Positions 1 to 64,000 of a DNA stretch of 64,000 nt are shown here, piece by piece. Below the pieces are notes generated by a model, which did no database searches, had not been told where the DNA came from, and saw nothing but the letters and a program-made list of their open reading frames with translations. The stretch is from Anaerostipes butyraticus (GTDB lineage Bacteria; Bacillota; Clostridia; Lachnospirales; Lachnospiraceae): positions 62,001 through 126,000 of the forward strand of contig NZ_BLYI01000027.1 in NCBI RefSeq assembly GCF_016586355.1. The letters run 5' to 3'. Position 1 is the first letter of the stretch. Each line of letters opens with the position of its first letter. Position numbers and translations under genes: made by a program.

Positions 1-602
1 ATAGAAAGCGGATATATATTGGTGTGTCTTCCTACAACAGAGCCAGGATTTAAAATGGTTCCGCATCCAACTTCTACATAATCTCCAAGGATTGCTCCGA
101 TTTTTTTCCTGCCTGTTTCGATTTTTTCATCCCCGTTTTTGATCACTACGTTGGTTTTATCAGATTTCACATTTGAAGTAATGGATCCTGCTCCCATATG
201 GGACTTATATCCCAGAATGGAATCTCCTACATAATTATAATGAGGAACCTGAACACAGTTAAACAAAATGTCATTTTTAATCTCTGTGGAATTTCCTACC
301 ACACATCCGGCTCCGATCAGGGCATTCCCCCGGATAAAGGCTCCCGGACGAACTTCTGTATCCGGTCCGATAATCGCCGGCCCGCAGATTGTCGCTGTTT
401 TAGCAATGGCTGCGCTTTTTGCAATCCAGATATCCTCTTCCACCTGATCATATTCCTCTTTTGGCAGTTTTGGCCCCGCTTCCAGAATAAAATCTTTAAT
501 CAGCGGCAAAATTTCCCATGGATATGTTGTCTGCTCAAATAACTCTCCTGCAATCGTCTGATCCATGTGCAGAAACAATTTCTGATTTGTCATTTCTTCC
601 AT
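1..602 (-). CDS. Hexapeptide-repeat (left-handed beta-helix) nucleotidyl/acyltransferase-like protein, 3' end cut by window
   Basis: The minus strand reads from an ATG at 602 through the window edge, about 200 codons, with no stop. An AGGAG lies 9 bases upstream of the start, overlapping the cysK stop. After an N-terminal region of about 55 residues come isoleucine/valine/glycine-rich hexapeptide turns (IWIAKSAAIAKTATICGPAII and following), typical of left-handed beta-helix proteins such as the C-terminal half of GlmU. In related Firmicutes such proteins are annotated as UDP-N-acetylglucosamine pyrophosphorylase-related; I see no nucleotidyltransferase signature here, so substrate and reaction are unassigned. 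It is last in the minus-strand run efp to cysK, 13 bases after cysK, so probably co-transcribed. Confidence 0.8.
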   Translation of the reverse strand, partial: MEEMTNQKLFLHMDQTIAGELFEQTTYPWEILPLIKDFILEAGPKLPKEEYDQVEEDIWIAKSAAIAKTATICGPAIIGPDTEVRPGAFIRGNALIGAGCVVGNSTEIKNDILFNCVQVPHYNYVGDSILGYKSHMGAGSITSNVKSDKTNVVIKNGDEKIETGRKKIGAILGDYVEVGCGTILNPGSVVGRHTNIYPLS

Positions 603-615
603 ATCATTTTCTCCT

Positions 616-1518
616 TTAAAATAATCCCACACTGAAGTAACGCTCTGCCCGGTCTGGAAGCACCGTTGCAATTACTTTATCCTTTCCATACTTTTCTGCC
701 ATCTTTCTGGCTGTATAGATATTGGCTCCGGAAGAAGTGCCGCACAGGATTCCATAGACTTCCGCAAGTTCCCTGGCAGTTGCAATTGCATCTTCATCTG
801 ACACTTCCACAACTTCCGTCACAATCTCAGGATTCAGGATTGCCGGAATAAATCCATCTCCAATTCCCTGAATCTGATGAAGTCCCGGTTCCTGCCCCAG
901 AAGAGCAGATACCCCTTTAGGCTCAGCTGCGATGATCTTTGTGTCCGGGTTTTGTTCCAGCAGATACTTAGCGATTCCTGCCATAGTTCCACCGCTTCCT
1001 ACACCGGAAACAAAAATATCAATCTTTTTGCCAAGCTGTTCGCACAGTTCTCTGGCGGTTGTCTTGTAATGAGCATCCGTATTTGCCGGATTTTCAAACT
1101 GCTGAGGCATAAAATACTCATCGGATGACGCGGCGATCTCCTCTGCTTTTCGGACTGCGCCGTCTACATTTTCATCTGCAGGAGTCAGAATAAGCTCTGC
1201 TCCCAATGCCTTAATCAGCTTTCTTCTCTCTTCGCTCATATTTTCAGGCATTACGATGATGACTTTGTATCCCATCCGTACACCGCAGAACGCCAGCCCG
1301 ATTCCCGTATTGCCGGAAGTCGGTTCGATGACTGTCATGCCTGGTTTTAATTTCCCGCTTTTTTCAGCTTCTTCCAGCATGTTTTTAGCAACCCGGTCTT
1401 TGATGCTTCCGCCCGGATTTAAAAACTCAGCTTTTGCATATATCTTATATCCCATCATTTTCTCAAAACTGATCAATGGTGTATTTCCAATTAAATCCAA
1501 CATATTTTCAACATACAT
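616..1518 (-). CDS. cysK: Cysteine synthase (O-acetylserine sulfhydrylase)
   Basis: Pyridoxal-phosphate enzyme that makes L-cysteine from O-acetylserine and sulfide in the cytosol. It is 300 residues, the usual length. Visible motifs are the N-terminal GNTPL, the PLP lysine in GGSIKDR (Lys40), the substrate loop EPTSGNTGIGLA, the phosphate-binding GSGGT near residue 176, and GTSSGAN near 262. A good AGGAGG site lies upstream in the 14-base gap after the EEP-family gene, so it belongs to the same transcription unit. No T-box or S-box leader is visible, as expected for an internal operon gene. A cystathionine-beta-synthase-like role is less likely because there is no CBS extension. Confidence 0.95.
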   Translation of the reverse strand: MYVENMLDLIGNTPLISFEKMMGYKIYAKAEFLNPGGSIKDRVAKNMLEEAEKSGKLKPGMTVIEPTSGNTGIGLAFCGVRMGYKVIIVMPENMSEERRKLIKALGAELILTPADENVDGAVRKAEEIAASSDEYFMPQQFENPANTDAHYKTTARELCEQLGKKIDIFVSGVGSGGTMAGIAKYLLEQNPDTKIIAAEPKGVSALLGQEPGLHQIQGIGDGFIPAILNPEIVTEVVEVSDEDAIATARELAEVYGILCGTSSGANIYTARKMAEKYGKDKVIATVLPDRAERYFSVGLF

Positions 1519-1532
1519 TTTCAGAAAGCCTC

Positions 1533-2603
1533 CTATTTCAATTTGATCTTTATCTGTACCGGATTATGATCGCTGTTTTTAAAATCTTCATTTAGAGTTT
1601 TTACCTGCTCCAGTTTTACATTCGGTGATAAAATAAATCCATCAATAACATAAAACTGAGTTTTCTTATCGCTCCGGTCATAAGGACGATTCAGCAGTCT
1701 GCAGGTTGGCAGACTGTCATCTGCTGCGAACTGCCATCCTTCTTCAAAAAGATCCTCCTCAACTTTTCCAGCCTGAAAATTATCATCATCCCAGACCGGA
1801 TATTTGTCTGCATCCACCTGCTCAAATGTCTGATTAAAGTCTCCGCCTGCAATCACATAATTTCCAGCCTCATATTCTTCTTCCAGAACCTGTGCCAGTA
1901 ATTTTGTCTGAGCTTCTTTGCCGCTTCCATCGTCATATGCCTCCAGATGGAGGTTGACAAATACCACCTGCCGGCTGGAGCCCTCAATCGGAACTCTTTC
2001 AAGAAAGAGACATCGCTTCAGCTGGCAGATTCTGACCGGCCATGAAAATGGCGTTGGCAGAGATATCCTTTCTGCCTGGTCTGACTGGAACTGATTCAGG
2101 GTCAGCAGTCCTGCATCTGCCTTTCCGATCGTTGGAAGAGGGTATGGGATGTAATCACAGAGAAAGTTCCTCGCATATCCCGTACTTCCATTCCATCCGT
2201 CAGAAAAAGCTTCGGTCTCATTTATATAATATGAACGTTTTGAATTTCGGTCAACCTCCTGAAGAAAAACAACCTGTGCTCCGCTTTTCTTTATGACCTT
2301 CTTCATTGCTTCAATATTATCTGTTACCAGCTCTTTGTGATCCGGACGGACCTTTTCTCCTCCATCCATAAAAAAGTCTTCTGTTTCACTCAGCGCACCA
2401 TACCCTGTATTCCAGGTGAGAACTGAAATTTCCTGATTCTCTGATATCTTCTGATCAGGATTATTGGATATTTTCACAGTCTCTCTTTCCTTTGGGCGGT
2501 ATTCCCTGACTGACAAAATGATCAGCAGGAGAGCCGCCGCTGTCACAGCAGCGCCGATCACTCCTGCGGCTGCAGACAGGATTCTCCTGACACTCCTCTT
2601 CAA
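1533..2603 (-). CDS. Endonuclease/exonuclease/phosphatase (EEP) family protein with N-terminal membrane anchor
   Basis: A 356-residue protein. Residues about 8-30 form one hydrophobic segment with basic residues before it, so the rest is probably outside the membrane. The EEP fold is shown by LTWNTGYG (near 60), QEVDRNS (metal-binding Glu, near 115), GGDFNQT (near 254) and the C-terminal SDHNPV (catalytic Asp-His). Substrate is unknown; membrane-anchored members include phosphodiesterases and sphingomyelinase-like enzymes, while soluble relatives are DNases. The start is TTG with AAGGAGGG upstream. It lies 11 bases downstream of exoA, a distant member of the same fold, but the two differ too much to be a recent duplication. 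Confidence 0.85.
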   Translation of the reverse strand: MKRSVRRILSAAAGVIGAAVTAAALLLIILSVREYRPKERETVKISNNPDQKISENQEISVLTWNTGYGALSETEDFFMDGGEKVRPDHKELVTDNIEAMKKVIKKSGAQVVFLQEVDRNSKRSYYINETEAFSDGWNGSTGYARNFLCDYIPYPLPTIGKADAGLLTLNQFQSDQAERISLPTPFSWPVRICQLKRCLFLERVPIEGSSRQVVFVNLHLEAYDDGSGKEAQTKLLAQVLEEEYEAGNYVIAGGDFNQTFEQVDADKYPVWDDDNFQAGKVEEDLFEEGWQFAADDSLPTCRLLNRPYDRSDKKTQFYVIDGFILSPNVKLEQVKTLNEDFKNSDHNPVQIKIKLK

Positions 2604-2614
2604 TGCTTCCCTCC

Positions 2615-3367
2615 TTATGCAAAGTCCAGTTCAATCGGACAATGGTCTGACCCCATAACATCTGTCAGAATCTTTGCGTCCTGCAAACGGTCTTCCAGGC
2701 ATTTGGATACAAGGAAGTAATCAATTCGCCATCCGGCATTATTTTTTCTCGCATTAAACCGGTAAGACCACCAGGAATAGATTCCTTCCTGATCCGGATA
2801 GAAATAACGAAATGTATCAATAAACCCGGCATCCAGAAGCTGGGTCATTTTTGCTCTTTCCTCATCGGTAAATCCTGCATTTTTCCGGTTTGTCTTCGGA
2901 TTCTTAAGGTCAATTTCCTTATGAGCAACATTAAGATCACCACATACGATCACAGGTTTTGTTTCTTCCAGTTTCTTTAAATATTGAAGGAAATCATCTT
3001 CCCACTGCATCCTGTAGTCAAGTCTTGCCAGTTTACTTTGAGAATTCGGTGTATAAACAGTCACAAAATAATAATCTTCGAATTCCAGTGTAATGACTCT
3101 TCCTTCCTGATCATGTTCTTCAATTCCCATGCCGTAAGAAACAGATAACGGTTCCTGTCTGGTAAAAATTCCTGTACCCGAATATCCTTTCCGCACTGCG
3201 TAATTCCAGTACTGATGGTATCCCGGCAGGTCCAGCTCCAGCTGTCCTTCCTGCATTTTACTTTCCTGAATACAGAAAATATCTGCGTCAGCTTCCTGAA
3301 AGAAATCCAGGAACCCTTTTTTCACACATGCCCGAATGCCATTGACATTCCAAGAAATAAATTTCAT
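2615..3367 (-). CDS. exoA: Exodeoxyribonuclease III / apurinic-apyrimidinic endonuclease
   Basis: Base-excision repair enzyme that cuts 5' to abasic sites and removes 3' blocking groups. It is 250 residues, normal for the family. Motifs in order: [10 protein letters not shown] at 4-13, the metal ligand in IQESKMQ (Glu near 36), YTPNSQ near 106, [12 protein letters not shown] near 144 and the C-terminal GSDHCPI with the catalytic histidine. Its ATG directly abuts the TAG of the EamA gene upstream, with GGAGGAG just before, indicating tight co-transcription with that gene and efp. Confidence 0.95.
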
Positions 3368-4237
3368 CTAATCTCCTCCATGTTTTTTATTGTAAAAAAA
3401 CATTGTTACTCCCGCTATGACAATTACAATATATCCTACAAAACTCCATCCATCCGGGACTTGTCCGAAAAAGAAAAATCCCATGATCGCAGAAAACATA
3501 ATCTGACTGTAATCATAGACTGATATCTCCCGTGCCGGCGCATAAGTATATGCTGCGGTGATTCCGAACTGTCCTCCTGCCGCCGCCAGACCTGTCAAAA
3601 GCAAAAATACAATCTGCTGCCCGCTGATTGGATGAAAATCGGCAATCATAAACGGAATACAGGCGATCATGGAAAACAGAGAAAAGAACAGCACGATCAT
3701 TGGTCCTCTTTCTCCTCTGACTCCCAGTTTTCTGACACAGGCATAGGCAAATCCTGCGGACATTCCTCCAAGAAAACCAATCACTGACGCTCCCAGGGAA
3801 CTCGAAGCAAAACTTGGTTTTATGATAAAGAGACTTCCGATAAATGCTGCCGCCACACATCCGCTCTGAAACAATGTAATCTTTTCCCTTAATAAAAAGT
3901 AAGAAAAAACAATAACAAAGAAAGGCGATAATTTATTCAGACAAGATGCATCTGACAACAACAGATGATCCACTGCGTAAAAGTTGCAGAAAATACCTAA
4001 GGTCCCTGCAAGGGACCTTAATATAAATAAATATAGATTCTCTTTTTTTCGAATATGAAACCTCTCTTTGCTGCGTACCAGCATAATAAATGCAAACACA
4101 GCGGAGACCAGATTACGAAAAAAACTTTTCTCAATCGACGGCAGATCTCCTGCCATTCTGAGAAACAATGCCATAAATGCAAATGACAAAGATGACAGGA
4201 TAATGCATATAATTCCCCGATTTCTTTGATTTGCCAT
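3368..4237 (-). CDS. EamA/DMT-family membrane transporter
   Basis: A 289-residue integral membrane protein with about ten hydrophobic segments in two repeated halves, the architecture of the drug/metabolite transporter (EamA) superfamily. Family members export amino acids, nucleotides or other metabolites; nothing here fixes the substrate. Its ATG overlaps the efp stop by one base (TAATG), so it is probably translationally coupled to efp. I considered a sugar or purine exporter but see no specific motif. Confidence 0.85.
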   Translation of the reverse strand: MANQRNRGIICIILSSLSFAFMALFLRMAGDLPSIEKSFFRNLVSAVFAFIMLVRSKERFHIRKKENLYLFILRSLAGTLGIFCNFYAVDHLLLSDASCLNKLSPFFVIVFSYFLLREKITLFQSGCVAAAFIGSLFIIKPSFASSSLGASVIGFLGGMSAGFAYACVRKLGVRGERGPMIVLFFSLFSMIACIPFMIADFHPISGQQIVFLLLTGLAAAGGQFGITAAYTYAPAREISVYDYSQIMFSAIMGFFFFGQVPDGWSFVGYIVIVIAGVTMFFYNKKHGGD

Positions 4238-4794
4238 TATACTCTGGAAGAATATTCTCCGGTTCTCGTATCAATCTTTAACGTATCGCCTTCGTTAACG
4301 AATAACGGAACCATTACCTGTGCTCCAGTTTCAACTGTACATGGTTTTGTTGCTCCCTGTGCTGTGTTGCCTTTTTCTCCCGGCTCACACTCTGTTACAA
4401 GAAGTTCTACTGTGATCGGCGGCTCTACCTGGAATGCTTTGCCGGCATGAGATACGATCGTAACATTTTCATTCTCTTTTACAAACTTCAAAGAATCTCC
4501 GATGACATCCGGTCCGAGAGCGATCTGGTCAAATGTCTCATTGTCCATAAAGTAGTAAAGTTCTCCATCGTTGTACAGATACTGCATCTCTTTTCTTTCA
4601 ATATGCGCATTCTCGAACTTCTCTGTTGGACGGAAAGTTTTCTCAACAACGCCGCCGCTCTTGATGTTCTTTAATTTACAGCGAACGAAAGCAGCTCCCT
4701 TTCCTGGTTTTACATGCTGAAATTCAATGATCTGATAAATATTCCCTTCAAATTCAATCGTTAAACCGTTTTTAAAATCTCCTGCGGTAACCAT
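4237..4794 (-). CDS. efp: Translation elongation factor P
   Basis: Ribosome-binding factor that relieves stalling at consecutive prolines. It is 185 residues with the usual three beta-barrel domains. The conserved loop [10 protein letters not shown] places the tip lysine at residue 32, the residue modified in many bacteria. The C-terminal oligonucleotide-binding signature ([20 protein letters not shown]) is intact. It heads the minus-strand run that continues through EamA, exoA, the EEP gene and cysK. Confidence 0.97.
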
Positions 4795-4856
4795 ATAATT
4801 CTTGTCCTCCTTTAATAATCTTTCTTAATTTTATACTAAATGTATGGTCGAATCAA

Positions 4857-6041
4857 CTATTTATTTGCTAATTTATAGATTTCGAAGATATCATCCTTGT
4901 CACAGACTTTAAATGATCCAATACTTCTTGTTCCGCCGTATGAACATCCATCGGCCATTTTTTTAAGTTCTTCCTCTGTCTTAATACCTATTTCTTCTGC
5001 TTCGCTAAAACAGGTCGGCATATCCAGAGAAGCAAAATACGCAACTGTTTTTTTGATTGCTTCTTCTGCTGCCTTGCTGCAGTCCTTCTCCTCGATTCCC
5101 CATACTCTTTCTGCGTACTGCACAAATCTCTGAGGTTTTTCCTGATAGACATACTGCGCCCATGCTCCCCATACAGCAGACAAACTTGCCCCGTGAGCAA
5201 TGTCAAATTTTGCGCTCAGCTCATGTCCCAGCTGATGAACCGCAAAATCCTTTTCCGCTCCAAGACCTGTCAGTCCATTATGGGACAGGCTTCCTGCCCA
5301 CATAATCTCGCTCATGGCATTATAATCATGGGAATCCTTGATTGCGGCTGCGCCATTGCGGATCACCGTCCGGAGCAGTCCTTCCGCGATCTCATCTGTC
5401 AGCTCATTATTCTCTGTCGGCGTAAAATAGCGATCCAGAGTATGCATCATAATATCTACAATACCGCATCCAACCTGGTATTTTGGTAATGTATAAGTAA
5501 GTTCCGGATTCATGACCGCAAATGCAGGGCGGTTAAAATCTGTACTAAGCCCTCTCTTAATCTGTGTTTCTTCATTGGTAAGAACTGCTGAGTCACTGGT
5601 CTCGCTGCCGGCCGCTGCCAGAGTGAGAACAACTCCTACAGGCATGGACTTCTCTACTGTCTTCTTTCTTGACCAGAAATCCCAGATATCTGTATCCGGA
5701 TTTGCTGTTCCATGGGCTACGGCTTTTGCCGTATCAATGACACTTCCGCCGCCTACCGCAAGCACAAAATCAGAACCGAATTCTTTTGACATCTCCACTG
5801 CCTGTCTGGCAAATGATAATCTCGGATTCGGTTTTACTCCTCCCAGAGCCTTATATGTAAGCCCTGCCTCTTCCAAAGATGCTGTTACACGATCCAGAAG
5901 CCCGCTTCTTACGACACTCCCGCCGCCGTAGACAACAAATACCCTGGATGCTCCGCACTGTTTCGCAAGCTGCCCTGTCTGTTTTTCTGTTTCCTTTCCA
6001 AACACGATCCTTGTCGGTGTGTACTGAGTAAATGAATGCAT
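4857..6041 (-). CDS. Iron-containing alcohol dehydrogenase (butanol-dehydrogenase-like)
   Basis: A 394-residue group III dehydrogenase interconverting alcohols and aldehydes with NAD(P)H. The nucleotide-binding GGGSVID is at 97-103. The metal ligands are visible as Asp196 and His200 (GIVDIMMH), His269 (HQLGHE) and His283 (DIAHG). It resembles the BdhA/YugJ type, which acts on short aldehydes, but substrate cannot be read from sequence. It lies just downstream of the chorismate mutase-shikimate kinase gene (42-base gap) and may be co-transcribed, so it may belong to the aromatic/cyclitol island. It is not closely similar to the second iron dehydrogenase at 27.6 kb. Confidence 0.9.
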   Translation of the reverse strand: MHSFTQYTPTRIVFGKETEKQTGQLAKQCGASRVFVVYGGGSVVRSGLLDRVTASLEEAGLTYKALGGVKPNPRLSFARQAVEMSKEFGSDFVLAVGGGSVIDTAKAVAHGTANPDTDIWDFWSRKKTVEKSMPVGVVLTLAAAGSETSDSAVLTNEETQIKRGLSTDFNRPAFAVMNPELTYTLPKYQVGCGIVDIMMHTLDRYFTPTENNELTDEIAEGLLRTVIRNGAAAIKDSHDYNAMSEIMWAGSLSHNGLTGLGAEKDFAVHQLGHELSAKFDIAHGASLSAVWGAWAQYVYQEKPQRFVQYAERVWGIEEKDCSKAAEEAIKKTVAYFASLDMPTCFSEAEEIGIKTEEELKKMADGCSYGGTRSIGSFKVCDKDDIFEIYKLANK

Positions 6042-6083
6042 ATCTTATCCTCCATTCCTTTATCATCTTATGAATTAGAATCG

Positions 6084-6863
6084 TCATTCTCCTCTTGTCA
6101 GTTTTACAACGATCTCTTCTGCGATTTCCTCAACCCTCTTATGATCTGTGTTCACGATGACATCGGCTGCCGCCTCATATTTCGGACGCCGTTCTTCCAT
6201 CAGTTTTGAAATATACTCCGTATTTTTATGTCCTCTAAGAAGCGGTCTCTCATCACTGTCTTTGACTCTCTCCAAAATGACTTCCGGTGATGCCGTTAAA
6301 AGAACAACCTTCCCATTCTTCTTCATCTCTGCAACGTTCTCATCTCTCATGGCAACTCCACCGCCGCATGAGATGATCTGATTATTGCCTTTCTGAAGTT
6401 CAATCAGAAGGTTTGTCTCGCAGTTGCGGAAATATGTCTCTCCATATTCTTCAAATATCTTATTAATGGACATACCTTCTTTGTCTACAATTTCCTGATC
6501 CATCTCCACATAAGGAGACGCCAGGATTTTGCTCAAATAACTGGAAACTGTGCTCTTTCCGACTCCCATAAATCCAATCAAAAGAATATTATGGGTAAAC
6601 AATGTTCTTGCCTGGATTCTTCTGCTGTTCTCTAAAATATATGCAAAAATATCCAGAATTTCATTTTTGTATGTATTCTCGCTTACATGGGTCATCAGCA
6701 TCTTGCGCTGATGCTTCTCCTGTTCCGGCTGCAGGATTGGCAGTCCATTCTCTTTCTTGTAGACCATAATCTCTTTGATGATATCCATTCTCTCTTCCAG
6801 AACAGAAACTATCTTTTTGTCGCAGAGATCCAGTCTCTGTCTGATTTCTTCTAACTGGTTCAT
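6084..6863 (-). CDS. aroK: Chorismate mutase-like domain fused to shikimate kinase
   Basis: A 259-residue two-domain protein. Residues 1-88 look like an AroQ-class chorismate mutase helical domain: Arg8, Arg25, Lys36, Glu49, Ser80 and Gln84 align with E. coli active-site residues R11, R28, K39, E52, S84 and Q88. The D48 and R51 equivalents are Gln45 and Gln48, so mutase activity is uncertain. Residues 92-259 are a complete shikimate kinase: P-loop GFMGVGKST (97-105), shikimate-binding DQEIVD and YFRNCE, CGGG, and the lid arginine in ERPLLRG. The kinase makes shikimate-3-phosphate, a gateway from shikimate into aromatic amino acids. It sits beside LysR/reductase module 1 and shares a topic with the quinate/shikimate genes at 17-20 kb. 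Confidence 0.85.
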   Translation of the reverse strand: MNQLEEIRQRLDLCDKKIVSVLEERMDIIKEIMVYKKENGLPILQPEQEKHQRKMLMTHVSENTYKNEILDIFAYILENSRRIQARTLFTHNILLIGFMGVGKSTVSSYLSKILASPYVEMDQEIVDKEGMSINKIFEEYGETYFRNCETNLLIELQKGNNQIISCGGGVAMRDENVAEMKKNGKVVLLTASPEVILERVKDSDERPLLRGHKNTEYISKLMEERRPKYEAAADVIVNTDHKRVEEIAEEIVVKLTRGE

Positions 6864-6967
6864 TATAATGTTTCCTTTTCTATCGCTCTTTTTTCTGCCC
6901 TTCTGATTTCAAAGGGGCAAATCTTCATTCAGTATAGCATAAAGGAACCGTTATTTTCAATGGTTTC

Positions 6968-7855
6968 TCACAGCACAGAATAGTTCTTTTTCACAAATTC
7001 AGCAAAATCTTTCGCCGCCGGCGCAAGATATTTATTCTTCTTTATTACAAGATAAATATACCGCTTGATTTTCGGCGAAGTTATATTAAGAATAGACAGA
7101 TCCATGGTTTGAAGAAGCGGAATCTTTGGAATGATCGCAATTCCAAATCCTGCCGCGACAAGACCTGCCACAGATGAATCTTCTTCTCCTTCATACACGA
7201 TCTCCGGCTGTCCGTGAATCTGAGAAAACAGCTGATTGATCACCGGACGCAGACCGCTGTTTTTTGCAAATGCGATATACGGATATTGTATCGTATCCTG
7301 CAGATCTATGGACTGATATGCTGCCAGAGGATGGTCTCTCGGGACAATCAAAACAAGTTCCTCTTCTGCCACCGGATAAAATTCCAGATCATTTTCTCCT
7401 TCCACATAAGATGAGAACACAAAATCATAGACCCCTTCTTTCAGCTGATCCACTACCTGCCTGGTTGTCCCCTGTCCAAAAGAAAAATGGATCTGATTTT
7501 CCCCTTTTTCAGACATATAGTGATTAAGCATCTCCGGGATAAAATGACTGCCCAGCGTATAAATATAACCAATATCAAGAAATCCTCCCTGAACTCCGGA
7601 TGCTTCCATCAGAATCCGCTTTCCTTCATCCAGCATCTCCAGAGACTGCTCCACATACCTTAAAAAAATCTTCCCATATTTGGTCAGCTTGGCGTTTCTT
7701 CCGTGCTTTTCAAAAAGCTGGACTCCCAGCTCCTCTTCCAGACAGGAAATGGCGTGGCTGAGGCTCGGCTGAGTGATAGACAGGAGCTTTGCGGTTCTCG
7801 TATAATGCTCCTCTTTCGCCAGTGCCCGAAAATAATATAAATGATTTAAATTCAT
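6968..7855 (-). CDS. LysR-family transcriptional regulator (module 1)
   Basis: A 295-residue regulator. Residues 1-60 form the winged helix-turn-helix (YYFRALAKEEHYTRTAKLLSI, TQPSLSHAISCLEEELG); residues about 90-290 form the periplasmic-binding-protein-like effector domain. It is divergent from the enoate reductase at 7991, the classic LysR arrangement, so it probably senses that enzyme's substrate and activates it. It is clearly paralogous to the regulator at 20281 (shared MNLN.LYYF start and GRN..LTKYG..FL), suggesting that a LysR-reductase module was duplicated. The gene immediately downstream on the same strand is the chorismate mutase-shikimate kinase fusion, with about 100 bases between them. 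Confidence 0.9.
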   Translation of the reverse strand: MNLNHLYYFRALAKEEHYTRTAKLLSITQPSLSHAISCLEEELGVQLFEKHGRNAKLTKYGKIFLRYVEQSLEMLDEGKRILMEASGVQGGFLDIGYIYTLGSHFIPEMLNHYMSEKGENQIHFSFGQGTTRQVVDQLKEGVYDFVFSSYVEGENDLEFYPVAEEELVLIVPRDHPLAAYQSIDLQDTIQYPYIAFAKNSGLRPVINQLFSQIHGQPEIVYEGEEDSSVAGLVAAGFGIAIIPKIPLLQTMDLSILNITSPKIKRYIYLVIKKNKYLAPAAKDFAEFVKKNYSVL

Positions 7856-7897
7856 TGCTTTATCCTTTCATTCTTCTTTCTTATTTTATCATATGGG

Positions 7898-7912
7898 CTT
7901 TAGAAACTAAAG
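7898..7912. promoter_or_regulatory. Candidate LysR operator (T-N11-A palindrome)
   Basis: CTTTAG-AAA-CTAAAG is a perfect inverted repeat with a 3-base centre. It contains TTTAGAAACTAAA, which fits the T-N11-A LysR box. It lies between the divergent LysR and reductase genes, about 10 bases upstream of the -35 of the reductase promoter. Confidence 0.6.
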
Positions 7913-7921
7913 GGAAATTCA

Positions 7922-7950
7922 TTGCATTTGTATACACACTTTGCTATAAT
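7922..7950 (+). promoter_or_regulatory. Sigma-A-type promoter of enoate reductase 1
   Basis: TTGCAT (7922-7927), a 17-base spacer, then a perfect TATAAT (7945-7950). A strong TTGGAGGAA ribosome-binding site follows before the ATG at 7991, leaving a leader of roughly 35 bases. Confidence 0.8.
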
Positions 7951-7990
7951 TATGGTAAAAAGAATCAAAATCAATTTGGAGGAATAAAAT

Positions 7991-9979
7991 ATGGCAGCGA
8001 AGAATTTCCGTAAATTATTTGAACCCTGTACAGTAAAATCTATGACCCTGAAAAACCGAATCGTCATGACTCCAATTGGAACCAATTTTGCTGAACATAC
8101 CGGGGAAGTCAATGAAAAGATCATTGAATATTATAGACAGCGTGCAAAAGGGGGAACCGCCCTTATCACTGTAGAAGGTGCCAGCGTTTACTCTCCGCAG
8201 GGAGCGGCTGGAGCCTATCAGCTGAGAATTGACCATGACAACTATATTCCGGGACTTTACCGTCTGTGCGAAAAGGTTCATGAATATGGAGCCAAGATCA
8301 GTATTCTGCTGAACCACGCCGGAGCGGCAGCTAATGGAAGCATGACAAATATCCAGCCGGTTTCCGCTTCTGACATCCCAACCAGCAGAGGAGGAGATAT
8401 TCCAAGACCTTTGTCTAAGGATGAGATTTTAACCATTGTAGACAAATTTGCAAAAGCAGCGCAGCGTGCAGTTACCGCTGGATTTGACGCTGTGGAAATC
8501 CAGGCAGGACATGGATACTTATTGAATCAGTTCCTTTCTCCTCTTACCAATGATCGTACCGATGAATTCGGAGGATCCAAGGAAAATCGTGCTCGTTTTA
8601 CAACTTTAGTACTGAAAGCTGTCCGCGAAGCAGTCGGAGAAAATATTCCTATCTTCCTCAGCATAAGTGCAGATGAACTTGCAGAAGGAGGAAATACGCT
8701 GGAAGATACCAAAGAAATCGTAGAATACTTCAAAGAATATGTTGATGTATTCAGTGTATCTGCAGGACTTACCTGCTCCATCCAGTATCAGTATGATGCC
8801 GATTACCTTCCAGACGGATGGAAATCTTATATGTCCAAAGCTTTAAAAGAGGCAACCGGAAAACCTTGCCTTACCAGCGGCAATATCCGCGAACCGGAAG
8901 TTGCCAACCGTATCCTGGAAGATGGAGAAGCTGACTTTATCGCCATCGGCCGCGGTCTGATCGCAGATCCTGAGTGGGTGAATAAAGTACAGTTTGGCAA
9001 TACAGAAGATATCAACCGATGCATCTCCTGCAACAATGGATGTACCGCAACTCTTGGTGATGAACCAATTCGATGCACGATCAATCCGTCCATCGTTTCC
9101 GGTGAATATTACAAGAATTATAAATTGAAGAAGCCTTGCAATGTTGTTGTAATCGGCGGCGGAACCGCAGGACTTGAAGCTGCCTGCACAGCTGCGGAAG
9201 TTGGATGCTCTACCGTATTGATCGAAAAAACAGGACAGCTTGGAGGTCTGGCAAGACGCGTTGGAAAAATGCCAAACAAACGCCGTCTTGGATATTTTCC
9301 TGAATATCTGGAACACCGCGCTTCCAAATTAAAGAATTTATTTGTAATCAAAAATACAGAGGCTACCATTGATCTGATCGAAGGCTGCAAACCGGACATC
9401 GTAGTCAATGCAACCGGTTCCTTCCCTCTTCTTCCGGATATCAAGGGTCTGAAAGAAAACCTGAAAGCAGGCAATGTATCCACTATTTTCGACTTAGTCG
9501 ACAATGTGGAATCTTATGAAGAAAATCTGGAAGGCAAGAAAGTCGTTGTCATCGGCGGCGGAAATGTCGGCCTTGACGTTGTTGAATTTTTCGCTCCAAG
9601 AAAAGCTGATGTTACCATTGTAGAACAGAAATCACGGTTTGGAGAAACCCTGGACTTTATTACGAGAACCGGTTCTCTTGCCATGCTCAGCAAATACGGT
9701 GTTCACCAGTATCCAAACGCTTCTCTTCTGGAAGTAAAAAATGACCGTTTTGTTGTACGCCATGACTATAAAGATATTGAGCTCGAATTTGATTACGGAT
9801 TTATCTGCCTTGGAATGGAATCCGCAACGCCTGCCCTCAAAGAATTATATGATCACTTCATTTATGAAGGCATTGAAGTTCTGAATATCGGAGACAGCGC
9901 TCAGACACGCCGTATTATCGAAGGTGTTAAAGAGGGTCGTGATATCATTCTTTCTCTGGAAAGACTGAATTTCATTTAA
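7991..9979 (+). CDS. Old Yellow Enzyme-type FMN/FAD/4Fe-4S enoate reductase 1
   Basis: A 662-residue flavoprotein of the 2,4-dienoyl-CoA reductase / 2-enoate reductase / BaiCD-BaiH group. Residues 1-340 form the FMN-binding barrel (NRIVMTPIGTNF; HGYLLNQFLSP..NDRTDEFGGS). Cys344, Cys347, Cys351 and Cys362 form the Fe-S motif. Residues about 375-662 form an FAD/NAD(P)H domain with two dinucleotide motifs (VVVIGGGTAGLEAA and VVVIGGGNVGLDVV). Family members use NAD(P)H to reduce C=C bonds conjugated to a carbonyl or carboxyl. Substrate is unproven; the island suggests an unsaturated acid such as a hydroxycinnamate or 3-dehydroshikimate (inference). It is monocistronic between its own promoter and a strong terminator, and a close paralogue lies at 21308. 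Confidence 0.88.
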   Translation: MAAKNFRKLFEPCTVKSMTLKNRIVMTPIGTNFAEHTGEVNEKIIEYYRQRAKGGTALITVEGASVYSPQGAAGAYQLRIDHDNYIPGLYRLCEKVHEYGAKISILLNHAGAAANGSMTNIQPVSASDIPTSRGGDIPRPLSKDEILTIVDKFAKAAQRAVTAGFDAVEIQAGHGYLLNQFLSPLTNDRTDEFGGSKENRARFTTLVLKAVREAVGENIPIFLSISADELAEGGNTLEDTKEIVEYFKEYVDVFSVSAGLTCSIQYQYDADYLPDGWKSYMSKALKEATGKPCLTSGNIREPEVANRILEDGEADFIAIGRGLIADPEWVNKVQFGNTEDINRCISCNNGCTATLGDEPIRCTINPSIVSGEYYKNYKLKKPCNVVVIGGGTAGLEAACTAAEVGCSTVLIEKTGQLGGLARRVGKMPNKRRLGYFPEYLEHRASKLKNLFVIKNTEATIDLIEGCKPDIVVNATGSFPLLPDIKGLKENLKAGNVSTIFDLVDNVESYEENLEGKKVVVIGGGNVGLDVVEFFAPRKADVTIVEQKSRFGETLDFITRTGSLAMLSKYGVHQYPNASLLEVKNDRFVVRHDYKDIELEFDYGFICLGMESATPALKELYDHFIYEGIEVLNIGDSAQTRRIIEGVKEGRDIILSLERLNFI

Positions 9980-10002
9980 ACATTTATCATAATCTCTGAT
10001 TA

Positions 10003-10045
10003 TAAAAAGTACCGGTCTGTATTTTGTCAGACCGGCACTTTTTGT
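10003..10045 (+). terminator. Rho-independent terminator, probably bidirectional
   Basis: AAAAAGTACCGGTCTG (10004-10019) pairs with CAGACCGGCACTTTTT (10028-10043) with one mismatch, around an 8-base loop. Oligo-A on one side and oligo-T on the other allow termination of both enoate reductase 1 and the convergent yqeG. Confidence 0.9.
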
Positions 10046-10082
10046 TTTACAAGAAAGTGCTTTCCTATTTTTATCAATCAGA

Positions 10083-10592
10083 TTATCTGCGTTTGCTTTT
10101 ATCCCGATAATATTTCCAAAGAATGATATTTTCAAAATATCGTTTGATCACGATCTGAATTTCTTCTTTTGGATGGATCGGGCGGACAAGGATGCTGTGT
10201 ATTCCGGCGCGGTTTGCTCCAAAGATATCAGTAAACAGCTGATCTCCTACAAACAGTGTATTGGATCTGTCTGTTCCCATCATCTGCATCGCTTTTTCGT
10301 AGCCTTTCACCGATGGCTTATTCGCCTTATAAATATAATACTGCCCTCCTACGTCCTGACAGAATCTTTTAACTCTTGGTTCCTTGTTATTGCTGGTAAA
10401 GCAAAACTGAAACCCTATCTTTTTCAGCCGCCGGAACAGCTGCTTCGCCCTTTTGTCCGCCGGCATATCATGACGCACCAGTGTATTGTCAATATCAAAA
10501 ATCACTCCCCGGTAGCCTCTTGCGTAATAATCTTCAAAATCAATATCATATGTACTTTTTCTATCTTCTACAGGATAAAATTTCTGAAACAT
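10083..10592 (-). CDS. yqeG: YqeG-family HAD phosphatase
   Basis: A 169-residue HAD subfamily IIIA hydrolase. The nucleophile loop FDIDNTLV supplies Asp33 and Asp35; motif II is FTSNNKE; motif III/IV is the conserved lysine in KPSVKGYE and VGDQLFTDI. YqeG proteins occur widely in Firmicutes, often near ribosome-related genes. Some relatives dephosphorylate phosphatidylglycerophosphate, but the bacterial role is not settled. An AGGAG site precedes the ATG. It ends at the shared terminator with enoate reductase 1 and looks like an older housekeeping gene enclosed by the island. Confidence 0.88.
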   Translation of the reverse strand: MFQKFYPVEDRKSTYDIDFEDYYARGYRGVIFDIDNTLVRHDMPADKRAKQLFRRLKKIGFQFCFTSNNKEPRVKRFCQDVGGQYYIYKANKPSVKGYEKAMQMMGTDRSNTLFVGDQLFTDIFGANRAGIHSILVRPIHPKEEIQIVIKRYFENIILWKYYRDKSKRR

Positions 10593-10854
10593 TTTTTATC
10601 TCCTATCTTATCTTCATTTTACTTTTTTTATTTTATAACACCCCTATTTAATGTGCAATATATTTTTCATTTGTATGCATGTTTTTTAATCTCTATCTGT
10701 TTTTATTAAGATTTGGTTAAAATTGAAATATTTTCCCTCTTTTTTCACCGGAACCACTTTCATTCTCTGACATTTTCATATATGATATAAATAGTTAAAA
10801 GTGTAACAAAGAACTTCCAATGTATCATTCTCACAATGGAAAGGGGGAATTTTA

Positions 10855-11922
10855 TTGAATCCGAACCATTTAACAAGTGCCATGATCGATAAGATTGTGG
10901 AACGTAAAATCGAAGAAATGGCAAAATCACCGGATACAGCAATCCGGCAGCTGTTAAACTACTCCAGTCATTTCTCATTCAGCCGTTTTCAGGTTCCGAT
11001 TTTTTCTATTTTACAGCACCTTCTTGCAAACAAAGACAGTCAGTATCATATCATGCTTCAGAATCTGCTAAACAATACCTCCCACTCGGCAATCAAGAAT
11101 TTAGGAATCAATCTCGGGTACAACAGCTGGACCAAGGGAGCTCAGGCTGTACGCGCCACAGCTCAGAAAGCCGGGTATTGTATCCCATGGATCATCATTT
11201 TCCGCTGGAATCCAGAAAAATCCAATACTGTTAATCTGAAAAATATGAGCCGTTTTATCCGGGACGGAAATAAAATCGGCATCTACGCTTTCTGTATCCG
11301 TCAGGAAGTTCCGCACCAGTCTTTTGGTGAAATTTTTAACATATTCAGCAAACATTCTGACAGCACATTTTTCTGGCTGCTGCCGAATCAGATGCTGGCT
11401 CCGGTTCATCTTGATATGATACGTAAATGCGAGAATGTCCTGACACTGTTTGACGGCGAAGATTCCTACAGTCTGAGAAATTCTTCCATGCTCCGGGAAC
11501 GAAAAGCTTTATATGGCATTTACCATATTTATTCATCTTTTAATACCAGTGAAATGCGCCCGGATCAGTGGCTTGATTATTACAAAATGTACCAGAGTTC
11601 ATTTATCTTCATGCTGCCAAGTGATTCCTGCAGTGAAGAAGATCAAAAAGAGGCTTCCTCTTTCATATATGATGCAAGACTTCATCAGAAATTCCCTTAC
11701 TATATTGTTGATTTTTATTCTGACATCAAGGAAATCAGCCGCATGATATCCGGTACCGACTGTTACCTGGAAATTGATTCTTCCGGACAGGTCCTGCACC
11801 CTTACACTTCCCAGGTATTTGTCCCTGATTCAAGGCTGGCGGGATATCTTGCTTCTTCCATGCCTGCGATTGTCCAGACCGCTGATCATCGGCTCTGGCA
11901 TCCTGCGGCAAGATCTGTATGA
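10855..11922 (+). CDS. Radical-SAM-like protein lacking the Fe-S cysteine motif (probable pseudoenzyme)
   Basis: A 355-residue protein starting at TTG (10855) with AAGGGGGA 6 bases upstream. The N-terminal helical block (NPNHLTSAMIDKIVE..., near 2-60), the IPWIIIF strand near 109-115 and the following helix/strand (FIRDGNKIGIYAF) resemble, from memory, a family of longer radical SAM proteins in Firmicutes. At the point where that family has CxxxCxxC, this protein jumps from IFRWNPEKS straight to NTVNLKNM; no such triad exists anywhere in it. The reading frame is otherwise open and the start signals are good, so it looks like a retained non-catalytic paralogue rather than debris. Function is unknown. 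It lies between yqeG and the TRAP operon, convergent with the latter. Confidence 0.6.
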   Translation: MNPNHLTSAMIDKIVERKIEEMAKSPDTAIRQLLNYSSHFSFSRFQVPIFSILQHLLANKDSQYHIMLQNLLNNTSHSAIKNLGINLGYNSWTKGAQAVRATAQKAGYCIPWIIIFRWNPEKSNTVNLKNMSRFIRDGNKIGIYAFCIRQEVPHQSFGEIFNIFSKHSDSTFFWLLPNQMLAPVHLDMIRKCENVLTLFDGEDSYSLRNSSMLRERKALYGIYHIYSSFNTSEMRPDQWLDYYKMYQSSFIFMLPSDSCSEEDQKEASSFIYDARLHQKFPYYIVDFYSDIKEISRMISGTDCYLEIDSSGQVLHPYTSQVFVPDSRLAGYLASSMPAIVQTADHRLWHPAARSV

Positions 11923-11972
11923 CAATCCGGCAGGAAATCATTCCTTTCACAGGTCTATTGCATAAATAAAGA

Positions 11973-12007
11973 ACGTCTGCACCTGATACAGGCACAGACG
12001 TTTTTTG
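11973..12007. terminator. Terminator between convergent genes
   Basis: AACGTCTG (11973-11980) and CAGACGTT (11996-12003) form an 8-bp stem, followed on the plus strand by a T-run. It ends the radical-SAM-like gene and could also end the long minus-strand operon, whose last gene stops at 12013. Confidence 0.8.
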
Positions 12008-12012
12008 TTTCT

Positions 12013-13029
12013 CTATTTTTCCGCATTCTTCAAATATGCGTCAACTAAGTCTTTTGATACATCATCTTCAATTTCTTTATAAATATCAGAGGCCGCTTCC
12101 CTTATCTGCTTCCGGGTCCTGCTGCTTAATTTTATGATCTTAGTTCCGCTGTCTTTAATTGTTTTGATTCTGTCCTCAATTCGTTCGTCTGATTTTTCCC
12201 GGGCATATTCTTTTGCAGTTTCCGCTGCCTGCGTTATAATTTTCTGCTGATCTTCCGGAAGATTTTTAAAAAACTCATCGCTGACGATCAATGAAATATA
12301 ATGCGGAAGATGATTTGTCTCCACAACATAGTCCTGCTGTTCATACAGCTTGCTGGAAACGATGACTTCGTATGGATTTTCCTGAGCATCGATCGTTCCC
12401 TGCTGCAGTCCAATATACACCTCGCTGAAAGTCATTGGTGTCGGATTCGCCCCGAGGTCTTTCCAGAACTCTAAATGATACGGATTCTCCATAGTACGGA
12501 TCTTCTGTCCTTTAAAATCACCGATGTCTTTGATTTCCTTATTCGTGGACATAACACGGAATCCCTGATCCGCATATCCAAGGAGTTTATATCCTCCTTT
12601 TTCATAGACTTTTTCCATCTTCTGATAAAATGCAGGATTATCTACTGCTTTACGTGCTTCTTCAATGGTATCAAACGCACTTGGCAGATCGAACACTGCC
12701 GTATCCGGGAGAAATGTCACCTGAGGCGCTGTATTCTGGACTACAAACGGAATATCACCGTCTTTGCAGCTTTCCAGCAGCTCACGGTCTCCTCCCAGAG
12801 TACTGTTCGGATATACTTCAATTTTCATTTTCCCATTGCTCAGACGGCTCACTTCATCCGCAAATTTTTCTGCATAAATCTGCGTTACCGTATCTTCCGG
12901 ACTGGAGGTTCCAAGAGGCCAGGCATAACGCTGCACCTCATCGGAAGACTGTTTTTTCTTACATCCCGATAACCCAATTCCGATTACCAGAACACTTAAT
13001 ACGATAAGACATACTTTCCATTTTTTCAT
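12013..13029 (-). CDS. dctP: TRAP transporter solute-binding lipoprotein (DctP)
   Basis: Extracytoplasmic receptor of a tripartite ATP-independent transporter that delivers carboxylate-bearing solutes to DctQM. The ATG at 13029 is preferred: GGGAGG lies 8 bases upstream and overlaps a GTG nine bases earlier that would otherwise start the frame. A signal peptide ends in the lipobox LSGC (Cys23), so the mature protein is a membrane-anchored lipoprotein. The family signature is intact around GQKIRTMENP, whose arginine normally salt-bridges the ligand carboxylate, and TFSEVYIGLQQGTIDAQENP. It is last in the quinate-type operon, one base after dctM. A negatively charged ligand such as quinate, shikimate or a cinnamate fits but is not proven. 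Confidence 0.93.
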   Translation of the reverse strand: MKKWKVCLIVLSVLVIGIGLSGCKKKQSSDEVQRYAWPLGTSSPEDTVTQIYAEKFADEVSRLSNGKMKIEVYPNSTLGGDRELLESCKDGDIPFVVQNTAPQVTFLPDTAVFDLPSAFDTIEEARKAVDNPAFYQKMEKVYEKGGYKLLGYADQGFRVMSTNKEIKDIGDFKGQKIRTMENPYHLEFWKDLGANPTPMTFSEVYIGLQQGTIDAQENPYEVIVSSKLYEQQDYVVETNHLPHYISLIVSDEFFKNLPEDQQKIITQAAETAKEYAREKSDERIEDRIKTIKDSGTKIIKLSSRTRKQIREAASDIYKEIEDDVSKDLVDAYLKNAEK

Positions 13030-13030
13030 C

Positions 13031-14329
13031 TTACGCACCTCCCAGCAAAATAAGACTGATCTGAGGAATAAAAGTAATCAGCACCAGCGCCACAAGGAAA
13101 CACAGGATCAACGGCATTGCTTTCCTTGCAATCTGCATGATTGGAATATCCGTAAGCGAAGAAGCCACAAACAGATTGACTCCGATCGGCGGAGTAACGA
13201 ATCCAATCGCCAGGTTTACTACCATCATCACTCCAAAATGAATTGGATTCATTCCAATTGCCGTTGCAATCGGCAGAAGGATCGGCGTCAGAATTAAAAT
13301 TGCCGGTGTCGTATCCATGACCATTCCTACAAATAACAGGAAAATATTGATTACGATCAAAATTACGATTCCATTGTGGAAATTTCCAAGGATCCACTCA
13401 CTGATGGTCTGAGGAACCTGCATCAGAGTCAGGACTCTGGAAAAGGCAGTTGACGCTGCCAGAATAAACAAGATCGGCGCATATGTCTTTACCCCTTCTA
13501 CCAGCATCGGCCACAGATCTTTTACTTTCATGGAACGGTATACAAACATGCTGACGATAATGGAATAAAAAACAGAAATTACGGCTGCTTCCGTAGGAGA
13601 AGCGATTCCCGCATAGATACACCCGAGGATGATCACCGGACTCAGAATCGCAAAAAAGCTGTCCTTAAACACTCCAAAAAATCCCTTTTCGTGAAGTTCA
13701 TCCACTTCTTTTCGAATCTTTTCTTTATCTTCTCCATGAGTTCTGCAGTAGAACACCGCATATGCCATTAACAGCAGTCCAATCAGGATTCCCGGAACAA
13801 TTCCCGCAATAAACAGATTACTGACAGATTCCCCGGACGCCATACCAAACATGATAAACGGAATACTCGGCGGAATAATAACTCCAAGTCCGCCGGCTAC
13901 CGCAACAATGGAAGTGGCGAATACTTTGTCATATCCCAGTTTGATCAGGATTGGTATCGTCATGCTTCCAACTGCCGCAACCGTAGCCGGACCGGATCCG
14001 GAAATTGCCCCATAAAACAGGCAGGTGACAATAACCGCACAAGGCATTCCTGCCGTAAATTTTCCAATAAAAAATACAAATACATCAAAAATCTTTTTCG
14101 AAATTCCGCCTTTTGCCATGATCATTCCAGACAGAACAAACATTGGAACAGCAAGCAGCGGAAAACTGTCGATCCCTCCCAGCATGGAACGAATCACAAA
14201 TGTACCGCTTGCCGTAAAAGACGGATCAAACGCTCCCGGAAGTACAGAGACGATGCCAAGACCGATCGAAATCGGAATTGCTATGACCAGGCATAAGAAA
14301 AATATGATAAATACCGCTAATGCTGACAT
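13031..14329 (-). CDS. dctM: TRAP transporter large permease (DctM)
   Basis: The 432-residue ion-coupled translocation subunit, with about twelve hydrophobic segments. Typical features are the N-terminal FIIFFLCLVIAIPISIGLG, the GSGPATVAAVGSMTIPIL region near 115, IPPSIPFIMFGMASGESVSNLF near 155, and MDTTPAILILTPILLPIATAIGMNPIHFG near 340. It is the normal family length. It overlaps dctQ by 13 bases and is followed at once by dctP, so the three are expressed together. Energy coupling in the family is usually to Na+. Confidence 0.95.
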   Translation of the reverse strand: MSALAVFIIFFLCLVIAIPISIGLGIVSVLPGAFDPSFTASGTFVIRSMLGGIDSFPLLAVPMFVLSGMIMAKGGISKKIFDVFVFFIGKFTAGMPCAVIVTCLFYGAISGSGPATVAAVGSMTIPILIKLGYDKVFATSIVAVAGGLGVIIPPSIPFIMFGMASGESVSNLFIAGIVPGILIGLLLMAYAVFYCRTHGEDKEKIRKEVDELHEKGFFGVFKDSFFAILSPVIILGCIYAGIASPTEAAVISVFYSIIVSMFVYRSMKVKDLWPMLVEGVKTYAPILFILAASTAFSRVLTLMQVPQTISEWILGNFHNGIVILIVINIFLLFVGMVMDTTPAILILTPILLPIATAIGMNPIHFGVMMVVNLAIGFVTPPIGVNLFVASSLTDIPIMQIARKAMPLILCFLVALVLITFIPQISLILLGGA

Positions 14330-14817
14330 CCTTCCTCCTCCTTATCTTTTTTTACTGCAATCTTAAATTCAATAATCCAGCGCTGTATGATCCGAAATGC
14401 CACTAAAATAAAACTGACCAAAGGTGCGGCCTGAATATAATACATAGGAATTCCGCATGCCGGACTTACCTGTCCGCTTTCAAACGCACTCTTCAAATAC
14501 AGCACAGCATAAGGAATCAGATAAAAGAAGAAAATCAGTTCAATCGTATGATTTACGACTTTAAAGACTGCCTGTCCTCTTCGCGGAAACATTCCTACAA
14601 ACTGTTCAATTTTAATTGAAATACATTTTTTCGTACAATAACTAACGCTTAAAAAACCAGACCAGATAAACAAATATCTTGTTATTTCCTCTGACCAGGA
14701 TAATGATGCACCCAGGGCATATCTGGCAAATACCTGGATGCCCATGATCACCGTCATGGCGATCAGCAGTGCCACCATGAGAAATTCTTCCAAATTCTCA
14801 TTCAGCCATTTTAACAT
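14317..14817 (-). CDS. dctQ: TRAP transporter small permease (DctQ)
   Basis: A 166-residue four-helix membrane subunit. The family hallmark is visible: MTVIMGIQVFARYALGASLSWSEE (residues about 20-43), followed by the central tryptophan/glycine segment IWSGFLSVSYC. It pairs with DctM. It starts 13 bases downstream of the GntP-type permease gene and is translated from an overlapping junction with dctM. Confidence 0.93.
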   Translation of the reverse strand: MLKWLNENLEEFLMVALLIAMTVIMGIQVFARYALGASLSWSEEITRYLFIWSGFLSVSYCTKKCISIKIEQFVGMFPRRGQAVFKVVNHTIELIFFFYLIPYAVLYLKSAFESGQVSPACGIPMYYIQAAPLVSFILVAFRIIQRWIIEFKIAVKKDKEEEGCQH

Positions 14818-14830
14818 AATACTGCTCCTT

Positions 14831-16135
14831 TTAATATAATATTATTGCTACGATCACTGCGCACAGTGAACCGATCATCGGTGCCAGAACTGAGGTAACG
14901 AACACGTACCAATAGCTCTCGGCAAGGCTTAAATTCATCCATCGAAGCTGTGCTACCATTCCGCCCGCATTTGGAAGTGTATTCATTCCAGTTGCGCAGG
15001 CAGGCGCCAGTCTGTGCAGCGCTCCGGCATGAGCCCCATGGGCCAGAAGTCCGTCAGAAAGATGTTCAAAAAACATGGCGATCGCGGAGGTTCCGCTTCC
15101 AAGAATTCCTGCCAGTACATTTAATCCGATAAATTCTGTCACATACGCATTCAGATCCAGGTTCATGGCAAAATCAATGATGCCCTGGAATCCCGGACAG
15201 CTTTGCAGAACACCGGAAAATCCAAGGATGGCTGCAGCCATCATCGTTGCGCCGATTCCATTGTTTACACCTTTATCAAGAATCTTCCTTACGGATTTCA
15301 GCTGTTTCCAGCAAAATACTACGATCGCCAGAGAACCGATAAACAGACTAAATACTACGATCGCATTGGTATCCATTTTCGTCAGATTAGACAACGCAAG
15401 CACCAGTCCTACAGATAACACCAGCGGAATCAGGGCAATTCCAAATCCCGGAAGATCATCTCTCGTTGGAACAATCTTTACAGGCTTTGACTCATCGATA
15501 GCCGTTCCTTCTTTTACTGCTGCTTTTCTGGCTGCATATACCATGTAAAAATATCCTATGCAGATTGATACGATAAAAGCGACCCATCCCAGAATCGGAG
15601 CAGATCCCATGGAAGTTCCCAGATACTGGGCCGGCATAATATTGGTAATATTGATCGCATATGGAAGCATGGCGGAACAGGTTGCCCCGATAAATATAAT
15701 TCCCGGAATCATCCGGTATGGATACCCAGCCTGTTTCATCATAATCGTTGCAATCGGCGCCAGGACAAACAATACAACAAATCCTGAAACCCCAACATAC
15801 ACAAAGACAGTAGAAAGCAGTGTGATCGATAAGATAACTCTTTTTGCCCCAAGCTTTTCTGTAATAACATTGGCAATGGTTTCCGCACATCCGGAATCTC
15901 CCATTAATTCACCAAACACAGCTCCTATAACCAGTACAAACAGGTTTCCCTTTACAAAACCTACATATCCATCCGCATAAGAGCCTAACGCACTCCACCA
16001 GTCCAGCCTGCTGGTCAATATAATAATAAATGAAACCAGGATTGTTGAAGTAAATACATCAACACCCTTCCATACGACAATGACAAAAATCACTGCCGCA
16101 AGCAAAAGTCCGATTACTGAAATTGTTGTTGCCAT
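14831..16135 (-). CDS. GntP-family organic-acid permease
   Basis: A 434-residue carrier with about twelve hydrophobic segments. The C-terminal block HGAHAGALHRLAPACATGMNTLPNAGG matches the LHR...SGG.D.LPH.G signature of gluconate/GntP permeases, and GVSGFVVLFVLAPIA near 115 is the usual mid-protein motif. Family members import sugar acids and hydroxy acids. Quinate is a polyhydroxy carboxylic acid much like gluconate in size and charge, so it is a reasonable cargo (inference). It lies between the esterase and the TRAP genes on the minus strand, the second of three transport systems in this run. Confidence 0.85.
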   Translation of the reverse strand: MATTISVIGLLLAAVIFVIVVWKGVDVFTSTILVSFIIILTSRLDWWSALGSYADGYVGFVKGNLFVLVIGAVFGELMGDSGCAETIANVITEKLGAKRVILSITLLSTVFVYVGVSGFVVLFVLAPIATIMMKQAGYPYRMIPGIIFIGATCSAMLPYAINITNIMPAQYLGTSMGSAPILGWVAFIVSICIGYFYMVYAARKAAVKEGTAIDESKPVKIVPTRDDLPGFGIALIPLVLSVGLVLALSNLTKMDTNAIVVFSLFIGSLAIVVFCWKQLKSVRKILDKGVNNGIGATMMAAAILGFSGVLQSCPGFQGIIDFAMNLDLNAYVTEFIGLNVLAGILGSGTSAIAMFFEHLSDGLLAHGAHAGALHRLAPACATGMNTLPNAGGMVAQLRWMNLSLAESYWYVFVTSVLAPMIGSLCAVIVAIILY

Positions 16136-16153
16136 TTTCTCTCTTTTCTACTC

Positions 16154-17074
16154 CTATTCTTCTGTGTCATCTTCTCCTGCAATAAGAATCCTGCGGAATG
16201 GTTTCCTGTACGGATTACTGCCTTCAAAGAAATGTTTATCCAAAAAGTCAATGCACTTTTTAATGTTCTCATCACTCTTCATCTTTGGCGATCCATGAGG
16301 CTCCCCCTCAAAAAGATCCAGAACCGCACGGTCTTCCCCGCAGACTTCCTTGATTTTTTCATACATATAAACAGACTGATGGTAATCTACAACTGCATCA
16401 TCCATTCCATGCTGCAGCAGCATCGGAGGACAGTGTTCATCGACATACCGGATTGGGCTTACCCTGCAGGTTCTTTCCGGATACAAAACAGGATGATATC
16501 CGAGAAGTTCCGTAAATTCCGTTCCAAACTGCTCAGCCGAACATAACTCGCTCATTGTATACCAGGCAATCGCACACTGGATTTCAGAGGATGCCCTCTC
16601 TCCTACTGTAAGATCATCACAGTCCGCACGATCCCCGGTCACCGCTATCAGCTGAGTTGCAAGTCCGCCGGCTGAATTGCCCCAGACTGCAAAACGCTCC
16701 GGATCCAAATCAAGTTCTTTTGCATGTCTTCTCAGATAACGGACTGCGGCTTTTCCGTCAATCAGCTGTGCCGGCCATTTTGCTTCCTGACAAAGCCGGT
16801 ATTCTATTGTTGCCACCGCATATCCCTGGGTCACAGGAAGACACATGGATTTGATATAATGACTTCTCTTATGTCCCGTTACAAAAGCTCCGCCATGAAA
16901 CAGCATAACCAGCGGAAATGGTCCCTCACCTTCATCCGGATAAAAAATGTCCAGAATCTGATTGACCGACTGATCTGCATATGGAAGGTCCAGACGAGTC
17001 TTCCTGAATTGTTTTACATCAATTTCCGGTTCTTCTTCCAGAAACTGTTCCCGGTTTCGAAATATTTCTGTCAT
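16154..17074 (-). CDS. Alpha/beta hydrolase, hormone-sensitive-lipase-like carboxylesterase 1
   Basis: A 306-residue cytosolic esterase; no signal peptide is visible. The oxyanion-hole motif HGGAF is at 60-64, the nucleophile is Ser134 in GNSAGG, and the other triad members are Asp226 (HGMDDAVV) and His260 (EPHGS). Related enzymes cleave esters of small aromatic or acyl acids, including ferulate and acetyl-xylan esters. In an operon with AroD, a YdiB-type dehydrogenase and acid transporters, cleavage of an imported hydroxycinnamoyl-quinate ester is a sensible proposal, but the sequence alone does not show it. AGGAGG precedes the ATG. A hairpin lies just upstream, between this gene and aroD. 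Confidence 0.85.
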   Translation of the reverse strand: MTEIFRNREQFLEEEPEIDVKQFRKTRLDLPYADQSVNQILDIFYPDEGEGPFPLVMLFHGGAFVTGHKRSHYIKSMCLPVTQGYAVATIEYRLCQEAKWPAQLIDGKAAVRYLRRHAKELDLDPERFAVWGNSAGGLATQLIAVTGDRADCDDLTVGERASSEIQCAIAWYTMSELCSAEQFGTEFTELLGYHPVLYPERTCRVSPIRYVDEHCPPMLLQHGMDDAVVDYHQSVYMYEKIKEVCGEDRAVLDLFEGEPHGSPKMKSDENIKKCIDFLDKHFFEGSNPYRKPFRRILIAGEDDTEE

Positions 17075-17101
17075 TTTCTGATCCTCCTTTCTCTCATAAA
17101 C

Positions 17102-17140
17102 AAAAAACTGACAGTCTTTCTTTTGTCCTGCCAGTTTTTT
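17102..17140. terminator. Terminator-like hairpin between aroD and esterase 1
   Basis: AAAAAACTGACAG pairs with CTGCCAGTTTTTT with one mismatch. On the minus strand it follows the aroD stop and ends in a T-run, so it should stop some transcription. Only about 27 bases separate it from the esterase ATG, leaving no obvious room for a new promoter. Partial read-through is the simplest explanation. Confidence 0.65.
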
Positions 17141-17156
17141 GTTTTACATCTAGTTC

Positions 17157-17924
17157 TTAAAGGCTCTTATGCAGTAATTCCAAAACAGTTTTCAGATCTT
17201 CCACACCCATCTGTCCTGGTGCAGATGCTTTCTTTGCTGCGCCAAATGTCAGCGCAGATCCGAATACCTCTCCGCAGAGACGGCTGATAACTCCGGTTCC
17301 TGCCATTGACATGGTGATGATCGGCCGGTCTGCATAATTAATATACATCTCTTCTGTAGCTGAAAGCAATGTTAAAACATCTTTTTTGCAAGTCGGCATA
17401 ACAGCGATCTTAGGAATATCCGCATTCAATTCCTGCATTTTCTGAAGTCTTCTCACGATCTCATCCTTTTCCGGTGTCTTATCGAAATCGTGATTGGAAG
17501 CTACCACTTTTACTCCGCACGCATGTGCGTTCTCTATAATCTCTTTTACAATCTCGTCTCCTGTAAATACTTCCACATCTACAAGATCTACATATCCGGA
17601 TTTTGCCGCCTGAATATTTAATTCTTTGTAAGGCTCCGGCTCAATTGCTTTTTCTCCGCCTTCTTTTGATGTACGGAATGTAAAGAGGATCGGCGTCTCT
17701 CCAAGAGCTTCCCTCAAATCTTTCAGAACATCTTCTACTTTATCAAACTCAAAAACATTCTCAAACCAGTCAACACGCCATTCCACCACATCGACCGGAA
17801 TGCTGTCAAAAGTTTTTGCTTCTGCGATGATTTCTTCTTTTGTTACTCCAACGATTGGAACACAGATTTTTGGAATTCCGGCTCCGATCTCAATATTTCT
17901 TACCTTTACCGTATTCATTGGCAC
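17157..17924 (-). CDS. aroD: Type I 3-dehydroquinate dehydratase
   Basis: Schiff-base enzyme that interconverts 3-dehydroquinate and 3-dehydroshikimate. It is 255 residues, typical of type I. His145 (SNHDFDKTP) and Lys172 (PKIAVMP) match the catalytic pair; EWRVDWFE near 48 and FTFRTSKEGG near 81 bind substrate, and MSMAGTG near 206 and SAPGQM near 234 are conserved. Placement with a YdiB-type dehydrogenase and YdiM-type carrier, as in E. coli, favours a role in using external quinate or shikimate, though it can also serve biosynthesis. AroD is downstream of the MFS gene by 33 bases. Confidence 0.95.
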   Translation of the reverse strand: MPMNTVKVRNIEIGAGIPKICVPIVGVTKEEIIAEAKTFDSIPVDVVEWRVDWFENVFEFDKVEDVLKDLREALGETPILFTFRTSKEGGEKAIEPEPYKELNIQAAKSGYVDLVDVEVFTGDEIVKEIIENAHACGVKVVASNHDFDKTPEKDEIVRRLQKMQELNADIPKIAVMPTCKKDVLTLLSATEEMYINYADRPIITMSMAGTGVISRLCGEVFGSALTFGAAKKASAPGQMGVEDLKTVLELLHKSL

Positions 17925-17957
17925 TTCCTCCTATTTCTTACCGATTGGCGATCCTTT

Positions 17958-19148
17958 TTATTTTGCAGATTCCTCTGCGTTTTTCAGCAGCACTCCATAT
18001 CTTGCATTTACAAAGACAGCCAGAAGCACACCAATGACTGTGATTACAATGTTCATAATGATAACCTGAGAAGAAGTCATCTTCGCAGCTGCTGTAAGAA
18101 TCGTATAATTACATAAACTTGACGCGATCATAACCAAACTTGTAATCGTTCCTTTGATTTTCGGGAACAGGTCGTTAACAACAGCTGTTGCCATCTGGAG
18201 AACTCCTCCTGCTGCAGCATAACCGATTACAAAAGCACCAACATAACAGATCATCGGTGATTTGATCAGATATACAAGAACAAGCATCACTGCTGAAATC
18301 GCCGGATAAATTACCAGGAATCTTACCTGTTTAAATTTTGTGATCAGAAGACTTGTTACAACCAGCGCTACCATTGTTCCTGCTGAATAGTATGTCTGCA
18401 TCATAGATACACTCTCAGATGGGATTCCAGCCACATCATTGGCAAATGTCTGTGCGCAGTTTAACCATAACTGGAATGTAGCTGTACTTGTAAATCCAAT
18501 CAGAATCAAAGCAATGCTCTCGATTGAGAAATGAGCATTCTTCAGATTGCTGATAAAAGATTCTGACTTTCCGCTTTCAGATGCTGCAGGAAGCGGTGCA
18601 AAAATCGCAAGGATTCCAAGAACTGCAATCACAATACCGCATACCAGTGGAAGCATCAGATAAGACATGCTTGTTCCTGCTGCTACTCCAAGGAAGAAAG
18701 GCATTAACAGCTGTGCAACAGAAATAAAGAATTTAATTCCCATTGTAGCAATACCTGTATACTTATAAATAATCTCAGCAACTGCAGGATATGTAGCGGT
18801 ATCAAGGAAAGAGTTTGCGATTCCTCCTAAAACTGCCGCAATATAAGCAATCGTTGTGTTTGGTGAGAACGCGATTCCTACAAAAAAGATAACATAAGAA
18901 GCGCATCCAATCAATACAGAAAGACGGCGTCCCAGTTTATCAGACAATGGTCCTGCAAATGGAAGGGAAATCAGACGTCCCAGTCCTAATGCCGCAGCGA
19001 TGGATGTTACTGCCATTACATCATTTAATCCCCACTGCTCAGAAAGCATTTCTTTTACAACCTGCTGACTTAAAATGGAGCATCCAATTCCATGTATGAA
19101 ATAGTTTAAATAAAGAATTAACGCACTCGGTAAATATTTTTTATCCAT
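17958..19148 (-). CDS. MFS transporter of the YdiM/YdiN type
   Basis: A 396-residue, twelve-helix major facilitator. The segments LYLNYFIHGIG at the N-terminus, PFAGPLSDKLGRR near 63 and GGIANSFLDTATYP near 108 closely recall E. coli YdiM, which lies next to ydiB and aroD in that species. The motif GPLSDKLGRR is the MFS A-motif. Import of quinate or shikimate is inferred from this conserved neighbourhood. It lies between the ydiB-like gene (37-base gap upstream) and aroD, so the three probably share a transcript. Confidence 0.88.
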   Translation of the reverse strand: MDKKYLPSALILYLNYFIHGIGCSILSQQVVKEMLSEQWGLNDVMAVTSIAAALGLGRLISLPFAGPLSDKLGRRLSVLIGCASYVIFFVGIAFSPNTTIAYIAAVLGGIANSFLDTATYPAVAEIIYKYTGIATMGIKFFISVAQLLMPFFLGVAAGTSMSYLMLPLVCGIVIAVLGILAIFAPLPAASESGKSESFISNLKNAHFSIESIALILIGFTSTATFQLWLNCAQTFANDVAGIPSESVSMMQTYYSAGTMVALVVTSLLITKFKQVRFLVIYPAISAVMLVLVYLIKSPMICYVGAFVIGYAAAGGVLQMATAVVNDLFPKIKGTITSLVMIASSLCNYTILTAAAKMTSSQVIIMNIVITVIGVLLAVFVNARYGVLLKNAEESAK

Positions 19149-19185
19149 TTTTTATGATTCCTCTCAATTTTTCCTAATTCGTATT

Positions 19186-20061
19186 TTAGTCGTATTTAAT
19201 ATCCAGTACTTCTTTCATATGATCGATCGGCATATGTTTTCCTGTCCACAGATGGAATGCCGCATCTCCCTGGAATAACATCATTCCAAGACCGTTCATT
19301 GTCTTGCATCCTGCTTCTTTTGCCATCTTAAGAAGTGCTGTCTCTCTTGGAGCATAAATTGTATCAGTTACGATCAGGTCCGGGCGGAAGAAAGATTTAT
19401 CCGGCACAACAGACTGTCCTTCCATCGGTTTCATTCCAACGCCAGTTGCCTGTGCAAATAAGTAACTGTCCTCAATTTCTTCTCTTAACTTTTCTTTGTC
19501 ATCCAGATCATAAAGGTTTACGATACAATCTGTATTCGCGCGGATCTTTTCTACTGTTCTTTCTGCGTTCTCCCAGAATTTATCTTTAATATTGAAGATT
19601 GACATTTCTTTCACACCATCCAGTGCTGCCTGGATTTCAATTGCTGTTGCAGCTCCTCCTGCTCCGGCAATTGTCATTTTTTTGCCAATCACATCAATAT
19701 CATTGTCTTTTAATGACTGCATATAACCGATTCCGTCTGTGATATGTCCGATCAGTTTTCCATGATCATTTACAATTGTGTTGACAGCGCCAGCCATTTC
19801 TGCAGCTGGTGAAAGTTCATCCAGATACTGTCCTACAACTGTCTTATTCGGCATAGATACGTTAGATCCTACCATTTTTAAAGCTCTCAGACCTTTGATC
19901 GCATCTTCCAGAGTGTCATTGTCAACCTCAAACGCAAGATATGCGTAATCCAGTCCTAATGTAGCAAATGCTTCATTGTGCATTGCCGGTGAGCTGGAAT
20001 GTCTGATCGGATAAGCCATCAGACCGATCAGTTCTGTGTGTCCTGTAATTCTTTCTGCCAT
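19186..20061 (-). CDS. ydiB: Quinate/shikimate dehydrogenase, YdiB type
   Basis: A 291-residue AroE-family dehydrogenase. The N-terminal ELIGLMAYPIRHS.SPAMHN, VSMPNK, GVGMKP and LWTGK blocks look like E. coli YdiB, which oxidises both quinate and shikimate, rather than biosynthetic AroE. Catalytic Lys73 and Asp109 are present, and GAGGAA is the nucleotide loop (near 133). After it the sequence is FNIKDKF where YdiB has FNRRDEF: the aspartate that can hold the NAD ribose is kept (Asp160), while the arginines that favour NADP are lost, so NAD use is inferred. It heads the minus-strand operon running to dctP and is divergent from LysR 2. Biosynthetic shikimate dehydrogenase remains an alternative. 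Confidence 0.85.
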   Translation of the reverse strand: MAERITGHTELIGLMAYPIRHSSSPAMHNEAFATLGLDYAYLAFEVDNDTLEDAIKGLRALKMVGSNVSMPNKTVVGQYLDELSPAAEMAGAVNTIVNDHGKLIGHITDGIGYMQSLKDNDIDVIGKKMTIAGAGGAATAIEIQAALDGVKEMSIFNIKDKFWENAERTVEKIRANTDCIVNLYDLDDKEKLREEIEDSYLFAQATGVGMKPMEGQSVVPDKSFFRPDLIVTDTIYAPRETALLKMAKEAGCKTMNGLGMMLFQGDAAFHLWTGKHMPIDHMKEVLDIKYD

Positions 20062-20196
20062 TTTCTTTTTCTCCTTTATATCTTCATTTTTTTGTTTACG
20101 TTACTCTCACCCAAAAGTTAATTTTTTAACAACCTTACGTCCCTCATTATATACGAATTGAACTGATACTTCTAATATATCTTTTCATGATTATTA

Positions 20197-20254
20197 ATAG
20201 CTTTTTGCTATCATTTGTGTTAAACTGATAGCAGATGATATATTTTTTGATAGC
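20197..20254. promoter_or_regulatory. Cluster of GCTATCA/TGATAGC half-sites in the ydiB-LysR 2 divergent region
   Basis: ATAGC (20197-20201), GCTATCA (20207-20213), TGATAGC (20226-20232) and TGATAGC (20248-20254). The first two form ATAGC-TTTTT-GCTAT; the second and third form an inverted pair 12 bases apart; the last two are direct repeats 22 bases apart. They overlap a plausible LysR promoter (TTGTGT at 20215-20220, TATATT at 20239-20244). This is likely the binding site of the adjacent LysR protein, for autoregulation and for control of the quinate-type operon. Confidence 0.6.
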
Positions 20255-20280
20255 GAATCAGAAAGGATAGGATAAATGAC

Positions 20281-21171
20281 ATGAATTTAAATCAGCTGTA
20301 TTATTTCCAAAAAGTTGCTGTGCTGCAGCACTACCACCAGGCCGCAAAAGAACTGAATATTTCTCAGCCGAGCCTAAGCCGTTCTATTTCCAACCTGGAA
20401 GATGAACTCGGTCTGAAACTCTTTGTTAAAAAGGGGCGGAATATTGAACTGACCAAATATGGACATCTTTTTTTAGAGCATGTTAACCGCATTTTGGAGG
20501 AAGTAAAAATTACACTGGATAAGATGCATTCCCTCTCCTCTTCCTCCGGCGGTCATATTGATATCGGGTATGTATTTCCTCTGGCCAAATCCTATATTCC
20601 TCATATGGTACGCAGTTTTTTAAATAAGGATCATAACCATGAGATTACATTCTCTTTAAGCCAGGAGATTACAAAAGAGCTGATCACAGCCCTTAAAACA
20701 GAAAAATATGATGTTATCTTTGGCTCAAAAGTTCCAGACGAAACCGAAATTGAATTTATTCCTGTTGTAAATCAGGAAATGGTCATCATCACACCTCCGG
20801 GACACCCATTAAAATATAAGAAGCCTCTGGTTCTGGAAGATTTGATGGACTATCCTGTCATTGGTTATGACCGGACCTCCGGACTGGGACAGTACACGAC
20901 TTCTATTTATAAGCAGAATCATATGAAACCATCCATCGCATTTGAAACCTCCGATGAAAATGCGATCGCAGCCCTTGTGGCAGAAAATTTTGGAATCGGT
21001 TTTGTCGCACATGTAGAATCTCTGAAAGAATATAATGTAGATATTCTTCATTTAGATAATGTCAAACCATACCATACTGTCTATATGGCATATTTAAAAG
21101 ATCATCCCAGAATACCGGCAGTACAAAAATTTATTGATTTCGTTCAGGAAACCATAGATAAAATTTATTGA
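20281..21171 (+). CDS. LysR-family transcriptional regulator (module 2)
   Basis: A 296-residue LysR protein with an N-terminal helix-turn-helix (HYHQAAKELNISQPSLSRSISNLEDELG, about 17-45) and a C-terminal effector domain. It is divergent from ydiB and followed by enoate reductase 2, so it is placed to control both the minus-strand quinate-type operon and the reductase. The start ATG lies 8-14 bases after an AAAGGATAGGA stretch. It is a paralogue of the regulator at 6968. The ligand is probably an intermediate shared by the operon (inference). Confidence 0.9.
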   Translation: MNLNQLYYFQKVAVLQHYHQAAKELNISQPSLSRSISNLEDELGLKLFVKKGRNIELTKYGHLFLEHVNRILEEVKITLDKMHSLSSSSGGHIDIGYVFPLAKSYIPHMVRSFLNKDHNHEITFSLSQEITKELITALKTEKYDVIFGSKVPDETEIEFIPVVNQEMVIITPPGHPLKYKKPLVLEDLMDYPVIGYDRTSGLGQYTTSIYKQNHMKPSIAFETSDENAIAALVAENFGIGFVAHVESLKEYNVDILHLDNVKPYHTVYMAYLKDHPRIPAVQKFIDFVQETIDKIY

Positions 21172-21190
21172 TTTTCAAAAAAATATCAAT

Positions 21191-21219
21191 TTGTTAAATA
21201 TTTGACCAGATGTTATAAT
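21191..21219 (+). promoter_or_regulatory. Sigma-A-type promoter of enoate reductase 2
   Basis: TTGTTA (21191-21196), a 17-base spacer and a perfect TATAAT (21214-21219). The ATG used is at 21308, after TTTTGGAGG, leaving a leader of about 80 bases. Confidence 0.75.
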
Positions 21220-21307
21220 GATTTCATCGAAACACACCCAAAAAGTTTTTATATACAGCCTCATAAAGAAAACAAAATTCGTTTATTTTTTTGGAGGTTC
21301 CAATTCT

Positions 21308-23305
21308 ATGAAATCTAATTATAAGAATATTTTTTCACCACTGACAATTAAAAACATGACAATGAAAAACCGCATCATGATGACTCCAATGGGAACAAAC
21401 TATGGAGAACAGACAGGCGAAATGAGCTTTTTGCATATTAACTATTATGAAGAAAGAGCAAAAGGCGGCGTAGGACTGATCATGGTAGAGAATGCAAGTG
21501 TAGATTCTCCTCTTGGATCAAACGGTACTACCCAGATTCGAATTGACCATGATAACTTCATGCCTCGCTTTTTTAAACTTTGTGAAACGATTCACTCTCA
21601 TGGAGCATGTATTGGTCTGCAGTTAAATCATGCCGGAGCTTCTGCTCAGTCTAAAAGAACAAATATGCAGCCGGTATCTGCCTCCGACATTCCTTCCAAA
21701 GAAGGCGGAGAAATCCCTCGCCCTCTGGAAAAAGATGAGATTTATGCAATCGTAAAAAAATATGGAGAAGCTGCTGCCCGCGCTCAGGCTGCCGGATTTG
21801 ACTGTGTGGAAATCCATGCGGGACATTCCTACCTGATCAGCCAGTTTATGTCTCCTACGACCAATAAGAGAACAGACGAATTCGGCGGATGTCCGGAAAA
21901 CAGGGCCCGTTTCGCAAAACTGGTCATTGAAGAAGTCCGCAGACAGGTGGGACCGATGTTCCCAATCTTCGTGCGTCTCAGCGCTGATGAGTTCGTAGAA
22001 GGCGGAAATACACTGGAAGATACATTGGAGCTCATTTCCTATTTTGAAAAAGAAGTGGATGCTTTTGATGTATCCGCAGGATTAAACAGTTCTATCCAGT
22101 ATCAGATCGATGCAAATTATCTGAAAGACGGATGGAGATCTTATATGGCAAAAGCCGTAAGAGAAAAATATGGAAAACCATGTATTACTATGGGAAATAT
22201 CCGTGACCCGAGAGTCGCAGATGATATCCTCGGCAGAGGTGACGCTGACATCATCGGAATGGGCCGCGGACTGATCGCAGACCCTCACTGGGTGAAAAAA
22301 GTTGCCACTGGCAGAGAAGATGAAATCAGAAAATGTATTTCCTGCAACATCGGATGTGCCGGAAACCGTATCGGCGTAAACCGTCCGATCCGCTGTACTA
22401 TCAATCCGACTGTTAACTCAGGATATGATTATAAAAAGCACAAAGTAAATAAGCCTTGCAATGTTGTTGTAATTGGCGGAGGAACCGCAGGACTGGAAGC
22501 TGCCTGTACAGCTGCCGAAGTCGGATGTACAACTTTCTTATTTGAGAAAAAAGATGTACTGGGCGGATTATCCGTAGAAATCTCCAAGATTCCGGATAAA
22601 AAACGTCTGGGAGACTTTCCGGCATACCTGGTAAACCGCGCTTCCAAGCTTACCAACCTGTTTATCTTTAAAGGACAGGAAGCAACTCTGCCGCTGATCA
22701 AGGCGCTTCACCCGAATATTATTGTGAACGCTACCGGATCTAATCCGCTGCTTCCGCCGATCAAGGGACTGCATGACCATATCGATAAGGAAGGCTCCAA
22801 AGTCGCTTCTATCGCCGGCATGATCAACAGCCTGGCTGAATATCCGGAAGACTGCTCCGGCAAAAAAGTCGTTGTAATCGGAGGCGGCGCTGTAGGTCTT
22901 GATGTCGTTGAATATTTCGCTCCAAAAGGCGCTGATGTCAGCATTGTGGAAATGATGCCTCAGATCGGTAAAGATCTGGACCCTGTTTCCAAGTGCGGCA
23001 CTAACGCTTTGATGAAGAAATACAATGTAAATCAGATGCCGAATACTGCTCTCTGTGAAGTTAAAGCAGATTCCTTCGTTGTAAAAGCCGGAGAAGAAGA
23101 AAAAGAACTGCCATTCGACTATGGATTCGTATGTCTTGGAATGCGCGCCAATGCGCCGATCCTTGATGAAGTCAGAGAGGCTTTCGCAGACACTGACGTG
23201 GAAATTCTTAATATCGGTGACAGTGTACGCGCAAGAAGAATCATCGACGGCGTTCAGGAAGGACATAACATTTTAAGTACTCTTGCAGATATGGATTATC
23301 TGTAG
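21308..23305 (+). CDS. Old Yellow Enzyme-type FMN/FAD/4Fe-4S enoate reductase 2
   Basis: A 665-residue paralogue of the enzyme at 7991. The start at 21308 (MKSNYKN) is chosen because GGAGG lies just upstream and the -10 at 21214-21219 would sit inside the leader of a start at 21218. The FMN barrel (NRIMMTPMGTNYGE; HSYLISQFMSP..NKRTDEFGG) is followed by the cysteine motif CISCNIGC...RC and two dinucleotide-binding motifs (VVVIGGGTAGLEAA, VVVIGGGAVGLDVV). One difference from copy 1 is HAGHSYL in place of QAGHGYL by the active site, which may change the substrate. It probably reduces the C=C of an unsaturated carboxylate with NADH, fitting an electron-sink role beside ydiB and aroD. Substrate is unproven. 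Confidence 0.88.
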   Translation: MKSNYKNIFSPLTIKNMTMKNRIMMTPMGTNYGEQTGEMSFLHINYYEERAKGGVGLIMVENASVDSPLGSNGTTQIRIDHDNFMPRFFKLCETIHSHGACIGLQLNHAGASAQSKRTNMQPVSASDIPSKEGGEIPRPLEKDEIYAIVKKYGEAAARAQAAGFDCVEIHAGHSYLISQFMSPTTNKRTDEFGGCPENRARFAKLVIEEVRRQVGPMFPIFVRLSADEFVEGGNTLEDTLELISYFEKEVDAFDVSAGLNSSIQYQIDANYLKDGWRSYMAKAVREKYGKPCITMGNIRDPRVADDILGRGDADIIGMGRGLIADPHWVKKVATGREDEIRKCISCNIGCAGNRIGVNRPIRCTINPTVNSGYDYKKHKVNKPCNVVVIGGGTAGLEAACTAAEVGCTTFLFEKKDVLGGLSVEISKIPDKKRLGDFPAYLVNRASKLTNLFIFKGQEATLPLIKALHPNIIVNATGSNPLLPPIKGLHDHIDKEGSKVASIAGMINSLAEYPEDCSGKKVVVIGGGAVGLDVVEYFAPKGADVSIVEMMPQIGKDLDPVSKCGTNALMKKYNVNQMPNTALCEVKADSFVVKAGEEEKELPFDYGFVCLGMRANAPILDEVREAFADTDVEILNIGDSVRARRIIDGVQEGHNILSTLADMDYL

Positions 23306-23343
23306 AAATTCTCTATCCTCTATATATAGTATAACTCATGGAA

Positions 23344-23377
23344 AAGAGCCATGAAATCTGCGGGTTTCATGGCTCTT
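23344..23377. terminator. Strong hairpin after enoate reductase 2
   Basis: AAGAGCCATGAAA (23344-23356) and TTTCATGGCTCTT (23365-23377) form a perfect 13-bp stem with an 8-base loop. T-runs are short on both strands, so termination is likely but not certain. Confidence 0.65.
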
Positions 23378-23382
23378 CCCAA

Positions 23383-23899
23383 CTATAAATATTTTTTCAT
23401 TACTGCTTTCTTCATATCCAAATAAGGCTGATATTTATCCTTTTCAAACAGCAATACCTCTTCTTTTTCTGCATCTTGAAGAGACAAACTTTCTCCATTA
23501 TCCATATAAGTCCAAACCTATCTGCGTTTCCCTGTATAATTCAGGCATACTGGTGTCTGCTCGATATTTTCCATAAGTCATACTAACCGGAATATATACA
23601 TACTGATCTTCACTAAAATGTGAATTTTTCACTTTACGTAAAAATAATATATATTCTTCTCCTCTTGCCATCGGCGTGTATCCTTCCTGACACAGCACAG
23701 GGTTTGTAAATCCTGTACAATTTACCGGTTCAAATAAGTGTATTTTCTCTCCCGATTTAATAGTTCCTTTCCAACATTTTATCACGTCTGCCTGAGACAA
23801 AATACATTCTGTATAGATTGTTTTCTTTACAGACTTTGTTTCGGCGTATCGATCGGATAGTGGAAGTCCCCCCCTTCCCTTATCCTTCATGAAATGCAC
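23383..23899 (-). pseudogene. Broken hypothetical gene (frameshift near 23500)
   Basis: One open frame covers 23899-23498 (133 codons) and ends in a TAA. A second frame starts at an overlapping ATG (23505) and runs 40 codons to 23383. Together they would make one protein of about 175 residues, so a frameshift is likely. The visible core (TECILSQADVIKCWKGTIKSG..., then MARGEEYILFLRKV) has the look of a secreted beta-rich protein seen in Firmicutes with no assigned role. The apparent start is GTG with no ribosome-binding site, and no signal peptide is present, so the 5' end also seems lost. It directly follows esterase 2. Confidence 0.55.
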
Positions 23900-23901
23900 A
23901 G

Positions 23902-24825
23902 CTAATTACGGTATGGGTCAGATACACAGCGGTTTATGAAATCAATTACCACATCTTTCACTGCCTGGCACCAGAACAGGCTCCCTCCGTGGTCCGCCCC
24001 TTTTACCTGATAGAATTCCACCGGGTCAATCTTTAATTCTTTTAACCGTTCATATAAAATCACACTCTGGCCAAACGGCACCTGCGTATCTTTAGAACCG
24101 TGCAGGATCAGCAGCGGCGGTATGTTCTGACGCTCCTTAAAATAAGCAACCGGAGAACAGCGGTACGCCAGTTCCGGTTTGTCCACTACATCATATCCTC
24201 CGATTTCCAAGCCTTCCGGTGAATGTTCTCCTCTGTGCTCCACCAGAGACGGTTCATAATTCATCTGTTCCAGATGCGTCGGGCCGTAAAAATCAATACA
24301 GCCTCTTAGTGCCGGAAGCGGTGTTCCTTCATCATCCAGCCGTCCATCTTCCCATGTGGCCAGGCTGCAGAGAGCCGTATGTCCGCCGGAGGAATCTCCC
24401 GCCAGAAAAATGTTATTGATATCAATCGGATATGCCGGTGCGTGCTGTACCAGATAACGCACGGCGCTTTTGGCATCCTGCACCTGAGCCGGAAACGGCG
24501 CCAGCGTACTTGGTCTGTACTGTACAATAGCTGCGGCAACCCCTGATTTTACAATCTCATAGAGATCCATCACATGATTGTTCATGGACTGTTCTTTCCA
24601 CGCAGAACCCTGGATAAACACCAGCAGAGGATATTTTTCCTCCTCATGTCCCTGGTGCACCGGGAAAATAAACCTGATATGCAGTTCCTTCCCGTCTTTT
24701 ACAGCATATACCGGCTGAATATCCTGTACTTTTGGCTCTATATTGTTTTGGTCTCCCTGAAGTACTTTCATCCCTTCGGATGATTTTTCGGATTCCGGGA
24801 AATCTTCGAATTTCTGTGTCGTCAT
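23902..24825 (-). CDS. Alpha/beta hydrolase, BD-FAE/lipase-like esterase 2
   Basis: About 307 residues from the ATG at 24825 (AGGTG lies 6 bases upstream); a TTG ten codons earlier has no better site. The catalytic serine is Ser145 in GDSSGG; the aspartate is in HGSKDTQVP and the histidine in GADHGGS. The oxyanion region reads FIQGSAW instead of the usual HGGGW. Members of this group remove acetyl, feruloyl or other acyl groups from plant-derived esters. It is only distantly related to esterase 1 at 16154, so the island has two unlike esterases. It is convergent with enoate reductase 2. Confidence 0.83.
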   Translation of the reverse strand: MTTQKFEDFPESEKSSEGMKVLQGDQNNIEPKVQDIQPVYAVKDGKELHIRFIFPVHQGHEEEKYPLLVFIQGSAWKEQSMNNHVMDLYEIVKSGVAAAIVQYRPSTLAPFPAQVQDAKSAVRYLVQHAPAYPIDINNIFLAGDSSGGHTALCSLATWEDGRLDDEGTPLPALRGCIDFYGPTHLEQMNYEPSLVEHRGEHSPEGLEIGGYDVVDKPELAYRCSPVAYFKERQNIPPLLILHGSKDTQVPFGQSVILYERLKELKIDPVEFYQVKGADHGGSLFWCQAVKDVVIDFINRCVSDPYRN

Positions 24826-24965
24826 ACGTTTCACCTGACATTCCTTTCTGCACAAAATATCTGCTTATTTCTTCATATTCTGATATTTTCATGATTTATT
24901 TTACTACATTCCAATAAAACAGCGCAAGTTTCCTTTATCTTCCATATATTAACCTGCGGTCATAC

Positions 24966-24994
24966 TTGACATTTTCTTCCTGTCCTTATAAAAT
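24966..24994 (+). promoter_or_regulatory. Promoter of the MarR-YczE/kinase operon
   Basis: Perfect TTGACA (24966-24971), a 17-base spacer and TAAAAT (24989-24994), with the operator immediately downstream. Confidence 0.8.
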
Positions 24995-25004
24995 AGTCTA
25001 TGCC

Positions 25005-25037
25005 AATAATTAGAATCCTAATTATTAGAATCCTATT
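25005..25037. promoter_or_regulatory. MarR-type operator, palindrome plus second copy
   Basis: AATAATTAG (25005-25013) and CTAATTATT (25018-25026) form a perfect inverted repeat around AATC. The core TTAGAATCCTAA resembles the SlyA/MarR box. A second, less perfect TTAGAATCCTATT begins at about 25025. The site covers the expected transcription start, which suggests autorepression by MarR. Confidence 0.8.
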
Positions 25038-25055
25038 TTTATTCAGGAGGACCTT

Positions 25056-25481
25056 ATGGATCATCATTCTTACCATTATCTCATCATGTCCGTTCACATG
25101 ATGTTTCAAAAAGAATTATTCAACGCTCTGAAAGATACCGGTCTGTCCATGGGACAGCCCAAAATCATTGATTATCTGAAAGATCATGACGGCGTCAGTC
25201 AGAAGGATCTTGCTTTTGGATGTCATATCGAGCCTGCATCTCTTACTTCACTGCTGAACCGCATGGAGAAGCAGAAATTGATCGAACGCCGAATGCTCCA
25301 CGGCAACCGCCGTTCCCTGTATGTTTTTCTCACAGAAAAAGGATGGGAGATGTCTTCCATTATTTCCAGAACATTTGACCGTCTGGAACAAAATATTTTT
25401 GAGAATATCCCGGATTCTGACCGGGATCATTTGATGAAAATATTAGAAAAAATATATGAAACTATGCTTGAAAAGGAGTAA
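25056..25481 (+). CDS. MarR-family transcriptional regulator
   Basis: A 141-residue winged-helix regulator. The recognition region is near residues 45-95 (VSQKDLAFGCHIEPASLTSLLNRMEKQKLIERRMLHGNRRSLYVFLTEKG), with the usual beta-wing GNRRSLYVFLT. MarR proteins act as dimers on palindromes, and the repeat just upstream fits. It lies 8 bases before the YczE-kinase fusion, so it probably controls that gene in response to a small molecule or antibiotic. AGGAGG precedes the ATG. Confidence 0.92.
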   Translation: MDHHSYHYLIMSVHMMFQKELFNALKDTGLSMGQPKIIDYLKDHDGVSQKDLAFGCHIEPASLTSLLNRMEKQKLIERRMLHGNRRSLYVFLTEKGWEMSSIISRTFDRLEQNIFENIPDSDRDHLMKILEKIYETMLEKE

Positions 25482-25489
25482 CTTATTAT

Positions 25490-26788
25490 ATGGAAAAACT
25501 AAAACGTTATCTTGTATTTTTTATTGGACTTTATATTAATTCTTTTGGAGTTGCCATGATTACCAAAGCTGCTCTCGGTACATCTCCGATTTCCTCTATT
25601 CCATATGTACTGAGTCTGCAGTTTCCGTTTTCACTGGGAGAATTTACAATCTTCTTCAGTCTGTTTCTGATTTTGCTGCAGCTTCTGATCCTTCGCAGAA
25701 ATTTTCACCTGGAACATCTGCTCCAGATTCCGATTTCTATTTTGTTCGGATACTTTATTGATATTTCCATGGTTCTTTTAAATTTTGTAAATCCTGAATT
25801 ATATTTGATGAAGATCGTGTACCTTCTGATCGGAGGCCTGATTCTCGGATTCGGTGTCTACACAGAAGTTCTGGCAGACGTAGCCATGCTTCCGGGAGAA
25901 TCTTTCGTCCGTGCCATTGTTACCGTGTGGCATACAGAATTCGGTATCACCAAAGTCTGTTTTGACGCGTCTATGACAATCATTGCAGCTGTTTTATCTG
26001 TCATTTTCTTTCATCAGCTGAATGGCGTACGGGAAGGCACCATCATTGCCGCCTTGCTGGTTGGTTTTATCGCCCGGTCTTTTGGCAGAATTCTCTCCTT
26101 CCTGGAGCCAAAATTATTCCCAGCGCAGGAAGCTGACTCTTCCGAGACAGCCCCTGTTTCCGGCATACCGTCTGTCATTACCATCGACCGTCAGTACGGA
26201 AGCGGCGGCCGCGAGATTGGGAAAAAACTGGCTGAACGGCTCGGCTATAAGTTTTTCGATAATGAAATCATCCAGATGACTGCCGGATCCACCGGATTTT
26301 CTCCTGATTTTGTGCAAAAAAACGATGAAGCCATGTCAAACCGCCTTCTTTATAATCTGGCTGCTCAGATGTATTCCTACGCCCCAAATACTCCTTCTCC
26401 AAAAGATGCCATCTTTGAAGGAGAATCCCAAATTATCCGCGCTCTTGCCAGAGGCGGAAACTGCGTCATTATGGGACGCTGTGCTGACTATATCCTGAAA
26501 GATGATTTCCCGTGTTTCAGAGTCTTTCTGCAGGCTCCTTCTGATTATCGGATTCAGCGCATTGCAGATACAGAGCATCTTTCAAAAGATAAGGCAGCTG
26601 CAAAAATACGTCAGATGAATCGAAAACGGGCTGATTATTATCATTATTATACCCATCGTTTATGGGGAATCGCAGGCAATTATCACTTGACGCTGGATAC
26701 TTCTTTAGGTACAGATTATGTATTGAATTCTATCACTCACGGATTCTGGCAGTATCAGGAAATGGCTTTTTCCAATGAGAATGACTAA
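25490..26788 (+). CDS. YczE/YyaS-type membrane protein fused to a cytidylate-kinase-like domain
   Basis: A 432-residue two-domain protein. Residues 1-205 contain about five or six hydrophobic segments and match the YczE/YyaS (DUF6198) membrane family (GLYINSFGVAMITKAALGTSPISSIPY). Residues 226-432 resemble cytidylate-kinase-like proteins: ITIDRQYGSGGREIGKKLAERLG is the P-loop (GSGGREIG near 237-244), GRCADYIL is the base/acceptor region and ADYYHYYTHRLWG is lid-like. The loop is GSGGRE rather than the GPSGSGKS of Cmk, so the natural substrate is uncertain. A 12-residue linker (AQEADSSETAPV) joins the halves. It is co-transcribed with MarR. The mechanism is unknown; a membrane-linked kinase or sensor is possible. 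Confidence 0.82.
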   Translation: MEKLKRYLVFFIGLYINSFGVAMITKAALGTSPISSIPYVLSLQFPFSLGEFTIFFSLFLILLQLLILRRNFHLEHLLQIPISILFGYFIDISMVLLNFVNPELYLMKIVYLLIGGLILGFGVYTEVLADVAMLPGESFVRAIVTVWHTEFGITKVCFDASMTIIAAVLSVIFFHQLNGVREGTIIAALLVGFIARSFGRILSFLEPKLFPAQEADSSETAPVSGIPSVITIDRQYGSGGREIGKKLAERLGYKFFDNEIIQMTAGSTGFSPDFVQKNDEAMSNRLLYNLAAQMYSYAPNTPSPKDAIFEGESQIIRALARGGNCVIMGRCADYILKDDFPCFRVFLQAPSDYRIQRIADTEHLSKDKAAAKIRQMNRKRADYYHYYTHRLWGIAGNYHLTLDTSLGTDYVLNSITHGFWQYQEMAFSNEND

Positions 26789-26889
26789 TCCAGAGGCAGG
26801 AAATTTATGAAATAGTATGTTACGGTCCAGGAGCGAAAAAGCATCCTGGCCGTAAAATTGAATATAATATCTTCTGTTATTTTTTTGTT

Positions 26890-27513
26890 CTACAGATCCA
26901 TCTGCTTTCTTAAAAGATGTACCGCTTTCTTTTCAATCCGGCTGACATAAGATCTTGATATATTTAATCTTGCCGCTACTTCTTTCTGTGTCATGGGTTC
27001 CGTTCCATATAATCCATACCGCATGACCAAAGTTTTCTTTTCTTTTGTTGATTCCATTTTCTCAAGAAGATCATAGATCTGTTTGATTTTTTCGTCCTGG
27101 TCAATCTTTTTTACCAGATCGATCTCATCCGCTCCCAGTACATCCAGAAGATGGATTTCATTTCCTTCTTTATCAATTCCTATCGGCTCATAAAGCGATG
27201 TATCTTTTGATGTTTTTCTTTCCTGCCGCAGCATCATCAGCAGCTCATTTTCTATGCACCGTGATGCGTAAGTAACCAGTCTGTGCCCTTTTTCCATCTT
27301 ATACGTATTGATCGCCTTGATCAGCCCAATGGTTCCAACTGAAATCAGATCGTCTTTTTCCCGGTCAAAATTATGGTATTTTTTGACGATATGGGCAACC
27401 AGACGAAGATTATGTTCCACCAGCAGATTCCTTGCTTCCATATCTCCTTGATGGCTTAGTTTGAGATAGTGACGTTCCTCTTCCGGTGATAATGGTTCCA
27501 GAAATGCCTGCAA
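26890..27513 (-). CDS. sigK: Sporulation sigma factor SigK-type
   Basis: A 207-residue sigma-70-family protein. LSPEEERHYL, NLRLVAHIVKKYHNFDREKDDLISVGTIGLIKAINTYKMEKGHRLVTYASRCIENELLMMLR spans region 2; PMTQKEVAARLNISRSYVSRIEKKAVHLLRK is the region 4 helix-turn-helix. These blocks match late mother-cell SigK. There is no pro-sequence of the B. subtilis kind visible, and no skin element. The start is TTG with AGAAGGGTG before it. SigK directs late mother-cell genes, so the host is probably a spore-former. SigE is less likely because of the N-terminal sequence. Confidence 0.85.
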   Translation of the reverse strand: MQAFLEPLSPEEERHYLKLSHQGDMEARNLLVEHNLRLVAHIVKKYHNFDREKDDLISVGTIGLIKAINTYKMEKGHRLVTYASRCIENELLMMLRQERKTSKDTSLYEPIGIDKEGNEIHLLDVLGADEIDLVKKIDQDEKIKQIYDLLEKMESTKEKKTLVMRYGLYGTEPMTQKEVAARLNISRSYVSRIEKKAVHLLRKQMDL

Positions 27514-27543
27514 AAGAAAAGCACCCTTCTAAGCCTTTTTATC

Positions 27544-27571
27544 ATATTATGATTTCAGACTTAAAAAAGTG
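27544..27571 (-). promoter_or_regulatory. Possible SigK/SigE-type promoter upstream of sigK
   Basis: On the minus strand, AC (-35 element) is followed by 17 bases and CATAATAT (-10), close to the AC-N16/17-CATAnnnTA pattern of mother-cell sigma factors. The match is short and could be chance. Confidence 0.3.
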
Positions 27572-27621
27572 CTTTTCCCCTATTGATTCCATTGAAATCC
27601 TTTTACCATATGGCAGGTATT

Positions 27622-28803
27622 TTAACGATAAGATTTCCGGTAAATAGAAACTGTATCTTCCTCGTTTAATTCAATGCGGTCTGCCGCATATAAGCCACCC
27701 ATGGTATCTTTTGCTTTTTTTGCCATCTCCGGAAATTCTTCTGGTTTGAATCCGTAATCTGACATCTTAAGGTCATCAACTCCGCAGGCTTTCTGAAGAT
27801 CTGCCAGCGCACGGACGAAATCCATCGGTTCTGACGCATCTTCTCTGCCAAGGGCCTTTGCCATTCGGATAAATCGTTCATCACAGGCGTGATGTTCCAC
27901 AAAATATTTATAATATTCCAGGCTGATCATGATCAGACCTGCTCCGTGCGGAAGTTCCGGATGCATGGCTGACATGGCATGTTCCATGGAATGCTCGCTG
28001 CTGCAGGCACTCAGCTCCATAACATGGCCGGATAATGTGTTGGCAAATGCCACATGCTCTCTTGCCTCCATATCACTTCCATCCTGAACCGCCCGGGCAA
28101 GATATCTGCCGATATTTTCGATTGCTGTAATCGCAAACATATCACTCATTAAATTGGCCGGACTGGTAATATAACATTCTGTGCTGTGGAACAAAGCGTC
28201 AAATCCCTGAAAAGCTGTAAACTTTGGCGGTACAGTCGCCATCAGTTCCGGATCTACCACTGCCAGTACCGGATGGCTCGCATCGGCTCCGCCCAGACCG
28301 ATTTTTTCATCATATTTTTCGTTATTCACAACGCCCCAGGCGTCGACTTCGGATCCGGTTCCGGCTGTTGTTGTGACTGCCACTACCGGAAGCGGAGTTT
28401 CAAGGTAAGGTTTGCATCCTCCATGGCCTCCGAAGGCGTAATCCCATACATCTCCCGGATTGGTTGCCATAATGGCAATGATCTTTGCTGCGTCCATGAC
28501 GCTTCCTCCGCCAAGAGCTACGATAAACTCACAGTGATTTTCTTTCATAAAGGCAGCGGCTTCCATGATTGTGGATGCCAGCGGATTAGATTCTACTTTA
28601 TCAAATATAACCGTATCGATTCCGGCATCTTTCAGCTGCTTTTCTGTTCTGTCCAGAGATCCGCTCTCCTTTGTTGATTTCCCATTGGATATTACGATGG
28701 CAGCCTTTTTACCGAGATTTAAATTTTTTATATTTTCTCCCAGTTCATTGAGACGTCCCGGTCCGAATAATACTCTGGTTGGCTGATAAAAATTATAACT
28801 CAT
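27622..28803 (-). CDS. Iron-containing alcohol dehydrogenase 2
   Basis: A 393-residue group III dehydrogenase, NAD(P)H-linked, for alcohol/aldehyde conversion. The nucleotide loop GGGSVMDAAK is at 98-107. Metal ligands are Asp202 and His206 (FDALFHSTE), His271 or His275 (EHSMEHAM) and His286 (LPHGAGL). It differs from the copy at 4857 in these motifs and looks closer to 1,3-propanediol/butanol-type enzymes. It lies upstream of sigK with 108 bases between, and is isolated from other metabolic genes. Substrate unknown. Confidence 0.9.
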   Translation of the reverse strand: MSYNFYQPTRVLFGPGRLNELGENIKNLNLGKKAAIVISNGKSTKESGSLDRTEKQLKDAGIDTVIFDKVESNPLASTIMEAAAFMKENHCEFIVALGGGSVMDAAKIIAIMATNPGDVWDYAFGGHGGCKPYLETPLPVVAVTTTAGTGSEVDAWGVVNNEKYDEKIGLGGADASHPVLAVVDPELMATVPPKFTAFQGFDALFHSTECYITSPANLMSDMFAITAIENIGRYLARAVQDGSDMEAREHVAFANTLSGHVMELSACSSEHSMEHAMSAMHPELPHGAGLIMISLEYYKYFVEHHACDERFIRMAKALGREDASEPMDFVRALADLQKACGVDDLKMSDYGFKPEEFPEMAKKAKDTMGGLYAADRIELNEEDTVSIYRKSYR

Positions 28804-28947
28804 GGAAAATTCCTCCCGTTCTGTTTGTATTTTTTAAGAGAAGATTTTATACTCTCTTCCTGGTTATTATTATACCGCCAGCCGGATTTCATTGTCTAAT
28901 ACCTGGTTTCTCTATTTTCTTATGCTTCTGGAGCATGATGACAGCCC

Positions 28948-30171
28948 CTATTCTTTTCTCCTTAAGAGATATCCTTCCTCGATCTTCTGTCCGAAATCGA
29001 CATAGATCATCTGCTTTGGATGCGGAGCTGATTCCATCGGGTTTCCGTCCTCATCTTCAATTGCTTTCACTGTCACTTCCAGATTTGTTCCGTCTGGAAT
29101 CATAACCTCAATCGTCTCTCCCACAGAAAACTTATTTTTCTGTTCCAGAAGAGCATACCCTTTATCGTTATGTCCCTGGACAATTCCAATATACGTATAA
29201 TTTTTAATGTACGTATTATTATCATAAATCTGAGAATTCTCATCGGTTTTTCCAAAATAAAATCCTGTGGTAAACTGACGATATGTGCATTTTGCGATTT
29301 CTTCCCGGTAATACTCCATATTTGCTTTATACTTTTCTGCGGATTCTTCACAGTCATTGATGGCTTTCCGGTATGTTCTGGCAACCGCTGCCACGTAAAG
29401 AGCGGTCTTCATTCTTCCTTCAATCTTCAGGCTGTCAATACCTGCGTCCAGAATCTGATCAATATATTCTATCATACACAAATCTTTGGAATTAAAAATA
29501 TAAGTTCCTCTTTCATTTTCATAAACCGGCATATATTCTCCCGGTCTTGTTTCTTCCATCACCGCGTATTTCCATCTGCATGGATGCGTACATTCACCGC
29601 TGTTGGCATTTCTTCCGGTAAAATAATTGCTCAGCAGACAGCGCCCGGAATGAGAAATGCACATGGCTCCATGAACAAATGCCTCAATTTCCATATCTTC
29701 CGGAATCTGTGCCCGGATTTCTTTGATTTCTGCCAGCGATAATTCTCTGGCTGCAACGACCCTGGAAGCTCCCTGCTGATACCAGAAATTGTAAGTCGCA
29801 TAGTTTGTACTGTTAGCCTGTGTACTGATATGACGGTCAATGTCCGGACATTCTTCTCCGGCAATCATAAACACTCCCGGATCTGATATGATCAGGGCAT
29901 CTGGTCCGATTTCCTTTAATTCTCTGAAATATTCCCGGATTCCTTCCAGGTCTTCATTGTGAGCCACAATATTGGCCGTAATATAGACCTTAACCCCATG
30001 CTGATGGGCAAATTCCACTCCTGCTTTTACATCTTCCATGGAAAAATTCTTTGCTTTTGCCCGAAGTCCATACATTTCACCACCGATATATACCGCGTCC
30101 GCTCCGTAGAGAACCGCAGTTTTTAAAACTTCCAGGCTGCTTGCCGGAATTAATAATTCACTCTTTCTCAT
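28948..30171 (-). CDS. trhP: U32-family tRNA hydroxylase (TrhP/YrrO-like)
   Basis: A 407-residue peptidase-U32-family protein, closely like E. coli YegQ/TrhP and B. subtilis YrrO. These proteins hydroxylate uridine 34 of certain tRNAs using prephenate-dependent chemistry. Key blocks are the N-terminal YGADAVYIGG, SDPGVFMIAGEECP, STQANSTNYA, EAFVHGAMCISHSGRCLLSN, the cysteine cluster CTHPCRW and SLKIEGRMK. Its start overlaps trmR by 14 bases, and TrmR methylates the hydroxyl product, so the pair form one pathway (ho5U to mo5U). Older names call it a collagenase-like protease; that is probably wrong here. Confidence 0.88.
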   Translation of the reverse strand: MRKSELLIPASSLEVLKTAVLYGADAVYIGGEMYGLRAKAKNFSMEDVKAGVEFAHQHGVKVYITANIVAHNEDLEGIREYFRELKEIGPDALIISDPGVFMIAGEECPDIDRHISTQANSTNYATYNFWYQQGASRVVAARELSLAEIKEIRAQIPEDMEIEAFVHGAMCISHSGRCLLSNYFTGRNANSGECTHPCRWKYAVMEETRPGEYMPVYENERGTYIFNSKDLCMIEYIDQILDAGIDSLKIEGRMKTALYVAAVARTYRKAINDCEESAEKYKANMEYYREEIAKCTYRQFTTGFYFGKTDENSQIYDNNTYIKNYTYIGIVQGHNDKGYALLEQKNKFSVGETIEVMIPDGTNLEVTVKAIEDEDGNPMESAPHPKQMIYVDFGQKIEEGYLLRRKE

Positions 30172-30823
30172 GATCTTCTCCTATTTTCTGACTGACGGCA
30201 ACGCCGTCTCCTACAGTCAGTATCGCCGTTTCCAGCATACTGTGATTTTTAATGGTATATAAATAATCCCGCATCCGTTTATGAATGGTGCGGTCCCGCC
30301 TTTCTATAGCGTATCTTGACTTTACGATATCTCCATCCTGAAGGACATTGTCCGATACCAGCAGACCTTCCGGCGCCAGAAGCCGCATCACTTCATCAAG
30401 AAAAGCAATATACTGCCCTTTTGCCGCATCTACAAAAATAAAATCAAATGAATCATCGATTTTTTTCAATAGATCTGCCGCGTCACCTTCCAGCAGAGTA
30501 ATCTGATCTTCCCGGCCCATTTTTCCGATATTCTCTTTCGCTTTCTGGATCCGTTTCTCATTCCGCTCGATCGTGACGACTGTACCTCCATCCGGCTGAT
30601 ACATATTCATATAGAGGGAAGAAAATCCTACTGCCGTCCCGATTTCCAGAATCTTTTTCGGACGCTTTAAAAGGACCAGGATCTTCAGCAGTTCTTTGGT
30701 TTCCGGTTTTACAATCGGCACATGCTGATTCCTGGCCTCTTCCTCTATATGACAGAGTTCCTGATGACTGTCTTCTTTGATCAGGGAATGGAGATAATCG
30801 GTAATGTGTTCATCAACAATCAT
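30158..30823 (-). CDS. trmR: tRNA 5-hydroxyuridine methyltransferase (TrmR/YrrM)
   Basis: A 221-residue O-methyltransferase using S-adenosylmethionine to turn ho5U34 into 5-methoxyuridine in tRNA. The SAM-binding motif is LEIGTAVGFSSLYMN (near 76-90), followed by VVTIERNEKRIQKAKENI, and FIFVDAAKGQYIAFLDEV carries the metal-binding aspartate; DNVLQDGDI follows. The gene order mltG-like, trmR, trhP matches B. subtilis yrrL-yrrM-yrrN/O, which supports this assignment over a catechol or lipid O-methyltransferase. It overlaps the mltG-like gene by one base and trhP by 14. Confidence 0.88.
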   Translation of the reverse strand: MIVDEHITDYLHSLIKEDSHQELCHIEEEARNQHVPIVKPETKELLKILVLLKRPKKILEIGTAVGFSSLYMNMYQPDGGTVVTIERNEKRIQKAKENIGKMGREDQITLLEGDAADLLKKIDDSFDFIFVDAAKGQYIAFLDEVMRLLAPEGLLVSDNVLQDGDIVKSRYAIERRDRTIHKRMRDYLYTIKNHSMLETAILTVGDGVAVSQKIGEDHEKE

Positions 30824-31218
30824 TATTGAATCTCCTCTGTCTCATGTTCTCCACATAGTATGGATATGATATCATCCATTCCCTGGGACTGATAAAAATA
30901 GTATGTCCCGGGAACAAATGATTCATCTTTGTATCTTGAAAAATATTTTCGAATTCGAAACCTCCAGGTTCCGTTGATCAGTTTTTTATCTTTCAGCTGA
31001 TCTGCCACATCCGTTTCCGTATCCGAATCCTTTATGACAACTTCGATCGCCCGATCGCCGTTTCTGTCATAGGCCGGATTGGAAAAGGTGTCTTCTGCCA
31101 CAAAATACGCGATACAAAATATGCCGAAAATTGCGCATATGATCAAGACTCTTACCATCGTCTTAAAAAAGAGACGGACAGATTCTGACATGATAAATTT
31201 TTTTCCTTTTTTAAGCAT
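30823..31218 (-). CDS. Short MltG/YceG-like membrane protein without the catalytic domain
   Basis: A 131-residue protein with one transmembrane helix (about 17-42), then an extracellular region: AIEVVIKDSDTETDVADQLKDKKLINGTWRFRIRKYFSRY....FVPGTYYFYQSQGMDDIISIL. This matches the LysM-like front part of MltG (promotes early termination of glycan strands) and stops before the transglycosylase domain that makes up most of the normal 330-plus residues. It occupies the yrrL (mltG) position in the cluster. A GGGGAG site supports the ATG at 31218. It may be a regulatory or scaffolding relic of MltG; it is not expected to cleave peptidoglycan. Confidence 0.75.
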   Translation of the reverse strand: MLKKGKKFIMSESVRLFFKTMVRVLIICAIFGIFCIAYFVAEDTFSNPAYDRNGDRAIEVVIKDSDTETDVADQLKDKKLINGTWRFRIRKYFSRYKDESFVPGTYYFYQSQGMDDIISILCGEHETEEIQ

Positions 31219-31246
31219 ATTTCATATCTCCCCGCTTATTCTGGAA

Positions 31247-33064
31247 TTATACTTCCGTTATGATCGGAAGAATCATTGGATTTCTCTTCGTATTTTTCCA
31301 GATGTAATTGCTCAGAGCTTCCTTAATACTGTTCTTAATTCTGGCCCAGTCCGAAATATTGCGCTCCATGCACTCTTCTACTGCCGCCAGCGCAACTTCC
31401 CTGGCTCCTTCCATCAAAGATTCTGATTCTCTTACATAAACAAAACCTCTGGATACAATATCCGGCCCGGCAAGAATCTGTCTGCCGTGCCGCTGCAGCG
31501 TTACCGTCGCAATAATCAGACCGTTTTGTGACAGCATCTTACGGTCATTAAGAACAATATTTCCTACATCTCCAACGCCCAGTCCATCTACCAGGATTCC
31601 TCCGGCCTGTACTTTTCCTGTTACCTTTCCCTGTCTCTTATTCAGTTCCAGCACATCACCTTCCGCAAGTACAAACGTATTTTCTTTCGGAATTCCCATC
31701 TCAATGGCAAGCTCTTTATGGCGCATCAGATGACGATATTCTCCATGAACCGGAATCGCATATTTAGGCTTGGTCAGAGCATAGATCAGCCTGATCTCTT
31801 CCCGGCACGCATGCCCTGAAACATGAGTATCCTGAAATACTACTTTGGCTCCCTTGATTGCCAGTTCATTCATAATCTTTGATATATTCTTTTCATTTCC
31901 AGGAATCGGACTTGAACTGAATATGATCGTGTCAGATGGCACGATAGATACTTTTCTGTGAGTTGAATTCGCCATACGGGATAATGCTGCCATCTGCTCT
32001 CCCTGGCTTCCTGTCGTGATTAAAACAATCTGATCATCCGGATAATTTTTAATTTGATCCGTTTCAATTAAAGTATTTTTCGGGATCTTTAAATATCCCA
32101 GTTCAGAAGCCGTGGTAATGATATTTACCATGCTTCTTCCTTCTACCGCAACCTTCCTGCCGTATTTATGCGCAGAATTAATAATATGCTGCACACGGTC
32201 AACATTGGATGCAAACGTCGCGATAATCATACGCCCCTTCAGGTGCTCGGCAAATATGCCGTCCAGACGTTTTCCTACGTTCTTCTCTGATAAGGTATAA
32301 CCCTGCCGTTCCACGTTCGTACTGTCCGCCATCAGTGCAAGAACCCCTTTGCTGCCAAGTTCCGCAAACTTGGCAAGGTCGATTGCCTCTCCAAACAGCG
32401 GTGTATGGTCAATCTTAAAATCACCCGTGTGTATGATAACACCCGCCGGTGTCGTGATTGCCAGAGCCGCAGCATCCGCGATGCTGTGATTGGTCTTAAT
32501 AAATTCAACCTCAAAAATACCCAGCTTTACCTTATCCCCATGGGAGACGACATTCTTCTGCACCTGTTCTGAAATCCCATGTTCTTTTAACTTATTGTCG
32601 ATCAGCGCCATCGTAAGTTTTGTCGCGTAAATCGGCATATTAAGTTCTTTCTCAATATACGGGATTGCTCCGATATGGTCTTCATGACCATGGGTAATTA
32701 CAAGACCGCGGATCTTCTTCGCGTTTTCCTTCAGATATGTGACATCCGGAATGACCAGATCGATTCCAAGCATATCTTCATCCGGAAACGCGAGACCACA
32801 GTCGACCACCAGGATCTGGTTGTTGCACTCAAACGCCGTAATATTCATTCCGATCTGTCCAAGTCCTCCAAGAGGTATGATCTTGACAGAACTTGGCTTT
32901 CTGCGCACAGCGCCATTACGGCGTCCTCTCTGATTATGACTGCCGGTTCTGTTATACGTTCTTCTTTCCTTTGTGCTGTTGTCTTTCTTTTGTCTTACTT
33001 GTTGTCTTTGTTGCTGTTGATTGTCTCTCAAAGTTTTTCCTCCATCTTTCCTCCGGGATGACAA
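31247..33064 (-). CDS. rnj: Ribonuclease J
   Basis: A 605-residue metallo-beta-lactamase/beta-CASP nuclease with 5'-3' exonuclease and endonuclease activity in mRNA decay and rRNA maturation. The metal site HGHEDH is at 125-130; NHSIADAAA, HTGDFKID and DSTNVERQG follow, and the beta-CASP SGHA is visible at VSGHACRE. Residues 1-58 form an extra polar, basic tail (Gln/Arg/Lys-rich), a common but variable feature of clostridial copies that may bind RNA. It is in an operon-like run after DUF1292, with only a 9-base gap. Confidence 0.95.
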   Translation of the reverse strand: MSSRRKDGGKTLRDNQQQQRQQVRQKKDNSTKERRTYNRTGSHNQRGRRNGAVRRKPSSVKIIPLGGLGQIGMNITAFECNNQILVVDCGLAFPDEDMLGIDLVIPDVTYLKENAKKIRGLVITHGHEDHIGAIPYIEKELNMPIYATKLTMALIDNKLKEHGISEQVQKNVVSHGDKVKLGIFEVEFIKTNHSIADAAALAITTPAGVIIHTGDFKIDHTPLFGEAIDLAKFAELGSKGVLALMADSTNVERQGYTLSEKNVGKRLDGIFAEHLKGRMIIATFASNVDRVQHIINSAHKYGRKVAVEGRSMVNIITTASELGYLKIPKNTLIETDQIKNYPDDQIVLITTGSQGEQMAALSRMANSTHRKVSIVPSDTIIFSSSPIPGNEKNISKIMNELAIKGAKVVFQDTHVSGHACREEIRLIYALTKPKYAIPVHGEYRHLMRHKELAIEMGIPKENTFVLAEGDVLELNKRQGKVTGKVQAGGILVDGLGVGDVGNIVLNDRKMLSQNGLIIATVTLQRHGRQILAGPDIVSRGFVYVRESESLMEGAREVALAAVEECMERNISDWARIKNSIKEALSNYIWKNTKRNPMILPIITEV

Positions 33065-33073
33065 TCGATTGTT

Positions 33074-33340
33074 TTATAATCTCACTTCAAATTCATCTGT
33101 TAATTCATTAAAAATTCCTGAAATTATCTTCAGTTCTTCTTCGTCCTCTACAAATTCATAGGACACCATATCATCTTCTAATTCAACTTCTTTCATGATC
33201 ATGACGACTCCATCGTCTTCCAGGGAATCCGCCGTCAGCAGATAATTCTTCCCGGCCAGTGTTGTCTGTTCCAGGACATATAATTCAATCTCCTGACCCT
33301 CATCATCTAAAAGAAGTATCTTGTTATCGTTCTTTCCCAT
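33074..33340 (-). CDS. yrzB: DUF1292 family protein (YrzB-like)
   Basis: An 88-residue acidic protein (ILLLDDEGQEIELYVLEQTTLAGKNYLLTAD, then MIMKEVELEDD.VSYEFVEDEEELKIISGIFNEL), a fold of unknown role found widely in Firmicutes. It lies 6 bases after ruvX and before rnj. The order ireB, ruvX, DUF1292 is the conserved yrzL-yrrK-yrzB set of B. subtilis, so identity is secure even though function is not. Confidence 0.9.
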   Translation of the reverse strand: MGKNDNKILLLDDEGQEIELYVLEQTTLAGKNYLLTADSLEDDGVVMIMKEVELEDDMVSYEFVEDEEELKIISGIFNELTDEFEVRL

Positions 33341-33346
33341 TCGTCC

Positions 33347-33772
33347 TTATCCTTCCCTGCGGGAATCCAGATATCCCTGTAAAATAAAAGACGCAGCAAT
33401 CTGATCGATCACTTTCTTTCGGTTTTCACGCCTTACGCCGCTCTCCATCAATACTTTCTCTGACGCAACGGTTGTAAGCCTCTCATCCCACATAATGACA
33501 GGAATTCCGATACGCCGCACTAAAGCATCGCGGAAATCCATTGCGGCATCTCCGCGTTCACCGACTGTATTGTTCATATTCTTCGGAAACCCAAGCACAA
33601 TGGCCTCGGCCTGATACTCACGCACAAGCTCCTCAATCCTTGCATAAGTCCTGCGAAGCTTGTTGGCATCTTTCCGGGTAATCGTCTCCAGCGGCTGTGC
33701 CGTCAGTCCAAGCTCATCACTTACCGCAACCCCCACTGTCTTCGTTCCGTAATCCAATCCTAATATTCTCAT
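33347..33772 (-). CDS. ruvX: Holliday junction resolvase-like YqgF/RuvX
   Basis: A 141-residue RNase H-like nuclease. [22 protein letters not shown] carries the first catalytic Asp; [16 protein letters not shown], then the [13 protein letters not shown] motif with acidic residues. In E. coli YqgF is needed for 16S rRNA 5' maturation or Holliday junction work. It overlaps no neighbours but lies 9 bases after ireB and shares its transcript. Confidence 0.95.
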
Positions 33773-33781
33773 AGTCCGGCC

Positions 33782-34036
33782 TTATCTGAGCTTTGTATCA
33801 ATGTAATTCTCCAGCAGAGCCTCAATGATCTCATCACGCTCTACCTTGTTGATAATGCTCCTGGCATTCTTATGACTGGTTATATACGTAGGATCTCCTG
33901 ACATAATATATCCTACCATCTGATTTACAGGATTGTAACCTTTTTCCTGCAGCGCTTCATACACACGTGCCAAAATCATGTGCACATCAAGCTCTTCTTT
34001 TACAACCGAAAAATGTTGTGTACGATTGTTATCCAT
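33782..34036 (-). CDS. ireB: IreB family regulatory phosphoprotein
   Basis: An 84-residue UPF0297 protein ([55 protein letters not shown]). In Enterococcus IreB is phosphorylated by the kinase IreK and dampens cephalosporin resistance; the N-terminal threonine that is phosphorylated in that family is likely within NRTQHFSV. It begins the cluster with ruvX and DUF1292, as in most Firmicutes. Confidence 0.92.
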
Positions 34037-34119
34037 ATTATCACGTCCCTTTCATGTATTCTTATTCTAATATAAAAATTTAAAAATAGCAATGGCAAAC
34101 CATAAAATTTCACCTGTGC

Positions 34120-35454
34120 TTAACATTTTTTCTTTTGTGCTGCAAGGGTTCCTTCTACATATCCATCTTCTGAAACCGTCTTCAGCTGTACTTTTACAAT
34201 CTGATGATCGACCGGTGTTTCAGAATAAGCTGCAGTTCTGATATATTCTCTGGTATGTCCCACATACCAGTTTTTCCTTCCCCGTAATTCTTCTTCCATC
34301 AGGACTTCTTTTTCCCTGCCAAGCTGGGCTTCTTCAAAAGCTTTTTTATTTCTTGCTGCCATGGCAAGGAGAATATCGCTTCTTTCTGCCTTGATCTGAT
34401 CAGGAACCTGATGATCCATAACCGCCGCTTTTGTTCCTTTCCGGACGGAATATTTGAAAATATGCATTTCATACAGCTGGATTTCTTCCAGGAATCTTCT
34501 TGTTGTCTCAAATTCTTCTTCCGTCTCCCCCGGAAATCCTACAATAATATCTGTCGTCAGCGCCGGCGTATCAAAGAACGTCCGGATCATACGGCATTTT
34601 TCCCTGATATCTTCTGTCGTATATTTTCGGTTCATCCTTGCGAGCACAGTGTCACATCCACTCTGAAGAGACAGATGAAAATGCGGACAAAAGTTCTTAA
34701 GACGGCTCAGTCTCCCCAGAACATCTTCTGTGATAAATCCCGGTTCCAGAGATCCAAGACGAATCCGCTCCACCCCTTCAATCTGTGATATTTCTTCCAG
34801 CAGATCAATGAGACGGATATCCCCAAGATCCGTTCCATAGGAGGTCACGTGAATTCCTGTTATCACAAATTCACGGCAGCCTTTCTCCGCAAGATTCCGG
34901 ATTTCTTTCAGAACATCTTCTTTCTGCCTGCTGCGGACCCGCCCTCTGGCATAAGGGATAATGCAGTAAGAACAAAACTGATTGCAGCCGTCCTGTACTT
35001 TAATATATGCTCTTGTGTGAGTCTCGAGATGATCGACACAGAGATTTTCAAAACTCCGGTCTGATGCAATGTCCAGCACCTCGGCCTCCGGCACGCCTTC
35101 CGGTTCATAATCCTCTAAAATTTTTATAAGATCTTTCTTTTTATTATTCCCAATAATCAGATCAATATGACCATCTGCTGCCAGTTCTTCTTTTCCGACC
35201 TGGGCATAGCAGCCTACAGCCACAACAATGACATTCGGATTTTTCCGTTTTGCCCGATGAAGCATCTGTCTGGATTTTCTCTCTGCCATATTCGTAACAG
35301 AGCAGGTATTCACGATATAAATATCCGGTTCATCCCCGGCATCTGTAATTATCACCCCTGCGTTTTCCAGCATTGAACGCATGGCATCTGTTTCATACTG
35401 ATTGACCTTGCATCCCAAAGTGACAATTGCCGCCTTTTTCCCATGTATATCCAT
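34120..35454 (-). CDS. mtaB: tRNA t6A37 methylthiotransferase MtaB
   Basis: A 444-residue radical SAM enzyme that adds a methylthio group to N6-threonylcarbamoyladenosine 37 of tRNA. The N-terminal UPF0004 cysteines are in TLGCKVNQYETD (Cys15), VNTCSVTN and AVGCYAQV. The radical SAM motif DGCNQFCSYCIIPYARG is complete, and a TRAM-like domain ends the protein. MtaB rather than MiaB is indicated by the GCKVNQYE form and overall length. It lies 83 bases upstream of ireB; a separate operon start upstream is possible. Confidence 0.94.
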   Translation of the reverse strand: MDIHGKKAAIVTLGCKVNQYETDAMRSMLENAGVIITDAGDEPDIYIVNTCSVTNMAERKSRQMLHRAKRKNPNVIVVAVGCYAQVGKEELAADGHIDLIIGNNKKKDLIKILEDYEPEGVPEAEVLDIASDRSFENLCVDHLETHTRAYIKVQDGCNQFCSYCIIPYARGRVRSRQKEDVLKEIRNLAEKGCREFVITGIHVTSYGTDLGDIRLIDLLEEISQIEGVERIRLGSLEPGFITEDVLGRLSRLKNFCPHFHLSLQSGCDTVLARMNRKYTTEDIREKCRMIRTFFDTPALTTDIIVGFPGETEEEFETTRRFLEEIQLYEMHIFKYSVRKGTKAAVMDHQVPDQIKAERSDILLAMAARNKKAFEEAQLGREKEVLMEEELRGRKNWYVGHTREYIRTAAYSETPVDHQIVKVQLKTVSEDGYVEGTLAAQKKKC

Positions 35455-35539
35455 AAATTTCCCTTTCTATTGACTTTTTAATAAAATGCGGGTACACTAA
35501 TCCTTGAATTCTGAAACCAACGGATCTAAGGAGATTATT

Positions 35540-35773
35540 ATGTGTTCTATCATGATTCAACTTCATTCAATCAAAGAACTTCATTCTTTTATTGATATTA
35601 TCAATGAATATCCTGGCAGTTATGAAATCGCCAAAGGTTCCTACGCAGTCAATGCGAAATCACTGATGACCCTTCTGAGTCTGGATCTTTCAAAACCTTT
35701 TAAACTTATCATTTCCTCAGAAAACGCGGACGAGGTTCTTAACAAAATTCAGCCGTTTATTTTACATGAATAA
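35540..35773 (+). CDS. HPr-like phosphocarrier homologue with altered active site
   Basis: The 77-residue start at 35540 is chosen because AAGGAG lies 6 bases before it. The sequence aligns with HPr: ELHSF sits where HPr has GLHARPA, and VNAKSLMTLLSL matches the VNAKSIMGIMSL block that carries regulatory Ser46. The active-site histidine position is kept (in ELHSF) but the conserved Arg17 and Pro18 are not, so phosphoryl transfer from enzyme I is doubtful. The serine is intact. It is a plus-strand gene whose stop overlaps the convergent thiI stop by 17 bases. It could be a Crh-like regulator acting only through the serine (inference). Confidence 0.7.
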   Translation: MCSIMIQLHSIKELHSFIDIINEYPGSYEIAKGSYAVNAKSLMTLLSLDLSKPFKLIISSENADEVLNKIQPFILHE

Positions 35774-36935
35774 CTTCTGTTGTGTCAATGGCTTCTTTCA
35801 TCAGATCATCGATCACATCTTTCAGATGCTCTTCTGATTTCTGAATTCTCTTTAAATTTCCTTTTGTTACCGGATGTTTTGCCACGAAAATCGTACAGCA
35901 GTCTTCAAACGGCTGGATGGATGTTTCAAACGTTCCGATTTTTTCCGCGATATCCACAATTTCCTGCTTGTCCATTCCAATACATGGACGGAATACCGGA
36001 AGTTCACATACTTCATTGGTGATTGCCAGGTTGTGGATTGTCTGACTTGCTACCTGTCCGATGCTTTCTCCTGTGATCAGCGCCAGATCTTCCCTTTCCT
36101 TTGCAAAGTGTTCTGCAATCTTCATCATATATCTGCGCATGATGATCGTTAATTCATCATGAGGGCATTTTTCATAAATTGCAAGCTGGATATCTGTAAA
36201 GTTGACTACATGCAGATCGATCGGTCCTGCATACTGAGCCACGATTTTGGCCAGGTCTACTACCTTCTGTTTTGCCCTCTCGCTTGTGTACGGCGGAGCA
36301 TGGAAATAAGTAGCATCAATCCTTACTCCTCGTTTTGCGATCATATATCCTGCTACCGGGCTGTCAATTCCTCCGGACAGCAGAAGCATGGCTCTTCCAT
36401 TGGTTCCTGCCGGCATTCCGCCTGGGCCCTTGATCTCCTGAGAATAAATGTAAATATATTTTCTTACTTCGATATTCACCATAACATCCGGATGGTGTAC
36501 ATCCACTTTAAGTCCCTCAAACGCATCCAGCAGCTTTTCTCCAATATCCATATTCAGCTCCATGGATGTCATTGGAAACTGTTTGTCGCCTCTGCGGGCA
36601 TGGACTTTAAATGTGAAATCTTTGACCGGATACTGTTCATCAATAAATGCCAGAACAGTTTTTCTCAGATGGTCGATATCTTTTGTCTCTTCTACCACCA
36701 TCGGACAGATTCCCACAATTCCAAAAACTTTCTGCAGGGCTTCTACCGCTTCATCGTAATCAAAGTCTCCCCTGCCTTCCACAAACATACGGCCGGATTC
36801 TTTTCTGACATCAAAGTCTCCCACCGGTTTCATGGCAAAACGAATCTGACGCATCAGAGCGTCCTCAAACATAAAGCGATTTTTTCCTTTGATCGCAATT
36901 TCTCCATACTTGATCAAAAAGGCTGTTACCTTCAT
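35757..36935 (-). CDS. thiI: tRNA 4-thiouridine synthetase ThiI
   Basis: A 392-residue enzyme that adenylates and thiolates U8 of tRNA. It has an N-terminal ferredoxin-like/THUMP region, then the PP-loop LLSGGIDSPVAGYMIAKRG (near 180). The C-terminal rhodanese domain of E. coli ThiI is absent, as in most Firmicutes; sulfur then comes directly from a partner desulfurase, which here is the adjacent iscS-type gene (15-base gap). Thiamine synthesis is a possible secondary role, but no thi genes are nearby. Confidence 0.94.
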   Translation of the reverse strand: MKVTAFLIKYGEIAIKGKNRFMFEDALMRQIRFAMKPVGDFDVRKESGRMFVEGRGDFDYDEAVEALQKVFGIVGICPMVVEETKDIDHLRKTVLAFIDEQYPVKDFTFKVHARRGDKQFPMTSMELNMDIGEKLLDAFEGLKVDVHHPDVMVNIEVRKYIYIYSQEIKGPGGMPAGTNGRAMLLLSGGIDSPVAGYMIAKRGVRIDATYFHAPPYTSERAKQKVVDLAKIVAQYAGPIDLHVVNFTDIQLAIYEKCPHDELTIIMRRYMMKIAEHFAKEREDLALITGESIGQVASQTIHNLAITNEVCELPVFRPCIGMDKQEIVDIAEKIGTFETSIQPFEDCCTIFVAKHPVTKGNLKRIQKSEEHLKDVIDDLMKEAIDTTEVIHVK

Positions 36936-36950
36936 TTTCTTCTCCTTTTC

Positions 36951-38093
36951 TTATCTTCTTACAAACCTCCGAAGCATTGGTACCAGTTCTTTTAGTGCTT
37001 CGATCGTTTCATCTACTTCTTCTTTTGTATTCTCTAACGAAAAACTAAACCGGAGGGTTCCGTCTTTATATTCATCCGGAAGTCCGATTGCATTTAAAGT
37101 GCCGCTGACCGGCTGCTTTTTATTGGAAGAGCAGGCAGAACCTGAAGATACATAAATTTCTCTCTCCTCCAGAGCATGAAGCAGGACTTCACTTCTCAGC
37201 CCTTTAAAACTAATGCTCGCAATATGAGGCGCTTCCCCTGAGTTATCAATAATATCATCAATTTCCTGAATTCTTTCCTGAAAATACTCTTTGATCTTCC
37301 GAATCTTGTCCGCATTCTCATATTGTTCTCCGATCATCAGTCTGCATGCGCATCCAAGTCCGGCAATTCCAGGTACATTTTCTGTTCCGGAGCGCATTCC
37401 TTTCTGCTGACCTCCTCCGTAAATCAACGGCTGTATTTTCGTACCTTCTCGTACATAGAGAAAACCAACCCCCTTCGGTCCATGAATTTTATGGCCGCTC
37501 ATGGAAAGAAGATCAATTTTCATATTTTTCGGCGTGATTGGCATTTTCCCATAAGCCTGGATCGCATCGACATGAAATACTGTTTCCGGATTCTTTTTCT
37601 TTATAATCTCACCGGCTTCTTTTACCGGCTGCACGGTTCCGATTTCATTATTGACAAACATCAGTGATACCAATGTTGTATCCGGGCGAATGGCTTCCTC
37701 CAGCTCATCCAGACGAAGATATCCTTTTTTATCTACGTCCAGATATGTAACCTCAAATCCCTGTTCTTCCAGAAACCGCATTGGTTCATAGACTGAGGCA
37801 TGTTCAATCCTGGACGTGATAATATGTTTCCCGCGTCTGTGATTTTTCATTGCTGTGCCAATGATCGCCGTATTGTTGGATTCTGTGCCTCCAGAGGTAA
37901 AAAAGATCTCTCCGGGCTTTGCTTTCAGCGATTTTGCAATTACATCCTGCGCCTCTTTTATCAGATTTTCCGCTTCCATCCCTTTGATATGTTTTGCGGA
38001 TGGATTTCCATAGATCACCTGCATTGCCTCTTCCATTATTCTGACTACTTCAGGAAAAGCTTTTGTTGTGGCCGCATTATCAAAATATATCAT
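36951..38093 (-). CDS. iscS: Cysteine desulfurase (IscS/NifZ type)
   Basis: About 380 residues from the ATG at 38093, which has GGAGG 8 bases upstream; the longer frame would start five codons earlier, inside that site. It frees sulfur from cysteine as an enzyme persulfide. The PLP lysine is in SGHKIHGPKGVG (near 200), and the active cysteine is in SSGSACSS. It is placed just before thiI, as in B. subtilis nifZ-thiI, so tRNA thiolation is the likely destination. Confidence 0.93.
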   Translation of the reverse strand: MIYFDNAATTKAFPEVVRIMEEAMQVIYGNPSAKHIKGMEAENLIKEAQDVIAKSLKAKPGEIFFTSGGTESNNTAIIGTAMKNHRRGKHIITSRIEHASVYEPMRFLEEQGFEVTYLDVDKKGYLRLDELEEAIRPDTTLVSLMFVNNEIGTVQPVKEAGEIIKKKNPETVFHVDAIQAYGKMPITPKNMKIDLLSMSGHKIHGPKGVGFLYVREGTKIQPLIYGGGQQKGMRSGTENVPGIAGLGCACRLMIGEQYENADKIRKIKEYFQERIQEIDDIIDNSGEAPHIASISFKGLRSEVLLHALEEREIYVSSGSACSSNKKQPVSGTLNAIGLPDEYKDGTLRFSFSLENTKEEVDETIEALKELVPMLRRFVRR

Positions 38094-38110
38094 CCTGTTT
38101 TCCTCCATCT

Positions 38111-38848
38111 CTATTCTTCCAGCAAAAACATCAAAATAGACAGTACTGTCATTCCAGCTGTTTCTGTCCTCAAAATTCGTTTCCCAAGCGTGATGATATC
38201 TCCTCCGGCTTCTTTGGCCAGTTCAATTTCTTCCCGGTCAAATCCGCCTTCCGGTCCGATTATAATTCCTATGGATGCTTTTTTCTTCCCTTGTCTCAAA
38301 ATTTTTCTGGACTCTTCCATTCCCCTGGCCTCTTCATAAGGAACCAGAAGCATATCAAGCCCCTCTGCATCTTTCACGGCAGTCTGAAAGTCCACAACTT
38401 CAGATACCTGCGGAATCACTCCTCTTCTTGCCTGTTTCGCTGCGCTTTGAGCAATTGCATTCCACCGTCGGATCTTCTTTTCTGCCTTCTTTTCATCCAG
38501 CCTGACAACACATCGTTTCATGCGGACCGGAACGATCCTGGCGGCTCCAAGTTCTACGGCTTTTTGTATGATCCATTCCATCTTATCGCCTTTTGGCAGC
38601 CCCTGATACAAAACAAGTTCTGTCTTCAGTTCCGTTTCCATTCCATGAATATCCAGAATCCTTGCACGGATCCCATCTTCTGAAAATTCTTCCAGGCTGC
38701 ATTCATATTCCAGATCATTTTCACAGCTTAAGAACACTTTATCCCCTGTTTTCATCCGAAGCACATTTTTAATATGGTTTACATCTCCGCCCCGGATCCA
38801 GATTTCATCCTGACCGATCTGTTCTTCTTTTATAAAAAATCGATGCAT
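38111..38848 (-). CDS. rsmE: 16S rRNA m3U1498 methyltransferase RsmE
   Basis: A 245-residue SPOUT-family methyltransferase. N-terminal PUA-like domain (HHRFF-like MHRFFIKEEQIG), then the SPOUT core with KGDKMEWIIQKAVELGAARIVPV, IIIGPEGGFDREEIELAKEAG and LGKRILRTETAGMTVLSI, the deep trefoil knot region. It methylates U1498 of 16S rRNA. It follows prmA by one base, the usual Firmicute order. Confidence 0.95.
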   Translation of the reverse strand: MHRFFIKEEQIGQDEIWIRGGDVNHIKNVLRMKTGDKVFLSCENDLEYECSLEEFSEDGIRARILDIHGMETELKTELVLYQGLPKGDKMEWIIQKAVELGAARIVPVRMKRCVVRLDEKKAEKKIRRWNAIAQSAAKQARRGVIPQVSEVVDFQTAVKDAEGLDMLLVPYEEARGMEESRKILRQGKKKASIGIIIGPEGGFDREEIELAKEAGGDIITLGKRILRTETAGMTVLSILMFLLEE

Positions 38849-38849
38849 T

Positions 38850-39812
38850 CTATTTCCTCTTTCCCGCTGTAATGGATACCCAGTCTTTCATCCGCCTGGT
38901 TTCCAGAATATCAAAACCGTAATTTTTCAGTTTTTCTGCGATTTCCTGCTCTTTTGTATCAATAATTCCGGACAGAACAAAAACCCCGTCTTCTGTCATA
39001 AACTGATCCGCAATCTCAATCAGCGGAAGCAGGACATCCGCCAGTATATTTGCCACGACCAGCGGATAACGTTCCTTCCCGATCATCCGGGCAAACTCCT
39101 GATCCTCCAGAATGTTTCCCTGGTATACTTCATATTGATCTTCTGAAATGTGGTTCACCTCAAAATTTTCCTTCGCGGCGGCAATCGCATTTGGATCAAT
39201 GTCTGTCAAGACCGCATGAGAAGCTCCCAGTTTCAACCCGATGATTGAAAGAATACCGCTTCCGCATCCCACATCCAGCATCCTGGATCCCGGTTTGATA
39301 TATGGCTTCATCCCTTCAATGCATAATTTTGTTGTCTCATGAGATCCTGTCCCAAAAGCGGTCCCAGGATCAATTTCTATAACAATCGTATCTTTTTTTG
39401 GATTTTCAAGCGTCTCCCAGGTTGGTTTTATAACAATCTGCTCATCCAGCTGAATTGGCTTAAAATATTTCTTCCAGTTGTTGACCCAGTCTTCTTCTTT
39501 TGTTTTGTCAAAGGAAATGGTTCCTTCTCCAATCTCCATAAACTGACTGAGCCGGTGAAGCATCTCCTGAATCTTCCATGTAATATCTTCCAGGTTTTCT
39601 TCCTCATCAAAATAGCAGTGAATTTTTGCGGTACCATCATCGGGAGCGATCTCATCCGGCAGAAGATCCACATACATAACCTTCATTTCTTCTTCCGTCA
39701 GCGGAACATGATCTTCTACTTCAACACCTGCCGCTCCCAGCTCTGTCAGTTCATAACTGATCATGTCTTCTGCTGTTGTAACCGTATGGATCGTAATCTT
39801 ATTCCATCCCAT
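38850..39812 (-). CDS. prmA: Ribosomal protein L11 methyltransferase PrmA
   Basis: A 320-residue SAM-dependent methyltransferase acting on L11. GTGSHETTKLCIEGM then LDVGCGSGILSIIGLKLGA is the SAM-binding motif; DIDPNAIAAAKEN follows, and NILADVLLPL is the NPPY-equivalent loop. Length matches the family. Order prmA, rsmE is standard, but the dnaJ that commonly precedes prmA lies 14 kb away here. Confidence 0.94.
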   Translation of the reverse strand: MGWNKITIHTVTTAEDMISYELTELGAAGVEVEDHVPLTEEEMKVMYVDLLPDEIAPDDGTAKIHCYFDEEENLEDITWKIQEMLHRLSQFMEIGEGTISFDKTKEEDWVNNWKKYFKPIQLDEQIVIKPTWETLENPKKDTIVIEIDPGTAFGTGSHETTKLCIEGMKPYIKPGSRMLDVGCGSGILSIIGLKLGASHAVLTDIDPNAIAAAKENFEVNHISEDQYEVYQGNILEDQEFARMIGKERYPLVVANILADVLLPLIEIADQFMTEDGVFVLSGIIDTKEQEIAEKLKNYGFDILETRRMKDWVSITAGKRK

Positions 39813-39909
39813 GTATTACTAACTCCTTTCCTGTTTTTTTCCGTATCAAGGCATATCAATTTATTAGTGTATCATAGAAGTTTCTTTCATACAAGGGATA
39901 TCCCGCATT

Positions 39910-41496
39910 TTAATTATAGACGACCACCACATCTCCTTCCTGGATTTTTGTCTGTCCTTTTGGAATGATATTCCGATCTTCCCTTTTGATCATAGCCACC
40001 AGTACATGATCCTCCAGATCCAGATCTTCAATCCTGCAGCCGTTCCACGGATGGTCTTTGTCTATGGTGATCTCTCTTAATTCGATATCATTCACAGATT
40101 CATAAGCTGGCACATTTAATACAACTTCATCTCCTGCCAGGATCCTGGTGTCTCCCTTCGGTATGATCGTTTCATCCTGTCTGCGAATCAGCATTGCCAG
40201 AGAGCCTTCTGGAAGATTCACATCCCGGATCAGCTGATTCTGCCATCCATGGCCTTCATTGATATGAATCTGCATCAGATTCATGGACGCATCATCCTGG
40301 TAATCATTAAATGTCGTCAGCACATCATTATTATTATCAATCAGATTTAATTTCTCCGCAACGGCCGGAAGCAGCGTACCCTGAACCGCAACTGACAGAA
40401 TTGCCAGGCCGAATACAATATGAAATACATACTCTCCCTTATATATGCCGCTTACCGTGGCGAAAATCGCAAAGATGATCGATGAGGCTCCCCTGAGTCC
40501 TGCCCATGAAATAAAGATTTTTTCCCGGATTGAATATTTTTTCCCGGTCAGAAGAAATACAGCCAGCGGCCGGGCAACTAACGTCAGAAATAAAATGATG
40601 ATCAGTGTATTTGGAAGAAAGCCAATCATCTGTGATGGAAATGACAACAGTCCCAGCAGAAAGAATGCCGCCATTTGTGCCAGTGTCGTAATGTTATCCA
40701 GAAAATGTATGATATCCGCTTTATTTTTCATTTTCGTATTTCCCATGATAATTCCTGTCAGATAGACAGAAAGAAATCCATTTCCATCCAGCACGACTGC
40801 CAGGGCATAAGATACCATAGCAACGGCGATCATAAAAATCGAATCGAAGCCGCCCGCATAAAAACGAAATTTACGGATAATCCGGGGCGCTATGATTCCC
40901 ACAAGGACTCCCACCGCGATTCCCACAGATAATTCCAGGATAATTACAACTCCCAGAGAACTGACCGCTTTTCCTTCCATGATCGTCAGAGCAATGACTG
41001 TCAGCATATACGCCACCGGATCGTTGCTTCCACTTTCAATCTCAAGCAAAGGTGCCAGATCACCCGCAAGATTCAGATTTTTCGAACGAAAAATAGAAAA
41101 AACTGCCGCTGCATCTGTACAGCTTACTACAGAACCGATCAGAAAACTTTCTGCAAATGGAAATTTCAATAAGAAGTGACAGCACAGGGAAACCAATCCC
41201 GCCGTCATAATAACCCCGACCGTAGATAAAAGAAGCGCTCTCGGAGCGGCCGGCCTGGCATGTTTCCAATTGGTAGAATAGCCTCCATAGAACATGATAA
41301 ATACCAATGCGGCCGTACAAATGTCTTCGGCCACAGCAAAATCAGCAAAATCTATTTTGAAAATGCCATCTGACCCAAATAACATACCAAGCAGCATAAA
41401 AATCAAAAGGCTGGGAACTCCCAGCTTATTGGAAATCTTATTGGAAAAAATGCAAAGGATCAGTACGGCTGCACATAATAAAAAAAACGTTTCCAT
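39910..41496 (-). CDS. K+/H+ antiporter of the NhaP2/CvrA type with TrkA-C domains
   Basis: A 528-residue protein from the ATG at 41496 (AAAGGGGAGA upstream; a longer frame has no good site). Residues 1-390 hold about twelve transmembrane segments with the sodium/proton-exchanger signature GSVVSCTDAAAVF and ESGSNDPVAYML. Residues about 400-528 contain two TrkA-C (RCK-C) domains ending in EGDVVVVYN. It likely exports K+ (or Na+) for pH or osmotic balance. It precedes the gap before prmA and appears to have its own promoter region. Confidence 0.9.
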   Translation of the reverse strand: METFFLLCAAVLILCIFSNKISNKLGVPSLLIFMLLGMLFGSDGIFKIDFADFAVAEDICTAALVFIMFYGGYSTNWKHARPAAPRALLLSTVGVIMTAGLVSLCCHFLLKFPFAESFLIGSVVSCTDAAAVFSIFRSKNLNLAGDLAPLLEIESGSNDPVAYMLTVIALTIMEGKAVSSLGVVIILELSVGIAVGVLVGIIAPRIIRKFRFYAGGFDSIFMIAVAMVSYALAVVLDGNGFLSVYLTGIIMGNTKMKNKADIIHFLDNITTLAQMAAFFLLGLLSFPSQMIGFLPNTLIIILFLTLVARPLAVFLLTGKKYSIREKIFISWAGLRGASSIIFAIFATVSGIYKGEYVFHIVFGLAILSVAVQGTLLPAVAEKLNLIDNNNDVLTTFNDYQDDASMNLMQIHINEGHGWQNQLIRDVNLPEGSLAMLIRRQDETIIPKGDTRILAGDEVVLNVPAYESVNDIELREITIDKDHPWNGCRIEDLDLEDHVLVAMIKREDRNIIPKGQTKIQEGDVVVVYN

Positions 41497-41561
41497 TCGT
41501 CTTCTCCCCTTTCTGTAAGTTCGTTTTATATCAAAAAACACAGTTTCCTATAAAACAGAAA

Positions 41562-41599
41562 AACCGGCGAAGCAGTCACAAAACATCCTCCGTCGGTTA
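41562..41599 (-). terminator. Terminator after the ferredoxin-like gene
   Basis: On the minus strand AACCGACG pairs with CGCCGGTT (one G-U), followed by TTTTTCTGTTTT. It lies between the stop of the ferredoxin-like gene (41640) and the antiporter start. Confidence 0.75.
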
Positions 41600-41639
41600 T
41601 ATAGATTTATTTTATCATAATTTACTGTCTTTTTTCAGT

Positions 41640-42257
41640 TTATTTTACTTCTTTTTGAATCCTTCCATCTACAGAAAGAACAAAAACCGGAACCGGAAAA
41701 TCCTTTCCGGAAAGTTCTGCCGCCTTTTGAACCGCAAGTTCCATTCCCCTGCAGCATGGAACTTCCATACGGACAACTGTTATGCTTTTGATTTCGTTTC
41801 GCTTTAAAATCTCTCCCAGTTTTTCGGAGTAATCCACTCCATCCAGTTTCGTGCACCCGATCAGAGTTACCTTGTCTTCCATAAATGTTTTGTGGAATTT
41901 TCCATAGGCATACGCAGTGCAGTCTGCGGCAACCAGAAGATCAGCTTCCTGAAAATAAGGCGCCTGAAGCGGCGCAAGCTGAATCTGTACCGGCCACTGA
42001 GCCAGCATAGTACCTGATTTCTTCTTCATATTTTTCATAACGGCTTCTCTGTCATAAGGCGCTGCTTCTCTTTCTGCGAAAGAAATGGCATCCTGCGGAC
42101 AGACCGGAAGGCAGTCCCCTAAGCCGTCACAATAATCGTCCCGCAGCAGCCTGGCTTTGCCATCCACGATTCCAATCGCTCCTTCGTGGCATGCTTCTGC
42201 GCAAAGGCCGCATCCGTCACACTTTTTTGTATCAATCTGTATCATCTTTCGAATCAT
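41640..42257 (-). CDS. Ferredoxin-like 4Fe-4S protein
   Basis: A 205-residue protein. The N-terminal pair of ferredoxin motifs has one full cluster (Cys13, Cys16, Cys19, Cys23) and a second with Cys43, Cys49, Cys53 where residue 46 is Leu (CDGLGDCLPVCP), so only three cysteines of the usual four. The remaining 150 residues, with a CCRGMELA block near 170, are a conserved partner domain of unknown role; it may bind a small molecule or partner. Such proteins occur in anaerobes as electron-transfer adapters. A perfect 16-base palindrome lies upstream. Confidence 0.75.
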   Translation of the reverse strand: MIRKMIQIDTKKCDGCGLCAEACHEGAIGIVDGKARLLRDDYCDGLGDCLPVCPQDAISFAEREAAPYDREAVMKNMKKKSGTMLAQWPVQIQLAPLQAPYFQEADLLVAADCTAYAYGKFHKTFMEDKVTLIGCTKLDGVDYSEKLGEILKRNEIKSITVVRMEVPCCRGMELAVQKAAELSGKDFPVPVFVLSVDGRIQKEVK

Positions 42258-42318
42258 ATTCCTTTTCCTTTCTCAACTCTGTGATGATACCATTGTAATC
42301 CTTGTTTTATAAAAAGTC

Positions 42319-42334
42319 TGTTGTAATTACAACA
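42319..42334. promoter_or_regulatory. Perfect 16-base palindrome, probable operator
   Basis: TGTTGTAATTACAACA, two 8-base halves with no spacer. It lies about 60 bases upstream of the ferredoxin-like start (42257), where a minus-strand promoter (-10 near TACAAT) would begin. The regulator is unknown; no repressor gene is adjacent. Confidence 0.6.
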
Positions 42335-42361
42335 CTGCCGGGACATTATCAGTCCCGGCAG
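42335..42361. terminator. Perfect 10-bp stem-loop
   Basis: CTGCCGGGAC (42335-42344) and GTCCCGGCAG (42352-42361) enclose ATTATCA. It abuts the palindrome, lies downstream of the small ORF at 42398 on the minus strand, and has only a short T stretch, so it is a probable weak terminator. Confidence 0.5.
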
Positions 42362-42397
42362 CAGCCAGATCCAGCCGGATATCAGCCGGCTGTTCTC

Positions 42398-42679
42398 TTA
42401 CACTCTCCATGAGATTTTACAAAAAAAATGGTTTTCTCCGGAAAGTTCCTGATATTTCTGCTTCATCATATAAATAATCTCATGGAGCGGAGCGGATTTT
42501 TCTTTGTTGACTTCTTCACGGATCATCTCTTTGATTGCCGCGTCTCTCGCTTCCCGAAATGTACTATAAGTTCCAAGATGACTACAGCTCATCTCTTCTC
42601 CTTTTTTGTTCATTCGTTTTTTTAATATATATTCTGTTTGATTCTTCTCGATAAAAAAGTTTTCTTTAATATGCATCAT
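42398..42679 (-). CDS. Small hypothetical protein
   Basis: About 93 residues from an ATG with AAAGGAG upstream at 42679 (the frame extends 16 codons further without a better start). Lys/Glu-rich, helical (KKGEEMSCSHLGTYSTFREARDAAIKEMIREEVNKEKSAPLHEIIYMMKQKYQEL); no transmembrane segment or known motif. I do not recognise it. It is followed by a hairpin and precedes the ferredoxin-like gene. Confidence 0.5.
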   Translation of the reverse strand: MMHIKENFFIEKNQTEYILKKRMNKKGEEMSCSHLGTYSTFREARDAAIKEMIREEVNKEKSAPLHEIIYMMKQKYQELSGENHFFCKISWRV

Positions 42680-42873
42680 TATCAAATCTCCTTTCTTATA
42701 CATCGGATCAATGGCATTATATACCATTTTTGTGCCTGATTTGTATCAATTCTATTACCTCTTTTTAAAAATTTTCTTAAAATATTATGATGTACACAGA
42801 ACACAATATGCAAATCTTACACTTATTTATAGTATTCACAAGAAAATATTTTTGATACAATGCATCTATCTGA

Positions 42874-43377
42874 TTAGAAATTATTGGCCAGAAGCAGCAG
42901 CGCAACCAGTCCCGCGACTGCAAAGGTTCCAATTCCTGTGCATATGGAAATAACCAGAATGAACCGGTCTTCTCTTCCACATATCTTTTCAATAGCCGCG
43001 CAGACCATGATTCCGATGATGCCTCCGATCGTATTGGCAAGGACATCTGTAATATCTGTTCTGCCGATCGCCAGAATAAACTGCAGGGTTTCATATGCTA
43101 TGCTGATCAGAGCTGCTGCAGCAATCTCCCGTGATAAATTTCTTTTCCCTGCCAAAGCCCGGATAAATACCCCAAGAGGGATAAATGCGATTACATTCTG
43201 CAGAATCTCCCCGGCATCCAGCTTTCCATTTACAATTACAGATCCTTTCAAAGGAATCAGATTCAGGCTTCTTATATGTCCTAATTCTTCCAGCGAAAAA
43301 CTCATCTTGAAAACAATGATCCATGTTAATATAAGAAAATACACAACAAACATGACTGCCAGAAAGTTCTTTTTCAT
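42874..43377 (-). CDS. VanZ-family membrane protein
   Basis: About 167 residues from the ATG at 43377 (GGAGGT 8 bases upstream; a start five codons earlier overlaps that site). Four to five hydrophobic segments, with the VanZ signature NLIPLKG near 45, ILQNVIAFIPLGVFIRAL (near 63-80) and AYETLQFILAIGRTDITDVLANTIGGIIG. VanZ proteins affect glycopeptide resistance in some species, while others occur in nearly every Lachnospiraceae genome with no resistance cluster. No vanRS-type genes are nearby, so a general cell-envelope role is more likely. Confidence 0.88.
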   Translation of the reverse strand: MKKNFLAVMFVVYFLILTWIIVFKMSFSLEELGHIRSLNLIPLKGSVIVNGKLDAGEILQNVIAFIPLGVFIRALAGKRNLSREIAAAALISIAYETLQFILAIGRTDITDVLANTIGGIIGIMVCAAIEKICGREDRFILVISICTGIGTFAVAGLVALLLLANNF

Positions 43378-43476
43378 TAATACCACCTCCATTTTTTCTC
43401 ATCTTACCAAATAAATTCAAAGAATCATGGAGATTTCTCTTACATTTTTATTACGATTTCTTTCTAGTTCAATATG

Positions 43477-44376
43477 CTATTTCCCAAGCTGCTGCCTTAC
43501 AAACAAGACCGCTCCCAGCAGATTCGCATCATTGTCATATCGGCACCGCTCAATTCTCGTGTCTGCGATATCTTTAAAATCATGTTCTACCACATTTTCC
43601 ATCATATAACGAATCTTATCGATAAACCAGTCTTCTTTGGAAATCCCGCCACCAATGCATATAATTTCCGGACTGTAAAAGGTAATGATAATATACAGCC
43701 CTAATATAATATTTTTGCACCATTCATCCATGGCCTGGATCGCCGTTTCATCTCCGGCAAGATAAAGATCAGTAATTTCTTTTCCATATTTCAGCTGCTG
43801 TTCTTCTTCTACTTTTCGATTGTAAATCTCAATCAGTGCCGTCATGGAAGCGATCTCACACAGGCCTTTTAGTTTGTTCGGCTCATCCTCCAAAAAGCCA
43901 ATTGGAAGCTGGGAAAATTCACCGGCAATCCGGTTCTGTCCCTCAATTACTCCCTTTTCATCACAGACGCATCCCCCGATTCCTGTTCCGATCACAAAAT
44001 AAACAGAGGATTTGCTTCCCTTCCCATTTCCAATCTTCATCTCACATAATCCGGCGCTTTTTGCATCATTAACTGCCCGGGTTGGAATCTTTAATCTGTC
44101 TTCAAATTCTTTATTGACATTGGTTCCATACATCACACAGACGTTCGGCGCCGCTTTTGAGATGATCGTAGAATCTTCCGCCAGCACTCCCGGCGCGCTA
44201 ATTCCGGCGCATGCCACATTTTTCAAATCCAGCCCGTCGCAGATATAGTCATAGAATGCATCTTTCTCTTCAAACAGCAGTGTTTCTTTTTTCCATTGAC
44301 GGATAATCGTATTATTTTCATCTATCATTCCATATTTTATATATGTTCCGCCGATATCGATTCCCAAATATTCCAT
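43477..44376 (-). CDS. ROK-family sugar kinase
   Basis: A 299-residue kinase with the ATP-binding GIDIGGTYIKYG (residues 5-16), the ROK phosphate 2 motif near VYFVIGTGIGGCVC and IAGEFSQLPIG, and the catalytic aspartate in RAVNDAKSAG. The zinc-binding CxCGxxGC of classical ROK glucokinases is absent. As last gene of the beta-glucoside PTS operon it probably phosphorylates the free glucose released by the 6-phospho-beta-glucosidase or a beta-glucoside (BglK-like). Confidence 0.88.
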   Translation of the reverse strand: MEYLGIDIGGTYIKYGMIDENNTIIRQWKKETLLFEEKDAFYDYICDGLDLKNVACAGISAPGVLAEDSTIISKAAPNVCVMYGTNVNKEFEDRLKIPTRAVNDAKSAGLCEMKIGNGKGSKSSVYFVIGTGIGGCVCDEKGVIEGQNRIAGEFSQLPIGFLEDEPNKLKGLCEIASMTALIEIYNRKVEEEQQLKYGKEITDLYLAGDETAIQAMDEWCKNIILGLYIIITFYSPEIICIGGGISKEDWFIDKIRYMMENVVEHDFKDIADTRIERCRYDNDANLLGAVLFVRQQLGK

Positions 44377-44441
44377 ATGCGTCCTCCTTTTATGCAGCGC
44401 AGCCGAGACCTGTGAATATCAAGCCCCGGCTACTTCTTTTA

Positions 44442-44762
44442 TTATTTAGACAATGTATCTATTTTTTCATACAGGTCGATCACCTGCTCTGCCATCATTT
44501 TAAACACTTCCGCACTCATCATCTGATCTTCGGCATGTGCCAGAATCAGAGAAATCACAGATTCGTTGGAACCCGCTTCCTGCTGTATCAGGTCGGTATG
44601 CGGTCCATGCCCTTCTTTGAGCATCTTGTCTCCTTCTTCAATCATAGCTCTGGCTTCATCGTAAAGACCTTCTTTGGCCTTATTTACAGCTTCCATGTAG
44701 GCCGATTTTGCACCGCCGGCAGCTGTGATGATCTGAAAACAAATTAATTCTACACCTTCCAT
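44442..44762 (-). CDS. licA: PTS lactose/cellobiose-type EIIA
   Basis: A 106-residue helical EIIA. The phosphorylation region GHGPHTDLIQQEAG (His52 is the likely site) precedes a helical hairpin. It receives phosphate from HPr and passes it to EIIB. It lies between EIIC and the ROK kinase in the beta-glucoside operon. Confidence 0.9.
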   Translation of the reverse strand: MEGVELICFQIITAAGGAKSAYMEAVNKAKEGLYDEARAMIEEGDKMLKEGHGPHTDLIQQEAGSNESVISLILAHAEDQMMSAEVFKMMAEQVIDLYEKIDTLSK

Positions 44763-44777
44763 AATGATATAATCTCC

Positions 44778-46073
44778 TTATTCCTGGTTTTGAGCTTCCT
44801 GTTCCTGTTTTACATATGTTCTGTCAACCATACGGACAAATGGCAGGTACACAAAGAAGCTTAACACTAAAATCAAAAATTGTAAAATCGCTGTTCTTAC
44901 TCCGCCGATCAGCAGTCCGGAAATGATTGGAGGACATGTCCATGGCAGAACGACTCCTCCGTACATCGGACAGATTCCTGTATAGATTGCAAAATACTCA
45001 ATCAGGCCGGAAAGCACAGGCATCAGTATAAACGGTACCGCAAGCATCGGATTTAATACGACCGGAACACCGAATAATACCGGTTCATTGATATTAAAGA
45101 ATGCCGGAGCAATTCCTATTTTACCAATCTGTCTCAGCTGAGCAGATTTTGAGAAAGCAAACATGTATAGTACCAGTCCGATAGTCAGTCCTGCGCCGGT
45201 TACTGTCATAAACTGATCAAAAAACTGCTGTGTTACAATATGTCCGCCGTTGGCAAGAGTCAGTTCTTTTCCTGCATCCAGGATTGCCTGGTTTGCTGCA
45301 GTATTAGATGCAAGCATAGGACTCATGATTCCTCCGATGATCGTAGAACCATGAACACCGAAGAACCATAAAAATGGTACCATAAGACCCATTCCGATCA
45401 CGCCTCCTACAGAGTCTGTCATTCCCTGTAAAGGTGCCTGGATTACGCTGTAGATCCATTCCATCGGAGTTGAATGCAGTCCAAGATTTACAACCGCGTA
45501 TAAAATCGTTACGCCAATGATGATAACCGCACCAGGAATCAAAGCTACGAATGCCTGAGATACGCCTTCTGGCACACCTGCCGGCATCTTGATCGTAATG
45601 TCTTTTTTCATGAAGATGGAATAAATCCATCCAACGATCAGACCCATACCAAGGGCTCCTACCATTCCCTGTCCTCCAGTCCATGTTCCCTGGATGGCAT
45701 TGACGGCACTTCCGTCTGCCAGAGTGAGGCTCTGAGGCTGCAGAATCAGATAGCAGCATAAGGATATAACACCTGCCGGCAGTCCTTTATAACCTTCATT
45801 CTGTACATATGTAAATGCGATACCAACAGATGCGATCATGGACATAATTCCGAATGTAGAATTATACGCCTGATTCAGAACCGGTGTTACGCCGACTTCC
45901 GCAAGCCATTCCGTGAATGCCGGAATCGGGAAATTAGCGATCAAAAGGAATACGGCACCCACGATCATCATCGGCATGGAATACAGCAGTCCGTCTTTCA
46001 ATGCCTGAATGGCTTTTGTATTGATAAATGCCATAACCTTTGGAACAACTTTTTCATTCATAAAATCTTTCAT
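44778..46073 (-). CDS. licC: PTS cellobiose/beta-glucoside-type EIIC
   Basis: A 431-residue membrane permease of the lactose/cellobiose PTS class, with about ten hydrophobic segments. PMMIVGAVFLLIANFPIP, WFFGVHGSTIIGGIM and NINEPVLFGVPVVLNPMLAVPFI are characteristic. With EIIA and EIIB from the same operon it takes up and phosphorylates a beta-glucoside such as cellobiose, gentiobiose or arbutin; the exact one is not readable. Confidence 0.94.
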   Translation of the reverse strand: MKDFMNEKVVPKVMAFINTKAIQALKDGLLYSMPMMIVGAVFLLIANFPIPAFTEWLAEVGVTPVLNQAYNSTFGIMSMIASVGIAFTYVQNEGYKGLPAGVISLCCYLILQPQSLTLADGSAVNAIQGTWTGGQGMVGALGMGLIVGWIYSIFMKKDITIKMPAGVPEGVSQAFVALIPGAVIIIGVTILYAVVNLGLHSTPMEWIYSVIQAPLQGMTDSVGGVIGMGLMVPFLWFFGVHGSTIIGGIMSPMLASNTAANQAILDAGKELTLANGGHIVTQQFFDQFMTVTGAGLTIGLVLYMFAFSKSAQLRQIGKIGIAPAFFNINEPVLFGVPVVLNPMLAVPFILMPVLSGLIEYFAIYTGICPMYGGVVLPWTCPPIISGLLIGGVRTAILQFLILVLSFFVYLPFVRMVDRTYVKQEQEAQNQE

Positions 46074-46095
46074 CTTTTCTACCTCTCTTTGTTTC

Positions 46096-46404
46096 CTATT
46101 TTCCTGCTAATTTTTTCGCAAAAGCAAGTACATTTTTTCCGTTGCACATACCGTAGTCCTGCATTGGAATTACATCCATCGGAACTCCCAGCTGCTGACA
46201 GGTTTTTGAGGCTTTGGCTTTCAGATATCCTACCTGAGGTCCGAGAAGCGCACAGTCGATTCCTTTGGCTTTATCATCCAGATCATTGATCGGATACGCT
46301 CTGATGTCCACCTCGGTTCCTTCTGCTGCCGCTGCCTTTTTCATTTCCTCAACAAGTAAACTCGTTGACATCCCTTCATTGCAAAAAAGTCTGATTGTTA
46401 ACAT
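46096..46404 (-). CDS. licB: PTS cellobiose/beta-glucoside-type EIIB
   Basis: A 102-residue EIIB with the phosphorylated Cys8 in IRLFCNEGMSTSLL. It accepts phosphate from EIIA and gives it to the sugar during transport by EIIC. Twenty bases separate it from the GH1 gene upstream. Confidence 0.93.
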   Translation of the reverse strand: MLTIRLFCNEGMSTSLLVEEMKKAAAAEGTEVDIRAYPINDLDDKAKGIDCALLGPQVGYLKAKASKTCQQLGVPMDVIPMQDYGMCNGKNVLAFAKKLAGK

Positions 46405-46424
46405 TGTTACATCCTCCTTTAATC

Positions 46425-47852
<1,428 letters not shown>

Positions 47853-47898
47853 TCATCCTCCTTTTGTCTGCTTCATTTTTGAACTACACTTATTGTAT

Positions 47899-47910
47899 AT
47901 CCGGCCGGAT
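47899..47910. promoter_or_regulatory. 12-base palindrome in the beta-glucoside operon promoter
   Basis: ATCCGGCCGGAT is a perfect palindrome placed just upstream of a TACAAT -10 on the minus strand; the matching -35 (TGGAGT) is poor, as expected of an activator-dependent promoter. LicR is the natural candidate to act here. Confidence 0.45.
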
Positions 47911-47930
47911 GCAAACTCCACAGACGAAAA

Positions 47931-47969
47931 TACCACATTGAATCTGGTAACTGCCAGTTCAATGTGGTA
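47931..47969 (-). terminator. Terminator of licR
   Basis: TACCACATTGAA (47931-47942) and TTCAATGTGGTA (47958-47969) form a perfect 12-bp stem extended inward by CTGG/CCAG. A T-run follows on the minus strand. It lies 4 bases after the licR stop and separates licR from the operon it controls. Confidence 0.85.
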
Positions 47970-47973
47970 CTTT

Positions 47974-49866
47974 TCAGGACTCTATCAATTTCATTAACGT
48001 CTCATAATCCGGATGATCAATCAGCTGCTGAACAGATTCTCTGTTCAGGGCAAACTGCGCCGTCGATTTATAAAACTTCTGACGATTGGAATCATCCCCT
48101 CCTTTTACATCGCTTACAGACGTCAGAAAAATTACCTGGACATATTCCCCATTCCACAGCACTTCTTCCGGCAGAACCGCCACATACGCGAAGGTATACG
48201 GCGAGCAGATTCTGTTGGGATGAGGGATGGCAATCTTATTGCCGTATTTCATCTGCGCGTATTTCTCTCTTTCCAGTACCAGCTCATAAAAGTCGTCGTC
48301 CACCTGCTCCTGTTTCATGATAATATCACAGATTTCCTTCAGGATGGAATCCCTGTCCCGCCCTTTTATATCCGTCAGGAATCTCTCCGGCGTATAATAT
48401 TTTCTCAGCACGTCGGTGATACCTCTCTCCAGTATATTGGTGATTGCCTGGACATCATTTTCACCCAGGAAAACACTGATTTCAAAAATCGGGCACGGTA
48501 TCTTCCATGTAATCGGAACTGTGGTAAACACATAATCCACAAGGGAAAAATCAAACTTCTCAAGGCCGATCTTATCTTCCACATAAATCTGATCCACATA
48601 ATCAGAAAAACTCTGCTCATACTGATATTTCAACAGCTTTAACAGATTTTTTCCGGAATTGCAGACAACCAGAATGTTCATTTTCTCACGGTTGGTATCT
48701 TTATTCAGCGCCAGCGCAAAAATCAGCGCAATATAACCGACTTCATCCTCACAGATTTCGGTCTTGTAATAATCCCGCAGTACGGCAGACGCCTGAAGGG
48801 CCATATCATAAGCAAGGCAGTACTGTTTTTTAATTTCGTCCAGCATTGGATTGGTCAGCGGCAGTCCGTACTTCAGTCTGACATCCAGCGCCACAAGATG
48901 CTGATTCAATGTCATTCTCAGTTCAAAGTTGCTGCAGAAATCCATATGATATTCCTGCTTGATCCGTTCCATCATTCCCAGAGCCAGACGGTCTATTTCC
49001 TCCCGTATGACAAAATTATAATCATTCTCGATCGCATTTCCAACTCTTTGCTTCCCAGCCAGATAAAGCAATATGTAATTCTTCTCATCTTTCGAATATC
49101 TCAGATGATACGTCTCTTCAATCTTTTCTACCAATTCTCTCTGAAAGCTGATTTCCTTGACCCCGATCGTCGGAAGACTGACGAATTGGAGATTCAAATG
49201 ATATCCTCTTCTGGTTCTGGAAAACCCAATATATACGTAATCAATAAAATTATCAAACGCTATCTCTGTCAGATGAATTTCATATTTTATCAGAAGCTCC
49301 TGCACGTTCTGGGCAATCCACATAAAAGCCTCATTATCTCTTGCTCTGAATTCCTTAAAAGATTTATTCTTAATAAAATAATGGCACAAAAGCCTTCTGA
49401 GATCAAATTCGTCTCCTCTGACGGAAATTCCATAATTAGGCTTCCTTTCAATCGTAATGTTGTATTGGTTCATTATCTTTTCCACATTACGAATTGAGCT
49501 GGAAAGTGAAGATTTGGAAATGTAAAGCATATCGCACAGGTCATCCATCTTGACCCAGCCATCCAGTTCCAGGAGATATTTCAAAAGAAAGATATTTCGC
49601 TCCTGGATGGTTTCCGGAATGTTGCTTTCATTTTCTTCCTGCAGGAAATGCTTAAACTTCTTTTCATCTGTTACTACTAATTTGTATCCGTATCGGGACT
49701 TGGAAACGATATCCCCGCCGTGCTGATTCAGCACACTTTTCAGTTCTTTAATTCTGTTCCGGACAGTTTTTTCGCTGACGGCCAATTGCTTTGCCATCAG
49801 ACTGGCCGGATGATATTCATCCAGCTCCATCATGTTAAGCAATTCTTGTAACTGTATGCGAAGCAC
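47974..49866 (-). CDS. licR: LicR-type PRD-containing transcriptional activator
   Basis: A 630-residue BglG/LicR activator. Domains: N-terminal HTH (about 15-60), second HTH (about 90-155), PRD1 (about 180-285), PRD2 (about 300-390), EIIB-like (about 395-480, Cys402) and EIIA-like (about 500-630, His549). It activates the beta-glucoside operon downstream when the sugar is present. Of the four PRD histidines usually phosphorylated, only the first in PRD2 (His323) is present; the equivalents are Asp209, Tyr268 and Phe383. Phosphate control is therefore probably reduced or rearranged. Confidence 0.9.
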   Translation of the reverse strand: MLRIQLQELLNMMELDEYHPASLMAKQLAVSEKTVRNRIKELKSVLNQHGGDIVSKSRYGYKLVVTDEKKFKHFLQEENESNIPETIQERNIFLLKYLLELDGWVKMDDLCDMLYISKSSLSSSIRNVEKIMNQYNITIERKPNYGISVRGDEFDLRRLLCHYFIKNKSFKEFRARDNEAFMWIAQNVQELLIKYEIHLTEIAFDNFIDYVYIGFSRTRRGYHLNLQFVSLPTIGVKEISFQRELVEKIEETYHLRYSKDEKNYILLYLAGKQRVGNAIENDYNFVIREEIDRLALGMMERIKQEYHMDFCSNFELRMTLNQHLVALDVRLKYGLPLTNPMLDEIKKQYCLAYDMALQASAVLRDYYKTEICEDEVGYIALIFALALNKDTNREKMNILVVCNSGKNLLKLLKYQYEQSFSDYVDQIYVEDKIGLEKFDFSLVDYVFTTVPITWKIPCPIFEISVFLGENDVQAITNILERGITDVLRKYYTPERFLTDIKGRDRDSILKEICDIIMKQEQVDDDFYELVLEREKYAQMKYGNKIAIPHPNRICSPYTFAYVAVLPEEVLWNGEYVQVIFLTSVSDVKGGDDSNRQKFYKSTAQFALNRESVQQLIDHPDYETLMKLIES

Positions 49867-49985
49867 CTATATCCACTCCTTTTACAATCAATTCGTTAAA
49901 TATCATAATATAATGGACTTATTTTTACCATAACCATTTTTACCAGATTGAGAAAATAAAATTACCAGATTAATTTCTGCTTACC

Positions 49986-51344
49986 TCAAAATTTTACCAC
50001 ATTCCCCCTGCCGCCGGTTATGTATGGATCCCTGTAAAAAGCAAAAAGGAGCTGAACGCACATAAAGCACCAGATCACCGGTTCACAGAGAATCACGCCA
50101 AAATACCCAAGAACCGGGATACATGCAATGACAAATATGATCTTTCCAAAAAACTCTATTCCGCTGGAAATCAGCGGCACCACTTTTTTCCCGATTCCCT
50201 GCAGAGAATTTCTGAGAATCAGAAGAATTCCCAGGACAGAATAAAACGGAGCATTGATCATCAGATATTTTGCCGCATTCCGGAGTACTTCCGGCTGAGA
50301 AGAACCTGAAATCAGTGCCGCTAGTTTTTCGGCGGACAGCAGCATGATGACCGCTGCAGCAGCGCCCCATATAATAGAAGCGGCGCTGCCGATTTTTATG
50401 ACCTTTAAGATTCTGTCTTTCTTTCCTGCGCCGAAATTCTGGGACACAAAATTTGAAATTGCCAGCGCCAGGGCAGAACACGGCATCATGCAGAAAGAAT
50501 TGATCTTCCTTGCTGTCGTATGTCCCGCAATGATCAGATAACCGAATCCATTGATGGATTTCTGCAGAATAATAGTTCCGGCAGATACAATCGCCATCAT
50601 ACATCCCATGGAAAATCCCTGACCGGCCAGTTCACCGTACAAATTACCCTCTATCTTAAAATGTTTTCTCCCGGGAACCAGAATCGGCGCTTTTTTATAA
50701 ATATACAGCATGCATAAAATAGCAGAAACTGCCTGGGCTATGACCGTTGCCACCGCCGTTCCCTGAACCTCCATCCGGAACTGCTTCAGGAAAATCAGAT
50801 CCAGCCCCACATTGATCACAGAAGAAATGATCAGGAAAATCAAGGGCATCAGGCTGTTTCCAATGGCTCTGAGACATCCCGATAAAAGATTGTACAAAAA
50901 CATAACGCCTGCAAACATGGCAATTATTATGATATAAGAATAGGTTTCTTCAAAAATATTGGATGGTGTATCCAGAAGTATCAGCAGAGGTTTCATTCCC
51001 AGCATTGACGCTGCCATGATTCCAAGAACGATACCGGCTCCGATTACCATTGAGCCTGCCGCCGACCGTTTTACCATATCTTCATCGCCTGCGCCGTAAT
51101 ATCTTCCGATCACAAGGCTGAATCCGTTTCCCACTCCCACGGAAAAACCAACCAGCAGTTCATAGACCGCCCCTGCCGCCCCGATTGCCGCCAGAGATTT
51201 ATCCCCCAGGACATTTCCCACGATCATAGTATCGGCGGTATTATACAATTGCTGAAATGCATTGGATATAAAAATCGGCACCGCAAAAACAAGAATTGAC
51301 CATAAAATAGGATCTTTCGTCAGATCTGCTTTTTTTGTCTTCAT
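49986..51344 (-). CDS. MATE-family multidrug/metabolite exporter
   Basis: A 452-residue MATE protein with twelve hydrophobic segments in two halves. The N-terminal LTKDPILWSILVFAVPIFISNAFQQLYNTADTMIVGNVLG motif is classical for this family. It expels cations or small organic molecules driven by Na+ or H+. It has no obvious partner; it lies between licR and the decayed IS110 gene. Substrate unknown. Confidence 0.92.
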   Translation of the reverse strand: MKTKKADLTKDPILWSILVFAVPIFISNAFQQLYNTADTMIVGNVLGDKSLAAIGAAGAVYELLVGFSVGVGNGFSLVIGRYYGAGDEDMVKRSAAGSMVIGAGIVLGIMAASMLGMKPLLILLDTPSNIFEETYSYIIIIAMFAGVMFLYNLLSGCLRAIGNSLMPLIFLIISSVINVGLDLIFLKQFRMEVQGTAVATVIAQAVSAILCMLYIYKKAPILVPGRKHFKIEGNLYGELAGQGFSMGCMMAIVSAGTIILQKSINGFGYLIIAGHTTARKINSFCMMPCSALALAISNFVSQNFGAGKKDRILKVIKIGSAASIIWGAAAAVIMLLSAEKLAALISGSSQPEVLRNAAKYLMINAPFYSVLGILLILRNSLQGIGKKVVPLISSGIEFFGKIIFVIACIPVLGYFGVILCEPVIWCFMCVQLLFAFYRDPYITGGRGNVVKF

Positions 51345-51624
51345 ATTCCATTCCCCTCTCTTGAAAATTTCTTTATTATTATGCTTCCTGCGTTTCCGAA
51401 AATCAAGTTTTTCTTTTTATACTCTTTCACAACTATTCTCCCGGATATTGCGCCAGCCGGATTGTTTGATGTATACTTATTTTGACAAAAATTGCAGAAA
51501 GCCTGCTAATAAAAAGTCAAGTGCTTTTTGAAGGGAATTTTAAAAAGCCGATCTGATATTTTGGGGCACAACTTTTAAGCCGCCATAAATGCCCGCTTTG
51601 AAAGAGGTGATCTGAAAAAAGATC
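51345..51624. other. Non-coding stretch between MATE gene and IS110 gene
   Basis: 280 bases, AT-rich, presumably the MATE promoter plus one end of the IS110 element. The only structure noted is AAAAAG-TCAAGTG-CTTTTT near 51515, a weak hairpin, and GATC repeats just before the IS stop. I see no gene here, and the true IS boundary is not visible. Confidence 0.5.
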
Positions 51625-52647
51625 TTATGATTCCCGCTCTAAGTTACGCAGGCACTCTTTGACTTTGCCATAGTAGATGCGGAAGAACTTATTCGCTCCA
51701 GCTGTCATGTAGACATAGTAAGGTTTTCCCTGAGAAGGTTTTTTATCAAGGAAACGATACACAGGGTCATCTTCCGGGGCATTTTGCAGCAAGGTTGTCA
51801 TGATCTGGAATAATGTCTTACGCAATCTTGCAGATCCAACTTTAGATGCCCGGTTGCTCTTGGATCTGCGCTGACTGGACTCATCCACACTGGGATCCAC
51901 GCCAGCAAAGTCCGTCAGAGCTTCCCTGTGGGTGAATCTGGATACATCGCCGATCTCAGCGATGAGCTGTGGGCCATAAGTCTTACCAACACCATAAATG
52001 CCCATTACTGTGTTGTATTCAGGGAGAGTGGAGGCCAATTCATTCATTTTCCTGCGGAGCTGTTCCACATGTTCAGAGATGAGGTTTAACTGCTGGATGC
52101 TCTGTTGGATCAGCAGCTTATAGGTCTTCTCCTTGGGAAAGACGGCTACCAGCTCTTTTGGGGCATGAAACAGTTTCTCCGGCTTGTCCGCCTGGAAGTT
52201 GTAATGATGTCTCTTGCAAAAGGCCCGGTAACGCTCAGTGAAAGCTTTTAAGCCAATCCCACGGACGCAGTCCACATGCCAGAAAGAATAGGCGTAATTC
52301 CGCCCAGTTGTCAAGGGTATAGCGAGCGATCTTTCTGGCGTCTGCGGATCGGATTTGACCTTGCGCAGGGAATTGTTGCCGAAATTTTTGATCAAATGAG
52401 GATTTACTGCGGAGACAAACAGACCAGCATCAGAGAGGAACTTTAGGATAGGTTCATGGTATCTGCCGGTACATTCCATAACGATCCTGGTATCACCATC
52501 CAGAGAGGTCAGATACTCAGCAAGATCATGCAGGCTCTGGGAAGAGTGGGAAACGACAAAGGGTTTGTGGATCACAGTGCCGCCGGGCTGCAGGACCGTC
52601 ACGGTACTTTTTCCTTTTGAGACATCAATACCTACTGCATTATACAT
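51625..52647 (-). pseudogene. Decayed IS110-family transposase
   Basis: The frame is about 340 residues from the ATG at 52647 (GGAGG upstream). The N-terminal DEDD half is visible: GIDVSK, MECTGRY and LRKVKSDP; the C-terminal Tnp20 half (VMGIYGVGKTYGPQLIAEIGD, FAGVDPSVDESS, GSARLRKTLFQ) is intact. Immediately after KSDP the frame changes: shifting by one base gives ADARKIARYTLDNWAEL, the normal continuation, so one base has been lost there. The next stretch of about 60 residues seen in relatives is missing, and the frame is restored at FWHVDCVRG. The fourth catalytic acid is lost, so the protein should be inactive. Confidence 0.85.
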
Positions 52648-52880
52648 TCTAATGTACCTCCAAAAATATATTTGCATGGATTCCAGCCTTTCTCATTGCC
52701 GATTCCATCTCCTGGGGTATCAAACAAACGTATTGTAGTAGTTCAACCTGCATAAATCGAATGGCTGCAATGACAGGCTTTCTGACGGGCGCCTTTATGG
52801 TCCTGGGAGTTTTTGTCAGACCGATGCCTAATCATTATACAGCTTAAACAATGAGAGGATGAAGTCCCAACTGGCTGTTG
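52648..52880 (-). ncRNA. Candidate remnant of an IS110 bridge RNA / left end
   Basis: IS110 elements carry an ncRNA in the non-coding end upstream of the transposase that guides insertion. This stretch contains paired segments CTGAC...GTCAG and CCCAAC-TGGCT-GTTGGG. The element boundary and the RNA itself are not demonstrated. Confidence 0.3.
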
Positions 52881-52923
52881 GGTACTGAAACCCTACACTT
52901 ATATATTAGGAGGATTTTTACGT

Positions 52924-53739
52924 ATGAGTTACAAATTGATCGCACTGGACCTGGACGGTACTCTGTGCAATGATGAAAAAGCCGTTACCCCAAGAACTGC
53001 CGCTGCTCTGAAGCAGGCACAGAAACACGGGATTCGCGTCGCCCTGGCTTCCGCAAGACCGCTTCACGGACTTTTCCGGGAAATGCACGCCATTGACTGT
53101 GACAAACACCACGGAATTCTGATTGCCTACAACGGAGGCAAGATTGTTGACGCCTCAACTAAAGAAATTTTATCGCAGACAATCATTCCCCATGATCTGG
53201 CAGTGGAAGTTCTTCATTATCTGAAAGATTTTCCGGTTTCTCCGATCATTGATGACGGAGAGCAGTTTTACGCGGAATCTGAGGATACTTATAAGCTGGA
53301 CCATGAATGCTCCAATAATGCTATGGACTGCACCATCGTTCCTTCTCTCGCTGATGCTTTGGATTTTGATCTTGTGAAGATTCTGACATCCGTGCAGCCG
53401 GAACAGCTGTATGATGTACTGTCTGTGATCGGAAAACCTTATGAAGACCGCCTGGAATTTGTCCGTACGGCTCCATTTTATATTGAGGCTATGCCGAAAA
53501 ACATTCATAAAGCTGCCAGTCTGCAGCTGGTCTGTGAAAAACTGGGAATCCGTCCGGAGGAAGTGATCGCTTTCGGCGATGCGGAAAATGATCTGGAAAT
53601 GATTCAGTTTGCCGGACACGGCGTTGCAATGGGAAATGCATGCGATGCACTGAAAGATGCTGCCGATGAAGTGACTCTGTCTAATAATGATGATGGAATC
53701 GCCCACAGTCTGGAACATCTGCTGGACTTTTTATCCTGA
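52924..53739 (+). CDS. Cof-type HAD-IIB phosphatase
   Basis: A 271-residue HAD hydrolase: LDLDGTL (Asp9 and Asp11), LASARPL motif II, HKAASLQLVCEKLGI with the conserved lysine, and FGDAENDLEMI motif IV. The C2B cap between selects the substrate; members dephosphorylate sugar phosphates, flavin or pyridoxal phosphates. The ATG follows TTAGGAGG. It is convergent with dnaJ and shares a bidirectional terminator; no clear functional link. Confidence 0.92.
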   Translation: MSYKLIALDLDGTLCNDEKAVTPRTAAALKQAQKHGIRVALASARPLHGLFREMHAIDCDKHHGILIAYNGGKIVDASTKEILSQTIIPHDLAVEVLHYLKDFPVSPIIDDGEQFYAESEDTYKLDHECSNNAMDCTIVPSLADALDFDLVKILTSVQPEQLYDVLSVIGKPYEDRLEFVRTAPFYIEAMPKNIHKAASLQLVCEKLGIRPEEVIAFGDAENDLEMIQFAGHGVAMGNACDALKDAADEVTLSNNDDGIAHSLEHLLDFLS

Positions 53740-53742
53740 AGT

Positions 53743-53791
53743 AAAAGAAGGAAGAAGCGGTGAGATTTTCTCATTCCGTTTCTTCCTTTTA
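53743..53791. terminator. Bidirectional terminator between HAD gene and dnaJ
   Basis: AAAGAAGGAAGAA and CGG on one arm pair with CCG and TTTCTTCCTTTT on the other, around TGAGA-TTT-TCTCA. A/T runs flank both sides. Confidence 0.85.
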
Positions 53792-53797
53792 TTGTGT

Positions 53798-54949
53798 CTA
53801 TTTTTTACGTTTTCCAAAGAAGCCTTTATGTTCGTGCTCGTGGTGCTTCGGCACTTCTCCCATTGCTTCCTGGAACTTCTGAAGCGCTGCTCTCTGCTCT
53901 CCATTTAAATGTTCCGGCACCTGAACGACCAAAGTGACGAAATGATCTCCTCTGACGTTCTTGTTTCTTACCATTGGAACACCTTTTCCTTTCAAACGGA
54001 TTCTTGTATCCGTCTGTGTTCCCGGTTTGATCGTATATTCATACGGTCCATCCACCGTTGGAATCTGAATGGTTGCACCCAGTGCAGCCTGTGTAAATGA
54101 AATCGGCTCTGTGGAGTAAATGGTCGTATCCTGTCTCTGGAACTTCGGATGTCTCTGTACAATGACTTCCACAAGAAGGTCTCCTCTTGGTCCGCCGTTG
54201 ACACCAGGTTCTCCTTTTCCGCGGATCCGGATACTCTGTCCGTTATCAATTCCGGCCGGCACTGTAACCTCAATGGTCTTCCGGCTGCTTGTATAACCGG
54301 TTCCGTGACAGTCTGGACATTTCTCCTTGATCACTTTACCGGTTCCATGACATTCCGGACAGGTCTGCACATTCTGAACCGTACCAAACATAGACTGCTG
54401 TGTATATACAATCTGTCCGCGGCCGCCGCATTTTGGACAAGTTTCCGGCTGTGTTCCCGGTTTTGCACCGGTTCCGTGACAGGATGTACACTCATCTTTC
54501 AAAGTAATCTCTATTTTCTTTGTTGTGCCAAAAATGGCTTCTTCAAATGTTACATGAACTCTTGCGCGGACATGAGCTCCCTGAGCCGGACGATTCTGCT
54601 GCCGCTGTCCTCCTCTGGCTCCGCCGCCAAACATTCCGCCGAAAAGATCGCCAAAGATGTCACCCATATCACCGCCGAAATCAAAGCCTCCAAAGCCGCC
54701 GCCATTAAAACCGCCGCCCTGTTCAAAGGCAGCATGACCGAACTGGTCATACTGCGCTTTTTTCTCAGAATCACTCAGCACTTCATAGGCTTCTGTCACC
54801 TCTTTGAACTTTGCTTCTGCTTCTTTGTCTCCAGGGTTCATATCCGGATGATATTTTTTTGCGAGTTTTCGGTAGGCTCTTTTTATCTCTGCATCAGAAG
54901 CATTGCGGTCAACCCCTAACACTTCATAGTAATCTCTCTTCTCTGCCAT
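53798..54949 (-). CDS. dnaJ: Chaperone DnaJ
   Basis: A 383-residue type I Hsp40. J-domain 1-70 with HPD (YHPDMN), a Gly/Phe-rich linker (about 75-125), four zinc-binding CxxCxG repeats ([32 protein letters not shown]), then the C-terminal substrate domains. It stimulates DnaK ATPase. Last of hrcA-grpE-dnaK-dnaJ. Confidence 0.97.
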
Positions 54950-54974
54950 GATCGTCTACCTTTTCTCTTCTCTC

Positions 54975-56846
<1,872 letters not shown>

Positions 56847-56891
56847 CTAAACTCTATCACTTTTTTCATTTTTTTCAATAAATATTGATTT

Positions 56892-57057
56892 GCTGACTGA
56901 CATCTGAACTTCGTCCGCCAAGTCAGCCGGCGCATCGCGCTTCGCTTTCTTTATAAGGTAGTTCCACTCGACTAGCGCTCATCCTTCGCTTAGCTCAGAT
57001 TCGCTGAGTCTCGGGAACGGCTTGTTGACTAACCTCACTTCGTTCGCTAAGTCAGCC
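56892..57057. repeat. Repeat block between grpE and dnaK
   Basis: Two imperfect direct copies of about 37 bases start at 56892 and 57024. Each carries an inverted pair (GCTGACT...AGTCAGC and GTTGACT...AGTCAGC) with 22- and 19-base loops; the shared core is ACTTCG-nCCGCnAAGTCAGCC. The stretch is richer in G+C than nearby spacers. It may affect transcript processing between grpE and dnaK. Confidence 0.6.
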
Positions 57058-57079
57058 AATGCCTCGCTAAGTGCTCTTG

Positions 57080-57661
57080 TCAATTTGCTACTTTTACCAT
57101 GCTGTGACGAAGTACGCTTTCTTTGTACATGTATCCCTTCTGCAGCTCTTCCGCTACGATGTTTTCTCCGAGTTCTTCATCCTCCACATGCATAACCGCA
57201 TTGTGAAGATTCGCATCAAACTCCTTGCCTTCTGCGTCCATCGGTGTAACTCCGAGATCTTCCATCACAGAAATCAGCTGTTTATAAATCTGCTGGATTC
57301 CCTGTACAAACGCGGAATCTTTTTCTTCTTCTGATACGCTTTCAAGACCTCTTTCAAAATTGTCAATCACCGGAAGGAGTTTTTCGAGCACTCCCATAGC
57401 TCCCATGTCATAGCGCTGTGTAGATTCTTTGCTCATCCTCTTTCTGGCATTCTCAAATTCTGCCATCAGTCTCTGATACTTATCTTTCCAGTCCGCAATC
57501 TCTGCGTCCTTAGCCTTAATCTGATCTTCAAGATCATCTTTTTTGTCTTCTGCTTTTTCTTCAGAATCTTTTTTATCAGCCTCTTTTTCTTCTATATTTT
57601 CTGCAGATGTCTCTGCGTCTTTTTCCTCTTTCTCCTGGAATTTCTTTTCTTGTTCTTTCAT
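57080..57661 (-). CDS. grpE: Nucleotide exchange factor GrpE
   Basis: About 193 residues from the ATG at 57661, which has AAGGAAG upstream; a start 14 codons earlier would overlap hrcA. A long N-terminal coiled coil rich in Lys/Glu (about 1-80), then the four-helix bundle and beta-wing (YQRLMAEFENARKRMSKES, GDLGVTPMDAEGKEFDANLHNAVMHVEDEELGENIVAEELQKGYMYKESVLRHSMVKVA). It releases ADP from DnaK. Confidence 0.96.
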   Translation of the reverse strand: MKEQEKKFQEKEEKDAETSAENIEEKEADKKDSEEKAEDKKDDLEDQIKAKDAEIADWKDKYQRLMAEFENARKRMSKESTQRYDMGAMGVLEKLLPVIDNFERGLESVSEEEKDSAFVQGIQQIYKQLISVMEDLGVTPMDAEGKEFDANLHNAVMHVEDEELGENIVAEELQKGYMYKESVLRHSMVKVAN

Positions 57662-57677
57662 TCCTTCACTTCCTTTC

Positions 57678-58709
57678 TCAGGTTTTTCCTTTAAAGATAT
57701 CATCCAGCTCCTCGGTCAGATTCTTCAAAGTCTTTACAACTTTTCGATAGTTCATGCGCTTCGGTCCGATAATTCCTACCGTTCCTGTGCCGCCTTCCGC
57801 AAGTTCATACGTCGCTGTTACAATGCTGCAGTCCTTCATGTTCTGTACCGGAGATTCTTCTCCAATATAAACCTGAATTCCATGATGTTCATCATCCTGA
57901 TCCAAAGTTGAGTCAACCAGTTTTGTCAGTGCCTTTTTCTCTGCCAGAGTATCCAGCAGCTCTGTGGCTGTATCTGGATTTCCCAGTTCCGGATACTTCA
58001 GGATATTGGCCGCTCCGCCTGTATATATCTCCATCTGATTTGCCTCATGGATCGTTTTGGCGACTTCTTCCAGAATCTTTTCTAAAATATCCTGCCGGAT
58101 GCCTGCCTGCTCCCGCATTGTCTGAATCAGTTCCAAATTAATATCCCTGAGCGATAATCCCTGAAGGAATGTATTAAGCAAAACATTCAGCTTCAAAATA
58201 TCTTCATTAGACAGCGGTTCCTCCACCGACATCATCTTGTTCTTAACAACATTGCCCTGGGTCACAATAACAGCAAGCAGATGTTCGTGATCCACCTGAG
58301 ACAGCTGTACAAACTTCAGCGTAACTTTCTGATAATGAGGGGATGAGACCATAGTGGCATAGTTCGTATTACTTGCCAGGACATTGGCTACCTGCTTCAA
58401 CAGAACTTCCATTCTGTCGACCTTCTGTATCAATGCCTGTTTTTCTTCGCTCTCTGTCTCCCGTTCCATCATCAGCTGATCTACATAGAAGCGATATCCT
58501 GCATCGGAAGGAATCCGTCCTGCTGATGTATGCGGCTGTAAAATCAGACCCATATCTTCCAGATCCGCCATCTCATTCCGAATGGTTGCGGAACTTAGAT
58601 TCAGATCCGGATGTTTTGATATGGTTCTTGATCCCACCGGTTCACCAGTTTCAAGATAGTTGGCTATAATCGCTTTTAATATTAATTTTTTACGATCATT
58701 TAGTTCCAT
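57678..58709 (-). CDS. hrcA: Heat-shock repressor HrcA
   Basis: A 343-residue repressor. The N-terminal winged helix (LKAIIANYLETGEPVGSRTISKHPDLNLSSATIRNEMADLEDMGLI) binds CIRCE; the C-terminal GAF-like domain, with EEVAKTIHEANQMEIYTGG and GTVGIIGPKRMNYRKVV, senses folding state through GroEL. The CIRCE just upstream is its binding site. Confidence 0.96.
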   Translation of the reverse strand: MELNDRKKLILKAIIANYLETGEPVGSRTISKHPDLNLSSATIRNEMADLEDMGLILQPHTSAGRIPSDAGYRFYVDQLMMERETESEEKQALIQKVDRMEVLLKQVANVLASNTNYATMVSSPHYQKVTLKFVQLSQVDHEHLLAVIVTQGNVVKNKMMSVEEPLSNEDILKLNVLLNTFLQGLSLRDINLELIQTMREQAGIRQDILEKILEEVAKTIHEANQMEIYTGGAANILKYPELGNPDTATELLDTLAEKKALTKLVDSTLDQDDEHHGIQVYIGEESPVQNMKDCSIVTATYELAEGGTGTVGIIGPKRMNYRKVVKTLKNLTEELDDIFKGKT

Positions 58710-58727
58710 ATCTTTCCCTCCCTGTTA

Positions 58728-58754
58728 TTAGCACTCAACAATACCGAGTGCTAA
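58728..58754. promoter_or_regulatory. CIRCE element
   Basis: TTAGCACTC-N9-GAGTGCTAA, a perfect match to the consensus. It lies 18 bases upstream of the hrcA start and downstream of the -10, so HrcA bound here blocks the operon. Confidence 0.97.
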
Positions 58755-58765
58755 CATCTATATTT

Positions 58766-58794
58766 AAAGTATCACTTTTGTATTTTATTGTCAA
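58766..58794 (-). promoter_or_regulatory. Promoter of hrcA-grpE-dnaK-dnaJ
   Basis: On the minus strand TTGACA (58789-58794), a 17-base spacer and TACTTT (58766-58771), placed just upstream of CIRCE. Confidence 0.85.
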
Positions 58795-58846
58795 CTATAT
58801 TTCAAAAAAAATTTATTTATTTGCAATTTCTTTTTGGGAAATATTT

Positions 58847-58860
58847 TGAAAACGCTTTCA
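58847..58860. promoter_or_regulatory. cre (CcpA) site
   Basis: TGAAAACGCTTTCA matches the cre consensus TGWAANCGNTNWCA at all positions. It lies about 25-37 bases upstream of the small membrane protein gene, suggesting catabolite control of it. Confidence 0.75.
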
Positions 58861-58883
58861 TAGAATAAAAAATAAGGAGTGTG

Positions 58884-59183
58884 ATGACAATGAATCAGAA
58901 TCCGAATTTTGAACTGGAACGTCAGAAACTGAATCAGACCTACGAAAAAATGAACGCAGGCAAAACATCTTCCCATGATGACAGCAGGATTCCTACATAC
59001 TGGACTTTTCTAAAACTGAGAATCGGATTTTCTATTCTTCTGTTGTTTTTTCTGGCCGTTTCTGTGAAAGCCTTCCCCTCACCGGAAACAAAACATATTC
59101 AGAAAGTCCTCCGGCAGATAGATCAGATGGATCCATATACACAGGAAGCGATGCGCCAGATACAGTCTGTCTTCCCCAAATAG
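58884..59183 (+). CDS. Small single-pass membrane protein
   Basis: About 99 residues from 58884 (or 97 from 58890; AAGGAG lies 4 or 10 bases before these). Polar N-terminal half, one transmembrane segment at about 45-65 (LRIGFSILLLFFLAVSVKAF), then a helical C-terminal tail. No known family recognised. A cre site upstream suggests control by carbon source. It is alone on the plus strand. Confidence 0.6.
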   Translation: MTMNQNPNFELERQKLNQTYEKMNAGKTSSHDDSRIPTYWTFLKLRIGFSILLLFFLAVSVKAFPSPETKHIQKVLRQIDQMDPYTQEAMRQIQSVFPK

Positions 59184-59206
59184 GCCGCATTGCCTGTAAA
59201 ACAAAA

Positions 59207-59251
59207 GTCCCCCAGACAGATCTTTTCTTTATATGATCCGTCTGAGGGCAC
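59207..59251 (-). terminator. Terminator after the DeoR gene
   Basis: On the minus strand CCCTCAGACGGATC and GATCTGTCTGGGG pair around an A-rich loop, followed by ACTTTTGTTTT. It lies just past the DeoR stop (59274). Confidence 0.75.
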
Positions 59252-59273
59252 TTCCCACTTGAAAATTTTTTGC

Positions 59274-60038
59274 TTACTGTACGATCTTAACCTGGATGCC
59301 ATTGTTTTCCAGAGTTGTTTTTGTTTCTTCCGGAATCTGATCGTCCGTAAATATCATATCAATGTCTTTCAGCCGTGACTGAAGGACAACTCCGTGTTCC
59401 TGAAATTTACTGGAATCTGTCAGAATGACCGCTTTTCTCGCAGACCCCATCATGCTTTTCATGGCTTCTGCCCGCATCATGTCGCCACAGGTAAAACCGA
59501 TTCCCGGAATATATCCATCGGTTCCCATGAACAGCTTATCCACATAAAACGCTTCTGCACATGTTTTTACCAGCGGTCCAACCATAACTTCCGCATCCTT
59601 TTGATATTCTCCTCCCAGCAGTATGACCTTCGTGTCGCCGCTGCCGGATTCCCGGATAAACCGGGCAATAAACGAGGAATTTGTAATGATCGTAACTTCT
59701 TTTTTTGTTTCAGAAAGACATGACGCCAGAAGAGCACAGCTGGATCCGGATTCTATCATAACCGTTTCCCCATCCGATACGAGTTCCGCCGCCGCCTGGG
59801 CAAGCTTTTGCTTTACATCGTATCTCACCGCCAGACGGTTCCCGATATCTGACATATTCTTCGCTGCGGCATAGCCGTGCTCCCTCACCAGCAGTTCCAT
59901 ACTCTCCAGTGCATCCAGATCCTTTCGGATTGTTACCTGGGACACGCCAAGCAGTTCAGATAAAGCTGCCACCTCAACTTTTTTCTGCTGTGTTACAATC
60001 TCGAGAATTTTTGTCTGCCGGTCTGTCATATCTTTCAT
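59274..60038 (-). CDS. DeoR-family sugar-phosphate regulator
   Basis: A 254-residue DeoR protein: HTH at about 5-55 (RQTKILEIVTQQKKVEVAALSELLGVSQVTIRKDLDALES) and the C-terminal phosphosugar-binding domain (ESGSSCALLASCL, TNSSFIARFI, FMGTDGYIPGIGFTC, ILTDSSKF). Such proteins repress sugar operons until a phosphorylated intermediate appears. It is the last gene of the glycyl radical enzyme operon, so it is probably its own local regulator acting on the tandem repeats at 63312-63344. Confidence 0.92.
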   Translation of the reverse strand: MKDMTDRQTKILEIVTQQKKVEVAALSELLGVSQVTIRKDLDALESMELLVREHGYAAAKNMSDIGNRLAVRYDVKQKLAQAAAELVSDGETVMIESGSSCALLASCLSETKKEVTIITNSSFIARFIRESGSGDTKVILLGGEYQKDAEVMVGPLVKTCAEAFYVDKLFMGTDGYIPGIGFTCGDMMRAEAMKSMMGSARKAVILTDSSKFQEHGVVLQSRLKDIDMIFTDDQIPEETKTTLENNGIQVKIVQ

Positions 60039-60074
60039 CCTTTCTTATTCTGATTCTATCCTTCAGTTTTGTGA

Positions 60075-60755
60075 TTACAGATCGCAGATTCCCTTTCCTT
60101 CTCCATATACACTGTACCAGTCCTGATTGAAATCTGTGACTGCTTTATCGATATTTGGATTTGCAAAAACCTGCTTCAGAACTGCATACGGCGCTGTAAC
60201 TGCTTCCGCTCCATAATTGAATGCGTTCTTTATCTGCTCTACTCCTTTGAAAGATGCCGCAACAATCTTGCAGTCATATCCGTCATCATCGATCCGGTCC
60301 TGAAGATTTCCAATCAGTTCCATCGGATCGCTTCCCAGATTTCCAATCCTGTTTACATACGGCGCAATATAATCGGCGCCGGCTGCCAGGGCAAAATATG
60401 CCTGCATCAGATCATATACCGCTGTTGCCGTAACATGGATTCCTTCTGCTTTCAGCATCTTGATTGCTTTTAATCCCTCATAAGAAACCGGAACTTTAAT
60501 ATAAACCTGATCATCAATTTCTTTTAAAATTCTGTGGGCTTCCTCAACGATCGTATCTGCCTCCAGTGAAATCACCTGGATATGAAGGCTTCGGTCTTTT
60601 CCAATGATCTCCCGTATTTTCCTCATATGTCCGAAAAAATCTTCCGGACTTGTTTTCTTTACAATAGAAGGATTGCTTGTAACTCCTGAAATCGGCATAT
60701 GGTCAATTCCATCTTTAATTTCTTCCAAATCCACTGTATCTAAAATAAATTCCAT
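60075..60755 (-). CDS. fsa: Fructose-6-phosphate aldolase-type transaldolase
   Basis: A 226-residue Schiff-base aldolase of the FsaA/TalC type; normal length. The catalytic lysine is Lys87 in VYIKVP, and the barrel strands MEFILDTVDLEEI, GVTSNPSIVKK and VTATAVYDLMQAY are typical. E. coli fsaA lies beside ybiW-ybiY and fsaB (talC) beside pflD-pflC; the same pairing occurs here. I recall that this aldolase splits 1-deoxy-fructose-6-phosphate formed by the glycyl radical enzyme to glyceraldehyde-3-phosphate and hydroxyacetone. Ordinary fructose-6-phosphate cleavage is an alternative. Confidence 0.88.
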   Translation of the reverse strand: MEFILDTVDLEEIKDGIDHMPISGVTSNPSIVKKTSPEDFFGHMRKIREIIGKDRSLHIQVISLEADTIVEEAHRILKEIDDQVYIKVPVSYEGLKAIKMLKAEGIHVTATAVYDLMQAYFALAAGADYIAPYVNRIGNLGSDPMELIGNLQDRIDDDGYDCKIVAASFKGVEQIKNAFNYGAEAVTAPYAVLKQVFANPNIDKAVTDFNQDWYSVYGEGKGICDL

Positions 60756-60823
60756 TTTTCTTCTCCTATTTTATACTAAAATTTTATTTTTCTCCATACA
60801 AAAGAACATTTTTTCTTCATAAA

Positions 60824-63235
60824 TTATAAAGTCTGCTCTGTTCTTCCGATGATATCGTCCTGCGTTGCTTTTGATAATACATTGAAAAATGCGGAATATC
60901 CGGCAACACGAACAATCAGGTCTTTATGTTTTTCCGGATGCTTCTGCGCATCGATGAGCGTATCTCTGGATACTACATTGTACTGTACATGATATCCATC
61001 CAAGCGGTTAAAGAAAGTACGAATGATCATTTCCAGTTTCTGCTTGTTTTCTTCTGTAGACAGCATCTGCGGTGTTACTTTCTGATTTAACAAAACTCCG
61101 CCTGTAATTTCATGTGTCGGCAGTTTGGATACAGACTTAAATACTGCAGTCGGACCGCTCTTATCCATAGAATGAGCCGGTGAACATCCCTCTGCAAGAG
61201 GCTCATGAGCTTTACGTCCATCCGGAGTTGCCATGGTGTTCATTCCCTGCCCTACATTTGCTGAAATGCTGGAGGTTCCGGCATAACGAATTCCTCCGAT
61301 CGGACCTCTGCCATATCTTGTATTTGGATATTTCTTCATTTCATCAATGTACTGATCATATACTTCGACTACCAGATCGTCTACATAATCAATGTCATTT
61401 CCATATTTCGGTGCATCGTTGATCAGCATCTTCTGGATTTTCTGATTCTTCGGACTGGTAAAATCATCTTCCAGAGCGTCACATAATTCATCCGGCGTGA
61501 TTTTTCCTTCCTCGAATACAAGTTTTTTGATCGCTGCCAGACTGTCTGCCATATTAGCGATTCCCACCTGAAGTCCGGAAATGAAATCGTATACAGCTCC
61601 GCCTTCTTTGATGGTTTTTCCTCTTCCAATACAATCCTGTGTCAGGGCAGAACATAAAATATCCGGGCATTCTCTTTCAATGGCCAGATCAATCGCATTT
61701 TCCACGATAACACTCATTCTGGTCAGCTCTCTTGTTACATATTCTACTGCATCCTGAAGTTCCTTGTAAGATTTCATGTTTCTGAAATGTCCGCATCCTT
61801 TTACAAAGCGTTTTCCTGATGTCGGATCGATTCCATCGTTCATAGCGATCAGAAGGACTCTTGGGAAGTTCAGATAACTCATTCCGGTACAGCGGTATCC
61901 CCATTTTCCAGGCACCGCAGTTTCCACACATCCGATAGCAGAATAATTATAAGCATCTTCTTCCGCTACGCCTTTTTCAATAAAGGACGGGATAATTACC
62001 TCATCAGAGTTAAATGCCGGCATTCCGGTTCCCAGTTTCATAACTTCGATTGCTTCATCCATAAATTCTTTTGACATGTTCCTGTGGTATCTGACTGTCA
62101 GATTCGGCTGTGGGAGTCTTGTCTGGGCAACGGATTTCAGGATAAGGAAGGATAACGGATTTACGGCGTCTTTCTTATCCGGCGTCTGTCCTCCAATGGT
62201 AACATTTTGGTACATCGGGCTTCCGGCGCTGCTTAATGTATGTGCCTGACTTCTTACTTTATTAATAGTCAATGTTTTGATCCAGAGATTATCCAGAAGT
62301 TCCACTGCCTGATCGTCTGTCAATGTTCCATTTTCAATATCATGTTTATAATAAGGATAAATATACTGATCAAAACGTCCATAGGAAAGAGAATGTCCGT
62401 TAGATTCAATCTGCAGGATCAGCTGGATAAACCAGGTAGCCTGAACCGCTTCCTGGAATGTCTCTGCCGGCTCATATGGAACTTTATCGCAAATCCGTGC
62501 AATCTCCAGTAATTCTGCTTTTCTTGGCTCCTCAGCCTTCTCTGCCATCTCTCTTGCCAGATCCGCATAACGATGAGCAAAATTCTTTACTGCGTCAATT
62601 ACGATCAGTACTGCTTTGTAAAAGCAGTTTTTATCAATGCTTTCTACCTGGCAGAGATCCAGTTCACTCTTCAATTTCTTCGTTCTCTCTTCATATCCTT
62701 TCAGACCGGTTTTCAACATAGTCGGATAATCAACAGCAAGATGCGCGTCTCCGGAATTCAGTTTTCCTTCCATTCCAAAGAATCCTGTTTCCATAAACAC
62801 ATCTACTTCTTCCGGAAGCAGAGCTCCTCCTTTTGCTCTCAGGTTATTGTTCTCCCAGAATGGAGCAATGGACCGCAGAGCCTCTTTGGTTTCTTCTGTA
62901 ATATAGAAAACGTCTCCGTCACGTTTCTCAAACAAATCCAGTTCGTTGATAACAAATTCCAATGTGTATTCAGGAAAGATCGGGGCATCTTTATTAGAGG
63001 AAGCCTGGTTTCCAACGATCAGTGTTTCATCCTCAATATAGATAGACATTTTCTCCAGGATATTTTTTAACATCAGCGCACGTTTCATTACCGGCGGCTG
63101 ATTCTGATTCTTCTTATATGCTTCTGTCGCAAGCAGCGCACGCTCTGCGCAGATATATGGTTTCTTATCCAGGACTTCTTCACGGAACCGTTCCATCCTT
63201 GGTGTTAAGTCTCCAAAATGCTCTACATTCTTCAT
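60824..63235 (-). CDS. Glycyl radical enzyme of the YbiW/PflD type
   Basis: About 803 residues from the ATG at 63235 (GGAGG 9 bases upstream; another ATG two codons earlier is too close). The catalytic Cys436 and Glu438 are in GCVETAVPGK; the radical glycine is Gly779 in RVAGYSA near the C-terminus. The GCVE form excludes pyruvate formate-lyase (CC) and fits dehydratase/lyase-type members. With an FSA-type aldolase, DeoR and activase around it, the neighbourhood matches E. coli ybiW-ybiY-fsaA, for which I recall a role opening the ring of 1,5-anhydrohexitol-6-phosphate. Glycerol dehydratase is a less likely alternative, since no diol genes are near. Works only without oxygen. Confidence 0.82.
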   Translation of the reverse strand: MKNVEHFGDLTPRMERFREEVLDKKPYICAERALLATEAYKKNQNQPPVMKRALMLKNILEKMSIYIEDETLIVGNQASSNKDAPIFPEYTLEFVINELDLFEKRDGDVFYITEETKEALRSIAPFWENNNLRAKGGALLPEEVDVFMETGFFGMEGKLNSGDAHLAVDYPTMLKTGLKGYEERTKKLKSELDLCQVESIDKNCFYKAVLIVIDAVKNFAHRYADLAREMAEKAEEPRKAELLEIARICDKVPYEPAETFQEAVQATWFIQLILQIESNGHSLSYGRFDQYIYPYYKHDIENGTLTDDQAVELLDNLWIKTLTINKVRSQAHTLSSAGSPMYQNVTIGGQTPDKKDAVNPLSFLILKSVAQTRLPQPNLTVRYHRNMSKEFMDEAIEVMKLGTGMPAFNSDEVIIPSFIEKGVAEEDAYNYSAIGCVETAVPGKWGYRCTGMSYLNFPRVLLIAMNDGIDPTSGKRFVKGCGHFRNMKSYKELQDAVEYVTRELTRMSVIVENAIDLAIERECPDILCSALTQDCIGRGKTIKEGGAVYDFISGLQVGIANMADSLAAIKKLVFEEGKITPDELCDALEDDFTSPKNQKIQKMLINDAPKYGNDIDYVDDLVVEVYDQYIDEMKKYPNTRYGRGPIGGIRYAGTSSISANVGQGMNTMATPDGRKAHEPLAEGCSPAHSMDKSGPTAVFKSVSKLPTHEITGGVLLNQKVTPQMLSTEENKQKLEMIIRTFFNRLDGYHVQYNVVSRDTLIDAQKHPEKHKDLIVRVAGYSAFFNVLSKATQDDIIGRTEQTL

Positions 63236-63300
63236 ATTCATATACCTCCATAGGAATCAAAAGTTTCATTCAAAACATTTTCTCTGGCTTCTATACTTCT

Positions 63301-63328
63301 ATCATACTACATTTCTTTCATTTGTCAA
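63301..63328 (-). promoter_or_regulatory. Promoter of the glycyl radical enzyme operon
   Basis: On the minus strand TTGACA (63323-63328), a 16-base spacer and TATGAT (63301-63306). One copy of a 12-base repeat lies in this spacer. Confidence 0.8.
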
Positions 63329-63344
63329 TATTTTTCTTTCATTT
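63312..63344. promoter_or_regulatory. Tandem operator repeats, probable DeoR sites
   Basis: TTTCTTTCATTT occurs at 63312-63323 and again at 63333-63344, start to start exactly 21 bases, two DNA turns. They lie across the minus-strand -35 and between the divergent promoters. The spacing suits a DeoR-type multimer. Confidence 0.65.
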
Positions 63345-63356
63345 AAAACTATTTTA

Positions 63357-63385
63357 TTTACATTTCGTAACTTTTGTGTTATGAT
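63357..63385 (+). promoter_or_regulatory. Promoter of the activating enzyme gene
   Basis: TTTACA (63357-63362), a 17-base spacer and TATGAT (63380-63385). AAGGGAG follows before the ATG at 63414. Confidence 0.75.
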
Positions 63386-63413
63386 GTTATCAATATAAGA
63401 AGGGAGAAAAAAC

Positions 63414-64000
63414 ATGTCAGACAAAGGAATTGTTTTTAATATACAAAAATTCAGCATCCACGACGGACCGGGAATCCGGACAACCGTCTTTTTGAAAGGA
63501 TGTCCTCTTCGGTGCAAATGGTGCGCCAATCCGGAATCCCAGCTGAGCGAGGTGCAGATTCTTTACGACCAGAAGAAATGCCTGCACTGCCAGACCTGTG
63601 TTCAGTCATGTCCAAATCAGGCTTTTTCTTTGAAAAAAGATCACATTCAGATTGACCATGACCGCTGCAGCGGATGCCTGTCTTGTGTCCGAAACTGTCC
63701 GGGGGAGGCACTCAGCTATGAAGGGGAAGAAAAAACAGCAGATGACGTCACTGAAGTCTGCCTTCAGGATGTTGACTTTTATGAAGAGTCCGGAGGCGGC
63801 GTAACGATCTCCGGAGGAGAGGGAATGGTTCAGTCTGATTTCGTAAAAGCGCTGCTGTTCCGTTTAAAAAAACACAATATCCATACTGCCATTGAAACTA
63901 CCGGTTATGTTTCTGATGATATCTTTCAGGATCTGGCCCCGGAGTTTGATCTGCTGCTGTTTGATGTAAAACATTATGATTCCAGAAAGCATCAGAAAGG
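63414..64000 (+). CDS. Glycyl-radical-enzyme activating protein (radical SAM), 3' end cut by window
   Basis: From the ATG at 63414 (AAGGGAG upstream) 195 codons are open to the window end. The radical SAM triad is Cys30, Cys34, Cys37 (GCPLRCKWC), after the HDGPGIRTTVFLKG signature. Two extra ferredoxin clusters follow (Cys56, 59, 62, 66 and Cys85, 88, 91, 95), as in PflC/YbiY-type activases. GGGVTISGGE is the SAM-contacting segment. It would install the glycyl radical on the enzyme transcribed away from it. Confidence 0.92.
   Translation, partial: MSDKGIVFNIQKFSIHDGPGIRTTVFLKGCPLRCKWCANPESQLSEVQILYDQKKCLHCQTCVQSCPNQAFSLKKDHIQIDHDRCSGCLSCVRNCPGEALSYEGEEKTADDVTEVCLQDVDFYEESGGGVTISGGEGMVQSDFVKALLFRLKKHNIHTAIETTGYVSDDIFQDLAPEFDLLLFDVKHYDSRKHQK

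Follow-up and report, generated by a model that had tools for sequence, protein, structure and literature searches.

Quinate is widespread in the diet, and its conversion to hippuric acid is reported to be aided by gut microbes, a route for whose enzyme a 2022 overview gives "NA" (PMC9560768). A stretch of 64,000 nucleotides from Anaerostipes butyraticus, here called the window, carries genes for a YdiB-type quinate/shikimate dehydrogenase, a 3-dehydroquinate dehydratase and several carriers close to two large ene-reductases (OYE1 and OYE2). The initial annotation had suggested a metabolism of the quinate/shikimate type in which electrons are disposed of by an enoate-type reductase, and this core of the proposal is supported by the linkage of one reductase clade to YdiB and AroD and by a conserved promoter element.

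Organization of the locus

All genes named in the initial annotation are present on the strands claimed (Table 1), with YdiB, MFS, AroD, esterase, GntP, and TRAP genes on one strand and a LysR gene divergent from them. The former compose a run of eight minus-strand genes (20061-12013; YdiB, MFS, AroD, Est1, GntP, TRAP Q/M/P) with intergenic gaps of -13 to 82 nt, which, because of these tight gaps and the hairpin behind dctP, is one operon by its anatomy. The GntP-family permease scores far under the NCBIfam gluconate models. For OYE2, a start at 21308, which is preceded by GGAGG, is likely rather than one at 21218; OYE1 is located at a distance of 11 kb from OYE2. Position 4857, at which the initial annotation let the region begin, falls into a gene for an Fe-type alcohol dehydrogenase that was not named there.

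Table 1 Features of the locus in window coordinates
Feature	Position	Strand	Remarks
ydiB-type quinate/shikimate dehydrogenase	19186..20061	-	Operon gene 1; NF001313, 525 bits (cut-off 431)
MFS carrier, YdiM/YdiN-like	17958..19148	-	30-31% to E. coli YdiM/YdiN
aroD, type I 3-dehydroquinate dehydratase	17157..17924	-	252 bits (cut-off 139)
Est1, BD-FAE-type esterase	16154..17074	-	Accessory
GntP-family permease	14831..16135	-	Accessory; Pfam 47.5 bits (cut-off 22.5)
TRAP transporter DctQ	14317..14817	-	
TRAP transporter DctM	13031..14329	-	
TRAP transporter DctP, solute-binding	12013..13038	-	
Terminator-like hairpin, 14 pairs	11972..12002	-	Directly 3' of dctP (read 12002-11972)
Rex-type operator	20115..20132	-	TTGTTAAAAAATTAACTT, 2 mismatches; 13 nt behind TATAAT at 20151-20146
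Second Rex-type site	21191..21208	+	2 mismatches; overlaps -35 hexamer of OYE2 promoter-like site
LysR2, LysR-type regulator	20281..21171	+	Divergent from ydiB
OYE2, Fe-S/FMN/FAD ene-reductase	21308..23305	+	YdiB-linked clade
OYE1	7991..9979	+	Deepest branch of OYE2's clade
LysR1, LysR-type regulator	6968..7855	-	Divergent from OYE1
Chorismate mutase-shikimate kinase (CM-SK) fusion	6084..6863	-	
Est2, second esterase	23902..24855		

Conservation of the gene set

Related loci were taken as the best 80 of 295 candidates, ranked by YdiB similarity, so that the core described here covers close YdiB relatives only; the loci share ancestry, and locus counts are not counts of independent events. When all open reading frames of at least 100 amino acids were clustered across these 80 loci, the largest families were YdiB (75 loci), AroD (68), OYE (63), LysR (63), and MFS (61), and the TRAP subunits DctM, DctQ, and DctP were found in 51, 49, and 48 of the best 80 of 295 YdiB loci. 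This recurrence exceeds chance. The core across genomes consists of YdiB, AroD, MFS, TRAP, LysR, and OYE, to which the CM-SK fusion is often added (26/80), any further family being present in at most 7 loci; among them is a DAHP synthase-like family, so named from its representative (6/80). Esterase and GntP permease are rare additions to the core: genes similar to Est1 or Est2 occur in 7/80 loci, with Est2 as best match in none of the 80, and GntP occurs in 4/80. Esterases were consequently rejected as core members, and the uptake and hydrolysis of quinate esters proposed in the initial annotation fits only the local variant and is not supported as a general rule.

OYE lies beside YdiB in Coprococcus comes (L057), Pseudobutyrivibrio xylanivorans (L061), Hespellia stercorisuis (L054), and Clostridium ljungdahlii (L068), and the gene set seems common to many anaerobic Clostridia, gut species included. 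A second module contains a separate OYE clade, whose gene is directly followed by that for a YdiB paralogue in six of seven loci and adjoined by it in L137; a xylose-isomerase-like TIM barrel directly precedes this OYE in 7/7 loci, one of which was scanned.

The reductase clade linked to YdiB and AroD

OYE2 is composed of an FMN-binding barrel, 4Fe-4S cysteines, and an FAD/NAD domain, the architecture of the FadH/OYE family. Its clade forms one side of a branch with an SH-aLRT support of 100 and a stem of 1.9, and is present in 41/45 loci of at least 20 kb; it was not found in 17 of all 80 loci, four of them among the 45 full-length ones. In a reverse test, which started from OYE2 without reference to YdiB, 13 clade copies were collected from 10 other genomes and compared with the best non-clade match from each of 20 genomes, several of these controls lying on short contigs. 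YdiB and/or AroD were neighbours of 9/13 clade copies and of 0/20 other OYE-like genes (Fisher p 2e-5). Two of the remaining copies lie beside CM-SK without YdiB and two have none of these neighbours; both copies from one genome (G005) are fragmented into several parts and are possibly no longer intact. One reductase clade is thus specifically tied to YdiB and AroD.

Assignments of OYE2 to characterized reductase families were rejected by score: BaiCD (NF041087) is the best family model at 478.5 bits, against a cut-off of 825, and mycofactocin OYE 2 (TIGR03997; 422 bits, cut-off 793) and the long form of BilR (NF045599; 354 bits, cut-off 750) were likewise below theirs.

A Rex-type operator at ydiB promoters

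An element not seen in the initial annotation is a Rex-type operator at ydiB promoters. The upstream set comprised 79 stretches, from 78 loci and the window, two loci having been dropped, where the YdiB match did not begin at residue 1 or the contig end was too near. The palindrome TTGTTAA-N4-TTAACAA is present with at most two mismatches in 56/79 of these stretches, compared with 0.8% of shuffles and 1.4% of random windows, and mostly follows a TATAAT box at a distance of 12-13 nt. None of the other 104 half-site permutations is present in more than 4/79 stretches, and spacers of 1-8 nt other than 4 yield at most 8. The operator is present in the loci of C. comes, P. xylanivorans, and H. stercorisuis named above and absent from 23/79 stretches, that of C. 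ljungdahlii included. Within the window, 9 sites with up to three mismatches were counted versus 5 expected.

The palindrome is similar to the operator bound by Rex, a repressor that senses NADH/NAD+ and whose motif and role are described in PMC5886521 and PMC6391272. A Rex protein (PF06971) is encoded in 25/25 genomes checked, that of A. butyraticus scoring 328 bits (cut-off 233). Genome-wide, the 27 sites with up to two mismatches are no excess over a backward control (42). Among the 15 of these 27 sites that were examined, Rex-like sites precede the genes for [FeFe] hydrogenase (by 29 nt), lactaldehyde reductase (an alcohol dehydrogenase; 57 nt), and GAPDH (57 nt), all genes of NADH metabolism, and the rest lie in or before unrelated genes. 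Operator sequence, spacing, and position relative to the promoter fit a Rex regulon, and control of the ydiB operon through binding of Rex is predicted. The consulted parts of the two papers do not mention ydiB, aroD, or OYE as Rex targets. The region 4500-25500 has no Rfam match at gathering score that would indicate an RNA element instead of an operator, although weak base pairing of the palindrome is conceivable in a transcript as well. Upstream of the -35 region, a possible LysR-type box, AAGCTATCAA, occurs in 13/79 stretches and in 0.15% of random windows.

Catabolism or biosynthesis

The best solved relative of the window YdiB, which is 49% identical to E. coli YdiB, is 3tnl, presumably a Listeria enzyme. 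The window YdiB retains S22, Y39, K71, N92, T106, D107, and Q262, with the substrate residues of the family, and the NAD-type Asp. These residues do not mark catabolism, because the genome encodes a second YdiB-type enzyme that has them too. No dehydroquinase other than AroD was found in the genome, and a single dehydroquinase above the cut-off was found in 18/24 other cluster-bearing genomes. Of two SKI-domain matches, the CM-SK fusion scores better, and it is probably the sole shikimate kinase of the genome, which also contains the de novo genes aroB and aroC. AroD and the fusion should therefore serve biosynthesis too. A dedicated catabolic island was rejected on these grounds, and the word "island" in the initial annotation is too strong, since AroD is no spare catabolic copy.

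Proposed pathway and alternatives

We consider a conserved anaerobic electron sink for quinate and/or shikimate, derepressed at high NADH, to be somewhat more likely than not (roughly 57%). The TRAP transporter, the MFS carrier, or both would import quinate or shikimate, from which YdiB would form 3-dehydroquinate or 3-dehydroshikimate, respectively, by oxidation. AroD would remove the C1 hydroxyl of 3-dehydroquinate as water to give 3-dehydroshikimate, whose ring C=C, activated by ketone and carboxylate, would be saturated by OYE2 with its Fe-S cluster and flavins. The remaining ketone would be reduced by YdiB or the second YdiB-type enzyme, and the product, dihydroshikimate (1-deoxyquinate), would leave the cell (net: quinate + NADH + H+ -> dihydroshikimate + NAD+ + H2O). 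At low NADH/NAD+, Rex would repress the operon, which the adjacent LysR probably tunes; in the host species, GntP permease and esterase may bring in ester substrates. The route was initially described as redox-neutral, which would apply only if it ended at the saturated ketone; the net use of one NADH on the way to dihydroshikimate gives a better fit to Rex control.

An unlikely but the best-placed alternative is salvage, in which imported quinate or shikimate passes through AroD, a dehydrogenase, and CM-SK to chorismate and the aromatic amino acids, with OYE2 unrelated. The single-copy AroD, the probably sole shikimate kinase, and the CM-SK (26/80) and DAHP synthase-like (6/80) families point in this direction, and a route from quinate to chorismate was proposed in a rumen study (PMC10054779). 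However, aroB and aroC are present for de novo synthesis, most loci lack CM-SK, and both the dedicated OYE clade (41/45 full loci) and the Rex-type operator would be left unexplained. That one locus holds the only AroD and probably the only shikimate kinase would also suit a reversed reaction, OYE2 desaturating dihydroshikimate-like cyclohexane acids to 3-dehydroshikimate for the aromatic pathway. BaiCD, the best family model of OYE2 (478 bits), acts as a desaturase in its oxidative step, but this direction would yield NADH, the opposite of what the operator suggests, and we regard it as very improbable.

The esterase and GntP permease inside the operon and the second esterase nearby raise the question of whether the reductases act on hydroxycinnamates such as caffeate or ferulate, freed by the esterases from chlorogenate-like esters, with quinate metabolism as a side branch. 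OYE-like enzymes do reduce enoates, yet esterase-like genes (7/80) and GntP (4/80) are far rarer than OYE (63/80), and the clade copies of the reverse test adjoin YdiB/AroD rather than esterases, which makes this still less probable than salvage. Equally improbable as the desaturase is a route of the kind known from quinate catabolism, in which 3-dehydroshikimate would be aromatized to protocatechuate and OYE2 would act further downstream. The TIM barrel ahead of OYE in the second module (7/7 loci, 1/7 scanned) belongs to the fold class of dehydroshikimate dehydratases, but no 3-dehydroshikimate dehydratase family was found in the conserved core of the 80 loci or in a scan of 29 distinct products of the window, and the locus accordingly differs from qui/qsu-type catabolism via protocatechuate.

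Comparison with known systems

As in the ydiM-ydiN-ydiB-aroD locus of E. coli, YdiB in the window is adjoined by a type I AroD and a YdiM/YdiN-like MFS carrier, and by its gene content the locus is of the ydiB-aroD-MFS type. A link of MFS carriers to shikimate genes is described in PMC10588857. The E. coli locus differs in that no OYE, TRAP, or LysR gene is annotated in the 12-kb stretch inspected. The Listeria quinate/shikimate operons (QuiR/QuiC2) are reportedly under LysR control with a neighbouring OYE-like gene, and QuiC2 is reported to make protocatechuate, whereas the window-type core has no QuiC2-like family. Bile-acid 7-dehydroxylation (BaiA, BaiE, BaiCD/BaiH) proceeds by oxidation, dehydration, enone reduction, and ketone reduction, a chemical plan that the proposed pathway would share; its substrate would instead be a small hydroaromatic acid, and the score of OYE2 stays well below the BaiCD cut-off.

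In its full-length fold OYE2 matches 2-naphthoyl-CoA reductase and 2,4-dienoyl-CoA reductase (FadH) with TM scores of 0.88-0.89 at 25-28% identity, and the 4Fe-4S cysteine motif is common to them. OYE2 has the OYE-type residues H170, H173, and Y175, whereas FadH lacks both His; N260 of OYE2 stands in the column of a FadH His. According to old work, lactobacilli and gut flora reduce quinate and shikimate to hydroaromatic acids, which include the product predicted here; we know of no genes assigned to this reduction. No title or abstract in our literature search assigned the reduction of quinate or shikimate to an OYE, which is weak evidence of absence with subscription papers mostly outside its reach.

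Implications

The outcome is a short gene list with one specific reductase clade and named carriers, to which the Rex-type operator adds an independent physiological hint for an electron sink; the role of the YdiB-AroD-OYE gene set as an NADH sink is predicted, and the enzymes named make it directly testable. More tentatively, and at somewhat below even odds, several families of Clostridia may perform a Rex-controlled reductive dehydroxylation of quinate with the dedicated OYE clade as 3-dehydroshikimate reductase. Enzymes of the shikimate pathway would then serve as a respiratory-like NADH sink, in a counterpart of bile-acid 7-dehydroxylation for small molecules, and dihydroshikimate would lead into the pool of hydroaromatic acids from which benzoate and hippurate are formed by other gut bacteria and the host. 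If the electron sink is real, a function would be assigned to one clade within the large OYE family that Lachnospiraceae possess, and a plant acid would join the electron acceptors of gut fermenters.

Organization of the locus

All genes listed in the initial annotation are present in the window, which belongs to a genome of 3.17 Mb. Eight genes on the minus strand, encoding YdiB, an MFS carrier, AroD, the esterase Est1, a GntP-type permease, and the TRAP transporter proteins DctQ, DctM, and DctP, follow one another with intergenic gaps of -13 to 82 nt and are closed at the dctP end by a terminator-like hairpin of 14 pairs. On the opposite strand, the genes for the regulator LysR2 and then for OYE2, a Fe-S/flavin ene-reductase, diverge from ydiB out of a common 219-nt region. 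To the left of the operon are located the related reductase OYE1 with its regulator LysR1, a chorismate mutase-shikimate kinase fusion (CM-SK), EF-P, and a HAD gene, which we take to be YqeG-like. Anaerostipes-type loci are the only ones in which the OYE1 branch was met; it lies there between CM-SK/LysR1 and the HAD gene. Likewise met only in such loci is a 355-aa protein without a match in Pfam or NCBIfam; a Rex-like site 55 nt upstream of its gene recurs in the related locus L004 and is absent from L005-L007.

Features of the window and of related loci (window positions unless a numbered locus, L, is given)
Feature	Coordinates	Remark
OYE1	7991-9979 (+)	Gln in place of first active-site His (VEIQAGHGYL)
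Gene of 355-aa protein	10855-11922	
Operon, ydiB to dctP	20061-12013 (-)	
GntP and esterase cassette	14831-17074	
Rex-type site at ydiB	20115-20132	2 mismatches
LysR-type box (TGATAGC...GCTAT)	within 20150-20250	upstream of ydiB -35
Second Rex-type site	21191-21208	overlaps -35 of OYE2 promoter-like site
OYE2	21308-23305 (+)	
MarR regulator	25056-25481	precedes the following fusion
Fusion of DUF6198-type and cytidylate-kinase-like domains	25490-26788	
Second OYE module	L045:11831-15600	also L062, L064, L068, L071, L077, L079
Second OYE module	L137	OYE at 15927
SKI-domain gene, own genome	L117:9606-10109	directly before murA
DAHP synthase-like gene	L028:4237-5412	near CM-SK fusion

Conserved core of the YdiB loci

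The comparison covered the best 80 of 295 YdiB candidates from named genomes, among which the nearest loci (96-97% identical) belong to Anaerostipes or other Lachnospiraceae. When all ORFs of at least 100 aa were clustered, the families were found in the following numbers of loci: YdiB 75, AroD 68, OYE 63, LysR 63, MFS 61, DctM 51, DctQ 49, DctP 48, and CM-SK 26, any further family occurring in at most 7, including Est1 (5), GntP (4), and that of the DAHP synthase-like representative (6, namely L028 and five similar loci). The OYE and YdiB genes are divergent in 53 of the 63 loci having both, with a median gap of 1.6 kb. In the 45 loci of ≥20 kb, tblastn detected OYE in 41, AroD in 44, MFS in 40, DctM in 35, and CM-SK in 16 cases; the esterase was found in 4 and GntP in 3, which reduces the use of quinate esters proposed initially to a local extra. 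Esterase and GntP genes adjoin each other between aroD and dctQ in the window, L004, L013, and L026 and stand behind aroD in L020, which suggests an optional cassette, met in some Anaerostipes- and Mediterraneibacter-type genomes.

Specificity of the reductase

Since OYE-like genes are numerous in the family, the search was started from OYE2, blind to YdiB. In the family genomes, its relatives form a clade at ≥50% identity with the next matches at ≤39%; full-length members begin at 57%, and the next match follows at 35%. The 100 family genomes and 391 class genomes (the latter searched at E ≤ 1e-120) hold 13 clade copies in 10 genomes outside the own genome: 9 have YdiB and/or AroD beside them, 2 have CM-SK alone, and 2 have none of the three as neighbor, one of these lying on a 6.6 kb contig. 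None of 20 other OYE-like genes is accompanied by YdiB, AroD, or CM-SK at E ≤ 1e-5 (p 2e-5). In a tree of 100 rows, calculated by a quick method and with long branches outside the clade, a single branch (SH-aLRT 100, stem 1.9) separates the 74 clade rows from the others, the deepest clade branch being OYE1 with its Anaerostipes-type relatives.

The structure of OYE2 was predicted confidently (pLDDT 92), and among solved folds 2-naphthoyl-CoA reductase and 2,4-dienoyl-CoA reductase come closest to this model over the full length. OYE2 retains four cysteines of a 4Fe-4S motif and the OYE-type motif H170-x-x-H173-x-Y175. With OYE1 set aside, residues that never vary within the clade and are rare in controls include H43, N62, N72, T74, R78, N107, S112, R117, N260, Q264, Q266, D268, R277, N297, and R299, of which OYE1 has R78, N107, Q264, Q266, D268, N297, and R299. 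This polar set, whose position in the pocket is putative, would suit a small polyhydroxy acid. An assignment of OYE2 as BaiCD, BilR, or mycofactocin OYE was rejected, as it scores below the cut-offs of all these models.

A second OYE clade in YdiB loci is 31-35% identical to OYE2; its loci were also picked up via a YdiB, but via a different YdiB copy. A xylose-isomerase-like TIM barrel directly precedes this OYE in 7/7 loci (one of the seven scanned), and an additional YdiB paralogue stands directly behind it in 6/7 and beside it in L137. The gene order presumably resembles that of Listeria lmo2234-2237. L068, from C. ljungdahlii, contains the OYE2-type module as well as this second one.

A predicted Rex-type operator upstream of ydiB

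The conserved, predicted Rex-type operator upstream of ydiB is a new finding of this analysis. If up to 2 mismatches are allowed, the motif TTGTTAA-N4-TTAACAA occurs there in 56 of 79 stretches (up to 1 in 17, perfect in 2) and is absent from 23, the background being 0.8% for shuffles and 1.4% for random windows; none of the 104 other half-site permutations exceeds 4/79, and no spacer of 1-8 nt except 4 exceeds 8/79 stretches. In 47/56 cases the 45 nt preceding the site contain an exact TATAAT, which ends 12-13 nt ahead of the site in 41. Among the genera with the site are Anaerostipes, Mediterraneibacter, Coprococcus, Pseudobutyrivibrio, Hespellia, Faecalicatena, Terrisporobacter, and Clostridium (L080, L083). 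Before inner operon genes the site is rare (AroD 2/69, MFS 1/62, DctQ 2/50, DctM 0/52, DctP 0/49), as it is before CM-SK (0/27), and OYE upstream stretches have it in 16/68 cases versus a background of 2.3%. Among clade reductases without adjacent YdiB, L118 and L120 carry sites shortly ahead of the ORF start and L124 has none there. The LysR-type box upstream of ydiB also recurs in several related loci, AAGCTATCAA being present in 13/79 stretches.

The motif resembles published Rex sites of T. ethanolicus (ATTGTTANNNNNNTAACAAT) and of T. saccharolyticum adhE (TTGTTAATAAATTAACAC) (PMC5886521) as well as the general Rex consensus TTGTGAANNNNTTCACAA (PMC6391272). Rex is encoded in the own genome, where such sites lie ahead of the genes for an [FeFe] hydrogenase, a lactaldehyde reductase, and GAPDH. 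The genome as a whole shows no excess of the motif (27 sites with ≤2 mismatches vs 42 for the backward pattern), and the window contains 9 sites at ≤3 mismatches with 5 expected; the weight of the case for a Rex-type operator rests on conservation and position.

Relation to aromatic biosynthesis

The initial annotation proposed a utilization island, and the dehydroquinases speak against a purely catabolic one: AroD of the window is the only type I enzyme found in the own genome, and a type II enzyme was not found there. Among 24 other cluster-bearing genomes, one has a type II enzyme and five carry a pair of type I copies that score above cut-off (one of these with an internal stop codon), which leaves 18 with a single dehydroquinase. 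This sole enzyme lies outside the OYE locus in G256 and G343. Genes aroB and aroC are present elsewhere in the own genome, and two of its genes exceed the Pfam cut-off for SKI, CM-SK (160 bits) and a second one (122 bits), easily mistaken for a shikimate kinase, whose best model is homoserine kinase, below its cut-off. The locus thus appears mostly common to biosynthesis and the proposed sink, and E. coli ydiB-aroD is likewise shared with biosynthesis, aroD of E. coli being a biosynthetic gene.

Proposed function

The central proposal, quinate or shikimate use with an enoate-type reductase as predicted electron sink, gains strength because the core is sharply bounded, one OYE clade is specific to it, and the Rex-type operator is conserved; the substrates and products are unproven candidates. 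For YdiM/YdiN homologues, a location next to shikimate genes is reported in about 75% of cases; Firmicutes supply about 57% of YdiM homologues (PMC10588857). Use of quinate for chorismate was proposed in a rumen study (PMC10054779), and the passage of an overview on the conversion of quinic acid to hippuric acid names no enzyme (PMC9560768). A search of titles and abstracts, with terms other than Rex, found no assignment of an OYE to quinate or shikimate reduction.

At high NADH, Rex releases its genes (PMC5886521). A predicted Rex-type site on an operon leading to the enone 3-dehydroshikimate, together with an adjacent Fe-S ene-reductase, points to a role of the operon and OYE2 in NADH disposal. 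Oxidation of quinate or shikimate by YdiB would gain one NADH, and the OYE2 step and a final ketone reduction would use two, at a net cost of one NADH per acid. In its order of steps, this route would be like the Bai pathway. Because the conserved core of the 80 YdiB loci contains no family for ring opening or aromatization, quinate or shikimate probably serves as electron acceptor rather than as carbon source.
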